DNA of 64,000 bases from Serendipita indica DSM 11827 (Eukaryota > Basidiomycota > Agaricomycetes > Sebacinales > Serendipitaceae), in contig CAJVGD010000014.1 of NCBI GenBank assembly GCA_910890315.1, forward strand, positions 558,001 to 622,000. Direction: 5' to 3'. The notes under the pieces were generated by a model. That model was given only the letters and a program-made list of their open reading frames with translations. It did not search any database and was not told the DNA's origin. This document shows, one piece after another, positions 1-64,000 of this stretch (positions are counted from its first letter, which is position 1; each line of letters opens with the position of its first letter). Made by a program: the position numbers and the translations under genes.

Positions 1-2092
1 GACTCGGAGATGTGGGTAAAGATGATGGTGCAAGATCTATTGGCGCTTGTAGCCAAGACGCCCTCCATTTCCTGGCTTCTATTGCAGCAAGACATTTACC
101 CTGCAGTGGTGAAAATTGCCGGAAATAGCGGGCTCAACTCCGCAAAGCTGTCCAGAAGGCTTGTTAGGCTGGTCGCAGAAAGCAGCACAACAATACTTCG
201 TCTCAAACAACGCGTGTACCCGCTTCTCGGCAAGAAGGCCCTTGATGACGAAGAACTCGTCGCACAGGATGCCTATCGCTCTTTGATACATCTCGCACGG
301 TACGACCCTGACCCTGCAATACCTTCTTTTATTAATTAATGAGAACAGCTCCGAAGATCGGCAGGAAAGGCTGGCGGCAATTGGCATCCTCGAGCATGTT
401 GCCCAGTCTCGGTCAGCGGCAACGGCTATTCTAATCCGACCAGAATACTATGAAGCAGTGGAAAGGATGTGGGCTCTCGGCTCCACGTCGCTACCGGTCG
501 ATAAACTCTACCGATTACTTAACGAGGCCATTGTGGACAGCCTCGCAAATGCGCGCGCCTTTATCGCTACATGCGGCTTGAATGCACCACCCGAGGTCGG
601 TGTTACGGACAGATGGGCTCCATGTATCATATTCACGATTATTACAGGGCGAGCTTATCCAAGCGCCTCTTCAGACGTTGCCAGGTTTCTACTTCCTACC
701 GAACTTTCGGACCAGCTCGTCGGTTCATTCCGAAACTTACTCAGCATATGCACTGCTTTGTAAGTAATTTTGGCGCGGTGGATCACCGTCCCTGTGCTGA
801 CCGCCTGCAGGAACGTGTATGACGAGAAGACGATAGAGGAAGCACTCGACATTCTATCGGGTGCGACGGATCAGTCGGACACTGTCTCGTTTGGCCTGGT
901 GGATCCCTCGCTGTTGCCATTCTATGCACTGCTGGCAGAGGGGCAGCCGTCTGCCTCGGTACGGCGTTTGCAGAGCAAGATCGAGCGTATTCAAACACGC
1001 AAACAAGCCATCGAGACAATCACGTTGGTTCAACGACTGAAGCGCACACGGAACTGGTCTGGTCTGGACGGTGACAATGCTCGGCCGCTATGCCAGATAC
1101 TGATCTCATGTGCATTGTAAGTAGTCTCCAGCGACTAGGGGACTGACTAACAGTCTTGTAGAGATGACAGATTGCACGATGTACGAGGACAGGCGATCGA
1201 TGCGCTCATCGAGTTGTCAAAGTCTCCGCCATCGTGCTCTTCGGTGCTACTAGAGCCAGATCTTACAAATGACCTACGCAAGCTCTTGTCGAAGTCGCGG
1301 GATCAGCCCTCATCCACTCTTTCCGAACGTATAATCACTTTGGAGCTTCAGAGGAGCATGCAGAATGGCATCTCACGACTCGTTGAGCTGTCAAACAAGC
1401 GATCCGACGGCGAGTGGGATGAGGCAGAAGAGTATGAGTCTACTGTTCGTGGTCTTGCACGGGCATATGATCAGCATAAAAAGGACGAAACACTTCTACG
1501 CACGCTGTACAAGTCGATACTTGTCGTAGCCACTGGTAATGATCGTGGCCGGAGATTGCTGGAGGCCTATATAGGCAATACGTCCGAACTGCTTTCGAAA
1601 GCGGAGAACGAGCATACTCAAGGTGCTGTAAGGGACGTAATACGGCACCTGGAGACGTTGGCAGATCGACTACTGCAGCAATCGCCACCACCGAGCGCCT
1701 TGATGTTTGCTCAACCGTCGCCGCGTCAACGACTGGACCATTTACGGACGCTCTCATCCTCTTCTTCGAGTTCTCCTGGCCGCGATTTGGTGTTGGAGAG
1801 ACTGGCACAAAAGCAACGGGTGGACGCCGAGGCGCTGTGCTGGCGGTTGCTCGCAATCTGCCGGCTAGGCCTGAGTGAGTGGTCCGTCGATGCCGCGTTG
1901 GAGCTATTGGGCTCGTTAATCAAAGGCTCCGAGGCTGTATATCTTTGCTTTGAGCAAGACGGACTTCGGCGTGCGTTGCGGGGATTGGCTACCAACGGAG
2001 CTGCTTCAGGTCGGTGGAGAGAGCACATGGGGCAAGCTGTCAGGCGTCTGGTTGTGTTGATCGAGGGTGTAGAGGTGGGCGGGAGCACCTAA
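1..2092 (+). CDS. ARM/HEAT-like helical protein, 5' truncated by window
   Basis: The 3' part of a gene that begins upstream of the window; the frame is open from base 1. Exons by frame and splice sites are <1..299, 349..759, 811..1116 and 1162..2092. The introns are 45-51 nt with GTACGA, GTAAGT and GTAAGT donors, and the visible protein is 648 residues. The sequence is almost wholly alpha-helical in character: regular leucine-rich amphipathic stretches such as LIHLAR and LIELSKSPP, no transmembrane segment, and a Ser-rich loop near the C-terminus. This resembles an armadillo/HEAT-type superhelix. I do not recognise the family; a UNC-45/She4-like myosin chaperone was considered but no diagnostic motif was found. 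Confidence 0.7.
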
Positions 2093-2359
2093 TGAGGTCT
2101 TAGGTCCGCAGGGCGGAGATAGGAGATTCCATGGGACACTGTAGAGCTTGACGAGTGATCGAAAATTTGGACTGATGGACAGTCTCGTGAGGATTATCAG
2201 TGCGGACGGCAACCCGGGCACTGCCAGATTTGAGAATTATACGAAGGGCGCTTGTAAAATGAATCAGTGGAAACCTCTCTTAGACTCGACCTCTTCCAGC
2301 AGCTACGCTCAGAGCCCTCGTCTTCGTCGTCCGGTACGGCGTCGAGCACGCGCTATACG

Positions 2360-4602
2360 ATGCCAGAGATTATTCCAAGCAGCGTCCTGGCTTCCGAAAA
2401 GGCATCGTCATCGACCCAAGCTGCTGGCGGTCATGGCTATCACCACTCGACGAGCTCTTCAGTATCCTCGTCACCACGTACAACGTCTCTCATCCACTCT
2501 CCCAGCGCTCCATCATCCACAGGTCTCCTCCCGAGCTCGCGCACACATAGCAACTCGCCCAGGATAAGACCAGGGCCTTTTGGACGAGCAGAATCCTCCA
2601 TTCCCAGCCAAAGGACAAGCTTGTACTCTAACCCAAGCGCAACGGCAGCTGCACTTTCACCTCCACCGCCAGCACACTATTTACGAGGCAGAGCGCGGCT
2701 TTCGCAATCACAGGAATCAGTCAGACATCTAAGGAAGCGCTCAGAAATCTTTACGAGGGCAAATCAAACCCCAGGAGCTGCCGGTAGAGCCCAGGGATCT
2801 ACAAGCCGCTCGAGGAGTGTAGACCCAGAGGAGGGGTGTCTCCTATTCACTGCTACTCCCACTCGACATGATCGCCAACGATCCAGCTCCACATCGGAAT
2901 GGCCACTGGCGTCCGTCGAACCGTCATCTGCACCCGCCACGACCACCGCCATCCAGGGACACCCTGCACCTGATAACGATGAAATAAATCAATGGTCATT
3001 TCTCCAGACGGATCCCATGGGGAAAGAGCCACCGCCACGACGGACACGACATGCGCCCAAGGGCAGCCTAGAGATCGCTGCGTCCGGAGGTCGAGGGAGC
3101 ATCGATGTCAAGTTGAGCAAGTTGGAGATAAGACCAAGAATTCCCTCCAACAACTCGGATTTAGTCACTCCAAAGGCGGGAGACTACTCAAGGCAATGGA
3201 AAGATTTACATCATGGTCCACCGTCAGAGACCGAATCTCCTCTTTCGAGTACTTCCAATCTCTCTGGATATTCATCCAACGACTATAGGTTTGCCTTTTT
3301 GTTCTTCCTCCATGCCGTATGCTCACAAATCTGTTGGTTTTTAGCTCTAGGCCAACTTCGAAACAAGGCGTGACTACATCATCTCCCCCTGCTCGCCATG
3401 CGTTCTTACCGCCCAATTCACCTCTGTCGACTCCGATGTCGCCCGTAATTCGCGCTCACCTGGATGTGTGTTCGTACCCGGCGTCTGCCTGCAACTGTGC
3501 CGACCAGGAGTTACGCAGTTCTTTCCAAACTGCTGTTTCGCTACCAGGCACTTCTTTGCAATCATCCACCCCCTTAGCCCTCCCAACAAGCGGTCCAGCC
3601 GCATTGTCCGAAGTGCAAAAACGCCGAAGAGCATATGCATTTGATCAATTTGTCACCTATTCAGAGGCGTTGCCTCGGCCATTGCCGATGCCTGTGCAAC
3701 CGACTACCAGCTCAGTCAGCCAGACTGATACTTTTGGCACTTCCAGTTCCACTGGATTCATATCCTCAAAAGGCGGATCTGGTTCGGGCTCTAGCGCCGA
3801 GGAAAGTCTATCAGAGTCAGCCGAGTCTTCCTCTATTCTATCGCGCATGGCGTCTGCCGCTATGGACTACAATGCATATCGCCATAGCGGGTATCAGACT
3901 CACATGAGCCCTCAAGTAAATGCACTTACTGCATCCCCCACATCTTCAGCATCCTCACTCGCACCGTCGTCCTGGAAAAACGAAAGCATGAATGGTCACG
4001 TCGTACAGCCGTCGAGGTCTGTGCCAAACATCTCCGCGGCCTCTTTGGCCAGTGATAAGACGTCATTCTCCCTATTCAGATCGCGCTCGGGATTGTCTAT
4101 ATCCTTGACTTCAGGTACCCAGCCAAAAATCAGGAAACGCGGCGCATCCGTGTCTGCATCTTTCTCTGCATCAAACTCTGTGTCTTGGATTGACACGAGT
4201 GTAGAGGATGAAAGACAGGGGCGGAATGGATTTGAACTTGCCCAGGATAATGAGGGCCAGTTTGCCATTACGCGTACAGTTTCGTGTGACGATGAAGACG
4301 AGTACTATGCGTACTCAGAGTGCCATGCGTCTCACTGTCACCATCATGTGATGGACGACGAGCCGACTATCAACGAGCAAGGAGATTCGGTGCTCAGCGA
4401 GCCCAATACACTCAAGAAGGACCGATCGAGACGGAAGAACCCGCATGGTCTCCAAGGATGGAAGGCTAAATGCCCATTATGCAGGTTCATGGCCAGTATG
4501 AAATCGATCATGGCACCCTCGACCCCTACCAATCCCGCAACGACAGACAACGACCATCCTATAACAGCACCTGCGTACTCCACCACTGCTGATAAGCTCT
4601 GA
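2360..4602 (+). CDS. Ser/Thr/Pro-rich protein, unknown function
   Basis: Two exons, 2360..3288 and 3345..4602, joined in frame across a 56-nt intron (GTTTGC...TTTTAG). From the first in-frame ATG the product is 728 residues. The frame is open about 90 bases further upstream, so a short 5' exon is possible and the start is uncertain. Low-complexity Ser/Thr/Pro/Arg sequence covers most of the length. An acidic and His-rich patch (CHASHCHHH, near 4320) comes before a basic C-terminal block with CPLC. It looks like an intrinsically disordered regulatory protein. No enzyme domain or membrane segment is visible. Same strand as the preceding gene, 268 bases after its stop. Confidence 0.6.
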
Positions 4603-4854
4603 GAGGGTTGCTTTGGACTCTCGTTTGTTCCTTGTATCCGTAGTGTACATCACCATCAACCTATGCATATCACCTAATATTATTGCCTATATCTTATCCA
4701 TACATTTCCAACTAGACTTGTACATCAATCTATGGCTTTTTCCGTATTCCACCTGACCTATAAATATGCTTTTTGCCATACTTCGACATAAAACCCTAAT
4801 GAGTGACCAACTCATCAATGGGTGATCGCTCCAGCTGCTTGGACGGACGGGACC

Positions 4855-5394
4855 TTAGGCGAGGGATAGGCCATTAATGACGAGCTCGTCCTGGCGTTTA
4901 GTCGCGGCGGCTGCGTTCCAATAATAGAGCCCGTAACCAAACCCGTCTTCGTAAAACTCGATACGACTCGTCTTGGCACTCGATGATCCGCCGCTTACTC
5001 GCCGCCCATGGCCGTATGAATGCAAGGCGCGGTGATTGAGTCTTGGACGGCGCACGGGTGGGGAGTGGGACCTGATGTCAGGTGAATCAAGGACAATATA
5101 GTCCTTTGACGGGAGCTGCCCGTATCCCGTGTACTCCTTGGTTGGTGCTTGACGGAGCGCGGCGATGTCTTCTTTCAGCTCCACTTCACCTGATGCGCAA
5201 ATCGGCATAGTGGAATTCTGTGAGCTCACCGAAGCTGCGGGTGACTCGATGCCAGAAGGCGAGAACGAAGAGGGATAATTATATCCAGCCATTGCGCCAG
5301 CGCGACGAGTGGACAGTTTGGGAGGAAAAATAGGGCGATAGGTATGAATTTCAGTCAATTCATGTGCTGATGATGGTTTGATAGAGTCCTCCAT
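4855..5394 (-). CDS. Small intron-less protein, unknown function
   Basis: A single 179-codon frame starting at ATG with no in-frame upstream ATG. The N-terminal half is polar and Ser/Pro-rich. The middle is basic (RRPRLNHRALHSYGHGRR) and the C-terminus is aromatic and acidic (FYEDGFGYGLYYWNAAAA). There is no signal peptide, membrane segment or known motif. The gene runs towards the upstream Ser-rich gene, with 252 bases between the two stop codons. Length, an ATG start and non-repetitive composition favour a real gene, but I cannot assign a function and the call could be wrong. Confidence 0.45.
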   Translation of the reverse strand: MEDSIKPSSAHELTEIHTYRPIFPPKLSTRRAGAMAGYNYPSSFSPSGIESPAASVSSQNSTMPICASGEVELKEDIAALRQAPTKEYTGYGQLPSKDYIVLDSPDIRSHSPPVRRPRLNHRALHSYGHGRRVSGGSSSAKTSRIEFYEDGFGYGLYYWNAAAATKRQDELVINGLSLA

Positions 5395-6239
5395 GCTCAG
5401 CTCTTCAGCGTTGGTTGGTCAAGTCGACGAATGGGAAACCGAGGACCACAAGGACACAAAAGAGGTCTTTAGATCCAAGACCTCTGCGATGGAAGATGTG
5501 GCAAAGTCTGAGGAAGCGGGCGCAAAGGCGTCTGGCCAGCGTCTGCTGAATGTCTGCTAAATGTCTGCTGAATGTCTGCAGGGTTCCTTTGTAAACGGTC
5601 AGCAATTTAGTCTCTGTGATATATGAATTGCTTGTAGAAGTAATATTAGTCTTGTCAATTGACTGCAAGTAAACGTCCATTGCTTCGGAACGTCTATCCA
5701 ATCATCACGGGTCATTTGGGCATGCACAATGATATATAGGAGGAGAGTGAGGATCTCTTACTTGGGTAAGGCGACCGTGAGCGGCTCGAAAAGTCAAAGG
5801 GTAACACAAGATATTTCAAACGGAGTTTGAAGTATGGGTACCACAGCTCTCCGTGAGACCTAGGGCATCCAGGATTTCGAGGATAAATTGATGAATAATT
5901 CACGACTTGAGGCGTCTACTTTTTATCTCAGAGTTCGCCCGGGAGCGATTCACAGCAATCGACGGGCTATAAAATGTATGTGGTATTGGATACAGTAGGT
6001 GTCGACGCAGACATGCGCGAGGCGAGATATCTACATGATGGGAGATGCTACAACTCTAAATTTCCAATTGGGAAGGGAGGGGGAGGATTGCATCCGACGT
6101 CTAAGAGGTCGGTATCGAGGACTAGAGTGTGCGTGGGAAATACTCGAGAACGACGGCGGTAAGTCTGGGAACTGCTCGAGAGTGACAATATGGCGTGGCG
6201 GTCGTAAAGGGTGATCGTGTAGAGGCATACAGTGGGCAT
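5395..6239. other. Intergenic region with short tandem repeat
   Basis: About 845 bases without a supportable gene. Several 60-100 codon open frames exist on both strands, but none has domain-like content or splice-compatible neighbours. The only structure I see is the 11-bp tandem repeat at 5541. The region probably holds the promoter of the minus-strand gene ending at 4855 and the 3' UTR of the minus-strand gene ending at 6240. Confidence 0.5.
5541..5579. repeat. 11-bp tandem repeat, about 3.5 copies
   Basis: Unit GTCTGCTGAAT at 5541, 5552 (one G to A change) and 5563, then a partial copy at 5574. It lies about 150 bases upstream of the start of the minus-strand gene 4855-5394, probably in its promoter. 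Confidence 0.85.
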
Positions 6240-7051
6240 TCACTTTCTTCCCATTAGCTTTCGTGCAAAGCCTTTGATAGAAATAGAACCTCGTTTCGCG
6301 AGGCGGCTTGTGCCCTCGTCGTCTGGGTTGAACGTAGGAGGTTGAAAGGAGGCGGCAACAAATTCTTGAACGGCCGTCGGATCAGCCTTGTTCGTATGAT
6401 GGGCTGAAGGTACTGGTGGAATCACAAGAGGGGCTGAGCCTGCACGAAGGGATTCCGAGGTCTTCACTCTCCGTATGCGGGCTTTCCCCTTTGGTCGGAT
6501 CGTCCGTTGGTCAGGAGGGATTTCATCGTCCTGTTCCCCTCGAAGTCTAGCAGACGGCAGTTGCTCTTGGAAAGAGAATGCCTCTAGTATCTGTCGAGGC
6601 GGTGGATCGTGAGCGCGTTCGGCCGACTCCTCGTCGCTCTCGCGACCCTGCTGTTGTTGGAAATCGACCCAAGAAGTTTCGGTTTCGTCCTGGTCACTCA
6701 TGAGCGCTTCAAACTCCTGCTTTTCCTCCCAATCGAGCCAAACCTGGCCTTGTTCATCAACGACGGGAAGATTGTGGCCTTTCCAATCTCGCTTTGCACC
6801 TGGTCGCGACGAGTCGAGGCAGATGAGGGCGTCACGTAGCGTGAGCGGGATGCCGAGGTGCTACCACGCTGCATGGGCGTTGGGCGCGTCGCGTGGGACA
6901 TGTTACTCCCTCCATCCATTAATTGCTGGAGTGCAAGCGTCGTCGAGTAGGGCACCGGACGAAAGAAGCGACCCTTGGTGCTCGGTGTACCGCTGCGTGT
7001 GGATGATGCTGCAGAGTGCGGCCGCGAGGGCATGGGCTGCGACTTGGACAT
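6240..7051 (-). CDS. Small conserved-looking fungal protein, unknown function
   Basis: Start ATG at 7051, MSKSQPMPSR. The modelled exons are 6868..7051 and 6240..6799, giving 247 residues across a 68-nt intron (GTGGTA...GACCAG). The first exon is Ser/Arg-rich and ends with LALQQLMDGG. The second holds a motif-like core, GHNLPVVDEQGQVWLDWEEK, then an acidic region and a basic tail ending KLMGRK. An alternative acceptor at TAG near 6854 would add a protein-like stretch (HLGIPLTLRDALICLDSSRP) but does not join exon 1 in frame with any GT donor I found. The exon junction is therefore the weak point; the core and C-terminus are firmer. I do not recognise the family. Confidence 0.55.
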
Positions 7052-8090
7052 TGTCAAGGAGGAGGACAAGGTCGAGATGAAAGAGGGCCAGCGGCTTCAG
7101 CCAGAGGAGGACACGCCGGGTTCTTGAATCTACTGATGTAAAGGGACGAATACACAGAAGCAACAGCTGCGTGTGCGGAGCCTTGGAAGGAAGACGAGGG
7201 GTGCCTGCGCTTGCAGCTGCGTTGTGAGCGTTGCCAGAGCTGGGATGGTACGAGTTTGCATGAATCGCACGAAGGCAAAGATTCCAACTTTTCTTTGTAC
7301 TGCCTTTTGAGCTCTCGTCAAGCTGGGCAAGTGCCCGAGCCTTTTTGGGAAAGGACAATGGGATCGGCAATGGCGAGGAACGTGAAGCGCGGCAGACTTG
7401 CCAGAACCCGTCCAAAATAACGAAGAAGCAGTTTATACATTCATTCGAACACCACGTGGGCCGGAACGGAACCGCCATTGACCTCGTCAAGCAATTGCCA
7501 GAAAAGAAAACTCGAACCCACAACTTTGGATTCTCAAACATGCCGAATATTCATTTGTCCATCTCAGAGTGCGAACCCCCCGAGACCACGAACATATCGG
7601 AGCGCTGCATTCCAGACTTGTAAGAAGCCGAGCCGAAACCTGTTGATACTTGTTGTAGCTCATCGTATTGTACTCTTCGAGGTTTTCTTCGGGCTTTAAC
7701 CTTCGTCGAGGCAATCCCGGCAGGGGTGATGTATCACAATCGCGCGAATTTGCTCTGAAATAGACAGATATCAAACATTGGACGCATTATGACTTGCATT
7801 GATGATATCCATGGCTTCTAGTGCGGCTACTGCGTTTGAATTCTGGCGCATCGCCTTGAGAGGGCCGTTGAGCTATGTTTCGTCCCTCTGAACGAGCATG
7901 TAGACGGGTTCAAAGACGTTCGTAGGCAAATGCTGGTATGGTGCGGTACAAAAACGGCTCGAGCGTCTCGACGTTCACCTTTATTCAGCGATCGTGGCAT
8001 ATTGTCCCGGTTAGATGGGATCAAATACAATCATTGAGTGCTACAGTCACAGGCCCGACACATTGTTCAAAAGATAATACCGAAGTGACC
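7052..8090. other. Intergenic region, no supportable gene
   Basis: About 1 kb between the start of the minus-strand gene at 7051 and the 3' end of the RBM26/27 gene. Short frames on both strands do not connect by plausible introns and show no domains. It probably contains the promoter of the 6240-7051 gene and the RBM26/27 3' UTR. Confidence 0.5.
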
Positions 8091-10729
8091 TCAGCGACGC
8101 CTTCTTCCAGTTTCATCCTCATCGTCATGTTCCCATTCATGGTCTTCGTCGTCCCCTCGTATTGGTCGCCGCGAAATTGCCTCGGGAGTAGCATCCGTGC
8201 TGGCATCTCGACTAAGCTCCCTGGCCGACGCCACAGGGACGTTGTGGTTATCGTTGGAAGCTGAATTATACCACTGCACGGTCAGTTTACCGAGTCCTTC
8301 GATGGACGGTGGACCTCCTCTCAAAGCCTGATACGAGTTAGTAGATGATATCGCTATGCTAACGCCCTTACCAGTTCAGCCAAAGCTCTCGAGCTGAATG
8401 TGACAACGAGTCCACCAGAGTCAGCTTTTTGAACGTCTTCAGCTTGACCGCTCGGCTATCTGCGCATGAGCACAAAGTAATCAAGACATAAGTAACGTAC
8501 CAAATAGAAACTTTGTGCCATCTCCAGAGCAAGATCATCCGTTACACCTGCTTCATCGTACCCTTGTAGGAGCAGCTTCTTTGTCCGGTTGTCCAGCGAT
8601 GCATTCGCCAGTGCAAACGCGCCGCGTCCTCGCCCCCTTCCACGCACGCGATATCCACCTCGCCATCCACGTCCACGACTACTTGCACCACGATATCCAT
8701 ACGATGGCTGCCCTTCCTGCTCCTGGTCAACAGCAGTAGGATCCAGGCCACGTTCTGCGGCAAGCTCTTGTAGACGGGCAAGAGCCTGTTGAGCTTCCTC
8801 TTGTGTCATCTGACCAGCGCCGCTAGCAAGCATATCCAAATCCAAGTCGAGGGCATCCTTGGAGGACGACGGCTCCGTCTTAGCTGTTGGGGCGGGCGTT
8901 GCGGGTGGTGGTTGAGGCTTCTGAGATTTGAGAACCTTGAACTTTGCCTTGGCTTCCATCTTTTCGGCCTCTGTCGCCGTGCTTGACTGTAGTACGTCCA
9001 TAACGGCCTTCATCTTGTCCATCCACACCCGCTGAGCATACTCAAAAACCTCTTGCGGTGACATTTGTGTCGCCTTTTGCTGTGTATTTGCTCCTGAATG
9101 AGATGATGATGGATATCCGCCTGTAGGCTTTGGATATGTCGATCCAGATGCGGTGGATGTTGATGTGTCTTGCATCTGTACATCCTCCGCCCCATTCGCG
9201 ACCGCATTGAGCTTTTGAACCTGTGACGCGCTAGCCTCAAGAGCCTTTTGACCAGCGACCCCTCTTCCTGGGGCCGGTCGATGCCAAAACACGACGACGA
9301 AGCGGTTTCCGAAAATGGCTTCTTCAGATTTCCATGCCGCATGGGCCTCTTGGTGGGTAGCAAAGGATACGAGAGCACGGTTCCCTCGCGTGTCCAGCCC
9401 AACGTTTGTCACCGTTCCAAACTTGCCAAAGTATGCTGTCAAGTCTGGGATGTTGACCTTTTCGGGTGGTAGTTTTTCTACGACGATTGTCACGGCGTTG
9501 GGATCGACCACATTGTTGCGGTGACTTCGTTCAGGACGCGTCCCCCTGCCTCGACCACCGCCCCGAGACGGTCCACGCTCATGACGAGGGAATTGCATCG
9601 GTTGCTGTTGCCCTGTTGCAGAGTCTGCGTTCCCATTTTGTCCCCCATCCGTCATCATAGCGTCCTCACTTTGTGAGGGGCCCCATTCTGTCGATGCTGT
9701 TGGCCTCTCGGAGTCAGGTCTTGGATCCCAGAATCATTCATTGGGGGTTGATTTGGGAAGACTGGCATTCCGTTGAAAGGGCCATTCATGCCAAAGCCGG
9801 GGCCGAACATTCCTGGATGAAAGCCTGGGGGAAAGAGCCCGTTTAGCATTTGAAGGGCAATTGCTGGGTTCATGTTCGGTGGAAAAGGCAGGGGCATCCC
9901 TCCAGGCATTCCATTTGGGAAACCCATGGGCGTTCCATTCGACATCACCGCGTCTTCGCCATGATAGTATGGGCAACTTGGTCCTACGTTACAGTAGCCG
10001 ATTTCTGCGATAGATTGAGCTGGCTGTATCACTGTCAAGGTTGAGCACGCACCATAATAATTACGACACTTTTCGGGGCGTTGGTCAGCCCTTGGTCCTG
10101 TCGGAGGAGTCCTGCGAAAACGAGACGAGGAGCTTAGTCCGTCCGACTGGGTCCCATCAGCCTGTCCTTGTTCAGAATTGCGGTCCGGCGGTTTTTGGCT
10201 GTGGCTTCTGGGGCCATCGGGTGGTTTACGTCCTCTTCGCTCGTCATGGAGACGAGGGCCTTTTGGTGGGCCTCTTAGCTCACGCTCTTGGACTTTCTCC
10301 TGCTCGTCTTGTTCCAGCCCGCGTTTCCTGCCTCGTGAGTGTGGAGTTGGGCCAGATGTTGTAGTATAAGGAAGATACGACTTGGATCGTAGTGTAGAGA
10401 GTAGTCTATCTACGAATGGTGCTGATTCTGGATATGGTGACTGATTAGCCCGCTTTTCTTGCCATTCGGTCACAATGCACACACCTTTTTGCAGGAAATC
10501 GGCGAGTTCTTCAACAAGACGAGGTCTTACATCCTTTTCCGGGTCATTGTTCCACATAGACAATAGTTCTATAATGTATTTGGCGAGGGCACCCGGGTCG
10601 GCGTCAGAGCTAGAGAGAACGCGTTTAATAGCAGCCCAACGACGATATGACAAATACTTGCATTGCGTCCAAATTCTTCTCGAGCCATGTTGTGAGCACG
10701 CCCGCGTCCTTGGTGTCATACAGTCCCAT
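8091..10729 (-). CDS. rmn1: RBM26/RBM27-like PWI-CCCH-RRM protein (Rmn1 homologue)
   Basis: Nuclear RNA-decay factor. RBM26/27 (Rmn1 in fission yeast) belongs to the MTREC/PAXT network that feeds transcripts to the exosome. Exons in reading order: 10662..10729, 10053..10609, 9670..10004, 8501..9604, 8372..8455, 8091..8327. Frames close to 794 residues. Seen in order: a PWI-like N-terminal helical domain (LDAISDADPGALAKYI), an Arg/Pro-rich stretch, a canonical C-x8-C-x5-C-x3-H finger assembled across an intron, a Met/Pro/Gly-rich segment, an RRM (AVTIVVEKLPPE), RGG repeats, and a second degenerate RRM ending LTVQWYN. The first intron (10610..10661) has a GC donor, GCAAGT; no GT site restores the PWI frame. 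The gene is divergent from the OSH3 gene. Domain order matches the family well. Confidence 0.9.
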
Positions 10730-10794
10730 CAACGTCTGGTTCAAGCTTGGATCACCACCACGGCGGCAGACTGCTGCCAGAGCCGCAAAGAATC
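10730..10794. promoter_or_regulatory. Bidirectional promoter/5' region of rmn1 and OSH3
   Basis: Only 65 bases separate the two divergent start codons, so the 5' leaders must overlap or be very short and the genes probably share control elements. No TATA-like box is evident. Confidence 0.5.
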
Positions 10795-13389
10795 ATGTCT
10801 GAAATCCTTAAACCAGCATCATCTTTGGGTAGCATCATCACTTCAATGCCAACCGCACTCTCCATTGCGCCAAATGCGGCCACAGAGCCTATGGATATCG
10901 TTCAGGAGGGTAATAGGGTCTTCAACAGTGGCATACGCACTCTGCTCATTATAACCACGCAGGATGGCTGCTCAAGAAGAAGCGAAAGAAACTTCAAGGT
11001 GCCTCTGGCCCAAGGATGGGGCGGAACTGTGCTCATTTCTTGCAGGCTATGCTCGGAGATACTTTACACTAACATCTAATGGAATACTTTCCTATTCATT
11101 ACGACAAGGAGACGAGATCCGGGACCAACTTCATCTCATCAACGCCGTGTTCAGTTCTTCGCCTTCGCAGCGATCCATTCACGTCGATTCTGGTATCTCT
11201 ACATTTCATCTTCGTGCCCTTACGGAAACGGATTATGAGAAATGGATGTCTGCACTGCGGTATGTTTTCTCTTGTGAAGTGCTCTTCTTCGGAAATGGAT
11301 ATCCTACAGGCAGTTCATTACCATGCCTCGACCGATGAGTGCCATGGATGGCACTTTGCGACATTCGACAAATTATGCCCGGACTGTCAACTTTTCCATT
11401 GGCCATGCGACAAAGATGAACGCACTACTAGATGATATGGAAAAGGTGAAGTGCATAGTTCGTGTGGTCAATACTAACATGAGCTTAGACACTCCACGAT
11501 CTCCAAGATGCTGCGCAAGCACTTCATGATCAAAGCGTTGCCTCTGTGCGCAGCAAACGTGAACATCCAAAAGAGGGGTCGAAAGAGGCCGGGTTCCTTG
11601 GAATATTTGGAAAGCCAAAGGGTGAGTGACATTTCGTATTCTCGCTCGTTGTTGATCTCGACAGTGTCCAAGCCCAAGCCGGCGGAGGAACATGAGGATA
11701 CTGGGTCCGTCAAGAGCTCTAACAAGCCACGGGAATCAGAAGAGCACATTCCGCAATCCCTTCCTGGGATTTTGACTGGTCTTGCGCGGCTGCAACGACA
11801 GCATACTCAAGTCGTTGGAACGTTCAACGCGCTCCTTCATCTGGATAGCCTCACGAGCCCAGTGAGGGCAACCTCACCTCCTCCTGTGCATCCAGAATGG
11901 GTGTCGGTCCGTGTGCCGAGTCGAGCAGGGACGACAAGGAGGACCATGTCCGTAGGAACGACGAGTGACGAGAGTGTGCAATGGTTCGATGCAGACGATG
12001 GACCTGAAGAGTATGTTCTAGAAGAACCAGAGGCAGAGAACGAGGTAGAGGACGCAAAGATGCAGATTGTTTCGGACAGCGAGACTGAAGAGGATAAACC
12101 GCCACCACCGCAATCTTCAGGGGACGAGGAAATCGTACCAGTGAAGCCACCAATTAAACGACGAACTCGTCTACCGGCGCCGGTCACCGGCGACGAGTTG
12201 TCGCTTTTGGGCGTCTTGCGCAAGAACGTGGGCAAGGTATGCGGTATAGCTACCCGGTCGACCAAGCTGACTTTGTTGCAGGATCTTAGTCAGATCACCA
12301 TGCCTATTGGATTCAATGAGCCCATTTCCATCTTACAGCGTCTGGCCGAAGATCTCGAGTACAGCGAGTTGCTCGACCAAGCTGTGGCCACCGACGACCC
12401 GATCGAACGAATGTGTCTCGTTGGCGCATTTGCCGTGTCTGGTTATGCGTGCACACGTCTGCGTGCTGCACGGAAGCCGTCTAACCCAATGCTGGGCGAG
12501 ACGTTTGAGGACTCGCGGTTCAACTTTATTGCGGAAAAGGTTTCGCACAATCCACCCGTCATGGCATGTCATGCCAGTGGTTCTGGATGGACATATGACG
12601 CTGTCACGCAGGCTAAGCAGAAATTCTGGGGACGATCGTTGGAAATCATCCCAATGGGAACAACGCGGCTAAAGATTCTCGATGACGTCTATTCATGGTA
12701 CGCATTTCTCTCCCTCGTCTATGAATGGATCATTGACACCTAGATGTAGGCAGAAGCCGTCATCGTTTATGCGCAACATTGTCGCAGGTACAAAATACCT
12801 CGAGCATGTTGGACCGATGAAGATTATCAACGAGACTACGGGTGCCCGCTGCGAGATTGAGTTTAAAGAGAGCGGAATGTGGGGGTCGGCAAACGTCGTC
12901 AACGCAGCTGTTTATTTGAAACCACACTCGACGCATGTCGATGCCAAACTCGAAGGCAAATGGCATGAATCGCTCGCGCGTATCATGTCGCGCAACCACT
13001 TTGAAGTCGTCTGGCGCGCACACGATCTCCCACCGTACGCGCCAGAGTATTACGGGTTTACGTATTTCGCCATGACGCTCAACGAGCTCACGGACGATTT
13101 AAAGGTGTTGGACGCAGAGGGCATATGGGATGGTCAAACATATGTCCTGCCCGTGACGGATTCTCGATTCCGGCCCGATCAAAGGGCACTGGAAGAGGGT
13201 AGATTGGATGAAGCGGATGATTTGAAGATCAAGGTAGAAGAGATGCAGCGTGCGCGACGTAGGACTGGTAACGAGGTCCAGCCTCGATGGTTTCGCAAAG
13301 TCGGCGAAGAAGATACCGCATGGGAATATGCGGGTGGATATTGGGAGATGCGGGAAGAAGGATGGGGCAAGCAAGAGGCGTTGTGGTGA
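10795..13389 (+). CDS. OSH3: Oxysterol-binding protein, OSH3-type (PH + ORD)
   Basis: Lipid-exchange protein of membrane contact sites. Exons: 10795..10909, 10963..10998, 11046..11259, 11310..11445, 11489..11621, 11665..12236, 12282..12697, 12750..13389; 753 residues. An N-terminal PH domain is rebuilt across three exons (GWLLKKKRKKLQG, then YARRYFTL). A helical and acidic linker follows, then the ORD (LQRLAEDLEYSELLDQA near 12340). The family fingerprint EQVSHHPP reads EKVSHNPP here (near 12540): the second of two adjacent histidines, which in yeast Osh4 contact the PI4P head group, is asparagine. The intron at 12237-12281 is 45 nt without a stop; I remove it because the family reads GKDLS there. 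No ankyrin repeats or FFAT-like motif were noticed. Confidence 0.93.
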
Positions 13390-13902
13390 TTGTGATCTAG
13401 CTGTCAAGCCCTCGGGGCGATTAAATCTCTGGCCGTGGTCGTAAAGTCCACCAGACCGTCCAAGCATCCAGAAAGGATGTCAGAAAGGCCTTTTCACCTG
13501 TATTTAGACCTCCTGCGCTGCTGCCTATCGAGATGGCATAGCCACCTCGTCCCGACAGGACAAATGGGTGCCCTCCTTGCGTGTTTGGACGCTTTGTGCG
13601 CCAAATCTTACGCAAAAACTCCTTGGAGATACACATTGGAGTACTTGTGATAGCAGCGTGGGACAAGAACACAACAGATGAGATGACGTTTTTTGGACTA
13701 GGGCTGTCCAGCAAAACAGAGAAAAAACGCCCGAAGAGTGAGTTTCAAGAACGCTAGTCTCTCCCTCGGTTCCAGCTCAGGTCCAGAGAGAGCAGCTTCC
13801 TCGTTCACGAGGGCCAGGAAAGCGGACTGGGATGCCTGAGGTCCGAAGGGGATCCTCGCGTCCTCTCAACGCATCCGAGTGTAACAACACGAAGAAAAGC
13901 GC
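13390..13902. other. Intergenic region between convergent genes
   Basis: 513 bases between the OSH3 and MMTAG2-like stop codons. A 97-codon minus-strand frame (13421..13714) begins with ATG but has no recognisable domain and no partner exons, so it is not called. Probably two 3' UTRs. Confidence 0.5.
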
Positions 13903-14863
13903 TCACATCCTCATTTTTTCCCGCGCGGTTTCCTGACGGGTGAGATTGTCCTCCCATCGCCTCCGGTCGCGAGTGCGCTCGCGTTCCATATCTTCGACGG
14001 TGTAGTCTCTGTCCTCTTTCCCGTCGCGTTTAGAACTGCTCATCCACGGCCGGTCGTCCAAGGGTGTGAGGGAGCGCTTACGGCCCAGACTATCTCTCCT
14101 TCGATGCTTTGACTCTCGCTCGCCCCGACGTGGGCTTGCGCTCCTGGACCTTGTTCTCCCACCAGAGCGCTCACGACGATCGTAGCTGTGACGATGCCTG
14201 TCCCGACTGTAGTCCCTATCGTCGTCGTCGTTGCGATGTCGAGAGGACGAAGAGACGGCTTGCATGGCGCGTCGTTCGCGTTCTTCGCGCTTCCGTTCTT
14301 CTTTGAGACGTTTACGTTCGGCCTTGAGTCTTTTGCGTTCTTCTTTGCTCAGCTTTTTCTCTTCTTCATTGTTTTCATCTTCGTCGTCGTTTTGGTCTGG
14401 CTTGGGAGCGACGGGAATGGCGTTTGCACCGGTCGTCGACGTGTCTCCGGCGGGCTTTGAGGGACCGTAGCCACTGTGATTGTGAGTAGGTAGTTGTAGG
14501 AGATGCGAATGGAACGTACAGTGCAGCAGCCATGGCCTCTTTCTCCGCCTCTTTAATCTTCAATAGTTCTGCATTACGTTCGTCTTCTGGCTGCTTCTTG
14601 TCGCGATTGTACCAGTGGACATCCTTGTTCTTCTGCCATCTGCCTGTTGGTGCGTTGACAGAATGGCCAAGGTAGTGCTGTCCCGAGCCAATGCCAAGAT
14701 GTGATTATATAAAAGTATGACACGTCAGAGTCTACATCGACGAGAATTGAAGGCGAAAAAATGAAGAAAAAACACAAACCTCGCGATCTTTGTCTGCAGA
14801 GACATCTGACCACTTGAACTCGCCAGCGCCGCCTCTTGTACCTCCGCGGGTTGGCTCGAACAT
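13903..14863 (-). CDS. MMTAG2 (C1orf35)-like protein with RS-rich tail
   Basis: Exons 14780..14863, 14520..14677 and 13903..14473 give 270 residues. The N-terminus MFEPTRGGTRGGAGEFKW, followed by YLGHSVNAPTGRWQK and a Lys/Glu helix, is the signature of the multiple myeloma tumour-associated protein 2 family. These are small nuclear proteins linked to RNA processing, without known catalytic activity. The C-terminal half is a highly charged Lys/Glu coiled-coil-like stretch, then Arg/Ser/Asp repeats typical of RS-type splicing partners. The first intron is 102 nt, about twice the local norm; the second is 46 nt. The last codons overlap a possible GTGAGC donor, so an extra short 3' exon cannot be excluded. 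Confidence 0.85.
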
Positions 14864-15333
14864 GGTGCTGGCGTGGCAGAAACGGGGGGAATAGAGGCTA
14901 GAGGAGACAAGGAGCGTTGCAGGTGGTTCGACGCGTCGGGCACAGCACAGCGGTGGCTCTGCTGGTAGCAGCCCGTAAGGATTCCGGTGTGGCGGGGTAC
15001 AAGGTAGAGGGTCAGCAGCGGGTAACAAGTGGCAACTACACGCAGGTGGTGACGGTAACCACTGGATATTCGAAAAATCGCCAAAAATGGAGAAAAGTGT
15101 AGGAAAAGGGACAAAGGGCCGCTGGACCGCTTAGTCGTGGCCGGTTCATCCGCAAATGGGCGCCAGACTGGCTCGGGCACGTCAACAGTTGGCCGAGGGA
15201 ATTCAGTCGCTTTGTTGCTGACTAATCTGCCCAACTCCATCAGAGGCGTCGGGAATAGTGGCAGCAAGTCTTGTGGTACCTTTTGGCTGTCCATCCCATC
15301 TTTGCACTTGAACTCGCCCACAACTGGCTCAGT
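14864..15333. promoter_or_regulatory. Divergent intergenic region
   Basis: 470 bases between the start codons of the MMTAG2-like gene (minus) and the Zn2Cys6 factor (plus). Frames here are shadows. No distinct motif was recognised; by position it contains both promoters. Confidence 0.4.
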
Positions 15334-18300
15334 ATGGGTAAAGCCCAGCCTGTCGCCGTCAATGGCGTTCCTCCAGTCCTCAAGCGCAACATGGTGAGAG
15401 CAGGTTCATCAACTTTTAATACAAGGTCGACTCACATAGTTTCCGAAAGGCATGCCATCAGTGTCGAAAGCGCAAGCTTGCAAGTCGTCTCAAACTAGAC
15501 TACAATCCCAGTTTTCTAATCTAATCTCTCTAGAAATGCGACGCACAACGTCCTTGTTCGACTTGCAAACGCTCACATGCAAACGCGCTCGCCACCCAGA
15601 TGCCTGGCACAGATGTGCCCCCAGAGCCCGTGTGCACCTACGACGAGCTTCCAGAGCCAAAGGATCATGTCGAGAGAATGCCAGGAGATGGAGGCACCCG
15701 CGGCAGATACGAGCGGCTCGAGTCCCGCATTGGTGTGTCTCTACTCTACACGCTCGCTGCCATGCTTGCTTGCTCATAATCTACACATAGCTGAACTCGA
15801 AGCTCAACTCCGTGAACGAGAACAGCTGGACGCGTACACCTCACTCCGGGCACAGCTCAGTCCCCTTGGCCGGCTCTCCATCTCGGATCCGTTTGACCAG
15901 CTGTACCAACAACAACAGCTACCCAATCTCCCCTTTGATTCCAATAATGTTCTTTGGCCCAATTGGCCCGAAAGACTACCAGCGCCTCCGCTCCTGCACA
16001 ACCTCGCAGAAACGTTCTTCTCGTGTCATCCGCACGCCACGAGGTTATTGCATCGACCGACGTTCATGGCGTCCCTTGCACTCCCGCCCAATCACGCAGA
16101 TTTCCCGGCGCTCAGTCTCCTTCATGCCATCTGCGCGCTCGCAAGTCTCTGGAGCCCGCTCGTTGAGCGCAGAGATGTCCAAAAAAGTCCACAAGAGGGC
16201 GATAGCCCGGTCGGGCGTGGCGATTGGTTCGGCGAATTACATGCACGATGGAGTCGAGAAGAAGAGGAAAAGAATGCGACTGAGGGCACCAGTGTCTTTC
16301 AGGGTTTGCAATGTCGGTACTTTTTCCCATTTCTACACTTTTGCGGTCAACTGAATCAAACTCACCGCAGCCATCGTCGTCCTGACCTGGTACTATTACG
16401 CTCACGCACGTTGGGTCGAGGTCTGGTTGTATACCTCCAAGGCACTCCGTTATGCCGTCCCAATGGGCCTTAACACGACACCCACGCACGGTCCCCTTTT
16501 GCGTTCGTGGACGATGCCTTCCATTCTGGGCCCGCCCAAGAATGCAATCGAGTCGGAGATGCGACGGACGACGTTTTGGCTCGCATACTGCTACGAACGA
16601 TGGCAGGCGGCATCCACAGGATGGGCAATGGGTCTTGACGACGAGGATATTTCCCAAGTCTTGCCACTCCCCCTTGTTGACTTTGAACAGGGTCTCTCTA
16701 TCCTGCCAGAACTGAGGCAGAGGATCTCGACGCCGCGCATGCTGACGCTGCACATCCCAGAGCAGACAGACGCGTTTACTCTCTATGTCAAGGGCACAAT
16801 CTTGTTCAGTAAGGTCAAAAACTTTAACATTCGTTTCAAGAGCAAGTACTATTACGCCGTTGCATCCAACTCGGCCCACGGGGAACGATTTGCACCTTTT
16901 GGAGGAATGACCCATCCACCACCACAACCGCAACAACAGGTAGCGCTTGCACAACATCAGCAACAACAGCAGATGGAACAGGCTCAGGATGATGTCAAGG
17001 GTGAAGGCACAGCATCACCCGATGGATCCTCGAACAAGGACTTGCCATATCTTAACACATCTTACCAATCTAATTCGACCTCTACTCCCTCTGGTGGATA
17101 CGGATTTGGCATGGCGATGGGTATGGGATCCAGCTTCAGCCCAATCGGCATGGGACCTGGTCCTGAGAGGATTGATCCCGAGATACGCCTAGTTTCCGTG
17201 CCGTGGACGGGCTCATCGAGGGATTCAGGACCAGTTTCCCAAAGAACCTGAGGGATCCAGTTGCTGGAGGACGCGTCAATTCAGAGCTTTACGTGGCCTG
17301 CTTGGTGCCGCATGTGTACGTCTTTTCTTTTCTTTGTTCCCATCTTCCTTCCATCTTTCATTTGTGTGGGTGGGGGTCACCTTAGGCTGGATCCATCCCG
17401 TCTTGCCACTTACCGCCGCCGACGCAAGGTCAAGTCACACGCTCGCTCCCACGACGTCGTCCTTGATCCCTCTTCGCACGGCAATTTCCATAATTTTCTC
17501 ACATCAATTTTGACTCACCGACGCTGACATTTTTTTTGGCTCCATCCGATCACCTCGCAAACCGTGCCCTGGCTCGACGCTTCTCTTGCCACCCTTGTCG
17601 TCCGTGTATCGACTGCGATCATCAACCGCATCAATACGGATGATGAACCAAAATTTCGGCATCATTGTGGCTGGGAATATTCGGTCTACAGTGCGACCAT
17701 TCTCCTCCACGACCCTCACGCCGACCCTGCTGCTCCAACGTGTCGGTCAGCGGAAAAGCTGCTCATTGCAGCACGTGCAATCCTGGACCTCGTCTCCATT
17801 CTTTGCGCCACGTCCTTTGACATTACGTTGCTCGACCCCGTCGCTTCGTTTGCGTGGTTCCTCGCCGCACGTGTCTTTGTTCGTTTCCTTCGTGCACGGC
17901 TCGATGGACGAAGACATGCTGAAGCGGTTGTGCTGAGAAAGGAACTCGAGGTGATTCGGATCGCGCTCAAGAGGATGGGAGAGCGCGTTCCCTTGGGATG
18001 TGAGTCCACCCTGCGCTCTTGTCTCCTGATACTGATGCATCAATATAGATCGACAGAGTAAAATGCTTGATGATCTCTTGGCGAGTGAAGTCGGCAATGC
18101 CCTCGACACGCCGGCTGCGCATGCATTTGCCTTTGCCAATACGTCGCCTGATGGACAAACGACCACTCTTCCTCTTTCAAATAATGTCAACGCATCGCCT
18201 TCAGGTGGATTCAGCGCGGACACTGCATCGCTGTATGTCGCTGCAACGGCAGGCCATCGTGGATCGTTTTCCGCGCCAAACGGACATGTGGATTTATCCA

Positions 18301-18866
18301 TCGAGCATCTTGCTCCACAGAACCCATCTGGACTCGCAAGTCACCGCAACTCGTTTTCCGCCCAAGGCGGTTCGTCTGATCCCACCCGCGGAGAAGGGAG
18401 TGGAACCGCAAATGGTGGACTACCACTACCAGATGCCGCGAACACGAAGAACATGATGTTACATGATCTGCCACCCATGCTTCTTCCCGAATTGCATGGT
18501 TACGACCCGCTCCTCCCTCCATCCGCACCAGAATCCGCCACGGCGCTGCATACCCCATCATATACCTTTGGCGTCGCGGAGATTCACCAGAAGTTCCTCG
18601 AGAGCATGAAGTCGCAAGACGAGATCCTCGCCGCTGCCAACAGTGGTCCTAACGGGCTTAATGTAGGCGGTGGCGGCAGATTGGAAATGCTTCTCGGCGA
18701 GATGGTGGATGATGGCGACGAGGGTGTGTTTGGTGGTGTCGCTGGGATGGGTGTCCTCGGTGCTATGGGCGACTCGGGGATTGGAATCGGTGCCGGCGTC
18801 GGAGTGGCGGGAGCGGGGATTGGCTATGTGAATGACTATACGCTCGTTAATGGTGGCGCATGGTGA
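15334..18866 (+). CDS. Zn2Cys6 fungal transcription factor
   Basis: Binuclear zinc-cluster regulator with a fungal-specific transcription factor domain. Exons: 15334..15393, 15450..15479, 15534..15732, 15791..16312, 16371..17120, 17183..17315, 17692..17999, 18049..18866; frames close to 939 residues. The cluster MACHQCRKRKL|KCDAQRPCSTC is split by an intron with a GC donor (15480..15533, GCAAGT). The sixth cysteine follows the fifth by 22 residues, longer than the usual 6-8. A short coiled coil (RLESRIAELEAQLRERE) follows, then the middle domain (RRTTFWLAYCYERW). The tail is Gln-, Ser- and Gly-rich. The acceptor at 17182 is chosen by frame. The 376-nt intron 17316..17691 is exceptionally long here; removing it gives the family-like LVPHVATILLHDPHA. 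Confidence 0.9.
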
Positions 18867-19098
18867 CATCCATCCCCACTTCTCACTCTCTAATGCTCTC
18901 ATCGGACGCTGTCACTCCTATTTCGACTGAACTTCTTGGATACGGACAGTCGTCTCATAACTCTCGTTTCCGTTTACGGTATGACACCGCGGACGATCCG
19001 TATGTTACATTTATTTCGTTTGGACTTTCGTTTCTTTGTACATTTATTTGTATGATCGCCTATTCGCTCCCAAAAAATACCGCTTTCTTGCAGCTGGC

Positions 19099-22000
19099 CT
19101 AAGATGCCTCACGACTTCGTCGCAAATCTGGTCGACGCTTGGTGAGCACATCAAACGCTTCGAATGCACTCCTAAGTGCCACCATGCCAAAGCTGCACTG
19201 CGCCGTGCGCCAATCCTGCTCATCGGCTCTCTTGCTCTCATTGTACCCAGTAGAGTGCAACATTGAGCAATACCAAGCACAGAGTGCGCGAGCGAACCAG
19301 TCTCGAAGCGGATCCTCACGGCAACCCTGGAATGCGTGACGGACTTGGTCGACGAGCATACCCGCAACGTCGCGTACTTTGGAGGCCATGTCGTCTCGTC
19401 GCTTGGTTTGCGAAGACGCTTGGAGGATAGTCCCCATGACTACTTCTTCCTCTGTCAACGGGGTACGACCGATCGTGTATATTCTGCGTATGCTCTTCAG
19501 CTCCCGAGCATATTCGTAAAATGTACGCATGACTCGCTCCTTGTGTACCAAGGCATCTTGAATCGAGGGGCAATATGGTCTGCCGATGAAGAGGAGTGCG
19601 TGAGTGATCGGGTGCTCGACAGGGTCAAAGGTTGGGTCATAAACAATTTTGTCGCGTTCTGGTACCTCGCGAATGTGTTTAATCATTCTGTAGAGTACGC
19701 CGAGCGCCTTGGGTGACTCGTAGTAGCTTGTCTGATCATCGAACCTGGTTTCCTTGTGCTGAAAATCAGGAGTATACGGAAAATAACGCTTTGGGAGATC
19801 CTGGAATGAGACAGGTTTGCCTGATTTTGCAAAGTCGACCTGTGAATCGTTAGGTCAGGGAATTGGAATGGGCCAGGGATACTAACAGCCTTCGAGTGTA
19901 ACTCGGCCAGTTTAAGGCACTTTGGGTCATGCAAACCCGAGTTTGATTGATCAGCTTGAATTATATCAGGATGCTTCATTATCATGCTATCTGCAAGTAC
20001 TGACCCAGTATGAGATGCTGGATGGCCACGAGGCCCATCTTGTCAGAGTTAATGTACTCTACCACAAAGTCGGCAATGTCTTCGATAGTCGTAGGGCGTT
20101 CCAGGGTCAGTGTATCTTCCACTTCATACGATGCTGGCGGTCCGACTTCTAGCTTGAAGTCGGGTTTCTCCGGAATGATTTGGAACAAGTCCTGTATTGG
20201 CATCAGCAACGTTTCTCTTTCCGTACGAATAAACATACACCGTCTACATCGCCTCCCCCAAGCATACTGGCTGGAGGTCGAGCCCCTACCCAACCATTAG
20301 AACCGAGACATTGGTTGATGCGATAATCACACCTTTACAAGAGAATACGACTGCGTTGACAACCGGATGGTTGTAGTAAACCGAGCCCCTTGGTGGGTGT
20401 TTGGCCTTGAATTTTTGGACTATGGCTGGTCAGCCAAGTTCACGAGGCCTGGCGCACGCACCGTCTCCTGGATGAATCGAGGGGCTGCGCGTGATGTAAA
20501 CGTATCCTGGCTTTTCTGGGAACCATTTAGGTTCCCTGTCGCGCTCCTGTTTGCAAACTACACGAGTCAGAAGTGGCGCCAATAGGAGGAAAGCCAACGA
20601 CATACTATAAACCTCGTCGGCCTCCAGTTCCATATGTACATCGGGCACGCCAACGAGCGAGCAGCCAAAAGGTACAGGAATGCGCGCCTTGTACTTGAGT
20701 TCGCGGTCAATGTGCGCCTTTGCAACATCCAGACAACGCAACCAAAAGTCGTTGAATGGATGATCGTATTCCTGGAGCTTTACACGCGTGACCTCATACT
20801 TCTCCAGACTCCGTAGGATACGCGGGAGGTCAAATGGCAGGCCAAGCCGTCTTGATTCAAAAAACTCGGCGGCGCCCTCATCGATGCTAAGGAGTGTGCT
20901 GTTCATTTTACTCTGTGCATTGACGAGGAGACGCTTGAACCAGTCAATCTGGACGCCAAGGTGCTCCAGAATAGCAATAAGCGGTCTTTCACGACATTGA
21001 GTAATGGTCGGGACGAAAATGCAAGCTGACCTGTTCAAAAAGAGTTTGAGTGGGTGATCAAACTTGAATGCAATGTGCAATCCGTAGTCTTTGCTCTTGA
21101 ACTTGACCATAGACCTGTGAAGGACGACCTTTCGTCCCTCGAGAGTGGGATTAATTCCAAGTACGCCTTTTGCGCCCCCTAGAATGCGAATCAACCAAGT
21201 GCAAATCGAATGTCGCCAAATTTTTCATACCCAGTCGAACCTGCGGACAGAGTTAGTAGGGTATGAGGCTATAAATGCGACTCGCCTGGAACACCGCCGG
21301 CGCAGGGATGGGCAATGGGTTCACCCCCGGGTTAAGAGCCCTCCATATCTCGTCTCGAACGGCAAGAGACATGCATCCATAGCCGTCTGTAAACTCTGTG
21401 GCCGTCTTTGGTCCATCAGACTTAGTAAACTTTGGATCCACCATAATGTCCTCCTTGATTTCCACTTCATCTTCTTTGAGCTCGATAGCAGGTTCGGTGG
21501 TCGAGAACGCCTGTGCGAGTCGGGCACCGAATTTGGCAGGTTGTTTCTCCAACTTGAACTCCGCGGTATCGCCACCTTTCTGCAGTTCAATGTCCATGAT
21601 AAGGTTTCGAATAATCTCTGCATTGACCTGGTTGTTGTAGCGGTCCCGAAATGGCGCAACAAACCACATCTGAATGCGGATTAGAATTTATATTGGCATG
21701 ACCGCCTACGTACTGAGTGCTCTCTGAGACCAGAATTGCTGTATGCGAGAAAGTCAAAGTGTCGGCCACCAATGTCAAAGCCGTTCTTTAGGAAATTGCC
21801 CACTCGCTCCCTGACGAATGAGGTTCCGTCCACGTCACGATCCCATCGTATTTGTAAACGCTCTTCGTCTGTAAAGTTGACTCTGAGGAAGTGTTCTGAG
21901 TGTTCGACATATCTGAACAGAAAAACGTCGTGAGTTTCTTGTAAATTGGGGGGGGAAGTGACGTGCCGTCGGATTACTCCATTGGACTGGCCGTGATGGG

Positions 22001-23496
22001 GCCCCTCTAGTCTCATGGTCGTAGGCGTTATCGTAACTGAGCACGCCCAATACCAACCCGGAGGGAGGTCTTTCGAAAAGTCGGTCTTTCGTTTCCAGAA
22101 TTCGTTCTGAAATGCTGCGAAGCGCTCCTCTAGTGTCTTTGTCGTAAGTTCCTGAAACGTCCATGCGGGGATCGATTGGGAGAAGTGATATAAAAGGTCA
22201 GAAATCTGTTGTTCAGACCGTTGGCTTGTCTTGAGTATCCTGTGCACGATTGAACACATTGTCTCGATATCAATCGGGTTCAGAAGACCGTTCTTCAAAA
22301 GTGCGGCGACTTGAAAAGAAACTCGGAGTGGAAACCGGGCCAACCATTTATCGTCTAATTCCTTCATAGCGCGATCACTGAGCCAGTCGAGGTAGTCTCC
22401 TGGGTTGATCTTCGTACGTTTCCCCCGGTGCCACAGTGATCCCAATCCGTCATCATTGTCAAGATAAACAGACGGTTTCAGGAAAGGAAGACCGACGACC
22501 TGTGCCATTTGTTTGAAGATGCTAAGTATGCCGGAGGAGTAGAGCGAGACGCGTAATTTTTTTGGGCAAATCGAGATCACCCGTTTGTGCTGCTCGTTTA
22601 ATCCGATGAGACGAGTTCTAGGAGTAGCGTTGTCGTAGCTCTGCTCATTATGCCTCATTGCACCGTGTTCCAGGATGGGCGCAGTATACAGAGATATGAT
22701 GAGAGTGAGATCCTTGACGGTAATTGATCTGATGTTTTCATACCGCAGTTTAATGAACGAGCGTGTAAATTCCTGCGGGTTTCCGTATGATACGACCACC
22801 GTATTGATTGCATCTTGGAACTCTAAATCTGCCCTAGAATGAATAGTTCCGGAGAACTTCGCGCACCATTCTACGCAGAATCGATGCATGGGCGTCTTGT
22901 TCTTAATGTGCCAGTGGTCGAAACCGAAGGCGATCTCAGACACTTGACAGCTGTGTCGAAGTTTTTCGAGACGGTCGTTGTGCTCCTTTTCCAACCTGGG
23001 GTCATGCCATGGCATCGTCTTCAGGTTGCTGATGTCGGCAGCCGTCCATCTTCTTTTGCGGTCAACTTGGAACACGAGAGCTTGATGCTCAACTGTCTCC
23101 CTGTCGTTCCAGTCCGGATAAAATGGAACATAGATGTGGTTTTGTTTGGTGTACCAAGAGAAGAGGCCACCCCAGTCTGGAACAAGAAGTGAGCCAAATG
23201 GCATAAGACGGCCACTAGAGTCGTCTCTCTTGTGAAGGGTAATCGAGACGCTCAAGAGTCTCGTGGCCTCATCGTCGTCTGCTGGTTTACGGCGTGATCC
23301 ATTTTCTGCGATAGCCTTGTGGTAGGCTGTAGAGACTGCCCATTTGACATCGTGTTCTTCGGCTAGACCTTCGTTCAGTATATGGGCTTGCAGGGGTACA
23401 ATGAGCCACACCTTGGGACGGGATATTCAAGATCCTGAACGCGCGTGCTCCACGAGGCTCTTGGAGCGCAGGTTTATGTCTTTCTTCTTCCTCCAT
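19099..23496 (-). CDS. Cellular RNA-dependent RNA polymerase (QDE-1/RDR family)
   Basis: Makes double-stranded RNA for RNA silencing (quelling-type pathway). Exons in reading order: 23412..23496, 21967..23368, 21714..21912, 21286..21669, 21231..21240, 21031..21178, 20606..20985, 20462..20557, 20333..20425, 20239..20285, 20005..20191, 19887..19954, 19099..19839. These sum to exactly 1279 codons plus stop. Family landmarks: RVNFTDEERLQIRWDRDVDG, LAYSNSGLREHS, DGYGCMS, GGAKGVLGINP, TRSPSIHPGD, and the catalytic loop GGGDVDGD, whose three aspartates are intact although an intron lies between DVDG and the last D. C-terminal landmarks are HLILADQ, CLKLAELHSKAVDFAKSG and ALGVLYR. Introns 21913..21966 and 21241..21285 have GC donors; a 10-nt exon lies between the latter and the next intron. 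Divergent from TSR2. Confidence 0.95.
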
Positions 23497-23730
23497 TAGA
23501 TGCTAGCTGCCTCGTCGTCCAGAGCCTGGCAAGGGGAGGAGGCAAAGTCCGAACACTGCCATCGACAACTTTTTGCTCCCATCTATTGCCCTGTGGCAGG
23601 CATTCTACACGCCACTAAACGACACATTGCAAGTTCCGCAGATATTAAAGGGCTTAAATGAACTGAATATGGCCTTGATTAGGTTTTGAAGATATCCGCC
23701 ACATAAATTTTACCCAACCGAAAATCCACA

Positions 23731-24324
23731 ATGTCTGCTGCTCCTTCAGAACCACAAGTCTTCTTTGCTCGTGCAGTCATTGCACGACTTGCAGTATGGC
23801 CGGTTCTGCGCGTCGCCGTCGACTCTGGATGGGGCGGTCCAGAATCCAAGCAAAAGCGAACATGGATGGCGGGTGAGATCATCGATGCGTTTGGCGCATC
23901 AACAGGGGCCGCTTCAGACCCCGACGAGACATATATCGAAGAACTCCTCCTCCAGATGATGGCCGACGAGTTTGATTGCATGGTCGAAGACTATAGCGGG
24001 GAAGATGTCGCTCGCGACATTATTCGACTACGAGAAGATTTTAAAAGCAGCAGAATTGAGGAGAGCATGAAGCACTGGGAAGAGCGGGAGCGGGCAATCG
24101 GTGGGAAAAAGGTCGAATACACCTTTACCAAGAAGGGAGACGACACGGATTGGGTAGACGACGATGAAGAGGGTTCGGGTGAGGATGGAGAAGACGAGAA
24201 CGAGGAGATGGAGGACGAAGAAGTGCCCCAACTGATCGAACATAGCCAAAAGAAAGAACCAGTTATCGATGAGGACGGTTTCACGTTGGTTCAAGGCAAG
24301 GGAAAGGGCCAGAGACGAGGGTAA
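23731..24324 (+). CDS. TSR2: Pre-rRNA processing protein TSR2
   Basis: Single-exon 197-residue protein. TSR2 acts in 20S pre-rRNA maturation and as a chaperone that escorts ribosomal protein eS26 to the 40S subunit. The WGG signature is present (DSGWGGPESKQKRTWM, about residues 31-46), followed by the conserved helical region (ETYIEELLLQMMADEFD) and a long acidic tail with a final basic GKGKGQRRG. The length matches yeast TSR2 (about 205). It starts 234 bases from the divergent RdRP start. Confidence 0.95.
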   Translation: MSAAPSEPQVFFARAVIARLAVWPVLRVAVDSGWGGPESKQKRTWMAGEIIDAFGASTGAASDPDETYIEELLLQMMADEFDCMVEDYSGEDVARDIIRLREDFKSSRIEESMKHWEERERAIGGKKVEYTFTKKGDDTDWVDDDEEGSGEDGEDENEEMEDEEVPQLIEHSQKKEPVIDEDGFTLVQGKGKGQRRG

Positions 24325-24426
24325 TTATGCGTGCTAGATATGTAGCATCCCAGTAGATAACAGCATGGACTATCACGCTCTCCCCGGTTTAAACGTGGCG
24401 TTGGAACTACAGGGGGATTAGAATCA

Positions 24427-25108
24427 TCAACGTACTTGAAAATAGATGACTGACCGATTAGCGACCGCTAGCTTGTGCATTTCTGTCTTCTTCCTGAGAA
24501 CCTCACTTTCCCCCTCTATGATCCGGACGACCTCCTTTGCCAGCCGTTCCTCAATCTTCTTCTCGCTACGGTTCTTGCTGACAGCTAGGAGCCATTTAAC
24601 GGCAAAAAAGGTGCGTTGTCGATCGTTGAGTGGAGTCGGAATCAACGAAGATTTTGCATTCTTCTTTTGACTACGCAACCGGACAGACGGAGATGCCAGG
24701 TCGACAGCCTGACGAAAAATGGGCAGCGCAGGAGCGTTGGTGAGTTTGTGAATCTCCGCCAGCATTTTGGTTACTGTTCTTGACGCCTTTTGACGCTCTC
24801 CATGGCGCATTATGTGTGACGCTAGATAGTGCAGCAGGGGGTCTTCGCTCGGAGGGAGTGCCATTCGAGTTGCTGGCTTTGCAGAGGATGAACCAAGCAC
24901 GCTTGTAGGATCTAAACAATCCAAATTAGTGATTAAATACTATTTAACACGTCATCATGGACTGAGACAGACCAGGGACACCTTTCGACAAAGTCGTAGG
25001 GAGTAGTGACATCCTTCGTACATATACGAGCGTCTTTCCCGTACTATAGATATCATTTTGCAGCGTCTGCGCTGTCCTTGAGCGCAATAAGCGTAAAATG
25101 TGGGCCAT
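24427..25108 (-). CDS. RSM7: Mitochondrial small-subunit ribosomal protein uS7m (RSM7)
   Basis: Exons 24973..25108 and 24427..24911, joined over a 61-nt intron (GTCTGT...GTTTAG), 206 residues. The N-terminus MAHILRLLRSRTAQTLQ is an Arg-rich, acid-free presequence of the mitochondrial-import type. The body matches bacterial-type S7: DPLLHYLASHIMRHGERQKA, then LRSQKKNAKSSLIPTPLNDRQ, and a C-terminal helix ending HKLAVANR. Bacterial S7 organises the 3' domain of small-subunit rRNA at the head and exit site. The last eight codons (SVIYFQVR) read into a GTACGT donor-like site, so a short terminal exon is possible. Divergent from the 5-oxoprolinase-like gene. Confidence 0.9.
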
Positions 25109-25283
25109 GGTAGGAACAACAAAACTTGGCACCTGCGTCCTCGCTGTTACCGCTGCCTTGCAGCTCTACTTCTTCTTTTTTCCTCATCTCTAAATCATTA
25201 TTTGGAACCCCAAATTTGTATTCGCTTGCGAGAATGAACCACAGTTTTCTTTGACTGCAACACCGACACCGGCGACAGCTGAA

Positions 25284-27971
25284 ATGGCAGAGGCTGGCAA
25301 GGGAACCGTCCCAGACCACTCTATTCGCATATGTGCAGATAGAGGGGGAACATTCTGTGACTTACACGCGTAAACATTCCTTTATAGCTTGTCTTCAAGC
25401 TCTCAACCTCGCAGATCTTATCCAGATCCTGAGGACAATAGTTCAAGGAGAGAATTTGTCGTGAAGCTCTGTAATCCACTTGCCTACAACTCAACCACCG
25501 CTGACTTCCCCCAGTATCGCAAGACCCTTCGAAGTATCGCGACGCGCCGACTGAAGGGATACGAAGGATACTCGAGAGAATAACTGGCGAGAAGATTGAG
25601 CGTGGTACCAAGCTGTGGGTACATCCTTGCTCTCCTCTGATATGACTAATCTGTAAACCCCCAGGCCGACCAACAAGATCGACTACATCAGATTATCTAC
25701 AACGGTGGCAACGAACGCTCTTCTTGAACGCAAGGGAAAGAAGCACGCATTACTGATTACAAAGGGCTTCAAGGACCTCTTGCTCATCGGGAACCAATCG
25801 CGGCCACGCATCTTCGACTTGAACATCAAGCGACCAGAACCCCTCTATTCAGACGTTGTTGAAGTAGACGAGCGCGTTACGCTTGTCGGGTATACTTCAG
25901 ATCCCGAAGCAATCGAACATGCAATCCAGTTTGACGATCACGGAAAGATTGTCAAAGAGTACTCTGGAGAGGCATCTGCTACTGCATATGACGGAAATCC
26001 AACCCCAGAAATCGTTCGTGGGCTAAGTGGAGAAGCGGTTCAGATTCTTCAAAAGCCAGACCTTCAGCAAGTGGAACGCGACCTTCGTCGGCTCTACGAT
26101 CAAGATTTTCGCTCAATCGCGGTCATTTTTGCACACTCTTACACATTTCCTGATCACGAAATCGCGGTGGGAAGGCTGGCGGAGAAGCTTGGATTCACCC
26201 AAGTCTCACTGTCATCCCAGCTCTTGCCAATGATCAAGATGCTGCCCCGTGGCGTGTCTTCCACGGCGGACGCGTATCTGACACCCATCCTTCGCGATTA
26301 CCTCGACGGGTTCTTTGCCGGGTTCGACGAGGAGTTGCGTGGTTCTGGCAAAGGTGCGCAACAAGGTCGCCATGCGCGTGTCGAATTTATGGGATCAGAT
26401 GGGGGGCTGCTGAATTTGGACAATTTCTCTGGTCTCAAGAGCATTTTGAGTGGTCCAGCTGGCGGCGTCGTTGGATATGCACTGACATCTTGGGATGAAA
26501 AGTCAAGGAAGCCGATCATTGGGTATGTACCACATTCAAATTGTGTTCTTTACCTGACAGTCATCAGTTTGGACGTCGGAGGCACTTCTACAGATGTGTC
26601 ACGGTACGCTGGTCGATATGAGGTTACGTATGAGACAACAACGGCAGGAATCTCGATCCAGTCACCTCAGCTGGATATCAACACTGTTGCCGCCGGAGGA
26701 GGGAGCTGTCTGACGTTTAGGAATGGCCTCTTCAGAGCTGGTCCTGAAAGTTCGGGTGCTCAACCTGGACCTGCATGCTACAGGCGAGCAGTAAACGGGT
26801 AAACCGGTCTCCTTTTGACATTCGAATAGAAAAGGCGGACCACTATCTTTAACGGATGCCAATCTGCTTCTAGGAAGGATCCTACCGGAATACTTTCCTA
26901 AAATCTTTGGAGAATCCGAGACAGAGCCGCTAGATGTCGAGGCTTCGAGGGAAAAGTTTCAGGCGCTTAGGGCCGATATCAATGCTCAATCCAAGAGCCA
27001 GCTTACGCTTGACGAGATTGTCTATGGGTACTAATTCATACTGCCTCGGGGTGTTCTCTGATCTTGTCCAGATTTATCAAAGTGGCAAACGAAACAATGT
27101 GCAGGCCCATACGGTACGCTACCTGGTCAGAAATAATCTAGTCCTAACACTCCACAGAGCTCTCACAGAGGCTAAAGGATACTCTACTGGAAATCATATG
27201 TACGTCGAGATCTAAGACACGCATGTTCTCTAATGAATTTCCAGACTGGCCACGTTTGGCGGAGCAGGAGGCCAGCATGCTTGCGAGATTGCTCGTCTTC
27301 TCGGTATCAAAGACGTTCTCATCCACCGATACTCGTCCATTCTCTCTGCCTATGGACTTTCTCTAGCAGACAGGGTGTATGAGATCCAGGAACCGTCATC
27401 CACTGTGTACGACGAGTCTACACGGGCATCCCTCATCAAAAGGCTAAATGAGATGGAAGCAAAGACGACAGAGGTACTCAGAGGCCAAGGGTTTGACGAG
27501 AACAAGATTCAAGCCGAACGATTCATGAACATGCGGTTTGACGGTACTGACACCTCGGTCATGATCCTAGATCCTTCCGATGGCAGTCATGACTTTGCAG
27601 CTGCGTTCAAGAAGCAGCACAAGGAAGAGTTTGGCTTCCTCCTCGAGGGCAAGGCGATCATGGTCGACGACCTGAAGGTGCGGGGGTTGGGCAAGACATT
27701 CGACACGCTGGGAGATACTGTGCACGAGGAGTTGAAGACACTGGATAGAAGAGAGGTGGACAAGGCAAAGCAGGCATGTACGCACAGCGTCTACTTTGAC
27801 GAGGTTGGGAGGGTGGATGATACACCGGTGTACGAGCTGCCGTCGCTCAGTATTGGAGATGTGGTGCAAGGACCGGCGATGATTATCGATGACACACAAA
27901 CCATTGTCGTCGTGCCAAAGGCTACAGCGACTGTGACGACGAGACACCTTGTAATCAACCTCCACAGCTAA
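25284..27971 (+). CDS. 5-oxoprolinase-like protein, HyuA half only
   Basis: 5-oxoprolinase hydrolyses 5-oxo-L-proline to glutamate with ATP in the gamma-glutamyl cycle. Exons: 25284..25369, 25415..25470, 25515..25614, 25665..26522, 26568..26783, 26830..27027, 27072..27113, 27158..27199, 27245..27971; 774 residues. Visible in order: the N-terminal hydantoinase/oxoprolinase region (ICADRGGTFCD, TTVATNALLERKG), the ATPase-type core (GLDVGGTSTDVSRYAG, VAAGGGSCLTFRNGLF, GGAGGQHACEIARLLGI), and the end of HyuA (VVPKATATVTTRHLVINL). Fungal 5-oxoprolinases normally continue into a HyuB half to about 1300 residues. Here a double stop (TAATAA) follows and no HyuB homology is found downstream. Intron 26784..26829 has a GC donor (GCGAGC). 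Confidence 0.9.
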
Positions 27972-28129
27972 TAAGATTTTGCTGTGAAGTGAAGCTGCTC
28001 TGCCCGCAGTCGTCGGGTTCCGGTCGGCCTTGACGTCGAGCATAAGAGTTGGAGAAGTTTGGGCTCCATTCCGTTCAGTAACCCTTGGTCTGCCCTTCGA
28101 TACCGCATTTGCTGCTAATAATTGTCAAA

Positions 28130-28711
28130 ATGCTCGCTCGTGTTGCTGCCGTCTCTGTCCTTGCTCTCTCTGCTCTCACTGTGAAAGCGGACCCTATCCC
28201 CGCCCCGCAAATCGACAGTTTGATCTCGTCCGTCGTCGGAGGCGCCTCATCGATCGCAGAGGGTGTCACAAGTGCAGTAGGAAACGGTGGAGAGGGCGTT
28301 TTCAGCTTCGTTTCGAGCGTTGGCGGCCAGGCTGCGACGGTCATTTCCGAGTCTGGAGGAGCTGTCTTCACCTTGGCTCAATCCGGCTTTGGACAAGTCA
28401 CTACGATTGCTGGACAGCGTACGTGCTTGTGTATTCTCTGCCTATGCTTGCTTACACTGTTCTCCGTGCAGAATACACCGTCGCGACGGGTGGGTTTGCC
28501 GACTTTACGTCCGGCGTGGGTTCCGCTATCAATTCGTACGTATTCCGGTCTTGGCATGAACCTCTGTTTCTGATACGTTGACTTTAGAGCTACGCAGACT
28601 TCAAGCAGAGGCGCTGCTAGCAGTCTCCGATCACCCGTGTCTCTCCCGGTCACCTTGTCCCTCGTCGGGACAATCACTGGCATCTTCTTGGGGGCCGCCT
28701 TTGTTCTCTAA
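28130..28711 (+). CDS. Small secreted, probably GPI-anchored, surface protein
   Basis: Exons 28130..28418, 28472..28535 and 28588..28711; 158 residues. A classical signal peptide (MLARVAAVSVLALSALTVKA) is followed by a Ser/Gly/Val-rich low-complexity body. A C-terminal hydrophobic stretch (VTLSLVGTITGIFLGAAFVL) ends at the stop, preceded by small residues (SSRGAASS). That layout is typical of GPI-anchor addition, although a single C-terminal membrane helix is also possible. No cysteines remain in the mature protein, which argues against a hydrophobin or small cysteine-rich effector. No family is recognised. Confidence 0.8.
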
Positions 28712-29014
28712 ACTACCACGGACGCTAGTCGCAGATGTAGCTTTAGCTCGACGTACGTATCTTGTGCCTTTGGCGGGGCATTTGTTGGAAGATACCCCCA
28801 TGCTGTTTATACAATTAACTAAACTATCTGTGTACACCTGAGCTAAGACTGGACGTGCTGGCCGTCGCCCGGACATTGCCTCGGGGAAACATATGGCGAG
28901 GTCCCACCGGTAAGGGATTGTGGGAACCTGGCATGCTTGCAGGCGTCTAATCATCTTCTTGTACCCCTCCTCGACCATCTTGTACCCCTCTCAGTGGCTA
29001 CGTGGCATACAATA
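28712..29014. other. Intergenic region
   Basis: About 300 bases, with CATCTTSTTGTACCCCTC-like sequence present twice near 28950-28990. No gene seen. It presumably holds the 3' UTR of the surface-protein gene and the promoter of the next. Confidence 0.4.
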
Positions 29015-31418
29015 ATGCAGCGTGAAGGCGGAGGAGCCAGAGCGCGTATTCACAGCATTTCGCACGAAACATATATCGACAACGAGCCATTCCAGGATGT
29101 TTTCAGTGAGGAATTGGAAAAGGGCCATTCATGGAACTCTGGCTCTCGCAGGGTTTGTTCAGAACTTTGGACACAAACCATCACTTTTGACAGAGCAATT
29201 AGGGCCGCTCGTGGATTACTTCGACAATCCTCTCAGTTTTACATCACGCATCCCCTCGAAATATAGTGCGAAATAGCTTCCAAAGGCCAACTTACGCCCT
29301 CAAACGACTGCCACTCTTACTTCTGGCACTCCTAATTACATGGTTCCTCTTCAGATCCGATGTAATTGTCAAATCTAGGCATACGTTGATCTACCATGAA
29401 GAGGACCTTCGAAGAATTATCGAGGTTTGTGAATCTGCAAAAACACATCTGGCCTTTGTTTGACACGGGCCACAGTGGGAGATACTCTCTGGTCATTGGA
29501 TGTCATGGAGACCATGTGAGTCCTATCTTTACGCGATGAGTTCATTCATTGACCCTGGACAGTGAGTTCCTGGTTTGGCCCTCCGCGAAACCCTTCATTA
29601 CCATCGCCCGTCGGCTATGACGATGGAGATCATCCAGGAGGTGTGACTGGCTGCGGATGGGCGAGGAAATACATCTACCCACAAGACATGATCGCCAATA
29701 ATACGAATAGCAACAGCACGTTTACTCGGTTTCACCCCTTTCCACCACGTCCGATTGCAGGAAGTATCGTCGACTTTGATGTAATCAGTCAAAGGTGTGA
29801 CCATGTCACCGGTCAATATCTTCGCGACTGCCTCGAGTATCTCCAAGTCGGCGGGGCGCTCAATGATGGCCTGGCCCATGTCCATCCCCTTGTCTTCAAA
29901 AAGACAGACGAGCCGGAAGAAGAGGACGCGATGATCAGACCCACGTTTCTAATAGGCAGTAATCGGCCACCAAAACGGCGACCTCTCCCTCCGCCATCCG
30001 AATGGCGCTATTTGTATATGGAAGATAGGTGGAGCACGCATGCACCAATGATGGAATGGTCGCGCTATGCCGGTGGAAAGGGGCTCGAAAAGCCTCTCAG
30101 TCTACCTACGCCAGTTCCCCCACCAGGAGGTATCCCCGCGTATACGATTGGTGTGGGAACTGTAGCAGTTGGAAAAGCTCCAGAAATGACGAGAGAAGAT
30201 GCCAAGAAGAACTTCAAGTGGGCTCCAGGTCAATGTGACGCCGAGTATCCTCGACGCTTTCATACCTACTTGGAAGGCGAGCTAGATGAGACGACATACA
30301 TGACCCTATTATCCTTCCTCTACACCCAAAACGTTGGACTGCATCTTCCATCGACCAATCAAACGTCTATCCCTTGTCGACCAGAGTTTTGGGTATGGGT
30401 CAAAGACTTGGGGCCAGACGAGTCCCAATGGAAGAACAAACTGCTCAAGAGCCCTTTTGCCCATATTCTTCTCAACGGACGTTTTTCGCATGTCATCAAA
30501 TTCAAGAATTGGAACGCGACGGAGCAAATGGATGCCACACCAGAATGGTCGTCCGAGTGGCGTGACGCCGCGCGTCTCGACAGGCGACCAAAGAAGAAAA
30601 AGCTCATGCAAAAAGATGAGGCAGAAGAGCCAAGCTTTGTCTTTGTGGGGCCTACCGCAGGCGATCAAATACATCAGGTGTACAATATCAGTATGGCAAA
30701 CACTGCTCGTTGGACAATCCCGCATAATCATGGTGGCATCTTCGTCGAACGAGGTGTTTTGTTCATGCGGGATTGGGAGGAGATTTGGAACTATCGAGGC
30801 GCATTTGCGACACGGTCCGCTCCCCATACATACCGCAACGCCGTAATTAAACTCAACAAGCACTCGGCTTTGGGAAAGTTTGTGTTTAGAACGGCGTTGA
30901 GGCATGGGCTCGCACTGGATGCGCGGTCCGTTGGGACGTATGCGGATGATGGTGGACTTATCGAGTTGCTTTATCCGTTCCCGGATATGCTTGCTGATCT
31001 TGCTGGATGGAGCCACGATAATTATCAAAAGAAGCGGCCTGCTGTGCCACTCCTTTCTAGGTGAGGGCGTCTGTGGTTGGATGAGGGGAAGTCTGACTGA
31101 CAGGCGGAATAGCTCGAATGAGTTTTTCGACCACAATCCTTCCCATTCGCCGCCATCTCAGCTTGGACTACGAAATTTCTTCAGAGGTGCATGGTTCTAC
31201 GATTCGTCACCATTGCTGTGAGTCATTTATTCTCCGTTAGATGCCACTATGCTCACATATAGTAGACAAAATACACATGAAACCAATTCTACACAATCGA
31301 TTTCGACCATGGAGGCAAAACCTTTGTCGGAATCGTCCTGGGCCGCAGTTCACAAAAGGACATACGAGGCGTTCCTCCATGGCGAGATTCCAAATATGTA
31401 TGGTGAATCCTCTAGATG
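29015..31418 (+). CDS. Glycosyltransferase-like type II membrane protein without a DXD motif
   Basis: The firm exons are about 29266..29424, 29476..29515, 29563..31060, 31113..31217 and 31263..31418. A membrane anchor (RLPLLLLALLITWFLF) comes near the start, then a long luminal region. The core HNHGGIFVERGVLFMRDWEE, then FATRSAPHTYRNAVIKLNK and ALGKFVFRTAL, resembles fungal GT32-like sugar-nucleotide transferases. In those, GG(I/V) is followed by a D-x-D motif that binds metal; here it reads ERG. A tandem acceptor TAGTAG sits at 31260-31265. The N-terminus is unresolved: ATG 29015 needs either a 160-nt intron or an indel to reach the anchor frame. The C-terminal exon (SWAAVHKRTYEAFLHGE) is inferred from an open, family-like frame. 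Confidence 0.65.
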
Positions 31419-31522
31419 ATGGCTTCTGCGATTATGACGGTAATTTATGTGTACTTATTGGTGCAATGTGGAAATAGCCGCTTGATCTATCCCACTCTTG
31501 GTATCATTTGCATTATACGAGA

Positions 31523-32533
31523 ATGGCGGAAAGAACCACTGAAAAGCAATTTCCAAATGTCGATGCAGCAAATGCAGTTCGTGCGTGTCCGAGGGCTCGG
31601 GGTTTCGATTTCTAAAGCATCTCTGCATCGATTACAGCCTTATCACAACTCTCAGAGCAAATGCCGAGACGAATGTGTGTAATAATGAACTGCCATTCCC
31701 GAGCTAGATGTGTGTCATTTCCATAGAGAGCTTGGGAGTTGGGAAGCATGGCTGTCACAAATCTAATACTTTACTAGAGGAGACTATGATCTCAAGCTTT
31801 ATCGGGGAATTGACGCGCCACAGGGCCTAAGGAAAGCAATGTGGACCATATACCAAGATAATCTCACCTCCATGCGAGTATTTCCTCCAATCTCGAGGCT
31901 TATCTTACGCCAAGATTCAACAGATTGAAGGAAGAGCTGGATGAACTTCAGAAGAGCGATGAATGGTTTCATCCTCACTCGAGGCTCCTCGTATTGTCTA
32001 GCCAGCCAACAACAACCAGCGAAAATCAAACCACTAATCTAAATTCGAGCGTGGTTGCCTACGGTGTGTTTCGATTTGACACCGAGGAGAACGAGGAAGA
32101 CGATGGATACGACGAGGTTCTTTACTGGTGCACTATTTCCTCTCTTCTTTTAAGTCAAGAAAGTAATAGCCTCGTAGCTACGAGCTCCAGGTTGCAACGT
32201 CCGCAAGGAGACAAGGACTCGGACGGCAAATCCTGGAGCTAATGAATGACTTTGGCCGGAAATACAAGATGAAGAAGACCATGCTGACGTGCCACAAAGG
32301 TGCTACTTACTCTCCTTGATTCGTATGGTCTGATTTTCCCCAGTAAATACATCTGCCATCGCTTTCTATACTCAACTTGGGTGTGTGTCCTCATTCTCTC
32401 TGATTCAGCATTAACATGCTGTAGGTTCAAGTACGATGTCATTTGTCCAAGTCAATGGGTAAATTCGGATTCAGATGAAGAGGACGAAGAAGAAGTCGAT
32501 TACTTTATACTCTCAAAACCACTCAAGCACTAG
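31523..32533 (+). CDS. NAA40: N-alpha-acetyltransferase 40 (NatD)
   Basis: NatD acetylates the N-termini of histones H4 and H2A. The C-terminal exons are clear: about 31924..32127, 32178..32299, 32344..32380 and 32425..32533. They read DEVLYCYELQV, the acetyl-CoA loop RRQGLGRQ, KKTMLTCHKVNTSAIAFYTQLGF and CPSQWVNSD, in the order of the GNAT fold of NAA40. Upstream, WTIYQDNLTS and, near 31560, VDAANAV match N-terminal blocks of the family. Exon borders between 31580 and 31873 are not resolved. The junction 31873|31924 would need a GC donor (GCGAGT). The WGW-type motif expected after the IYQDNL block was not found. The stop codon lies inside the antisense WRAP73 3' end. Confidence 0.8.
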
Positions 32534-34277
32534 ACACATCCTCGCCTTCCACCACCTCAAACGCCGCACAGAACATGTCCTTGTCCATCAGGATAAGACC
32601 CTTGCCATCCGGAGACCACCGGATCTCCTTGCATGCAAATCTTTTCTCGCTCGGCACGCTCACGCACTCTGCCAATTCGCCCTTCTGTCCACTCTCGTCC
32701 AATACACGATCGTCATTCCATAGATAAATGGCGGCGGTGCCTGTACACAGTGCGATCGTAGTTCCAGAGATTGTGGGTGAATGGCTGACTTGGGCGTGGA
32801 GGATATTCTGCGCACATTGGATCACTGATCTCAAGCGAGGTATACAAGGTTCTTCCGGCGAAGGAAAATTGTAAATGAATGCGAGTGTGGGGCATTGCTC
32901 CCATGTAACAAGTAGGAGCGCGCCGCTTGCGGAGAATTGCATGTGCGTGACACCAGATTTGGGCATCACAGAAGCGTTAGCAACGGATGCTGTCGGTGCC
33001 ATTGTTGAAGGTTTGGATATGCCAACGAAAAGTGGTGCAGTATTCGTTGCTGTTGTTTTGGTAAAGGGAAGAAATCCGCGATTCCGTGTATTGGCCAGCC
33101 AATTGTGGGGCTCTTTCCACTGTACCTATGGCCCTATAAGTATATCAAGACGAGTGGATGGTGCAACATGCCGTTGATGAAGGTAGTCGGGAGGCGAGCT
33201 GTATTGTAGCGACCACCTTCCATTCCAGGCTGCTAAGGATGTACAACTGAGAGGCGTTAGGTAGGATCCATTATTTTTTTGGTTGATACCTTTGAATCCC
33301 AGCCACCGACAAGGAGATATGTCCCGCTTGGATGCCACAGGATATGTCGGACCCCGAGCAAAGGATCATCTGTTGGAATAAACGTCGCAATATGTTGGCC
33401 CGTCAAGTTCATGATGACAACTTTAAACTTGAAATGGTTAGAAACGGCCATTTGCACAGTCTGTAGACCGACCTCTGATGCGGCCTCCCAGGCTGCGACA
33501 TGATTACCAGTAGGTGATAAGGATATTGAAGCAAGAGAGGTGGTAGGCAATGCAAAATGCTACCTCATGATGAGCCTTTGTATTGTTATGCAGGAGACCT
33601 ACCCTAATGAGCTTGTATCCGCTGGGGCAGTCGTAAACCCCCATCATATCTTTCGACTTGTACCTCTCCGCGAGGACAAAGTAACGGCCATCCTTACGAA
33701 ACGCATAGCCTGAATAAATCAGGACTGGCCTATCTCTTAGCAAAGAGCTTACCACGATCTGGATGTTTGGGGAACTGGATGTAGGTTGCAGTCCCTGTCG
33801 ACAGAGACCATATGGTCACTCGAAGCTACCTTTGACCTCTGAGTGGTTGATGACCGATTCAACGTTTGCACTCACTCCCCATTCAGAGAAACACAGTATA
33901 TTCCGGCTGTCTGGAGCCCATTCTGCCTTTGTTAAGCCCTCTACGCCTGCTTCGATTCTGGCTGTCCACTTTTCGTCACGCATGGAGAAGACGTGAACGA
34001 TACCGCGCTTTGCAACGGCGGCGAGTATGTATTCTGAATCGGGGCTCCATTCCGCATGAGTGATCCATCCCTCAGATGGTGCAGGTTTTACTGCGGCTTT
34101 CGCGAGTGCTGCATGCGTTGCGGATGGTGCATTGTCGACGAGCCATGTTTGGACGATTCCCTCGCGATCAGACCGTCGCACAACGAGTCTATCTTTGACG
34201 GCGGAGAGAATAAAGTATCTCCCAGGGCTGAAATGTACAATCCCAGCTGTCTGCGCAAAGAGGTCGGTAAAGTCCAT
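32523..34277 (-). CDS. WRAP73: WD40 protein WRAP73 (WDR8) homologue
   Basis: WRAP73 acts at spindle poles and microtubule-organising centres; in fission yeast Wdr8 works with a minus-end kinesin and Msd1. Exons in reading order: 33830..34277, 33753..33794, 33603..33709, 33473..33559, 33290..33427, 33172..33246, 32523..33125; 499 residues. Family landmarks: MDFTDLFAQTAGIVHFSPG, RLVVRR, THAEWSPDSEYILAA, YFVLAERYKSKD, WHPSGTYLLVGGWDSK, WKEPHNWLANTRNRG, and a final WSPDGKGLILMDKDMFCAAF. Intron 33126..33171 needs a GC donor (GCATGT) to link the SSLEWKVV and WKEPHNW blocks. Intron 33795..33829 is only 35 nt. The start is the first ATG that gives the family N-terminus; 51 bases separate it from the divergent VPS20 start. 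Confidence 0.92.
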
Positions 34278-34328
34278 GTCCAAGGTGGCAGCCACAAGCT
34301 GCCTCCCACCAACGACGAGTTCGAATCA
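34278..34328. promoter_or_regulatory. 51-bp divergent spacer between WRAP73 and VPS20
   Basis: The two start codons are 51 bases apart on opposite strands. Transcription of each gene must start inside this spacer or inside the other gene. Confidence 0.5.
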
Positions 34329-35242
34329 TGGCAGCGTCTATCGCGGCTCTTTTTGGGTTTAATTCTAAATTGCCCAAGATTACGAAGCGAGACAAGGCCA
34401 TTCTAGAGTGCGTCTCTGGTGTTTCAGGTCCATGACCCCGCTGACGTGCTGGCAAGTGCAGTATGAAACACCAGCGAGACAATCTCAGACAATATCAGAA
34501 ACGAGTAATATCGTTTGAGTGTGTTATCGGAACTTCTATTGACCCAGTGAGTAGATACAGTGGATCTTGGATCAGGAGACACAGCTTGCGAAAGAAGCAC
34601 TCAGAAAGGGCGAAAAGGAGAAAGCCAGAAGAGCCCTCAGACGAAAGAAATACCAAGAGAGTCTACTTCAGCAAACGGACGGCCAGCTGGAGCAGCTGGA
34701 GCAACTCGTATGACCACGTCTAGACTATGCTGCAGTCACTGATCCACCTTAGGTAGCGAACATTGAATTTTCGCTCATAGAGGTCTCTGTTATGCATGGA
34801 CTCAAGCAAGGAAACGAAGTTCTCGCCCAGATACACAAGGAAATGAGCATTGAAAGCGTAGAACAGCTCATGAGCGAGACGAGAGAAGCAATAGAGTATC
34901 AAAGGGTTGGTTTTATCACATCTACACTGCGTCGCTTACATCTTGCATAGGAAATTGATGAAATGCTATCGTCCAAGATGACTGCAGACGAAGAAGACGA
35001 AGTGCTGAAAGAGCTTGAAGCCATACAACAGGAGCTAGTGAGTGATTTGATACCTCCAGACGCACGGCTGACCTTGCCCAGGCTCCAACTGTGGCACTTC
35101 CAGATGTCCCGACCACTGTCCCGGTCAAAGTTGGTACTCCAGGTATGTTTGCCCACTTGTATGACCTCTGTCTAATGAATCCTCAGTCAAGGAGCCGACT
35201 CCCCTCGCAGACGAAGAAGATCGTGTGGCCGTCCCAGCCTAG
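34329..35242 (+). CDS. VPS20: ESCRT-III subunit VPS20 (CHMP6)
   Basis: Snf7-family ESCRT-III nucleator that links ESCRT-II to Snf7 during multivesicular body formation. Exons: 34329..34408, 34462..34504, 34555..34707, 34753..34905, 34951..35037, 35082..35142, 35187..35242; 210 residues. Family blocks: ITKRDKAILDMKHQRDNL, LAKEALRKGEKEKARRAL, RRKKYQESLLQQTDGQLEQL, VANIEFSLIEVSVMHGLKQG, EIDEMLSSKMTADEEDEVL, and an acidic C-terminus typical of the MIM-bearing tail. All introns are 45-53 nt with GT donors. The N-terminus reads MAAS rather than the MG start that is myristoylated in yeast and human homologues; no alternative upstream ATG gives MG. Confidence 0.93.
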
Positions 35243-35336
35243 TCTTGCATTACTGTATCTAAGGATGTTATCTAATTGGTTGACTTCGAGAAAGCCAATA
35301 CACGAGAAATGTAACTTGGACTCTACTTCGTCGACG

Positions 35337-36344
35337 ATGCCACGCGCAATCATTTCACCTTCCGTACTTGCTTCCGACTTTGGAAAGTTATCATCTGAAT
35401 GTCAAAGGATGATGGATGGGGGAGCAGAATGGCTACATATGGGCAAGTATTGACCGTTGTCGATGATTGATCTTGACGGGCGTCCTATAGATGTCATGGA
35501 TGGGTAGGCCTCAGTTCCTGAGCGAATTCTAGGATCTAAAATTACACAAAAAGTCACTTTGTACCAAATATTACTATGGGTATGTGACAATTTGCGAGGA
35601 TAGGCGAAACTGATTGACTCCCAAAGGGCCACCGATCCTCCAGTGCGTTCATAAGGGTGTCCCAGGAATCTTTATGGACTGTCATATGATGGTATCGGAT
35701 CCAGAAAAGGTCCGCCCATTTTGTCTCTATGTCGCCACTGCTGACGATGGCAGTGGGTAGACGATGTTGCGAAAGCAGGGGGAGGATTGTACTGCTTTCA
35801 CTACGAGGCTACTAGTGAGTACAAAACCGAGGAATCCAATATACTAATCTATCGCAGAGGACCCTCTCGCCCTCGTCAAGCAAATCAGGTCCGCAGGTAT
35901 GAAGGCTGGTATTGCTATATCACCGGATACACCTTCAAATGTTATTACGGATGAGATTGGAAATGCTGTCGACATGATCCTCGTCATGACTGTTCATCCC
36001 GGTCCGTAATCTCGGTTGTACGAGAGGCAAGGCTGAGCACGATATAGGACGTGGAGGACAAAAGTTTATCGAAGGGTGTGTACCCAAAGTCTCTGAGCTG
36101 CGTGCAAGATTTCCGCAGCAAAACATTGAAGTGGACGGAGGGGTCGGGCCAAAGACGGTCGATGTCTGTGCTAATGCGGGTATGTTATTCAATTTCATGA
36201 CATTTCAAATACTAAGAGAATGCAGGAAGCAACGTTATCGTCGCAGGGACGGCCATCTTTGGCGCGGAAGATCCGGAGGGGGTCATTCAACAGTTGAAAG
36301 CGAGCGTCGAGACTGCGCAGGCGAAGATTAGCAGACAGAATTAG
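35337..36344 (+). CDS. RPE1: Ribulose-phosphate 3-epimerase
   Basis: Interconverts ribulose 5-phosphate and xylulose 5-phosphate in the pentose phosphate pathway. Exons: 35337..35442, 35491..35503, 35554..35579, 35627..35709, 35754..35814, 35858..36001, 36048..36179, 36226..36344; 227 residues, the family length. Motifs: IISPSVLASDFGKL, the metal-site segment HMDVMDGHFVPN, DCHMMVSDPEKWVDD, MTVHPGRGGQKFI, EVDGGV and AGSNVIVAGTAIFG. The invariant DVMDG is spread over a 13-nt exon. The Asp codon is split by intron 35443..35490, whose donor is GCAAGT; the in-phase GT nearby would destroy the motif. The gene follows VPS20 by 94 bases on the same strand. Confidence 0.95.
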
Positions 36345-36540
36345 GAAGCTAAACGAGTTTTGTATTCTATTCCTTCGTCCGATCGGGCGGCTGGAACTAG
36401 GCGAGCGACACCAATTCTCCGCCTGACAGAGCCGAGCGGCGTAAATACCAGAGGCCCCAAGCAATAAAGCTCAGACTCTGTCCACGACAAACGGCCTTGC
36501 ATCACCCATCGCCAGAGAGATCCAGAGAATATACGGGATA

Positions 36541-38692
36541 ATGAGCAGCAAGCACACAGCACAGGGCGCGTCAAGGCTCCAATGGCTCTCGAGCCTCAAC
36601 TCTACAGGGACCGTCGATCTCCAGGAGCAAAGGTATCTGAGAAAGGTGAGAACACGCCGACGAGTAGATCATTCAGGAGAGCTTATAACCGTCTTTATCG
36701 TCCTAGACGGCCATCATCGCAACCATCGGTGAGCAGAAACGTTCAACTCCCCAAGACGCGTGCAGACGCTCAACGAACGTGCAGGCCCAAAGGTCAATAA
36801 CCCGGAGATGCTCCAGAAGCTCAGAGAAGCTGGAATGAACATTGGTGAGCCCGTTTGGGAGACGATGTGCAATCGCTCATGCCGCGGCCACAGTTCGAAT
36901 GAACTTCTCCCATGGCTCTTACGAGTATCACCAGAGTGTCATTGACAACACTCGCAAAGCCATCGCAGGTGAGATGTCTTGTACGCCCCATCGAGTCCTT
37001 ATCTCACCGCCCCGTATAGACAATCCGTCGGGACGACCTCTTGCAATTGCCCTCGATACCGTATGTATGCTTGTACACGACTCGATTAGAGCTTACAGGT
37101 ATACAGAAAGGACCAGAGATCAGAACCGGTTTGATGAGAAACGACCAGGATGTATGTCCGTTCTTTATATCCAGACTCGTTGCTCACCCTCAGTAGATTC
37201 CTATCAAAGCTGGTCACGAATTTATCGTTTCTACCGATGAAAAATACAAGGAATGCTGCGATGACAAGGTCATGTACGTCGACTATGTGAGTACACTTTT
37301 GCCTTTCAAACTGTCACTGAAGGAGGATAGACAAACCTTCCCAAAGTTACCGAGCCAGGCAAGATGATCTACGTCGACGACGGAATTCTCTCCCTCCTCG
37401 TTCTGTCCATCGACGGCACCAATGTCCACGTCCGCGCCGTCAACAACGGCACCCTCAGTTCCCGCAAGGGCGTCAACCTCCCAAAGACACCCGTCGACCT
37501 CCCTGCTCTCTCCGAAAAGGACAAGAACGATCTCCGCTTTGGTGTGAAGAATGGCGTCGACATGATCTTTGCCTCGTTTATCCGACGTGCCCAAGATGTT
37601 ATTGACATTAGGGAGACGCTCGGTCCCGATGGTGCCAACATCAAGATTATCGTCAAGATTGAAAACGAACAAGGTCTGGAAAACTTTGATGAAATCTTGA
37701 GGGAGACGGACGGTGTCATGGTCGCTCGTGGTGATCTCGGTATCGAAATTCCCGCCAGCCACGTCTTTTTGGCTCAGAAGATGATCATCGCCAAGTGCAA
37801 CATGGCTGGAAAGCCCGTTATTTGCGCCACGCAGATGCTCGAATCGATGACCGTAAGAGCTTGCCACAAAGTGGTAGATATATTGCTGACATGGCCTAGT
37901 ATAACCCAAGACCGACTCGTGCAGAGGTTAGCGACGTCGCAAATGCCGTTCTCGACGGTGCGGACTGTGTCATGTTGTCGGGAGAGACCGCCAAGGGTGC
38001 CTACCCAATCCAATCTGGTCAGTCGCAATTTCTACACTCTTCACCTTTTTAACGCATTATGGCGCAGTACAAATGATGGCCGAGACGTGCATCCTCGCCG
38101 AGTCTGCCATTTGCTACCCACCACTCTACGACGAGCTCCGAGACTGCACAGCCCGTCCGACGGACACTGTCGAGACAGTCTGTATGGCCGCAGTTGGCGC
38201 CGCATCCGAACAAGGTGCAGGTGCGATCCTCGTCCTCTCGACCAGCGGTAACACGGCTCGCCTCATCTCCAAGTACCGTCCCAACGTTCCGATCATCACC
38301 GGTGAGTAAAAACAGGTCAAAGACTTCGAATGGATACACTAATTGTCTGCGCAGTTACGAGGAACCAGCAGACGGCGCGTCAGATCCACTTGCACCGTGG
38401 CTGCTATCCGTTCTGGTACCCAGAGCCACGCGGTGTGCGTGCTGATCAGTGGCAGACAGATGTGGACAACAGAATCCGGTATGTCAACACAACTTTAGGA
38501 CGTCATGGCTGATTATGGATCGTGTCTAGCTTTGGCCTGAAGAGTGCATTGGAGCTCAAGATTATCCAACCCGGATCGGCCATTATCGCTGTCCAGGGAT
38601 GGAAGCAAGGCAGCTTCAACACGAACACGCTGAGAATCTTGACTGTCCCAACGGACATGGCCGATTTGGCGCACATGCCACTCACCGCCTAG
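36541..38692 (+). CDS. PYK1: Pyruvate kinase
   Basis: Last ATP-forming step of glycolysis, phosphoenolpyruvate plus ADP to pyruvate. Exons: 36541..36645, 36707..36728, 36785..36844, 36894..36968, 37020..37060, 37107..37151, 37197..37286, 37331..37852, 37900..38017, 38068..38301, 38355..38478, 38530..38692; 532 residues, standard for fungi. Motifs: [39 protein letters not shown], the Lys/Glu active-site strand [44 protein letters not shown], and [12 protein letters not shown]. Exon 2 is only 22 nt. All introns use GT donors. Seven 5' introns come before one 522-nt exon that carries the catalytic barrel. No truncation or missing catalytic residue is seen. Confidence 0.97.
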
Positions 38693-39070
38693 TTTCTCGT
38701 GCAGCAAGACCTAGACTCGTTTAGATAGATTCCTGAAGTATAAGAAAACATTGAATGATACCGTGATTTGCACACAGAGGTCCTGACTGATTGGAGTGAA
38801 GCTTTGGGAGAAACAAAGCTCAGAGTATATTCCATGACAAGAAAGGGAAGTATACGTATCGTATTAACCTCGGTCATGACCCCGCGTGTGCTTGGTAAGA
38901 AACGCAGCGAAATCTCTATCACGAGAGGGAAAGTCATTGTATGCCACGGAGAAAGAGGATGATCGACGTAACCCCACGAATAATGTAAAAAGAAAACACA
39001 AGAATTACTGAAGACCTGTAAGATAGGTTAGTAAGGGACGAGGAAACCAGTGAATTCTGACCTGGTTCAA
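38693..39070. other. Intergenic region between convergent genes
   Basis: 378 bases between pyruvate kinase and the Tudor-domain gene. AT-rich, without a gene-like frame. Probably the two 3' UTRs. Confidence 0.5.
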
Positions 39071-39928
39071 CTATTCTTCAGCAGTTGCCTCAAACTTGTG
39101 CTTCTTTTGTTGTGAGACTTCTGTCATACCTCTGCCACTCCCGGTAACTCCGACTAGAACTTGTCAGCGTAGCAAGCGGAGGATAAAGGTATGCTCACCC
39201 TTGCCATACGGATTGTCTGGAGTCTTGAAGATACTGGTACCAGCAACACCAGCGATACCGACGCCCTTTTTGACGCTCTTTGTCGCAAACTTTTGCCACG
39301 ACTGTTTCTTCGAGTCTTGTTCCTGCGCCTTTGCTGCACGGACTTCGAGTTTCTTTTCATTCTTCTTCTTTTTGCGCTCACGCTCTTCTTCTTCCTCCTT
39401 GGATAGTTTTCGCTTCGTGCCTGCTAACGCGCTGGGTCCACCTGCTGACCCATAGTTTGGGGGAAGACGCCGGAGAGCATTGTGCGCGACGAGCTCGGTC
39501 GAATTGTACCCTCTAAAGACAACAGAGTACACTCGCTTTTCCTCAGAGCCGCCGACCGAGGTGATGCGTGCTGGATACCATTTATCATCCCCACTGTACT
39601 TTGCCAGACACTCGTCGCCGGCCGTCCACACCTTGGGACCGTTTGTTTGCGATGAGGAAGACGGGAGATACGGATTTCGCGCAGATGTACCATTGCTCGT
39701 GCTCGCGCTTGCGCCCGCGCTACCAGACGACGTCGAAGGCGCGCCTTCTTTCTTCTTGGAAGCAGCTGGTTGTGGACGAGATGCAGCAATCGTTTGTTCT
39801 GTGAGCGCAATGAGCTCTTTGAGCTGGTCAGCGAGCGAGAGAAACTCTTCGTTTTCGGGATCAGACTTTAGAGCCTGTTGAACCTGCTCGAGCTGTGCTT
39901 GAAACGTATCGAGATCTTGTTCGCTCAT
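39071..39928 (-). CDS. SPF30/SMNDC1-like Tudor-domain splicing factor
   Basis: Exons 39199..39928 and 39071..39153, joined over a 45-nt intron; 270 residues. An N-terminal helical segment (LDTFQAQLEQVQQALKSDPE, LIALTEQTIA) precedes a Ser-rich linker. Then comes a Tudor domain with the aromatic/acidic strand pattern AGDECLAKYSGDDKWYPARI and VVFRGYNSTELV. A basic bipartite stretch follows (KEEEEERERKKKKNEKK), and the tail FKTPDNPYGKVGVTGSGRGM closely follows the human SPF30 end. SPF30 is a U2 snRNP-associated factor needed for tri-snRNP joining, whose Tudor domain binds dimethyl-arginine on Sm proteins. Divergent from the Mpv17-like gene, 261 bases away. Confidence 0.92.
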
Positions 39929-40189
39929 TTTCTGGCGTGTTTAGCGTGATTTATGGAATTGGCTCAAAGGTGAAGTTGGGTTCAAGTTATGCACTCGAGT
40001 TTGGACGAGTTAACACGCAGGGCCAGACAGACGCGCTAAGCCACCAGAATTCCCGATTTGATTATATTATTTTGGACTGGGCTGCAAGCAGCACGTACAC
40101 GAGTGGCGCCCTAGGATGACGTCTCGAAACCAGCGGCCACTCCATCTTAGACCCAACCACGATACACTAGTAATTGCAGAATATCGCTA

Positions 40190-41141
40190 ATGGCAGCTAT
40201 TGGACGCGTCTACAACCAAGCTTTTGACCGCTCGCCTGCTGGGACACTCGCGGTCACCAACGGACTTTTATCAGGAGTCGCAGACATTGTAGCTCAAGGC
40301 TCTCAGATTGGTGTACGTGTATACAGTCTCTAGAAGTGCACCATGTCTGATGGTTCGCCTTGCTTTTACAATATTGAACATGGAACGACTTAACCTGCGC
40401 GCGTATACAAACCTACACGCACCCAGCTCGCTTATCGCGACGCAAAGAATGCACCTGAACCCAACCCGCTCACCGCTCCTCCCGCACCCGTGAGCATACC
40501 GGCCTATGACCCGGTGCGGACAGTCAGATTCATCGTCTTTGGCACCATAATGGGTCCAGCACTTGCAAGATGGAACCACTTTCTCGAGCACCGCTTTCCT
40601 CTACGCGTGTCATCCTCCAATGCGGCCAAAGGCGTCGTCGCCAATGTGAACAAGGCTGTCGGAGCTGGCTCGTCGTCTAGCCAAGGAAACGTGAGTATTA
40701 CAGCACTTGCAAAACGTGTGGGTATGGACCAAGCCATCATGGCTCCTTTTGGGGTGAGTACTTTTTCTCTCCTTGGCCCATAGCGACTTATTCACGTCCA
40801 TTCAGCTGTTTGTCTTCCTTGGATCCATGGGTGTAATGGAAGGACATTCCTCTGGTGCAATCAAGCAGAAATACATCGACCTCTATCCACCAGCCATCAA
40901 GGCAAACTGGACCGTCTGGCCCGTTATCCAGTTTGTCAACTTCCGCTTCATGCCGCTTCCGTACCGTGTCCCATTCCAGGCGACATGTGGTGTCTTCTGG
41001 ACGCTCTACCTCTCCCTCCTCAATTCCAGCAAGCCTACCATGGCAAAGGAAAGCGGGGAAGATCTCGTGCACGATGCCAAAGTCGCTGCAAAGAGACTCA
41101 AGGATGCGGAAGCCAGAGCAGAGAGAGCAGAGAGACGATAA
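40190..41141 (+). CDS. Mpv17/PMP22 family membrane protein
   Basis: Exons 40190..40312, 40427..40753 and 40806..41141; 261 residues. The family includes yeast Sym1 (mitochondrial inner membrane) and peroxisomal PMP22. Seen: an N-terminal YNQAFDRSPAGTLAVTNGLLSGVADIVAQ helix region, DPVRTVRF, the helix FIVFGTIMGPALARWNHFLE, DQAIMAPFGLFVFLGSMGVMEG, and the C-terminal signature NWTVWPVIQFVNFRFMPLPYR. A Ser/Gly/Ala-rich insertion (near 40610-40690) separates helices 2 and 3, and a charged helical tail (VAAKRLKDAEARAERAERR) extends the C-terminus beyond Sym1. The organelle cannot be decided from the sequence; no clear presequence is present. The first intron is 114 nt, long for this region. Confidence 0.92.
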
Positions 41142-41289
41142 TCACGACGATACATGGGCACTTACGTTTATCACTATTACACGATAATGACAATACTGTA
41201 GCATGCTCTTTAGAAGTGACTGCATCAAATTTATTCCCAAAAGGGGTTTAAGATATTACACGCATTAACAAGAAATCAGTGCCTCGGTT

Positions 41290-43076
41290 CTAGGACGGGC
41301 TTTCATGGTCCTTTGCGTGAGGATGCGTTACAGTGGCCTTAGTGGACTTCTATCACAGAGTCAGCCACAAGGCATACTCGAATCAAAGATTACTAACGGT
41401 ATTGAGATGCGTGAGGCGGTTGCGCAAAAGAGTAATCTCATGCTGAAATCGGACAATCGATGACTGCGGCCCAATTACTCAGTCGGTTTCTATACGCACA
41501 TAAAGTCACACCTTTGTGTCCTTCGCTCTGAGCTTTTGAATTGCTGGGGGAGAATTTGCTGCCAGTGACAGACCATTTGCCTTGAGCGTCTCATGGAGTT
41601 GATTACACTGTTGCTCGAGCGAGTTGATGTAGATTCTTCGCCGCTTCGACGCAGGCAATCTATTGCTAATCCTTTGTCAGACCACATATCAAGGCAAAGA
41701 GAGGAGCGTACTCTTCGGAAGTGAGAAACACCTGCTCGAATTTCGTGGGCCATGGTCGCCGCATGCACTCGTAATTATGGGCGCTAGAGCGAGGGGATGT
41801 CGGTCTGTCCACCTCGAGGGAAGCACTGGTGCCCATAGGTGAGTTGGCCGATATAGAACGTAAATTGTTCTCAACGATGGGTGGAGGCGCAGTTGGAGGA
41901 GTGTCGTGTCGAAACTCTTTTGTAGGGGAAGACGCTTTGGGCACGGTGCGTCGAGGAGAATTGGATGCAGCACCAGACATTGCTTGATCAAGATGATGAG
42001 GATGCAAGAAAGATTGAGACGGATTAGTCGAGCATTGAACAGAACTCAAAGCCGGTAGCCTCGGGAGCAAGGTTGCCGCAGTGTGATCCGAGGCCAGCTC
42101 CTCCTCCGAGGGAGTGTGTGCGGGTGGCGAGCGAGGTGAAATTGGACGAGGAATTGGATGGAGGATGGGAAGAGTGACTGGAGGAGGTTGCCAGCATTGA
42201 GAACGCTGCTCGACTGGGTTACTCCAAGAAAAGGTCGTCGCTATATAGCCAGTTCCATTATTTACCTGCTGGGGCGTTGGCGGCCTTAGGCGGGGGATTG
42301 GCGAATGGTGATGAAATGATGGAAGAGGTTGGCCAAAAGCGACATGGTGGGAACAATTTGAATATTGGGGCTGCTGGTGGACAGCAGACGTTGTCAGAAG
42401 TTGAGGTAAATGTCCAATGATGGAGGCATCCCCACGGCAATCGTGGAATTCCATCGAAGGGTGAACAAGATAAGGATACACCGGATGTGGTTGCGTCGGA
42501 GGGGGAGGTGCTGCATACATGGACTGCTCTTGTGCAAGAAATCGGGACTCGGCTGATGGTGGATTGATGACGACATGCTCGCATGCATTCTGAAGCAGCT
42601 CGGTACTACCAGAGTAAGCAGACATCGAACTTAGCGTCGAGGTGGACTCGTTGGTGCTTTCGGTGCTTATGGAGCCTGTTCTCGAGGGAGGTCCTTGGAG
42701 ACTGTCCTCAGAGTCGTTCCAGTAGGCGTAGGAATAGTTGCATGTCGTCGGATAGAAGCCCCCTTCAGTCGGTGGATCTGCAGCCAGTGTTGAGAGGGAT
42801 GGATAAGAATATTCAAAACGTGTGTTATAAGGCTGTTGGTGAGTCCAATATTGGTTGCGACGACCTGGCGGAACAATGCCATAGTCGTCCGCGCCGTGAG
42901 TGTTGGCCTGCATCTGATTGGTAACCCCCTGAACCTGGTAGCTCTTTATAGGGTCGAATAGAGGCGATGGTACGACGATGTATGGGTGTTGCTCGTGTGA
43001 TTCGTACTTGCCAGAAATTGGCTCTACGAGATGATCAATTACGGCGATATGAAAGTCACGGGAGCTCACCGGGCAT
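41290..43076 (-). CDS. Ser/Pro-rich protein with C-terminal coiled coil, possible regulator
   Basis: Exons in reading order: 43070..43076, 41712..43023, 41512..41659, 41398..41442, 41290..41349; 523 residues from the first in-frame ATG. The frame continues upstream of that ATG without another ATG, so an extra 5' exon is likely. The long exon is disordered and rich in Ser, Pro, His and Tyr. The C-terminal part is a basic-helical block, ELPASKRRRIYINSLEQQ, followed by heptad-like leucines (CNQLHETLKANGLSLA) and EITLLRNRLTHLNT. A basic stretch before a coiled coil suggests a DNA-binding dimer of bZIP/bHLH type, but no canonical signature of either is present, so this is only an inference. Confidence 0.65.
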
Positions 43077-43540
43077 AAGATCTTCAAGAAATCCTCGACC
43101 AGTCTCGAGACGGAGAGCGTCGAGACCAAGATGCACCCAGTCACGACTCGTAACGGCGCTGGGGCCAGACTGCGAGGTACAAGGAATACAAATCAAACGC
43201 TGGTGATTTTTCGAAAAGGTTGACAAGGATTCAACTGTCACCAGTCTCTTTAGGTTAGATTGATAAAGCTAGGACGCGGATACCGTCTCTGCGTGCTTGC
43301 TCACGCGGCGAGAGACGGCCATTAAACTCCATTGGCCCGGTATCAATAGCTTGAATATGTGTTTCGTTCCTGTATTAGAATCTTATTTTTTGCGTTTGTG
43401 TCCTAGTTGCAAGGTTCGATCGAGGCAGAGTCCAAGTCCGACGCAATTCGAGGTCAAACCCATCCTCGACCGTCACTTTGGTTAATCATTTATTGAACAC
43501 GACAACAGCAAGAAATAAAGCCTGGTCGGCGCGATACTCA
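43077..43540. promoter_or_regulatory. Divergent intergenic region
   Basis: 464 bases between the provisional start of the helical protein and the fucosyltransferase-like gene. An open minus-strand frame (43077..43241, VESLSTFSKNHQRLI onward) continues that gene's frame and may be part of an upstream exon. No other feature seen. Confidence 0.35.
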
Positions 43541-45398
43541 ATGTCCTCCGTCTACCTCCATCGCCGAACAGCAGCCGTCGTCGTCACCACCACTCTTGTT
43601 CTTGTCCTCTTTTACACTCTTTTCCATGCATCAAATAGGAATATTCAAGCTCCGCTCAGGTCGCTATGCATAAACTCGGGATTCTACGAGGGCTCTCTCG
43701 AGGAGCCACAGGGCGACATCCCAGACCTCAGCATCCCCGATGGCGCACTTTCGGCAGCAGAAGACCCTCAAATCCTCGCAGAAGTGTTCCCAGAACCGTT
43801 TCCATTCGCGGTCAATAAGCACAAATCTCTGAAAGGTGACCCAACCCCCCATTTCAGGGGTAAGTCTTCTCAGAATCCTTTATGTTCATTTTGTGACCGA
43901 AAAACTACAGATAACCTCCTACCAGACATAAAATATATCACTGGTTGGCATGATGGGGGATTCACGAACCAGTTTATGGCGATAACTAATCTCATCTATC
44001 TATCAACACTCCTTTCCCATATTCCCATTATACCAGGTTTCGTGGCACGTCCGCACGTCCCTGTTCAGGCTGGTTATCGAGCGGTGAGCGACGTATTTGA
44101 CGTCGACCGATGGGCTCGAGCGGTCGGCAAGGATATCCTCGAATGGAAAGATGTCAAGGATCTTCGGGGACTGCAAAATCGCCGCGCAGATGATGGTACC
44201 CTCGGTGCAGATGAAAGGGATGAGCTCGGCTGCTGGAGTACGTGGGCTGCAAGTAATTTACAGGAACATCGTCCACATGGGTCTAATTTTATCCTGGGCC
44301 AACTAAACATAGGCAAGTCCTCCCCTCTTCATCAATAAGATCGACCCTCGAGCATTCACTGTAGACGTATCCCATACTGCAGTTCCTCGTGCCGCACGGC
44401 TGTTCCAAATAGGCCGTGACGAAGACCTGCACTTGACATTTAGCGGCCTTGCAACGCTCGCGCAGAGCACTGCGGCCAAACCTAATCCGCTTTCCTCTGA
44501 AGAGCTCGGTGCCATCTATCCTGCACAGAAATCCGGACACAAGCGTCTACCAGACACGTAAGTTCTCTGTTTCGAGCTCCTATACTATCTCACGGGTTCA
44601 CATCAACCATGGGACTGGGAGCAACCATTCGGCGTTGCTTGGAACATTGTAGGCCGGCATGCGCGGTGGTCAGATCGCGTACGCAGTCTCACCAGGCGGG
44701 TACTAGCACTCACTCTTGGTCTCTCGGAATCTCAAATCCTGGCTCCATGGAGAGGTGACCATGACTGGGACGAACGCAAGGACGGCGTGCGCTACACAAC
44801 GTCTCGAGACTATTATGCCACACTCGACGAACGCGATCGCATTCTCACCCCATATATTCTTGTACATGCCCGCCATGGCGATTTCTTGAACAACTGTGAT
44901 AGTCGAAAGGCACAGGGCAAACCGTGCTCGCCTCCCCTATCCTCCATCGCACAGTATGTCAAGGAAGTTGAGGACGAGTTGAAGCAGAAGGGAATTATCA
45001 AGGAAGACCATGGCTGGTCCAAGGACAAAACGCCCGTCATCGTCACGAGCGACGAGGCCGATTCTGCATGGTGGAATCAAGTCAAGGCGCATGGTTGGAA
45101 GCGGGTCGTCTTTCCAAAGGAGCTTGAGCTCCCACCTGGTGTAAAGGGGAGAGAGGATGGATTGGATCCTGAGACGCACAAGAAGCTGTGGGATCGAATG
45201 TTCATCGAGGTCGCTATACAGGGGTTTGCTACTGGGTTTGTCGGTACTCAAGGCAGTACGATGAGTTTGGTAGCGCAACGGAGGGTCGAGCATTGGCAGG
45301 GTGGCGTCGCGAGGACAATGAGGTACGACTTTCAACTGCTCCAAGTAACATCTAATGTATCTTCTCAGCTTTTCTATCTGGCAAGAATGGGACTTATG
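43541..45398 (+). CDS. O-fucosyltransferase-like type II membrane protein, internal TAA
   Basis: Exons 43541..43859, 43911..44312, 44365..45322 and 45368..45398 form one frame of 569 codons. Codon 44559-44561 in it is TAA. A membrane anchor (TAAVVVTTTLVLVLFYTLF) follows MSSVYLHRR. Then come GGFTNQFMAITNLIYLSTLL and the block YILVHARHGDF, a pattern of GDP-fucose O-fucosyltransferase-like proteins, where an Arg in the H-x-R-x-G-D segment contacts the nucleotide. The C-terminal part has GFATGFVGTQGSTMS. Intron 44313..44364 needs a GC donor (GCAAGT). The TAA lies inside a perfect GTAAGT donor, yet the sequence right after it (CFELLYYLTGSHQPWDWEQP) reads as coding and I find no in-phase acceptor. 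Confidence 0.7.
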
Positions 45399-45568
45399 AT
45401 CCTCACGTTGTAGATAGGATCTAATTTGGCGCCGAGTAGCATCTTATGCAAAATACTATGGTTCACCCTCACAAGGCAATGTTGACACTGCATATATATC
45501 TGGTAAGTGGTACACAGGATGACTTGTTATTTTCAGATGTCTCGCGAGCATGCCCCGAGGATAATTTC

Positions 45569-48500
45569 TCAGACAGAAATAGATCCAGTAAGACTACGAA
45601 TGCGCGAAGAGGGACCAATGGTGATCCCGTGTGTACCAGAAGGCACGACAAACTTCTGGCGCGCTGTGTCCCACATGGCCAAGTCGAAACGGGACAGCTT
45701 CATCGTCACCGTGGTGCTTGCTCCTGCTGCGAGGTAGATGGAGTCGAATCCTTTGAGGATGTACGGAGAGGACTGAGCCGACGCCGGGGGACTGACGTAA
45801 AGCTGAGGAATCTCTGTACCGGCACGCGAGCCAGTGTTTGAAAGAGTGAACGTGACCGTAATCACTTTCTCGTGGAGCCAAGGCGAGACCGAGGTACCAA
45901 AACCGTCTGGTGCGCTACCCGATCCCACAGAGCCGGAAATGCTCAACGATGAGTAAGAGAATGTGGTGTAAGAAAGACCGAAACTGCAAAACGTTAGGGG
46001 AATTACTGTCTATCAGGCAGCACATACCCGAATTCGTAGCGTGGTGTGATTCCTCTGCTGTCAAACCAACGGTAATCGACGTTGAGTCCCTCGCTGTAGG
46101 AGATGGAGGAGGCAGAGCTGATGGAAGCAGGATAGTCCGACGCGCTTTTTGCAATGGCTGCAAATGGTTAGGAGGATATTTGATAAACTCACTACTTACT
46201 ATAAGGAAGACGGCCAGATGGGTTGACGACGCCGTAAAGAACGTCGACAAGTCCATTTCCGACTTCTTGGCCCGCAAGTCCACCCCAAACCTGGAGTACG
46301 TCAGCTTACCAAGAACATTACCACAAGGATCAACGCACAATTGCAGTCACATTTGGATGATCTGCCCAGCTTTCCATGAGGACTTGGCCGACGGAGTGAA
46401 CGACCACGATGGTATTGGGATTTACGGCAGCAACTGCCGCAATCTACATATTGTAAGCAATAGAATAGTAAACCTCTAACCAAACCCACCAGGGAGTCAC
46501 CGTTATGCCAGAGGTTGAGATTGTTACTGAGAGGAATCAGCCAAATCATTCATCTAGTATGCCTATTCTTTACCGATCACCGACATTGCCTTCGACTACG
46601 ACAGGTTAGGTCGACTGACAGATATCAAGTAAATCGCGTACCAGTAATGTATTCTAGCAGAGCGCAGCATAGGCTCAGTCATCATGAATGGATGTCGCGC
46701 TCCTCTTACCTTCACCAGAGTCCGCTAGATTGGTGTCAGTACTTGGTTCACGTTTTGGGCTTTGGCGTACCAGTGACGAAAACCAAGGCCGCAGACTTTC
46801 CACGGGCTGCGTTGGCAGCGGCGTTCGTGTCAGTGTCACTCGTACTTGACGTGACACTTGTTCCATCGAGCTGAGCCTGAGCCTTGATCGCAGAGAGTGG
46901 GTCAGACAGGTAGGGGTATTCTGCAGTGCCCGAACCCCTGATTTCCAATGTTATTAACAGCAAGAAATAAAAATTGCTTTGCGCACCATCCTTGACCGAG
47001 GGTGCCAGTGTTGCAGCCTCTATCGGTACAACTATTGATTCCCGAAGGATTTGGAGCAGCACTGCTTCCTAAGACAAAGTCAGCCACTAATAGTAGAAGA
47101 CCTTTGTGGACAGCAAACCGATGACGGCCAAAGACGCTGGCCTGTTCAGTGGAAGAATGTTCCTCGAGTTCTTCAGAAGGACGGTTGATGCGCCAACGAT
47201 TTTGCGAATCAATCTAATGGATATTTTCAGTATGAAGTATTCCAATCGAGACTTCCTTACGTCTTATGGTTGCCCTGAACATCTACATGCTGGTTGAAGC
47301 CCGCATTGATATCCCACGAATCAAAGTTGACGCTCGGGAATCCAGAGTCTTGCCCAAGTTGGTACCAAGCGGCAAGGATACGGTTTGCCATATCATCGAT
47401 ACGCGACTGAGGAATAGCACCGCTTTGAACTTGGTTTATCAGGTTTTGACCAAAGTATGTTTGACCCGACTTGTACGTAGTATCCCCAGGCATCGTCTAG
47501 AGCTGATGAGATACGCTTGTTAGCAGGTTGGTGGGACTAACCATGTCAAGACCCTTCGCGGCAGAGCCAGTGCTCATTGTGGCCCACCAATCTAAAGACC
47601 ATTTCAGTGATCTACGGACAAGAACCGCATGAGCTGCCTACCACTGACGACGTATCCTGGGAAGGCAAATTCTTGTTTGAGGATTTGATTGAGTACGCGA
47701 TCATTCTCGCAGGCAAATGTGCCATTGATTTTGTCTAGAGGGAGCGTGAATCCTGGTTCGGAAGTGGTAGTCGGGACTTACTATAGGAGCACATGACGGA
47801 CGCAACCTATATCATGGTGAGAATGAGTTGCATTCGCAATTTGAAATCGCACCCCTGCTTGAACGGATCGTCTAGTGCGAGTTAGCTGTCGTAAGTAAGA
47901 AGTGAATGAACGCACAAGAACGGCAGAGCGTAAATCTCGTGCTCAACCCTGAAATTATGTTAGTGACCATGCTCTCCACGGATCAGTCAGAATTACCGGT
48001 CAGAAACCTCGCTGGATGAGGAAGCACGGTTCTTTTCCTGCTCACTATTCGCTTGTGAATACAGCTCAAGCCGTGTCCGAGAAATACTGACTTGTTGATG
48101 TAATGCTTCGCACTAAAGGTTGTTAGTGGCTGTCATATACTAATGAAAGGAGAATACCAGGCCTGAACTCCGTTAGACTGGATGCCGAGAATTGTCTGGT
48201 ACGCGGCTTCTCCTGACAGGTAGGCGTCGCCACCAAAACCCTCCCAATTTCTGCCTGCTTGAGGGATACGAGCAATGTTCCTAGAAGTTAACAAGTTTGT
48301 ATTCTCACTTGTCGATAAGGTGAAGAGCTCACATAGCTGGTCCGAGGGCTACGTTGATTCCCCTAAAGTTCATTAACACAAATGCAAATAAACGAGGGGC
48401 CAAGTCACGTACTTTCCTCTGAACTCGGCACCAAGTGCTGCACCACGTTGCTGCATCAGATCGCGGTTGAACGTAGCAGCCGCATTGATGCCTGCGGGGA

Positions 48501-49539
48501 AGACGGAGATTTTGTCTGCGAAGCGAATACCTATACGAGGCGTCAGCTAATGTTTGAATGTGCTTGTTGGAAATGTCTCACCTAGTGGGCCGTCCTGCAA
48601 GCAAAGACCCGGGAAATTGATAGTGCTGATGGCGGGCGTATTACCTGGAAAGCCGGAGTGAGATCAAGTATGAGCTACTAGGTTCAAACTGACCAACTAA
48701 GAATCAAAGAAGGGGTCTAGTCAAGCAAAGCATCGTTGCCACCGGGAAAGTACTTGCCACTGACGAAGCCGTCAGCAGTGTACTACGGACTCGTGAAAAG
48801 AATCACCAATGCCCACGTTGCCACTGTACCCCCGTTGCTAGATCTACCTTTTGGGATAGCGATAGCTTGGAAACAGCTGCCTTTGCCTTGGTATAGGCAG
48901 CCTGCCAATCCGAGTTGACGGCTGCAACGGTCAGCCGCGAATTTTAGATCCAAAATCACATACTTGGGGTAGATGTTGATGAGCTTGACGTTGATGAAGT
49001 CGAAGTAGAGACTAGAAACTCGTCAATCACCCTTCGCCAGGGCCCACCATGGCAACAGCGGCGAGCCAGCCAGACGGGCACCAGAACCGAGATTCCAGGA
49101 AACACCCGATACCAGCTCCATAGACCCAGTACCAGTCTGGTTGACTGGCCGCTGTTACCACGGCGATAGCAGATGGTGGCACACACCAGTGGTGCTGCTG
49201 GAAGAGCGTGTGCTAGTGGTGGTTGATGAAGAGCGTGTGCTCGAACTAGTGCTCGTGGAACTAGAAGTCGATGAAGAGCGCGTGCTTGTCGAGGTCGAGG
49301 TCGGACGCGTGCTTGTGGACGTCCCGGGCAGGCATTGATAGTACCAATCGTTGACATAGGTACAAACCGAACCGGAAACGCATTGCGTCGGGCCCGTCCA
49401 GTTGATACCTCGAAATCCTCAGCCATGCCTCTCGACCCTTGCAAAATAACTAACCTCCACACTGACCCCAAACTGATTGTTGCGCAAGTACGTACTCGCT
49501 CGAGATAACGAGAGTGATAAGAGCGACGAGACCCTTCAT
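45569..49539 (-). CDS. Secreted beta-glucosidase, CBM1 + GH3
   Basis: Plant cell-wall enzyme releasing glucose from cello-oligosaccharides. The start at 49539 gives a signal peptide ([20 protein letters not shown]). A CBM1 cellulose-binding domain follows, split by an intron (WGQCGG, then INWTGPTQC and [14 protein letters not shown]), then a Ser/Thr linker. GH3 blocks in order: [32 protein letters not shown], and [10 protein letters not shown] with the nucleophile Asp (near 47.6 kb, codon split by an intron). These are followed by [33 protein letters not shown] and [13 protein letters not shown]. The fibronectin-III-like end is [11 protein letters not shown] to LTGSISV. The gene holds very many small exons. 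The stretch 48.66-48.87 kb, where the C-x-GN segment should join, was not resolved and may hide a frame break. Confidence 0.88.
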
Positions 49540-50339
49540 CTCCGAAGCCAAAAAGAGTGGATTGTCCCAATGGGGGGCGACTAGGAGGTCGGTCGGGAGG
49601 ATGTGTCGTGAGTATTTATGCGTGTGTATTCGCTTCTCCTTCGTCGTTGTCGGCATCATCACCATGGCTTCTCTCCTCCATGGACGAATCGAGGTATAGC
49701 CGGATAGTCGCGCGAAGCGATGGCGGGGAATATCCGGTCAGAAGGACGGAATAGCGTCTCTAACCAGCTGTTTGCGGCATATGGAGGGACCTGCCGCTCG
49801 AAACCTGGCAGGAACCGACTGTATTCGAGCGCAGGATGGCTCATCATCGGTCCGATGCGCCCAGGACGGGAGTAAAAGAGTTCTCTTCTGTAGTTTACAT
49901 TGACCAAGACCAATCCATTCTCGACTATTCCGTTCTAAGATGCAATCAACATCGTAGAATTGCCTCTTCGTTCCTCAGCGGAAGCCGTCGCCCAAGTATA
50001 GAATGAAGAAGACGAAGCATTACTCGGAACACATATTCTTGGCGAGGAAGCGTTCTGGACGGCCAAGGTGGTCTGCTGATCCCTAATCCGAGTTGAGGCC
50101 GGTTTACGTCGATGAGACGGAGGAAAACGGATCGAATGTGTACAAATATTGTGAATGCTGTGACTTTGCGCAAGAGCTATTTGCCTATGATGGGTGTCGA
50201 GTGCAACTTACAGAGATGCCGCAACTCTGCACCTGATCGTTGCCTTCATGAGCTGTGATAGAACAGCTCCTCGTGGGTATGATTAAGTATCTGATTGTTC
50301 AGGGTGATAAAATATACATTCAATAACCACAAGGCGATC
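49540..50339. other. Intergenic region
   Basis: 800 bases upstream of the GH3 start and downstream of the first F-box gene (both minus strand). It should include the GH3 promoter. I see no gene, and no CreA/Cre1-type site was checked exhaustively. Confidence 0.4.
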
Positions 50340-52602
50340 TTACCACTCGGTTTGAGATTCGGATTCGATGTCCTCCGCAGTGAGAACAACGAACTCCTTT
50401 TTCATGCTATGGAATGAGAATCTCGCTCGTGAAATCGCATCGGAGACGACGATATATCTCTGATCCCATGTAGCAAGTACTTTATCCACTGACGTTGGAT
50501 ACGATGACACAAATATCGGAGTATCGAGATCGGTTGCAGGATCTGAGCACCAGCGTAATTGCACATGGCAATGGAGACAGCCAGTTCTACAAGGGGAATT
50601 CATGAGTCGCGTGCTAGGCACGATCGATTACTATGACTTACACATTCTTTTTCTTCAAGGTTTCGAACACATGTTGGAATGAGAGATCGTAGTTAGAGCG
50701 TCGTTCCACCAGGTGACCACGCAGTATGCTACAGATAAAGTATCGCAAATCTGGTGGAGTATAACCAAGTTGGATCATATGGAGCGGTTGTATCCCATGG
50801 GACCGAGCAACCAGTCGCCGTTCCAGCATGATGCAAAGAATGTCCCACTCCACGTAGCCGGACATAGTAATTATCTGTAGAGATGGAAACAAATCCGGTT
50901 CTAAAGCCATCTGATAGCACGCACTGACCACAGCTATGCGTGAAACAGAGAGTTTGCGCAATGATGATGTTGGTTTGAAGCGCAGCTGATGATGATTCAT
51001 AGAGACCTCGAGGTGCATGAGTTCGGGCCATGCCTCTTGGGATGTATTAATACGGAATATATTTAGTGGTTCTCGCGCGTAATCATCTCCGTCAGGATCC
51101 TTATATGTAAGATGATGAACGGAACGGCTCCGAAACTGATTGAACACACTTGAGCCTCCGAAAAAGAATAGCCGTCGAAGATGCAGCGGGGCAAGGCAAT
51201 ACGTCTGGTCATCCAGGACGGGGAATACGCCCATTTGCAAGTAAAGAGAGGTCAGGCACGTGAGCTGGTCGGATAGAGTAAAGTTGTTGGCAAAGCAAGG
51301 CACCTCGACAGTCTCAAGTAGAGGCGCATTCTTGCAAAAGGTCTCGACTAACCCCGCGTAAGCATCCGATACCGGAGACGGACTAAAGGTTGCTCCTGTC
51401 ATGTACGTGTCATCGCTTGTCCGTACCCGAAAAATAAACCGTTTCAAGGGCAACGTAGCGTTCTTGGATGCCAGATCAAACTTTGGGCTTATGTATACTT
51501 GGTTTGGTTTCATGACAATCGTCACGTTCAACCTCTTGAGATTGATCATTGTATTAAGTTGGGGTAGCAAAGAAGAAACAAGGTCAACGTTGATATCCAC
51601 TTCTAGGTCTGTGAGTGTGGTAGCCGACCGGTTTAGCAGATTGTGGACTATGTCCCAGCGCATGTGTTTACAGTAGAGTATCGTCCAGTGTAGAGGAGTG
51701 TGTTGCACGTCGGAGTCTTCTACATGCTGACCGTCGGGAGAATATTGTGAATGAAAAGTGTCAGAACGTGGGTCACTTTCGAGTTTGAGAGCCCTGACAG
51801 AGTCTATTCTCTCCAAGACCTGTAACTTCTCGTGAGAGACCAATGGGAGATCGACTTCCGTTAATTGACCATCCTCCATCAGGAGTTTAATGTAGCCGAT
51901 TGTATCCGTACGATTGGGCAATATAGATGACAATGCCGGCTGGTGTGGTGCGAGAGCGTCCAACTGGGGGATCTGGTGGAAGTAATGGATACTAGTTTCT
52001 AAATGTCGAACCGAGGAGAAGCTGGTGGTTGATAAGAACTGGTCAGAATTCTGACTGAATAAAAAAAATAGCGTAATGAAGAGAGCGTTGACTCGGTGGA
52101 GATGGGGTGCAAGCAATGGGGCGGTCACTCGAACGCTGGCAGCACTGTGATCATAAGCCAAAGAGAGAGAAGATTCTCCTGATAGGTGAAGAAAGATGGA
52201 TAACTTTGCTTCTAGATCTTCTATATGATCGTTCACCACAATGTTGCTCCAAAGCCACGGAGTGTGAAGAATAGGAGTAGCCAGAGATTTGTTCACTTGG
52301 GTAAGTATCAGTAGCTGTTGATTATTGGCGTCAAACTGTCTCTGGATATCAGCGACCTTGGATGATGTCGCCTCTCTGACGATACCCAACCATATCTCAA
52401 CTGGAAGGTCGCTTAGACCGCATTTTGGGGGAACATTACATCTTCTGTATGCAGATTCCGCTGCTTGATTGTATTCAAGCAGCAATTTAGGGTCTATGCT
52501 CCTCGTCGAGCCCGAGTAGTCCATTTGGGGGCCAATTTGACGCAAGAGGTCAAGCATCTTCTGGTCTTCAGACGATGCCATCGATATGACAGGTCCCTCC
52601 AT
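50340..52602 (-). CDS. F-box-like protein, copy A
   Basis: Exons 50642..52602 and 50340..50586, joined over a 55-nt intron in phase 2; 735 residues. The N-terminal DYSGSTRSIDPKLLLEYNQA and the F-box-like segment LSDLPVEIWLGIVREAT, then LILTQVNKSLATPILHTPWLWS, are typical of the expanded basidiomycete F-box family. The remainder is a leucine-rich series resembling irregular LRRs (LRRLFFFGGSS, LTSLYLQMG). The small second exon has paired cysteines and aromatic residues (RTGCLHCHVQLRWCSD). F-box proteins recruit substrates to SCF ubiquitin ligases; the target cannot be inferred. A paralogue with the same intron position lies at 54110-56418. Confidence 0.85.
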
Positions 52603-53080
52603 AGCTCAGCACGTAATGGACGCTGTGTTCGGCGTCAGGTGCGGCTGAAGCTTACACCTGCAAGTGACTCGAGTGTCTAGCACTTGTTTTCCTCGGCACC
52701 TCAACTTCTCTGCTCGGCCACCGGAATCTGTTTTCTATGCTGACAAGGCTGAATATTTGGAGTAGGAGTACGCCATTGCTCAAGTCGCTATATTCGTCCT
52801 CGAACTGCGCACAGCAAACGGTCGCTCCAGATGGAAATCCGGTAAATCAAGCCCGAACTGCGGCCTTGTGTGTCGTGTAAAACGGCCTGCCGAGTCGGAG
52901 GTTTTGATCGAGGACCCTGCTTATGTGAGAACGCGTACTTTCGGCAGCCTCCTATTGCTGCTCGGTCTAATTACGAGTGTTGCGCAGCTAAATTGCTCAA
53001 AGGCCCGTATATAAGGACCCGCCAGAACGAGATAAAGTCGCTACAGATCCATCTCTCCCAACAAACACCCACCAACAACC
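52603..53080. promoter_or_regulatory. Divergent intergenic region
   Basis: 478 bases between the F-box A start and the NAD(P)-binding gene start. No gene-like frame; it should contain both promoters. Confidence 0.4.
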
Positions 53081-53996
53081 ATGCACATTTACGCTGTCGG
53101 AGCCTCGCGCAACATTGGCTACTATGCCGCCCTTCGTACGCTTTTCTCGCATGTTTAGCACACACTTTACTCAGTCGTTGGTCCGTAGGATTCCTCGCAA
53201 AGGGAGATACCGTGACGATTGTCGTCCGTAATCCAGCAAATCTCGAACAAGACCCTGCACTCAAGGATCACGTCGCTAGCGGCAAGGCTCGCCTCTTCAA
53301 AGCGGATGCTACCTCGTCAGAGGACATGCAAGCAGCATGGGAAGGTGCCAACCAAGTCGCTCCCGTGGATGTAGTTCTCTTCACCGTCGGTGCGACTCTT
53401 TCGCTCGTGTAAGAAACAACAAGTCTCATCCTTCTGCAGGCGCAACCACTGCAACACTCTCCCTGACCAAAGGATTCATTGTGCATCCACATGATCTCTG
53501 CACTCGTGCCCTTTTTACCGTCGTCAGGACGATCCAATCAAGGCAGCCAAATCAACCCATTCCCAAGCTCGTTGCCCTCTCCTCGACAGGCCTCACTCCA
53601 GCCACAAAGCGTGTTCTCCCCCTATTGCTTCGACCACTCTACGGCTGGGCTTTGCACGCCGCACACGACGACAAGCGTGGCATGGAGTCGATCATCTTCA
53701 ACGGCTTGGGTCAACAGTACGAGGCTGGTCAAACACCCGGAGACCATATCATGCCAGCAAACTGGGAACAGGAACTACGCGCACAAGCTCCGTCTGATGG
53801 TCTCTGGGGACCAAGGAGCGTGATCATCCGGGCTGCTTTCCTCACCGACGGTGAAGGAAGCGGACGATATCGTGCAGAGAAGGGAGACTTTTCTACCTAT
53901 ACGGTGGCTCGACGAGACGTCGCACACTTTATTGTAGAGAAACTCGTCCCTGATTGGGAAAAGTACGAAGGAGGCGTTGTGACCGTGGGTAACTAG
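53081..53996 (+). CDS. NAD(P)-binding Rossmann protein (atypical SDR), copy A
   Basis: Exons 53081..53135, 53189..53389 and 53440..53996; 270 residues. The N-terminal MHIYAVGASRNIGYYAALRF is a Rossmann first strand and loop of the GxSRxIG kind, a variant of the NmrA/atypical-SDR dinucleotide motif. A D-A-T segment (KADATSSEDM) and VDVVLFTVG follow at the expected places. The later ALSSTG, with conserved Ser, and the C-terminal helix KLVPDWEKYEGG complete the fold. No YxxxK catalytic pair is evident, so a regulatory NAD(P)H-sensing or atypical reductase role is possible; the substrate is unknown. A decayed paralogue lies on the other strand at 56648-57475 with the first intron at the same codon and phase. 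Confidence 0.85.
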
Positions 53997-54109
53997 TTGT
54001 ATCACTTTGATAAATTATTCGTTCTTACCTTGGCTTTGTCGCAATACTCAATCTATACAAGCTTTATTGGCTAAAATGGTGCATTGAGTGGATAGTGGAT
54101 AAATAGAGT

Positions 54110-56418
54110 TCAATGAGACCATATAGGCAACCCCTCTGGAGGCTCTTCGAGGAAACTCTGCTCAAAGACGCCTCGTCTATGACAAAACATTGCCCTCAGG
54201 ACTTTGCCAAACGAATAAGGTCGGTGGTACATTCTTAGGCGCATGTATCGTTCTTCCCATGTCTCAAGCAACTCTTTAACTGTGCTTGGGTAGGGTGGTA
54301 ACTTTGGCGCATCCTCTTGCATGGTCATTGGACCTACCGGCGGTGCCATACAAAACCGCAATCGGAGATGGCAGTCTGTGCAGCCAGATCTACATCCCAA
54401 TGTAAGTAAAAAGAGAGAGTTGGTGGCGCATTTGACCTACATCTTATTGTCAATTAGACTCTTAGAGATCCGCGCCAGGGATAATTCATAGTTGGACCTC
54501 CGCTCTATAATTTGTCCTTGGAGGATCGCCTTTATAAAATGACATATATCGGGCGGGGCATATCCGACATAGACCCTTGTTAATCCTCGTACTCCGTTTA
54601 CTCGCGCAATCAGCCGTTTCTCGAGCATAATGCAAAAATATCCCATTCAGGGGGGCTCATCAAGTCGAGCTCTTGCAATACGGGAAATATTTCCGGATGA
54701 AGCGCCATCTGGTGACACGCGCTAGCGACAGCGGCAGGATAACGAAGCGTAAGCCTGCATATCATGAAAGTACCGTGAAATTTGGCATGTGACGTGTATA
54801 GAATGATGCTGAGATGCAGAAGGTTAGGCCACTGATCCGCTTGGAAATGACTCGAGTGGTGAGAGAAGTAGCTATGAGATGTCCTGTTATAATATGTCAA
54901 GCTTCGAAGCTTGGGAGCCGCCAGAAGAAACATCTGGTCTGGATCGCAGTCCAATGTCAGGGATAGGAGGCTTGGAAGCATGGTCGACCGAAGGTCGCCG
55001 GAAAAGGATGGTGGGGGATCCAGTAATACTAGATTGAGAACCAGCAGATGTTGGAGCTGGTGAAGAAGACCGTTGTGCCCAACAAAGCGCTCCCATTCAA
55101 CTTCCCTCAGATTGGGAGCCCGTTCAAAAAACCAAGAACCTAAGGACGCACACCTTTCTGGCGTATAAAGAGGATGCTTTTTTGTAGTTACGCATCGATA
55201 ACCATCAGAGGTCTCGTATTCATTGATTTTTAGAGAGAATGTGTGAAGATGATGAGCCATATTCCGGCGTGTCTCGTCTAAAATAGGGAATCCCTCTTCC
55301 ATGTTCCACTCGACAATCAGATTCAGCCGAATGAGAGCAGGCAGATCCGCAAACCGCCTCATAAACGCCGTGATATGTCTCATTTCGACCCTCAAGTCCA
55401 AAGCGACAAGACTTGGACCACAACGCATTGTCAAGTTGTCCATGATGTCCCAAGCTGCCCAAGTACAGTTTAACGTCTCCCAGGTTAGTGGTGTACTTTG
55501 TTGCGGAGCTAGATGGGACCTTTTTTCGATTCCTGGTGCGAAATAGCGGAAGAAGTTGAGGCCCCTTGAAGTCAATTTGACATTCTTAAGAGATGGGATA
55601 CCCATAATAGTGGCAAGTTGTTCAATCCGCTCGATTTGAACGCTAATATCGGTCAGCCTGCCTTTGGTCACTCGAAGATAGCCAGCAGTGGAGTTATACA
55701 TAATAAACGGGGCCCCGGGCGACAACAGCGGAGTTTTTGATGCAAAATTAGCAATGTTTGGAATGGGCTGCTCAAGAATCCCTCTTAGATCGTGTGAATG
55801 ATAGGGATACTGGATCTCAAGCCGCTGTAAAGCTGGAAAGGGAACACGGGAAATAAATGGGTCGGCTCCAAGAAAAGTTTGCTCTCCCTGAAGCATGAAG
55901 AGCGTCTGGATCCGGCTGACATGAGGGAGAAGGAGCGGTGCGACAGCATAGATGCTTGCTGAACCATATTCATACTCCAACGAGAGTACAGAATCTCCAG
56001 AGAGAGTGAGAAAAAGCGAGGTCACTGCCTGCAAGTCCTCCACGTCGCTGTCCACTGCGATATGGCTCCAAAGCGTGGGTGCCTGGAAAATAGCTTTTGC
56101 CAACGTTTGACTGACCTGGGTGAGAATAATGAGCAAATTAGCTCCATTGCGGCTGTATGGTTCAGGCAGAGTCGCCTCTTTAACAATCGCGAGCCAAATT
56201 TCGACGGGTAAATCCTCCAAACTCCTCCTTGGACGGTAGCACCTAATCTCATTTATACTCTGCACTGCGCTGTTGTATGAATAAAGTAGGCTTGCATCGA
56301 TGCTGGCTGTAGAGCCGCTATAATCCATCATCGGGCCGATGTGACGTAGGAGATTGAGCGCCTTTGCGTGCTCAGAACGGATATCCGACGAATCCCGGTC
56401 ATTTAAATCCATATTCAC
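54110..56418 (-). pseudogene. F-box-like protein, copy B, frameshifted
   Basis: Paralogue of the 50340-52602 gene: same N-terminal DYSGSTASIDASLLYSYN, F-box-like LEDLPVEIWLAIVKEAT and WSHIAV, and the same terminal intron (54390..54440, phase 2) before SGCTDCHLRLRFC. The main frame (56418 to 54640) runs to PPEWDIF and then leaves the aligned frame. The next frame continues CIMLEKRLIARVNG exactly where copy A has CIMLERRLVARSHG. Copy A has ATTCTTTGC here and copy B ATTTTTGC, one T short, so a single-base loss in a T run explains the break. It may be a true null allele or a homopolymer sequencing error. Otherwise about 720 residues would be encoded. Confidence 0.8.
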
Positions 56419-56647
56419 TGTTATGACGGGATCTTAATGGTACCTTGTGAAGAGGAGAGGTCCAGGGGGCGACTCACTCTTTCAGGCGGTAATATCAAAC
56501 TCAGTATGAATGCCCTAAACTCTATCAATACGGCGGCCACTGAACACTCGCGGAGGTCTTTCGGTAGAGTCTATAGATTGTAATAACTGAAGCTGAGTGG
56601 AAACTCGACAGAGGTCAAATCAAAGCAAACGTCGTTTGGGATATAGA

Positions 56648-57475
56648 TCACCCGAGTGCCACTACATGTCCTTCATATCTCTCCCAATCCTTCAGTAAGG
56701 TGTTGGAAACAAAGTCGGCCAAAACCTTCCTCCACATTACCGAACCACCGGCGGTATCGACAAAGACGGCATATTTCCCTTTCTCTTTCCCTTCTGTGAG
56801 ACGTGGAGGCCTCACAATGACAACATGCTTGGCCCATCCTTCCTGCGGAAGCATCTTCTGCCAGTCGGGTGGCAATATCTCATCCTGCGGCAAAGGTCTC
56901 GTATTCCCTCTCCCAACCATGGAATACGAGGGCTTCCATTCCACCAGTCAGGTGGCAATATCTCATCCTGCGGCAAAAGTGTCATGTTCTTCTCGTATCC
57001 CCTCTCCCAACCATGGAATACGAGGGCTTCCATTCCACGCTTATCCAAACTTGGAGCACGAAGTACTCATGACACGATTTGGCGAGCGGGAAACGGAATG
57101 TGAGCCATCGAAGCCTTGGTAACTGCACCTGCCGACAAGATGACCATCCTTGGAAGGGAAGTGCGCTGTGCAGAGGAGATAGTCCAGACAACGTTGAGCA
57201 AGGCCACCGTGTTGACATTTTTCTACGTCTTCTAGTTTCATTGCGTCACACTTGTATAGCACAAGCTGATTTGTATCAAAGTAACGTGTCATTCTGGGGT
57301 CGTTCTCGAGCATCAAGGGTGACCTAAGGGGTATCGAGCCTTGGTGACCCTCGGAAAGGAGCTCTACAGCGGAGGCACAGGTCAGCTCAAGTACACAGAG
57401 GGTTTTCAGACGAGGCATACTTAGAGCAATCTCGTATCCAGAGGCACGGGATGCCCCGAGTGCGAAGAAGTGCAT
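56648..57475 (-). pseudogene. NAD(P)-binding Rossmann protein, copy B, degraded
   Basis: Homologous to the 53081-53996 gene over its whole length but scattered over frames. The start MHFFALGASRASGYEIAL is followed by an intron at the same codon as in copy A. LLSEGHQGSIPLRSP and LYKCDAMKLEDVEK then read in frame. The middle part (MVILSAGAVTKASMAHIP) is in another frame, then comes DKRGMEALVFHGWERGYE, then the tandem duplication at 56861-57037, and finally the intact end HVVIVRPPRLTEGKEKGKYA to LLKDWERYEGHVVALG. At least two frame changes and one internal duplication are visible, so a functional product is unlikely. The gene lies opposite in orientation to copy A. Confidence 0.8.
56861..57037. 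repeat. Direct tandem duplication, 83 + 94 bp
   Basis: Copy 1 spans 56861-56943 and copy 2 spans 56944-57037, immediately adjacent. Both begin CCAGTC(G/A)GGTGGCAATATC and end with the same 40-bp tail GGAATACGAGGGCTTCCATT plus flanks. Copy 2 has an extra 11 bp in the middle. Neither length is a multiple of three, so the reading frame of copy B of the Rossmann gene is broken. Confidence 0.9.
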
Positions 57476-57752
57476 TTTGATGAACATAGTAACGGAGACG
57501 GAGCCTGTCATATAGTGATTTTGGTCATCAGTCAACCAGAACGATCACCTTACGAATCCCGTACTGTGAAACACCCGCTCTCCGGTGGTTTCCACAGCTA
57601 GAATAGAAGACGAAAGTTCCGGTCGGAGGTTCTAGGCAGGAGAGTGTACTGAAACAATATGCATTCATAACTAGGAGATAACTATCAAATTAAGTAAGCG
57701 GCGACCGAACGCCACCAGAAGAAAACACTTACCATGTACATAGATCGTCCTA

Positions 57753-59912
57753 CTAACGGAGAGTAAGCACGTTCGAGCCTACAGATTTTGATTTTGCCTT
57801 CTTGGGAGGCACCTCCCACAGTTTCCAAAACTTGATATTCTCATCTCCTGCTCCCGTCACAACCGTATCACCGACAGGACTGAGAGCCGAGTAGAGGACA
57901 CGCGAGTCGTGCGCGTCCTTGATCTCTCCAATCTTTGTCATGGAGGGATATGAGTGGACCATAATCGAGTTTGTCGGATACCCATGAGTGGTCATCACCT
58001 CTTTGGCAAGAGGCGTAAAGTGAATCGAAGTGACTTGCGCAGGCGTCGTTAATGATGCGACACGTGCTCCCGTGTTTGTGTTCCAAAAGTGAACAGTGGC
58101 ATCGCCTGTACCACCTCCAGAAGCGAGTAAAGAATCTTGCCATGGACACCACGCCAGGGCCTACAAAGACCGTCAGTCGAATCCACTTTTGTGACATGTA
58201 CAGTACCTTGACGGCTGCAGTATGATTCCGTTTCGTCCACTTGGCCGTGCGCTGCTCTTCGATATCACCATCCGCATCCGAGTCGCCCATGCGGTTGTCC
58301 CAAACGTTTACAACGTTGTCATTCCCACCACTCGCAAGTAGCATTCCATCACTCCGCCACTTGAGACCGCACACCTCGCCGACATGGCCTATCAGCGTCC
58401 CTTGGTGATGACGCGCAACGCGAACGTCGTGGTGCCAAATACTTCCATCTTGACATCCACTGCTCAAGACGTGGTTGTTCCAACTGAGTGCACCAACTTG
58501 AGCCTGTCGACCCGTCATCGTCCGCAACTTTCTTGACGCTTCCGGATCCCAGAGTTCAACATCGCCCGTCGAATATCCAATCGCCAAAAAGGCACCATCC
58601 GACGACCAATCGACAGATGTGACCCATCGACCCTCGGTACTCTCCGCGAGGTGGACGGCTGCACCCGTCGACGCGCGCCATACATACGTATTCTCCTCTA
58701 GGCCCACTGCGAGTTCATTTCGTGCTGACCACGAGAGCAGATTGAGATAATAGTCGTCCAAAATCCCAGGCGCGTCCAGGACACGGTCTGGTTGCGTCGG
58801 AAGACGTCGCACTTTGGCCGCTGAACCAGAGGCAGCAGAGGATCCTCCACTGGCAGACGAGGAGCCTGCCTTCTCCTGGGCATACAGAGGCTGAACATGC
58901 GTTCGTTGCGCCGCGAGCATGGGGTCTGCATTGGACGATGGAGGCGGTTGGTGGAAAGTGAGGATTCGACCGTCTGGCTCGAGATTCGCAGCCGATGCAA
59001 GGCGCTGCATATGTGCAGGCGAGTTTTCCGTCGAACCAGCCTTGGGCGGGGTAAAGGACAATACTGTAGCGTTTGGATTACGATCCGCAATGAATCGGTC
59101 TCCATACTCGTCATGAATCGAGCGTGGGCGCTTTGGAACATTCAATCAACACCGAGAAATTTGATAATATGTATAAGGCTCACCGCATTCGTCTGTGACT
59201 TGGACCGCTTGCGAGGGGTAGGGGTCGGTTCCTTTGAAGCAGCGTCCTTTTTGTTCAATGGCCACTCTGAAATGTCGACGATATCCAATTTCGTCTCCAT
59301 CCCATACAAATTGACCGTATTCTTTGGTCCATGCGCACTCTTGCTGCGCTTATTCGGGCTACCAGGACGCGATCCGGTGCGCGAGCTCGGTCGACTACCG
59401 GTACGACTAGCAGGTCTCGAGCTAGCCGTCCCACCTACACCACCACTCGTAACCCCAGCACTTGTACTACTCCCACCCGTCTTAGCCGACCGTCCACTCG
59501 AGCTAAACATCTTGAGCGGCTGTCCAAGCGGGACAGACGTCTCAAGAAACGGATTAATCGACTCATCCGCATCCACATCACGACTGTCATCCCTCAACGA
59601 AACCCCTCCCTCACCAACTCTACCACTTCCTCTACTCGCCCCGGTATTTCCAGCCGCGCGCCCAACGACAAGATTGATCGGCGACATCAACGAATCATCT
59701 TCACCACGCTTGCTTCGACTCTTCTCAGAGCCCGTCTTGGTTTTTTCCTTGTCGCCTTGTCCACGGCTGCTCGCGTTCAGATTCAGACCCCCGAGCGCGT
59801 GGCTCAACGAAGGCGTCAGGGGTTCCCTCTGCTCTTTCCGACCCCGAGACGGTACAGAAGACGTCTTTGGCGTCTTCGATTTGGATGGCATCTTGCGCGC
59901 TGCTGTCGACAT
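57753..59912 (-). CDS. CDC20: APC/C activator CDC20 (Fizzy family)
   Basis: WD40 co-activator that brings securin and cyclin B to the anaphase-promoting complex. Exons 59184..59912, 58207..59130 and 57753..58160; 686 residues. A long Ser/Arg-rich N-terminus contains TVNLYGMETKLDIVDISEW. The box GDRFIADRNPNA aligns with the C-box, where the family has DR(F/Y)IPxR; the proline is alanine here. Seven WD repeats follow, with hallmarks DDYYLNLLSWSARNELAVGL, VTSVDWSSDGAFLAIG, GHVGEVCGLKWRSDGMLLAS, and ALAWCPWQDSLLASGG. The end is LTLR, so the C-terminal Ile-Arg tail is Leu-Arg. Both introns use GT donors (53 and 46 nt). Confidence 0.94.
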
Positions 59913-60419
59913 GTTTCCCAAAAGAGGTTGAAGATGCAGCGGAGTCAAAGCACGTGATCCACCCTTCACCTTGACCTCCCAAACGGCTCTCAACAAAGTC
60001 AAAAATTGACGTGCACAAGGGGTTCAATTTCATTTTGTTCTTCTTTCTATGCAAATTGTACAACCAGCTATCACAATCATCGAAAACCATACCGGTCATT
60101 CAAGCATGGGGAGCAAAACACGGAATCGTGAACGGAGAAGAGCGGGGAATCCACTGTCAGATACATCCAAATGCGAGGGGTGTAGGTGATGGGGCTAATT
60201 ACGAAGGGTGACCACCGTGGCAGTAACCAGTTGTCGCGGCGGGAGACGGGGAGTCGGGAGTCAATGGGAATAAGCACACCAGGAAACAAGACAGTCGGGA
60301 GTCAATAATTAAAATATAGGAAGAATGCGTGGATAGAGCTACGAAAGCCGAAATTTTTGTTGCATGAAAATGGTCCACATGCAAAAACTGTCGAATATGA
60401 TCTTGCCTTTTCGTCACCC
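59913..60419. other. Intergenic region
   Basis: 507 bases upstream of CDC20 and downstream of the AP-1 factor (both minus strand). No supportable gene; it should contain the CDC20 promoter. Confidence 0.45.
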
Positions 60420-62888
60420 TCAAGCAACGGGCTTGCTGATCAAACTGAGCTTGCGTTGCTTGGCCCGCTCCGGGATCGAATGCACAATGTCCATGATTTG
60501 CTGCGCCTCAATCACCTTGTTCGTCCCATCACATGTCGCCTTTCGCGCCAACTCGGCACATAATTCGTCAATGTCGCATTCCTGTTCGGCGAATAGTCGA
60601 AAATCAGCGCACAGTCGTCCAAAAAAAACCGTTCAAGGGTCGACAACACCAACCTCAAACTGTGGATGTTGGCGAACTGCTCTCCACGCAGTTCCAATGT
60701 CCAAATTCAACTTTGTCGAATCCGCCTTTGCCATTGTCGTGCACACTGTCGACGCTGGGTCCGCCATCGGTATCGACTGCACCGGCGTTTCTTGCGGTCC
60801 AAACATGCTCAACCCAGATTTCTGAATGGCATCTTCAATGTCCTCCTTGGTCTTTGGACACGACTTGCCATCATGCATGACGGGACCCGCCATCGAGTGG
60901 TCTTGTGGTCCCGAGGCTGGAGTCGTCACGTTTTGACCGCTGGTGCTCGTGCTACTTCCCGGACCTTGTTGGAGTGTCGAGGTGGCAGATGGTGGTGTGG
61001 GGAGATGGGATATTGGTGAGATTCCACCAAATTGGCTACCAGTATTCGAAAGGTCGGGGATAAAGGAAAAGTTGAGGTCGTCGAGACTACCCTGCATATT
61101 CGAATCCTCTAATGAGCTGGCATTGTTTGCGGGTGGAAAAGTCGTGGTACCTGACGACGGTCCCGCGCCGCCAAAGAGCTCGTCATATGTGCTGAGCGAA
61201 GCGCCTTGCGACGAATTGGGACCGAAAGACCATGCGTTTGGATTCGCTGCTGGATCGCGGTAAGAGGTGTATTGTGGATTCGCCGCAATGGTTTGATACG
61301 GCATAAATTGGAACAGAGGTGCGTCACCCAGCGACCCAAAGTCCATTGTGGACGAAGTCCCTGTGGTGCTTTCGAAAAACGAGGCATCCATGAGGGAAAA
61401 GGATGAAGTCGCTGGTGGCGTCAACCCCGCCAACGGACCTGCACCCCCCGTCGTGTTTGTCATTGTCGAAAAGTTGAGATCGGGTGTGGCTCCTCCACCT
61501 AGTGTAAAAGGATCGAGCAAGTTGAGCTCTGACGGAGGGGAGACATTGTTTGTCAATTGTGGGGTCGCCGGCTTTGGCCGCGCACTGGCAAGATTGCCAT
61601 TACTGCCATTGCTGAGCATTCTCGTTAATCCGCCCATGTCGCTTGCGGGTGACGTCGAGGTGGATGGTGGCGATACCTTGGGCGCCGCGAGACTGGAATC
61701 GCTCGATGCATGGGTTGTTGGTCGATATCCCTGCTGCGCAGTCGATGTCGATGCATTGGCGCTTGTACTGCCAAAAGGCTGGTGAAAGGTAAAACTGAAT
61801 TGATTTTGTTTGAGCTGCAGATTCTCTTGCTGCAGGCGGGTCAAGAGCTCGCGCAGATTCTCATTCTCCGCCGCCTGCGAATCCGTCTTTTCCTCGAGCA
61901 TCGCAACCTTGTCCTCGAGCTAATGACGTCCAAGGAAGATACGGAGATCGAGATGAAAGTGCGTCAGTAAATGACCGCCGGGTGATCGGGAGGCGGGGAA
62001 GCCGAGAATCGGAGGTTTTAGACGGAGGGCAAAACTCACATCCTTTACATGCCGTTCTTTGCGTTCACGGAAAGCGCGTTGAGCCGCTCTGTTCTGTTCT
62101 TTGCGCTTCTGCAATCTTGATTCATCCTAGAGGTAATAAACGACGTCAGTCCTTCGATTACGAATCTCCAAACGGCGCCTCTCGAGATTAGCCATGATGA
62201 CGCCCAAAGTGGATGTTGGCAATCAGGTCCATATGGTCGCATTGGCATTGGGGCACACATCCCCCTGGGCGGGACCACCCGCCACGAGAGACCAAGGGGA
62301 GAGGCTGAAAGATACCTACCTGACCGCTGATAGATTTTCTCTTGGTAGCTGATTTTTTGGCTGTTTTTGTGATAGAGTTGCGTTAGCGTCTGAACCCAGG
62401 AACGTGTGGCGGGGACGCGAGGTAGGCGGGGTGGAATGAAAACACGTACTAGAAGAGTCTGTATGCTGTACCTTGCGCTGGGGCTCGTCGTCGTCGGATT
62501 CTTCGTCGAGATCGTCGAGGACTTTGCGTTTCTGGGCGGGTTCTGCGGTAAATCCATCGCGATTGCCGCTCCTTGTCGCACGCGAGGCCATGGATGAGTT
62601 CAAAGTGTTAATTGATGGGTTTTGGAGCGATGCGGGCTGGACGGTGATTGGCGGCGAGGGCGAAGAGTCTGCCGTGTCTGCGTCGTCGAGTGGAGAGACG
62701 AGTGGAGCACTGGTGGGCGTAGAATCGAGCGCAGAGGGGAGCGAGTCGAAGAAATGGGTGGATGTGGTAGAGTCCAAGATGCGAGCGGGCTTTGTCGATT
62801 GCTGGAGCAGGGCCAGCAGCGCGTCGTCGTCGAGGAGTGAGCCCGACGAGTACGGATAGCCAGTTGGATTGGGCTCGTTGGTGTACAT
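60420..62888 (-). CDS. YAP1: AP-1-like bZIP factor (Yap1/Pap1 type)
   Basis: Oxidative-stress transcription factor, held out of the nucleus by Crm1 export until its cysteines are oxidised. Exons in reading order: 62450..62888, 62320..62360, 62040..62126, 60654..61919, 60420..60581; 664 residues. The basic region KEQNRAAQRAFRERKERHVK has the fungal Pap1/Yap1 signature (NxxAQxxFR) and occupies its own 87-nt exon. A leucine zipper follows (LEDKVAMLEEKTDS, then LRELLTRLQQENLQL). A central CPKTKEDIEDAI and a C-terminal ECDIDELCAELARKATC (C-x5-C-x8-C, last exon) look like the two cysteine-rich domains; VIEAQQIMDIVHSI could serve as export signal. Introns flanking the basic exon are long (193 and 120 nt). 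Confidence 0.92.
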
Positions 62889-63246
62889 GAATTATGGGAA
62901 TATTCACCACAAAAACGCGTTGGCGTGGTCGAGGACGAGCTGTAGTTGTGTGTGACTGGGGAACTTGGCTCATATCGGCAGCGACCCGCAGTGGCCCATT
63001 CAGTTCGGAAGACCGACATGTAGGAGCTGACAAATCAACCAGAATATTCACTATCTTGCCACATCTTTGCTCTACAAATTACAGTAGAATACTCGAGACG
63101 CGTCTTGACTGCTGTCTAGCACTCTCCAGCACCCACAGACTCCTATACTGTCCATCGCGGCAAAGGGTACGCGTCCTGGCGCCGGCTCTAGCGCGCAGCA
63201 CTGCCACAATCATCCGTTGAGGAGAGACACAGGTCACATTAGATGG
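62889..63246. other. Intergenic region, AP-1 factor promoter side
   Basis: 358 bases between the AP-1 factor start and the next minus-strand gene's stop. No gene-like frame and no motif identified. Confidence 0.4.
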
Positions 63247-64000
63247 TTACCACAAATAGCTGGTCCTACTACTACTACCATATGAACTCTCCGGGCTCAG
63301 GGGAGACGCCATCATTAAAAATGACTCGCCAGCCACGTACACTTCAGACTTGCGCCGCCGCCGCCGCTGCTCTTCCTGTTCGATTGTCTGTGCAATATCC
63401 ACGTCCAGGCAGAGCTTAATCTCCTTTGTGACCAGCACCCTTCCATGCCTCTTTTCCCGACCCACCGGTTCACAGGGGTCCCCTTCCTCTACTTCCTCCG
63501 CTTCCTCCGGCTCGCACGGAATCGGCATAGCGCTCGGCTCTAAATGCCGATCCATAATATCCTCTTCGTCCTGATCCAGCGTCCGCACGTCGACCGTCGG
63601 CGAACGTGCAAACAGGCTGGCTACATCGTCTTGGAATGCGAGCAGCACGTCCGAGTCTTCTTGATCACTGTCGACGAGCACTACACTAGTAGGATCAGTG
63701 CGAGGTAGGTCCATGGTCTCGCTGAGCAAATCGGCTAGCATGGCATCTTGATGGAGGTTGATCACTGGCGATGTCCAACGGTCGTGCAAGTCATCCCAGT
63801 CAACTGGGATATCCAGAGGTGTAATGGACAAGTCACCCATGGGTGTCGGTTCCGGTGCAGTGACAACGACAACCTTGTCTGTCAAGGGCTCCTTCTACAA
63901 TCTATCAGCATCGATCATTTTCACTCGAAAGAATAAAAAAAAAACTCACCGAGGCGGAAACTGCCTTGTCCTGGCGGGTTTGAGGCGGTAGAGGAAAGTC
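63247..64000 (-). CDS. Acidic protein of unknown function, 5' truncated by window
   Basis: The 3' part of a minus-strand gene. Exon 63950..64000 (open to the window edge) joins exon 63247..63894 across a 55-nt intron (GTGAGT...TTGTAG); 232 residues visible. The sequence is strongly acidic (LDQDEEDIMDR, EEAEEVEEGDP), with one basic cluster QEEQRRRRRKSE before a Ser-rich end (SPLSPESSYGSSSRTSYLW). No membrane segment, signal or known domain is visible. Most likely a disordered nuclear or cytosolic protein; the family cannot be assigned from this part. Confidence 0.65.

Follow-up and report, generated by a model that had tools for sequence, protein, structure and literature searches.

GC-AG introns appear unusually common in Serendipita indica and are found mainly in strong donor contexts

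Whether a cluster of GC-AG introns in one piece of a fungal genome is real, local, or a sign of an altered splicing machinery is the question raised by a 64,000-nt stretch of Serendipita indica DSM 11827 (contig CAJVGD010000014.1, positions 558,001 to 622,000; hereafter the window). A first-pass annotation had placed eight such introns there and had suggested relaxed recognition by U1, or a tolerance of C at +2 in this lineage. It appears that roughly one in 25 introns of S. indica begins with GC, which is several times the average for fungi, and that this happens mainly in strong splice signals. The introns are of a known kind, and their frequency is unusual for a fungus with 51% G+C.

All eight proposed introns have GC...AG termini on the coding strand and are 45-54 nt long. 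A self-trained, two-strand gene finder that allowed GT and GC donors called seven of them at identical coordinates. When all 15 non-GT dinucleotides shared one small prior, six exact calls were left, a TC donor at 15485 displacing that at 15480 and the donor at 44313 going uncalled. Homology was assessed by comparing two bit scores for each stretch, one for the GC parse and one for the parse that the gene finder made when restricted to GT (Table 1), and it supported seven introns. The eighth, originally placed at 44313-44364, is better read as 44249-44312, the excision of which leaves the frame open and which likewise has a GC donor. An earlier run of the gene finder had instead proposed a weak GT intron there (44242-44317). 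This is the least certain of the sites because no Pfam domain was found in the protein with which to test the junction; a PHROGs scan was also empty. A U12-type donor motif is of the RTATCCTT type, and inspection found it in none of the eight donors, so splicing by the minor spliceosome was rejected. Basidiomycota have been reported to be without U12 splicing (PMC2846911).

Table 1. GC-AG introns in the window, with homology scores in bits for the GC parse and for the GT-only parse
Gene	Position	Strand	Donor	Placement	Gene-finder call	GC parse	GT-only parse	Difference	Remarks
RBM26/27-like	10610..10661	-	GCAAGT	aa 23, within PWI domain	yes	34.1 (PWI)	23.1	+11.0	GT-only version also without N-terminus
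Zn2Cys6 transcription factor	15480..15533	+	GCAAGT	divides RKRKL/KCD	yes	32.5 (PF00172)	no match		junction reads CHQCRKRKL/KCD; upstream frame wrong in gene finder, hand-set for the GC version and not for the GT-only version
RdRP	21241..21285	-	GCGAGT	aa 689	yes	137.6	126.6	+11.0	gap-free alignment to 7eu0
RdRP	21913..21966	-	GCACGT	aa 494	yes	113.4	96.3	+17.1	alignment to 7eu0
5-oxoprolinase/hydantoinase	26784..26829	+	GCGAGC	aa 424, within PGPACYRKGG	yes	189.1	146.0	+43.1	
WRAP73-like WD40 protein	33126..33171	-	GCATGT	aa 295	yes	29.3 (PDB 9qzc_i)	22.4	+6.9	2-residue gap immediately upstream in alignment
Ribulose-phosphate 3-epimerase	35443..35490	+	GCAAGT	aa 36, within LHMDVMDGHFVPN	yes	129.9	95.4	+34.5	gap-free to 3ovp; GT-only version also without N-terminus
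Fucosyltransferase-like	44249..44312	+	GCAAGT	acceptor ACTAAACATAG					gene-finder reparse of 44313-44364

A paired homology test covered 27 GC calls at posterior >0.5. Five had no GC parse and 22 yielded protein pieces; 15 of these were tested by Pfam and one (WRAP73) only by PDB, and six were left out. The test was informative for 13 of the 16 and uninformative for three, where the domain does not cover the junction (MMS19 twice and an acetyltransferase). The controls came from 100 calls of other dinucleotides, 22 of them listed and 10 tested; five were informative, one had its domain off the junction and four had no domain. GC was favoured in 11 of the 13 informative calls, and the odd donor in none of the five informative controls (Fisher P=0.0025); outside the window four of six informative calls favoured GC, compared to the same zero of five. 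Homology refuted two GC calls, in aconitase (-6.8 bits) and Pex12 (-29.9 bits), and a third (L045 1556-1597) was refuted by eye. For prohibitin, Pfam gave 2.0 bits against GC, whereas the PDB alignment favoured it; the GT-only version was scored by Pfam only, and the PDB verdict is the gap-free alignment of the GC version.

With the remaining 14 donor dinucleotides as background, GC donors were estimated at 3.9% of introns in 318 kb (95% range 2.4-5.9%, the upper bound also being put at 5.9-6.0%), a value from a gene finder that scored largely the DNA used for its training and whose GT denominator may include false calls. The estimate was 4.5-5.9% inside the window and 3.5-3.8% outside. The 7-8% of about 105 introns first proposed seems an overestimate, given that the gene finder called about 150 GT introns in the window, some of them also false; the contrast with the fungal 1% should read about 4% against 1%. 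In the window, GC was called 6 times at posterior >0.9, where the 14 other dinucleotides averaged 0.64 calls each (maximum 2) and GT had 112; at posterior >0.5 the figures were 14 for GC, 4.64 (maximum 9) for the others and 149 for GT. At posterior >0.9 there were 25 GC calls outside the window against a mean of 5.43 (maximum 9), with 495 GT (P=9e-5 when tested against background plus 1.0%), and 31 in the whole 318 kb against 6.07 (maximum 10), with 607 GT. A local cluster was rejected, because a similar excess is seen beyond the window; the excess is not peculiar to this 64-kb stretch. Since it appears outside the window too, the suggested tolerance of C at +2 at the level of the lineage is supported, though not every piece shows it: at posterior >0.5, C2 had 0 GC and 34 GT calls and C4 had 0 and 5. 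The 92 kb of extra loci alone gave a weak excess (P=0.045-0.12), and in the blocks taken from elsewhere in the genome one other dinucleotide was as frequent as GC at posterior >0.5.

A flat prior over the 16 dinucleotides gave 12-17 GC calls at posterior >0.9 against a mean of 0.6-1.6. The corresponding estimates of 5.7-9.5% serve as evidence of excess and are unsuited as a rate, because a GC intron in strong context is easier to detect than a typical GT intron. An EM procedure with all 16 donor frequencies free assigned some 290 additional introns to the other 14 dinucleotides and was abandoned. Counting motifs alone in 226 kb revealed no clear excess of GC for XXRAGT plus a branch site (GC 8, mean of the 14 others 6.3, GT 33); with G at -1 the counts were GC 4, mean of the 14 others 1.4 and GT 2.

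The GC donors differ from GT donors in their surroundings. Outside +2, the 13 high-confidence GC donors had a mean of 5.31 of 7 matches to U1, compared to 3.92 of 7 in 160 GT donors (P=8e-5), and all 13 have G at -1. This stricter context is why relaxed U1 recognition, as first suggested, is not what the sequence indicates. A context-blind GT/GC run with a GC prior of 0.5 gave the opposite result (2.69 for 49 GC calls vs 3.38), and we take most of its 49 GC calls to be false. After background subtraction, the GC share rose with the matches outside +2, from 0.1% at 0-3 matches to 4.2% at 4, 12.4% at 5 and 39% at 6-7. The genome search for CAG/GYAAGTAT returned 24 places, 13 with GC and 11 with GT. 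When these were scored as donors, 7 of 13 GC and 7 of 11 GT places were called with an equal GT/GC prior, and a flat prior lowered these numbers to 4 and 6. Three GC places were tested by Pfam, and only that in the TIMELESS gene was informative (+8.0 bits; the other two gave -0.2 and -0.7 bits). Among GT donors G/GTAAGT seemed depleted (odds ratio 0.22, and 0.24 in the context-blind run), which is suggestive; an anticorrelation between the exon and intron sides of donors is known in mammals (PMC4671708).

Could the excess be produced by chance and model choice, short introns being easily invented, GC being picked where no GT fitted, and the true rate being the fungal 1%? The gene finder does overcall GC (68 calls at a prior of 0.05), and two calls fell to homology tests. 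However, the identical procedure produced fewer calls for each of the 14 other dinucleotides at posterior >0.9 (at most 10, against 31 for GC), GC improved conserved-sequence scores where the controls never did, and the probability outside the window was low, so we consider this explanation improbable. Errors of sequencing or assembly that made GT into GC are more improbable still. A published S. indica assembly of similar size was nanopore-based, as this explanation supposes, but Illumina reads were used to polish it (MiSeq data of 5.46 Gb are reported; PMC8385953), and errors are not expected to follow the remaining donor motif.

An altered machinery that reads GC and GT alike, such as a U1 snRNA with G facing +2 or a change in U1C or Prp8, would fit a GC share that approaches 40% where the other donor positions match best, and the failure of Rfam to find U1 snRNA although it found U6. 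It would not fit the weak donors, which are nearly without GC; a factor to which GC and GT were equivalent would be expected to leave GC there too. The inspection of U1C advised earlier found its first 60 residues conserved, with a gap-free alignment to the human protein. U6 carries an ACAGAGA box, which likewise speaks against an altered machinery. The usual 5' end of U1 snRNA is ACUUACCUG; no U1 snRNA was returned by Rfam at two thresholds, by the 5'-end motif (24 places), by a gapped U1-like pattern (0 places) or by Rfam on all 24 motif loci (13 + 11), and 5.8S rRNA was not found either. As extreme deviation is reported for the U1 structures of fungi (PMC3033335), the failure to find U1 means little, and we regard such an alteration as unlikely.

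Because the GC share climbs with U1 matches, the introns resemble ordinary GC-AG introns of the major spliceosome, in which a strong context compensates for the C at +2. The excess, the homology support and the context dependence are observed, and they are probably best explained by ordinary U2-type introns with C at +2, present genome-wide in S. indica at about 4%, in which the T-to-C change at +2 is near-neutral in strong donors. We infer that these introns are spliced in RNA and that U1 is the reader of the donor context. U1 snRNA would pair normally with the donor, the missing pair at +2 would be offset by near-complete pairing at -2, -1, +3, +4, +5 and +6, typically AG/GCAAGT, and the intron would then be spliced via a normal branch site and AG. 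T-to-C would be close to neutral within strong donors of this lineage, so that GC takes about 39% of the best-matching sites and is essentially absent from weak ones. A stronger form seems doubtful to us, in which the +2 base is nearly neutral wherever the remaining donor pairs fully with U1, about four in ten such donors being GC, possibly owing to an unseen change in U1 snRNA or in the factors inspecting +2.

Our literature search joining Serendipita with GC-AG introns found no earlier report. In their termini, in lengths like those of GT neighbours and in the strong remaining donor consensus, these introns resemble other fungal U2-type GC-AG introns, but about 4% is some four times the reported fungal mean (1.009%; PMC7072748), twice the figure for Ganoderma lingzhi (1.85%; PMC11590231) and 1.5 times that for basidiomycete alpha-amylase introns (13 of 478; PMC3584928). 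A share raised genome-wide is also found in algae (Aureococcus 39.6%, Micromonas pusilla 22.2%, Chlorella 7.7%; PMC3033335). However, those shares are about 8% or more, and those genomes have about 66-70% G+C, compared to 51.2% in the window, so base composition does not explain the share in S. indica. Human +2T>C variants and natural GC donors have a similar context requirement, GC working at MAG/GCAAGT, which was attributed to U1 complementarity (PMC12805630); in S. indica such donors are natural and genome-wide. The GA-AG introns of Eurytemora and Oikopleura are likewise a lineage-specific excess of a non-GT donor, but of another dinucleotide, and a U1 variant was suggested there (PMC7072748), whereas our S. 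indica searches found no U1.

If GC begins about one in 25 introns, annotation with GT alone would misread some conserved genes of this model root symbiont, for example those of the epimerase, prohibitin, V-ATPase G, Sir2, TIMELESS and the Zn2Cys6 factor. S. indica would also be a fungal instance of raised GC-AG in DNA that is not rich in G+C, and as such would be relevant to the connection that has been proposed between GC donors and base composition (PMC3033335). Natural GT/GC donor pairs that share one context would be numerous in it and, if +2 is near-neutral, it could serve as a natural experiment on the extent to which the +2 pair is dispensable. As a separate observation, one exon matches a solved phosphate transporter at 248 of 249 residues.

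GC-AG introns of a known kind appear to occur in Serendipita indica (Sebacinales, Basidiomycota) at a frequency that is unusual for a fungus. On the coding strand, each of the eight stretches proposed by the first-pass annotation starts with GC, ends with AG and measures 45-54 nt. Seven were reproduced exactly by our gene finder when GT and GC donors were allowed, and six when all non-GT dinucleotides shared one equal small prior; the eighth, in the fucosyltransferase-like gene, was replaced by a neighbouring intron. The gene finder is our own two-strand model, with explicit introns scored by donor, branch-site, acceptor and length terms. It was trained on 225.8 kb, consisting of C14:500001-650000, which includes the window (C14:558001-622000 of a 24.7-Mb, 55-contig genome), and pieces of contigs C1, C2 and C4. 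The DNA beyond the window amounted to 165.8 kb (4 kb overlapping it) and small loci. After training, GT donors were degenerate (GTGAGT, GTACGT, GTAAGT, GTATGT) and intron length peaked at 44-48 nt.

Candidate GC-AG introns and associated features (window positions), with the change in homology score, in bits, from the GT-only to the GC parse
Gene	Position	Bits	Remark
PWI (RBM26/27-like)	10610-10661	+11.0
Zn2Cys6	15480-15533	32.5 vs none GT-only	model's upstream frame wrong; set by hand in GC parse
RdRP	21241-21285, 21913-21966	+11.0, +17.1
RdRP	19484-19537 (-)		further candidate, called at prior 0.05
Oxoprolinase	26784-26829	+43.1
WRAP73	33126-33171	+6.9
Epimerase	35443-35490	+34.5
Epimerase	36300-36344 (+)		further candidate, called at prior 0.05
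Fucosyltransferase-like	44313-44364		replaced in gene model; donor GCAAGT
Fucosyltransferase-like	44249-44312		replacement; donor GCAAGT
Fucosyltransferase-like	44242-44317		weak GT alternative, called in an earlier gene-finder run
	45569-49335		29 introns threaded through by gene finder
Acetyl-CoA transporter		+19.1
V-ATPase G		+9.5
Sir2		+7.3
Prohibitin		-2.0	Pfam Band_7; counted for GC
Aconitase		-6.8	against GC
Pex12		-29.9	against GC

A paired test of GC calls above posterior 0.5 set the GC parse against the one that the gene finder made of that stretch with GT donors only. In 13 of 16 calls the junction lay under a domain or structure match, and the GC parse was favoured in 11 of these 13 and opposed in two. 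Prohibitin was counted for GC because a solved prohibitin aligns ungapped through the GC junction; the GT-only version is three residues shorter there and could not give this alignment. In controls with other dinucleotides, the GT-only parse was favoured in all five informative cases. Outside the window, GC was favoured in 4/6 calls, compared to 0/5 for the odd donor in controls. Two more candidate GC introns lie inside an ungapped alignment to 4jcp in a cyclophilin gene (contig C21), and another raises the score of a TIMELESS gene by 8.0 bits; the other two motif loci were uninformative, and one GC call at a small extra locus (L045) was false.

GC also exceeded the other dinucleotides as a class of donor. 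With an equal prior for 15 non-GT dinucleotides, we obtained 547 GT, 26 GC and 75 calls for the other 14 together (range 1-10); with a flat prior for all 16, set at three levels, there were 12-17 GC calls at posterior >0.9, and the others averaged 0.6-1.6. To estimate the rate, we paired each dinucleotide separately with GT at a prior of 0.03 and subtracted the average of the remaining 14 as background, using the 225.8 kb and 92.2 kb of small loci, with calls at donor-motif-selected sites removed and one duplicate locus (L026) excluded. The GC share at posterior >0.9, >0.8 and >0.5 was 3.9% (95% 2.4-5.9%), 3.7% and 4.0% in the whole sample, 3.8%, 3.5% and 3.5% outside the window, and 4.6%, 4.5% and 5.9% inside it; the denominator includes any false GT calls, whose removal would push the true share up. 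Because the calibrated shares inside and outside are similar, the window has a typical or slightly raised share of GC introns, and the 7-8% estimated earlier was too high, its denominator having too few GT introns. When the prior was set to 0.05 and 0.02 for the 225.8 kb, the share was 3.7-4.4% with the mean background and 0.7-3.8% with the largest other dinucleotide as background. GC calls above posterior 0.5 were absent from the C2 and C4 pieces (34 and 5 GT calls), and the excess in the 92-kb extra loci alone was weak (P=0.045-0.12).

The fungal mean is reported as 1.009% (PMC7072748), and the outside-window count exceeded background plus 1.0% with P=9e-5, 7e-4 and 5e-3 at posterior >0.9, >0.8 and >0.5. 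The corresponding P values were 0.0095, 0.028 and 0.054 when the 1.85% reported for Ganoderma (PMC11590231) was added to the background instead. GC-AG accounts for 13/478 basidiomycete amylase introns (PMC3584928). In three algae, 7.7-39.6% was attributed to high G+C (PMC3033335), a cause inapplicable to the window, whose G+C is 51.2%.

The simplest account would be splicing by the major spliceosome, in which the other pairs to U1 make up for the one lost at +2. High-confidence GC donors had 5.31 U1 matches at the seven other positions, compared to 3.92 in GT donors, and all 13 carried G at -1. The background-subtracted GC share was 0.1% at 0-3 matches, 4.2% at 4, 12.4% at 5 and 39% at 6-7, the last class holding 17 calls (7 GC, 10 GT). 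In a context-blind flat run the share climbed in the same way over the three upper classes (1.4%, 6.8%, 39%), on very small GC sums (1.9, 1.3, 1.7). Another context-blind run, with GC prior 0.5, made 49 GC calls with fewer U1 matches than GT, which we read as false positives. MAG/GCAAGT is described as the active GC donor form in human genes (PMC12805630), and judging from the sequence, the strong context here would be this known compensation. A changed U1 snRNA may instead lie behind GC use. Neither Rfam in the whole genome nor U1 searches of motif loci matched a U1 snRNA, which may be strongly diverged; Rfam searching of the genome also returned no 5.8S rRNA, although it did find U6 (C1:741309-741413), which carries ACAGAGA. 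Weak donors almost never carry GC, which argues against a changed U1. For U1C, the check suggested by the first-pass annotation gave an ungapped alignment to the human protein over 60 residues.

Matches to CAG/GYAAGTAT returned for the genome comprised 13 with C and 11 with T at +2; those scoring as donors were 7 GC and 7 GT under an equal GT/GC prior and 4 GC and 6 GT under a flat prior. High-confidence GT donors of the 225.8 kb were depleted of sites that combine a -1 G with AAGT at +3 to +6 (odds ratio 0.22; 0.24 context-blind), a pattern that would fit avoidance of near-perfect U1 sites where +2 is T.

In the fucosyltransferase-like gene, the two GCAAGT donors are 64 bases apart, and one intron model's acceptor directly adjoins the other's donor. 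The further RdRP and epimerase candidates lie at or past the end of the PDB-aligned region. The 29 introns threaded through 45569-49335 suggest that this interval is not a gene but decayed or non-coding DNA. On contig C16 (L050), a 249-residue stretch of one exon differs from 7sp5, the solved phosphate transporter of Piriformospora (Serendipita) indica, at the first residue only, at an intron boundary. A nanopore assembly of S. indica is reported at 24.7 Mb, 57 contigs and 50.8% G+C (PMC8385953). Two of the 13 GC motif sites, L025 (C6:843491) and its duplicate L026 (C6:851802), about 8.3 kb apart, have identical sequence around the CAG/GCAAGTAT donor of an MFS-like transporter gene, which suggests a recent local duplication.
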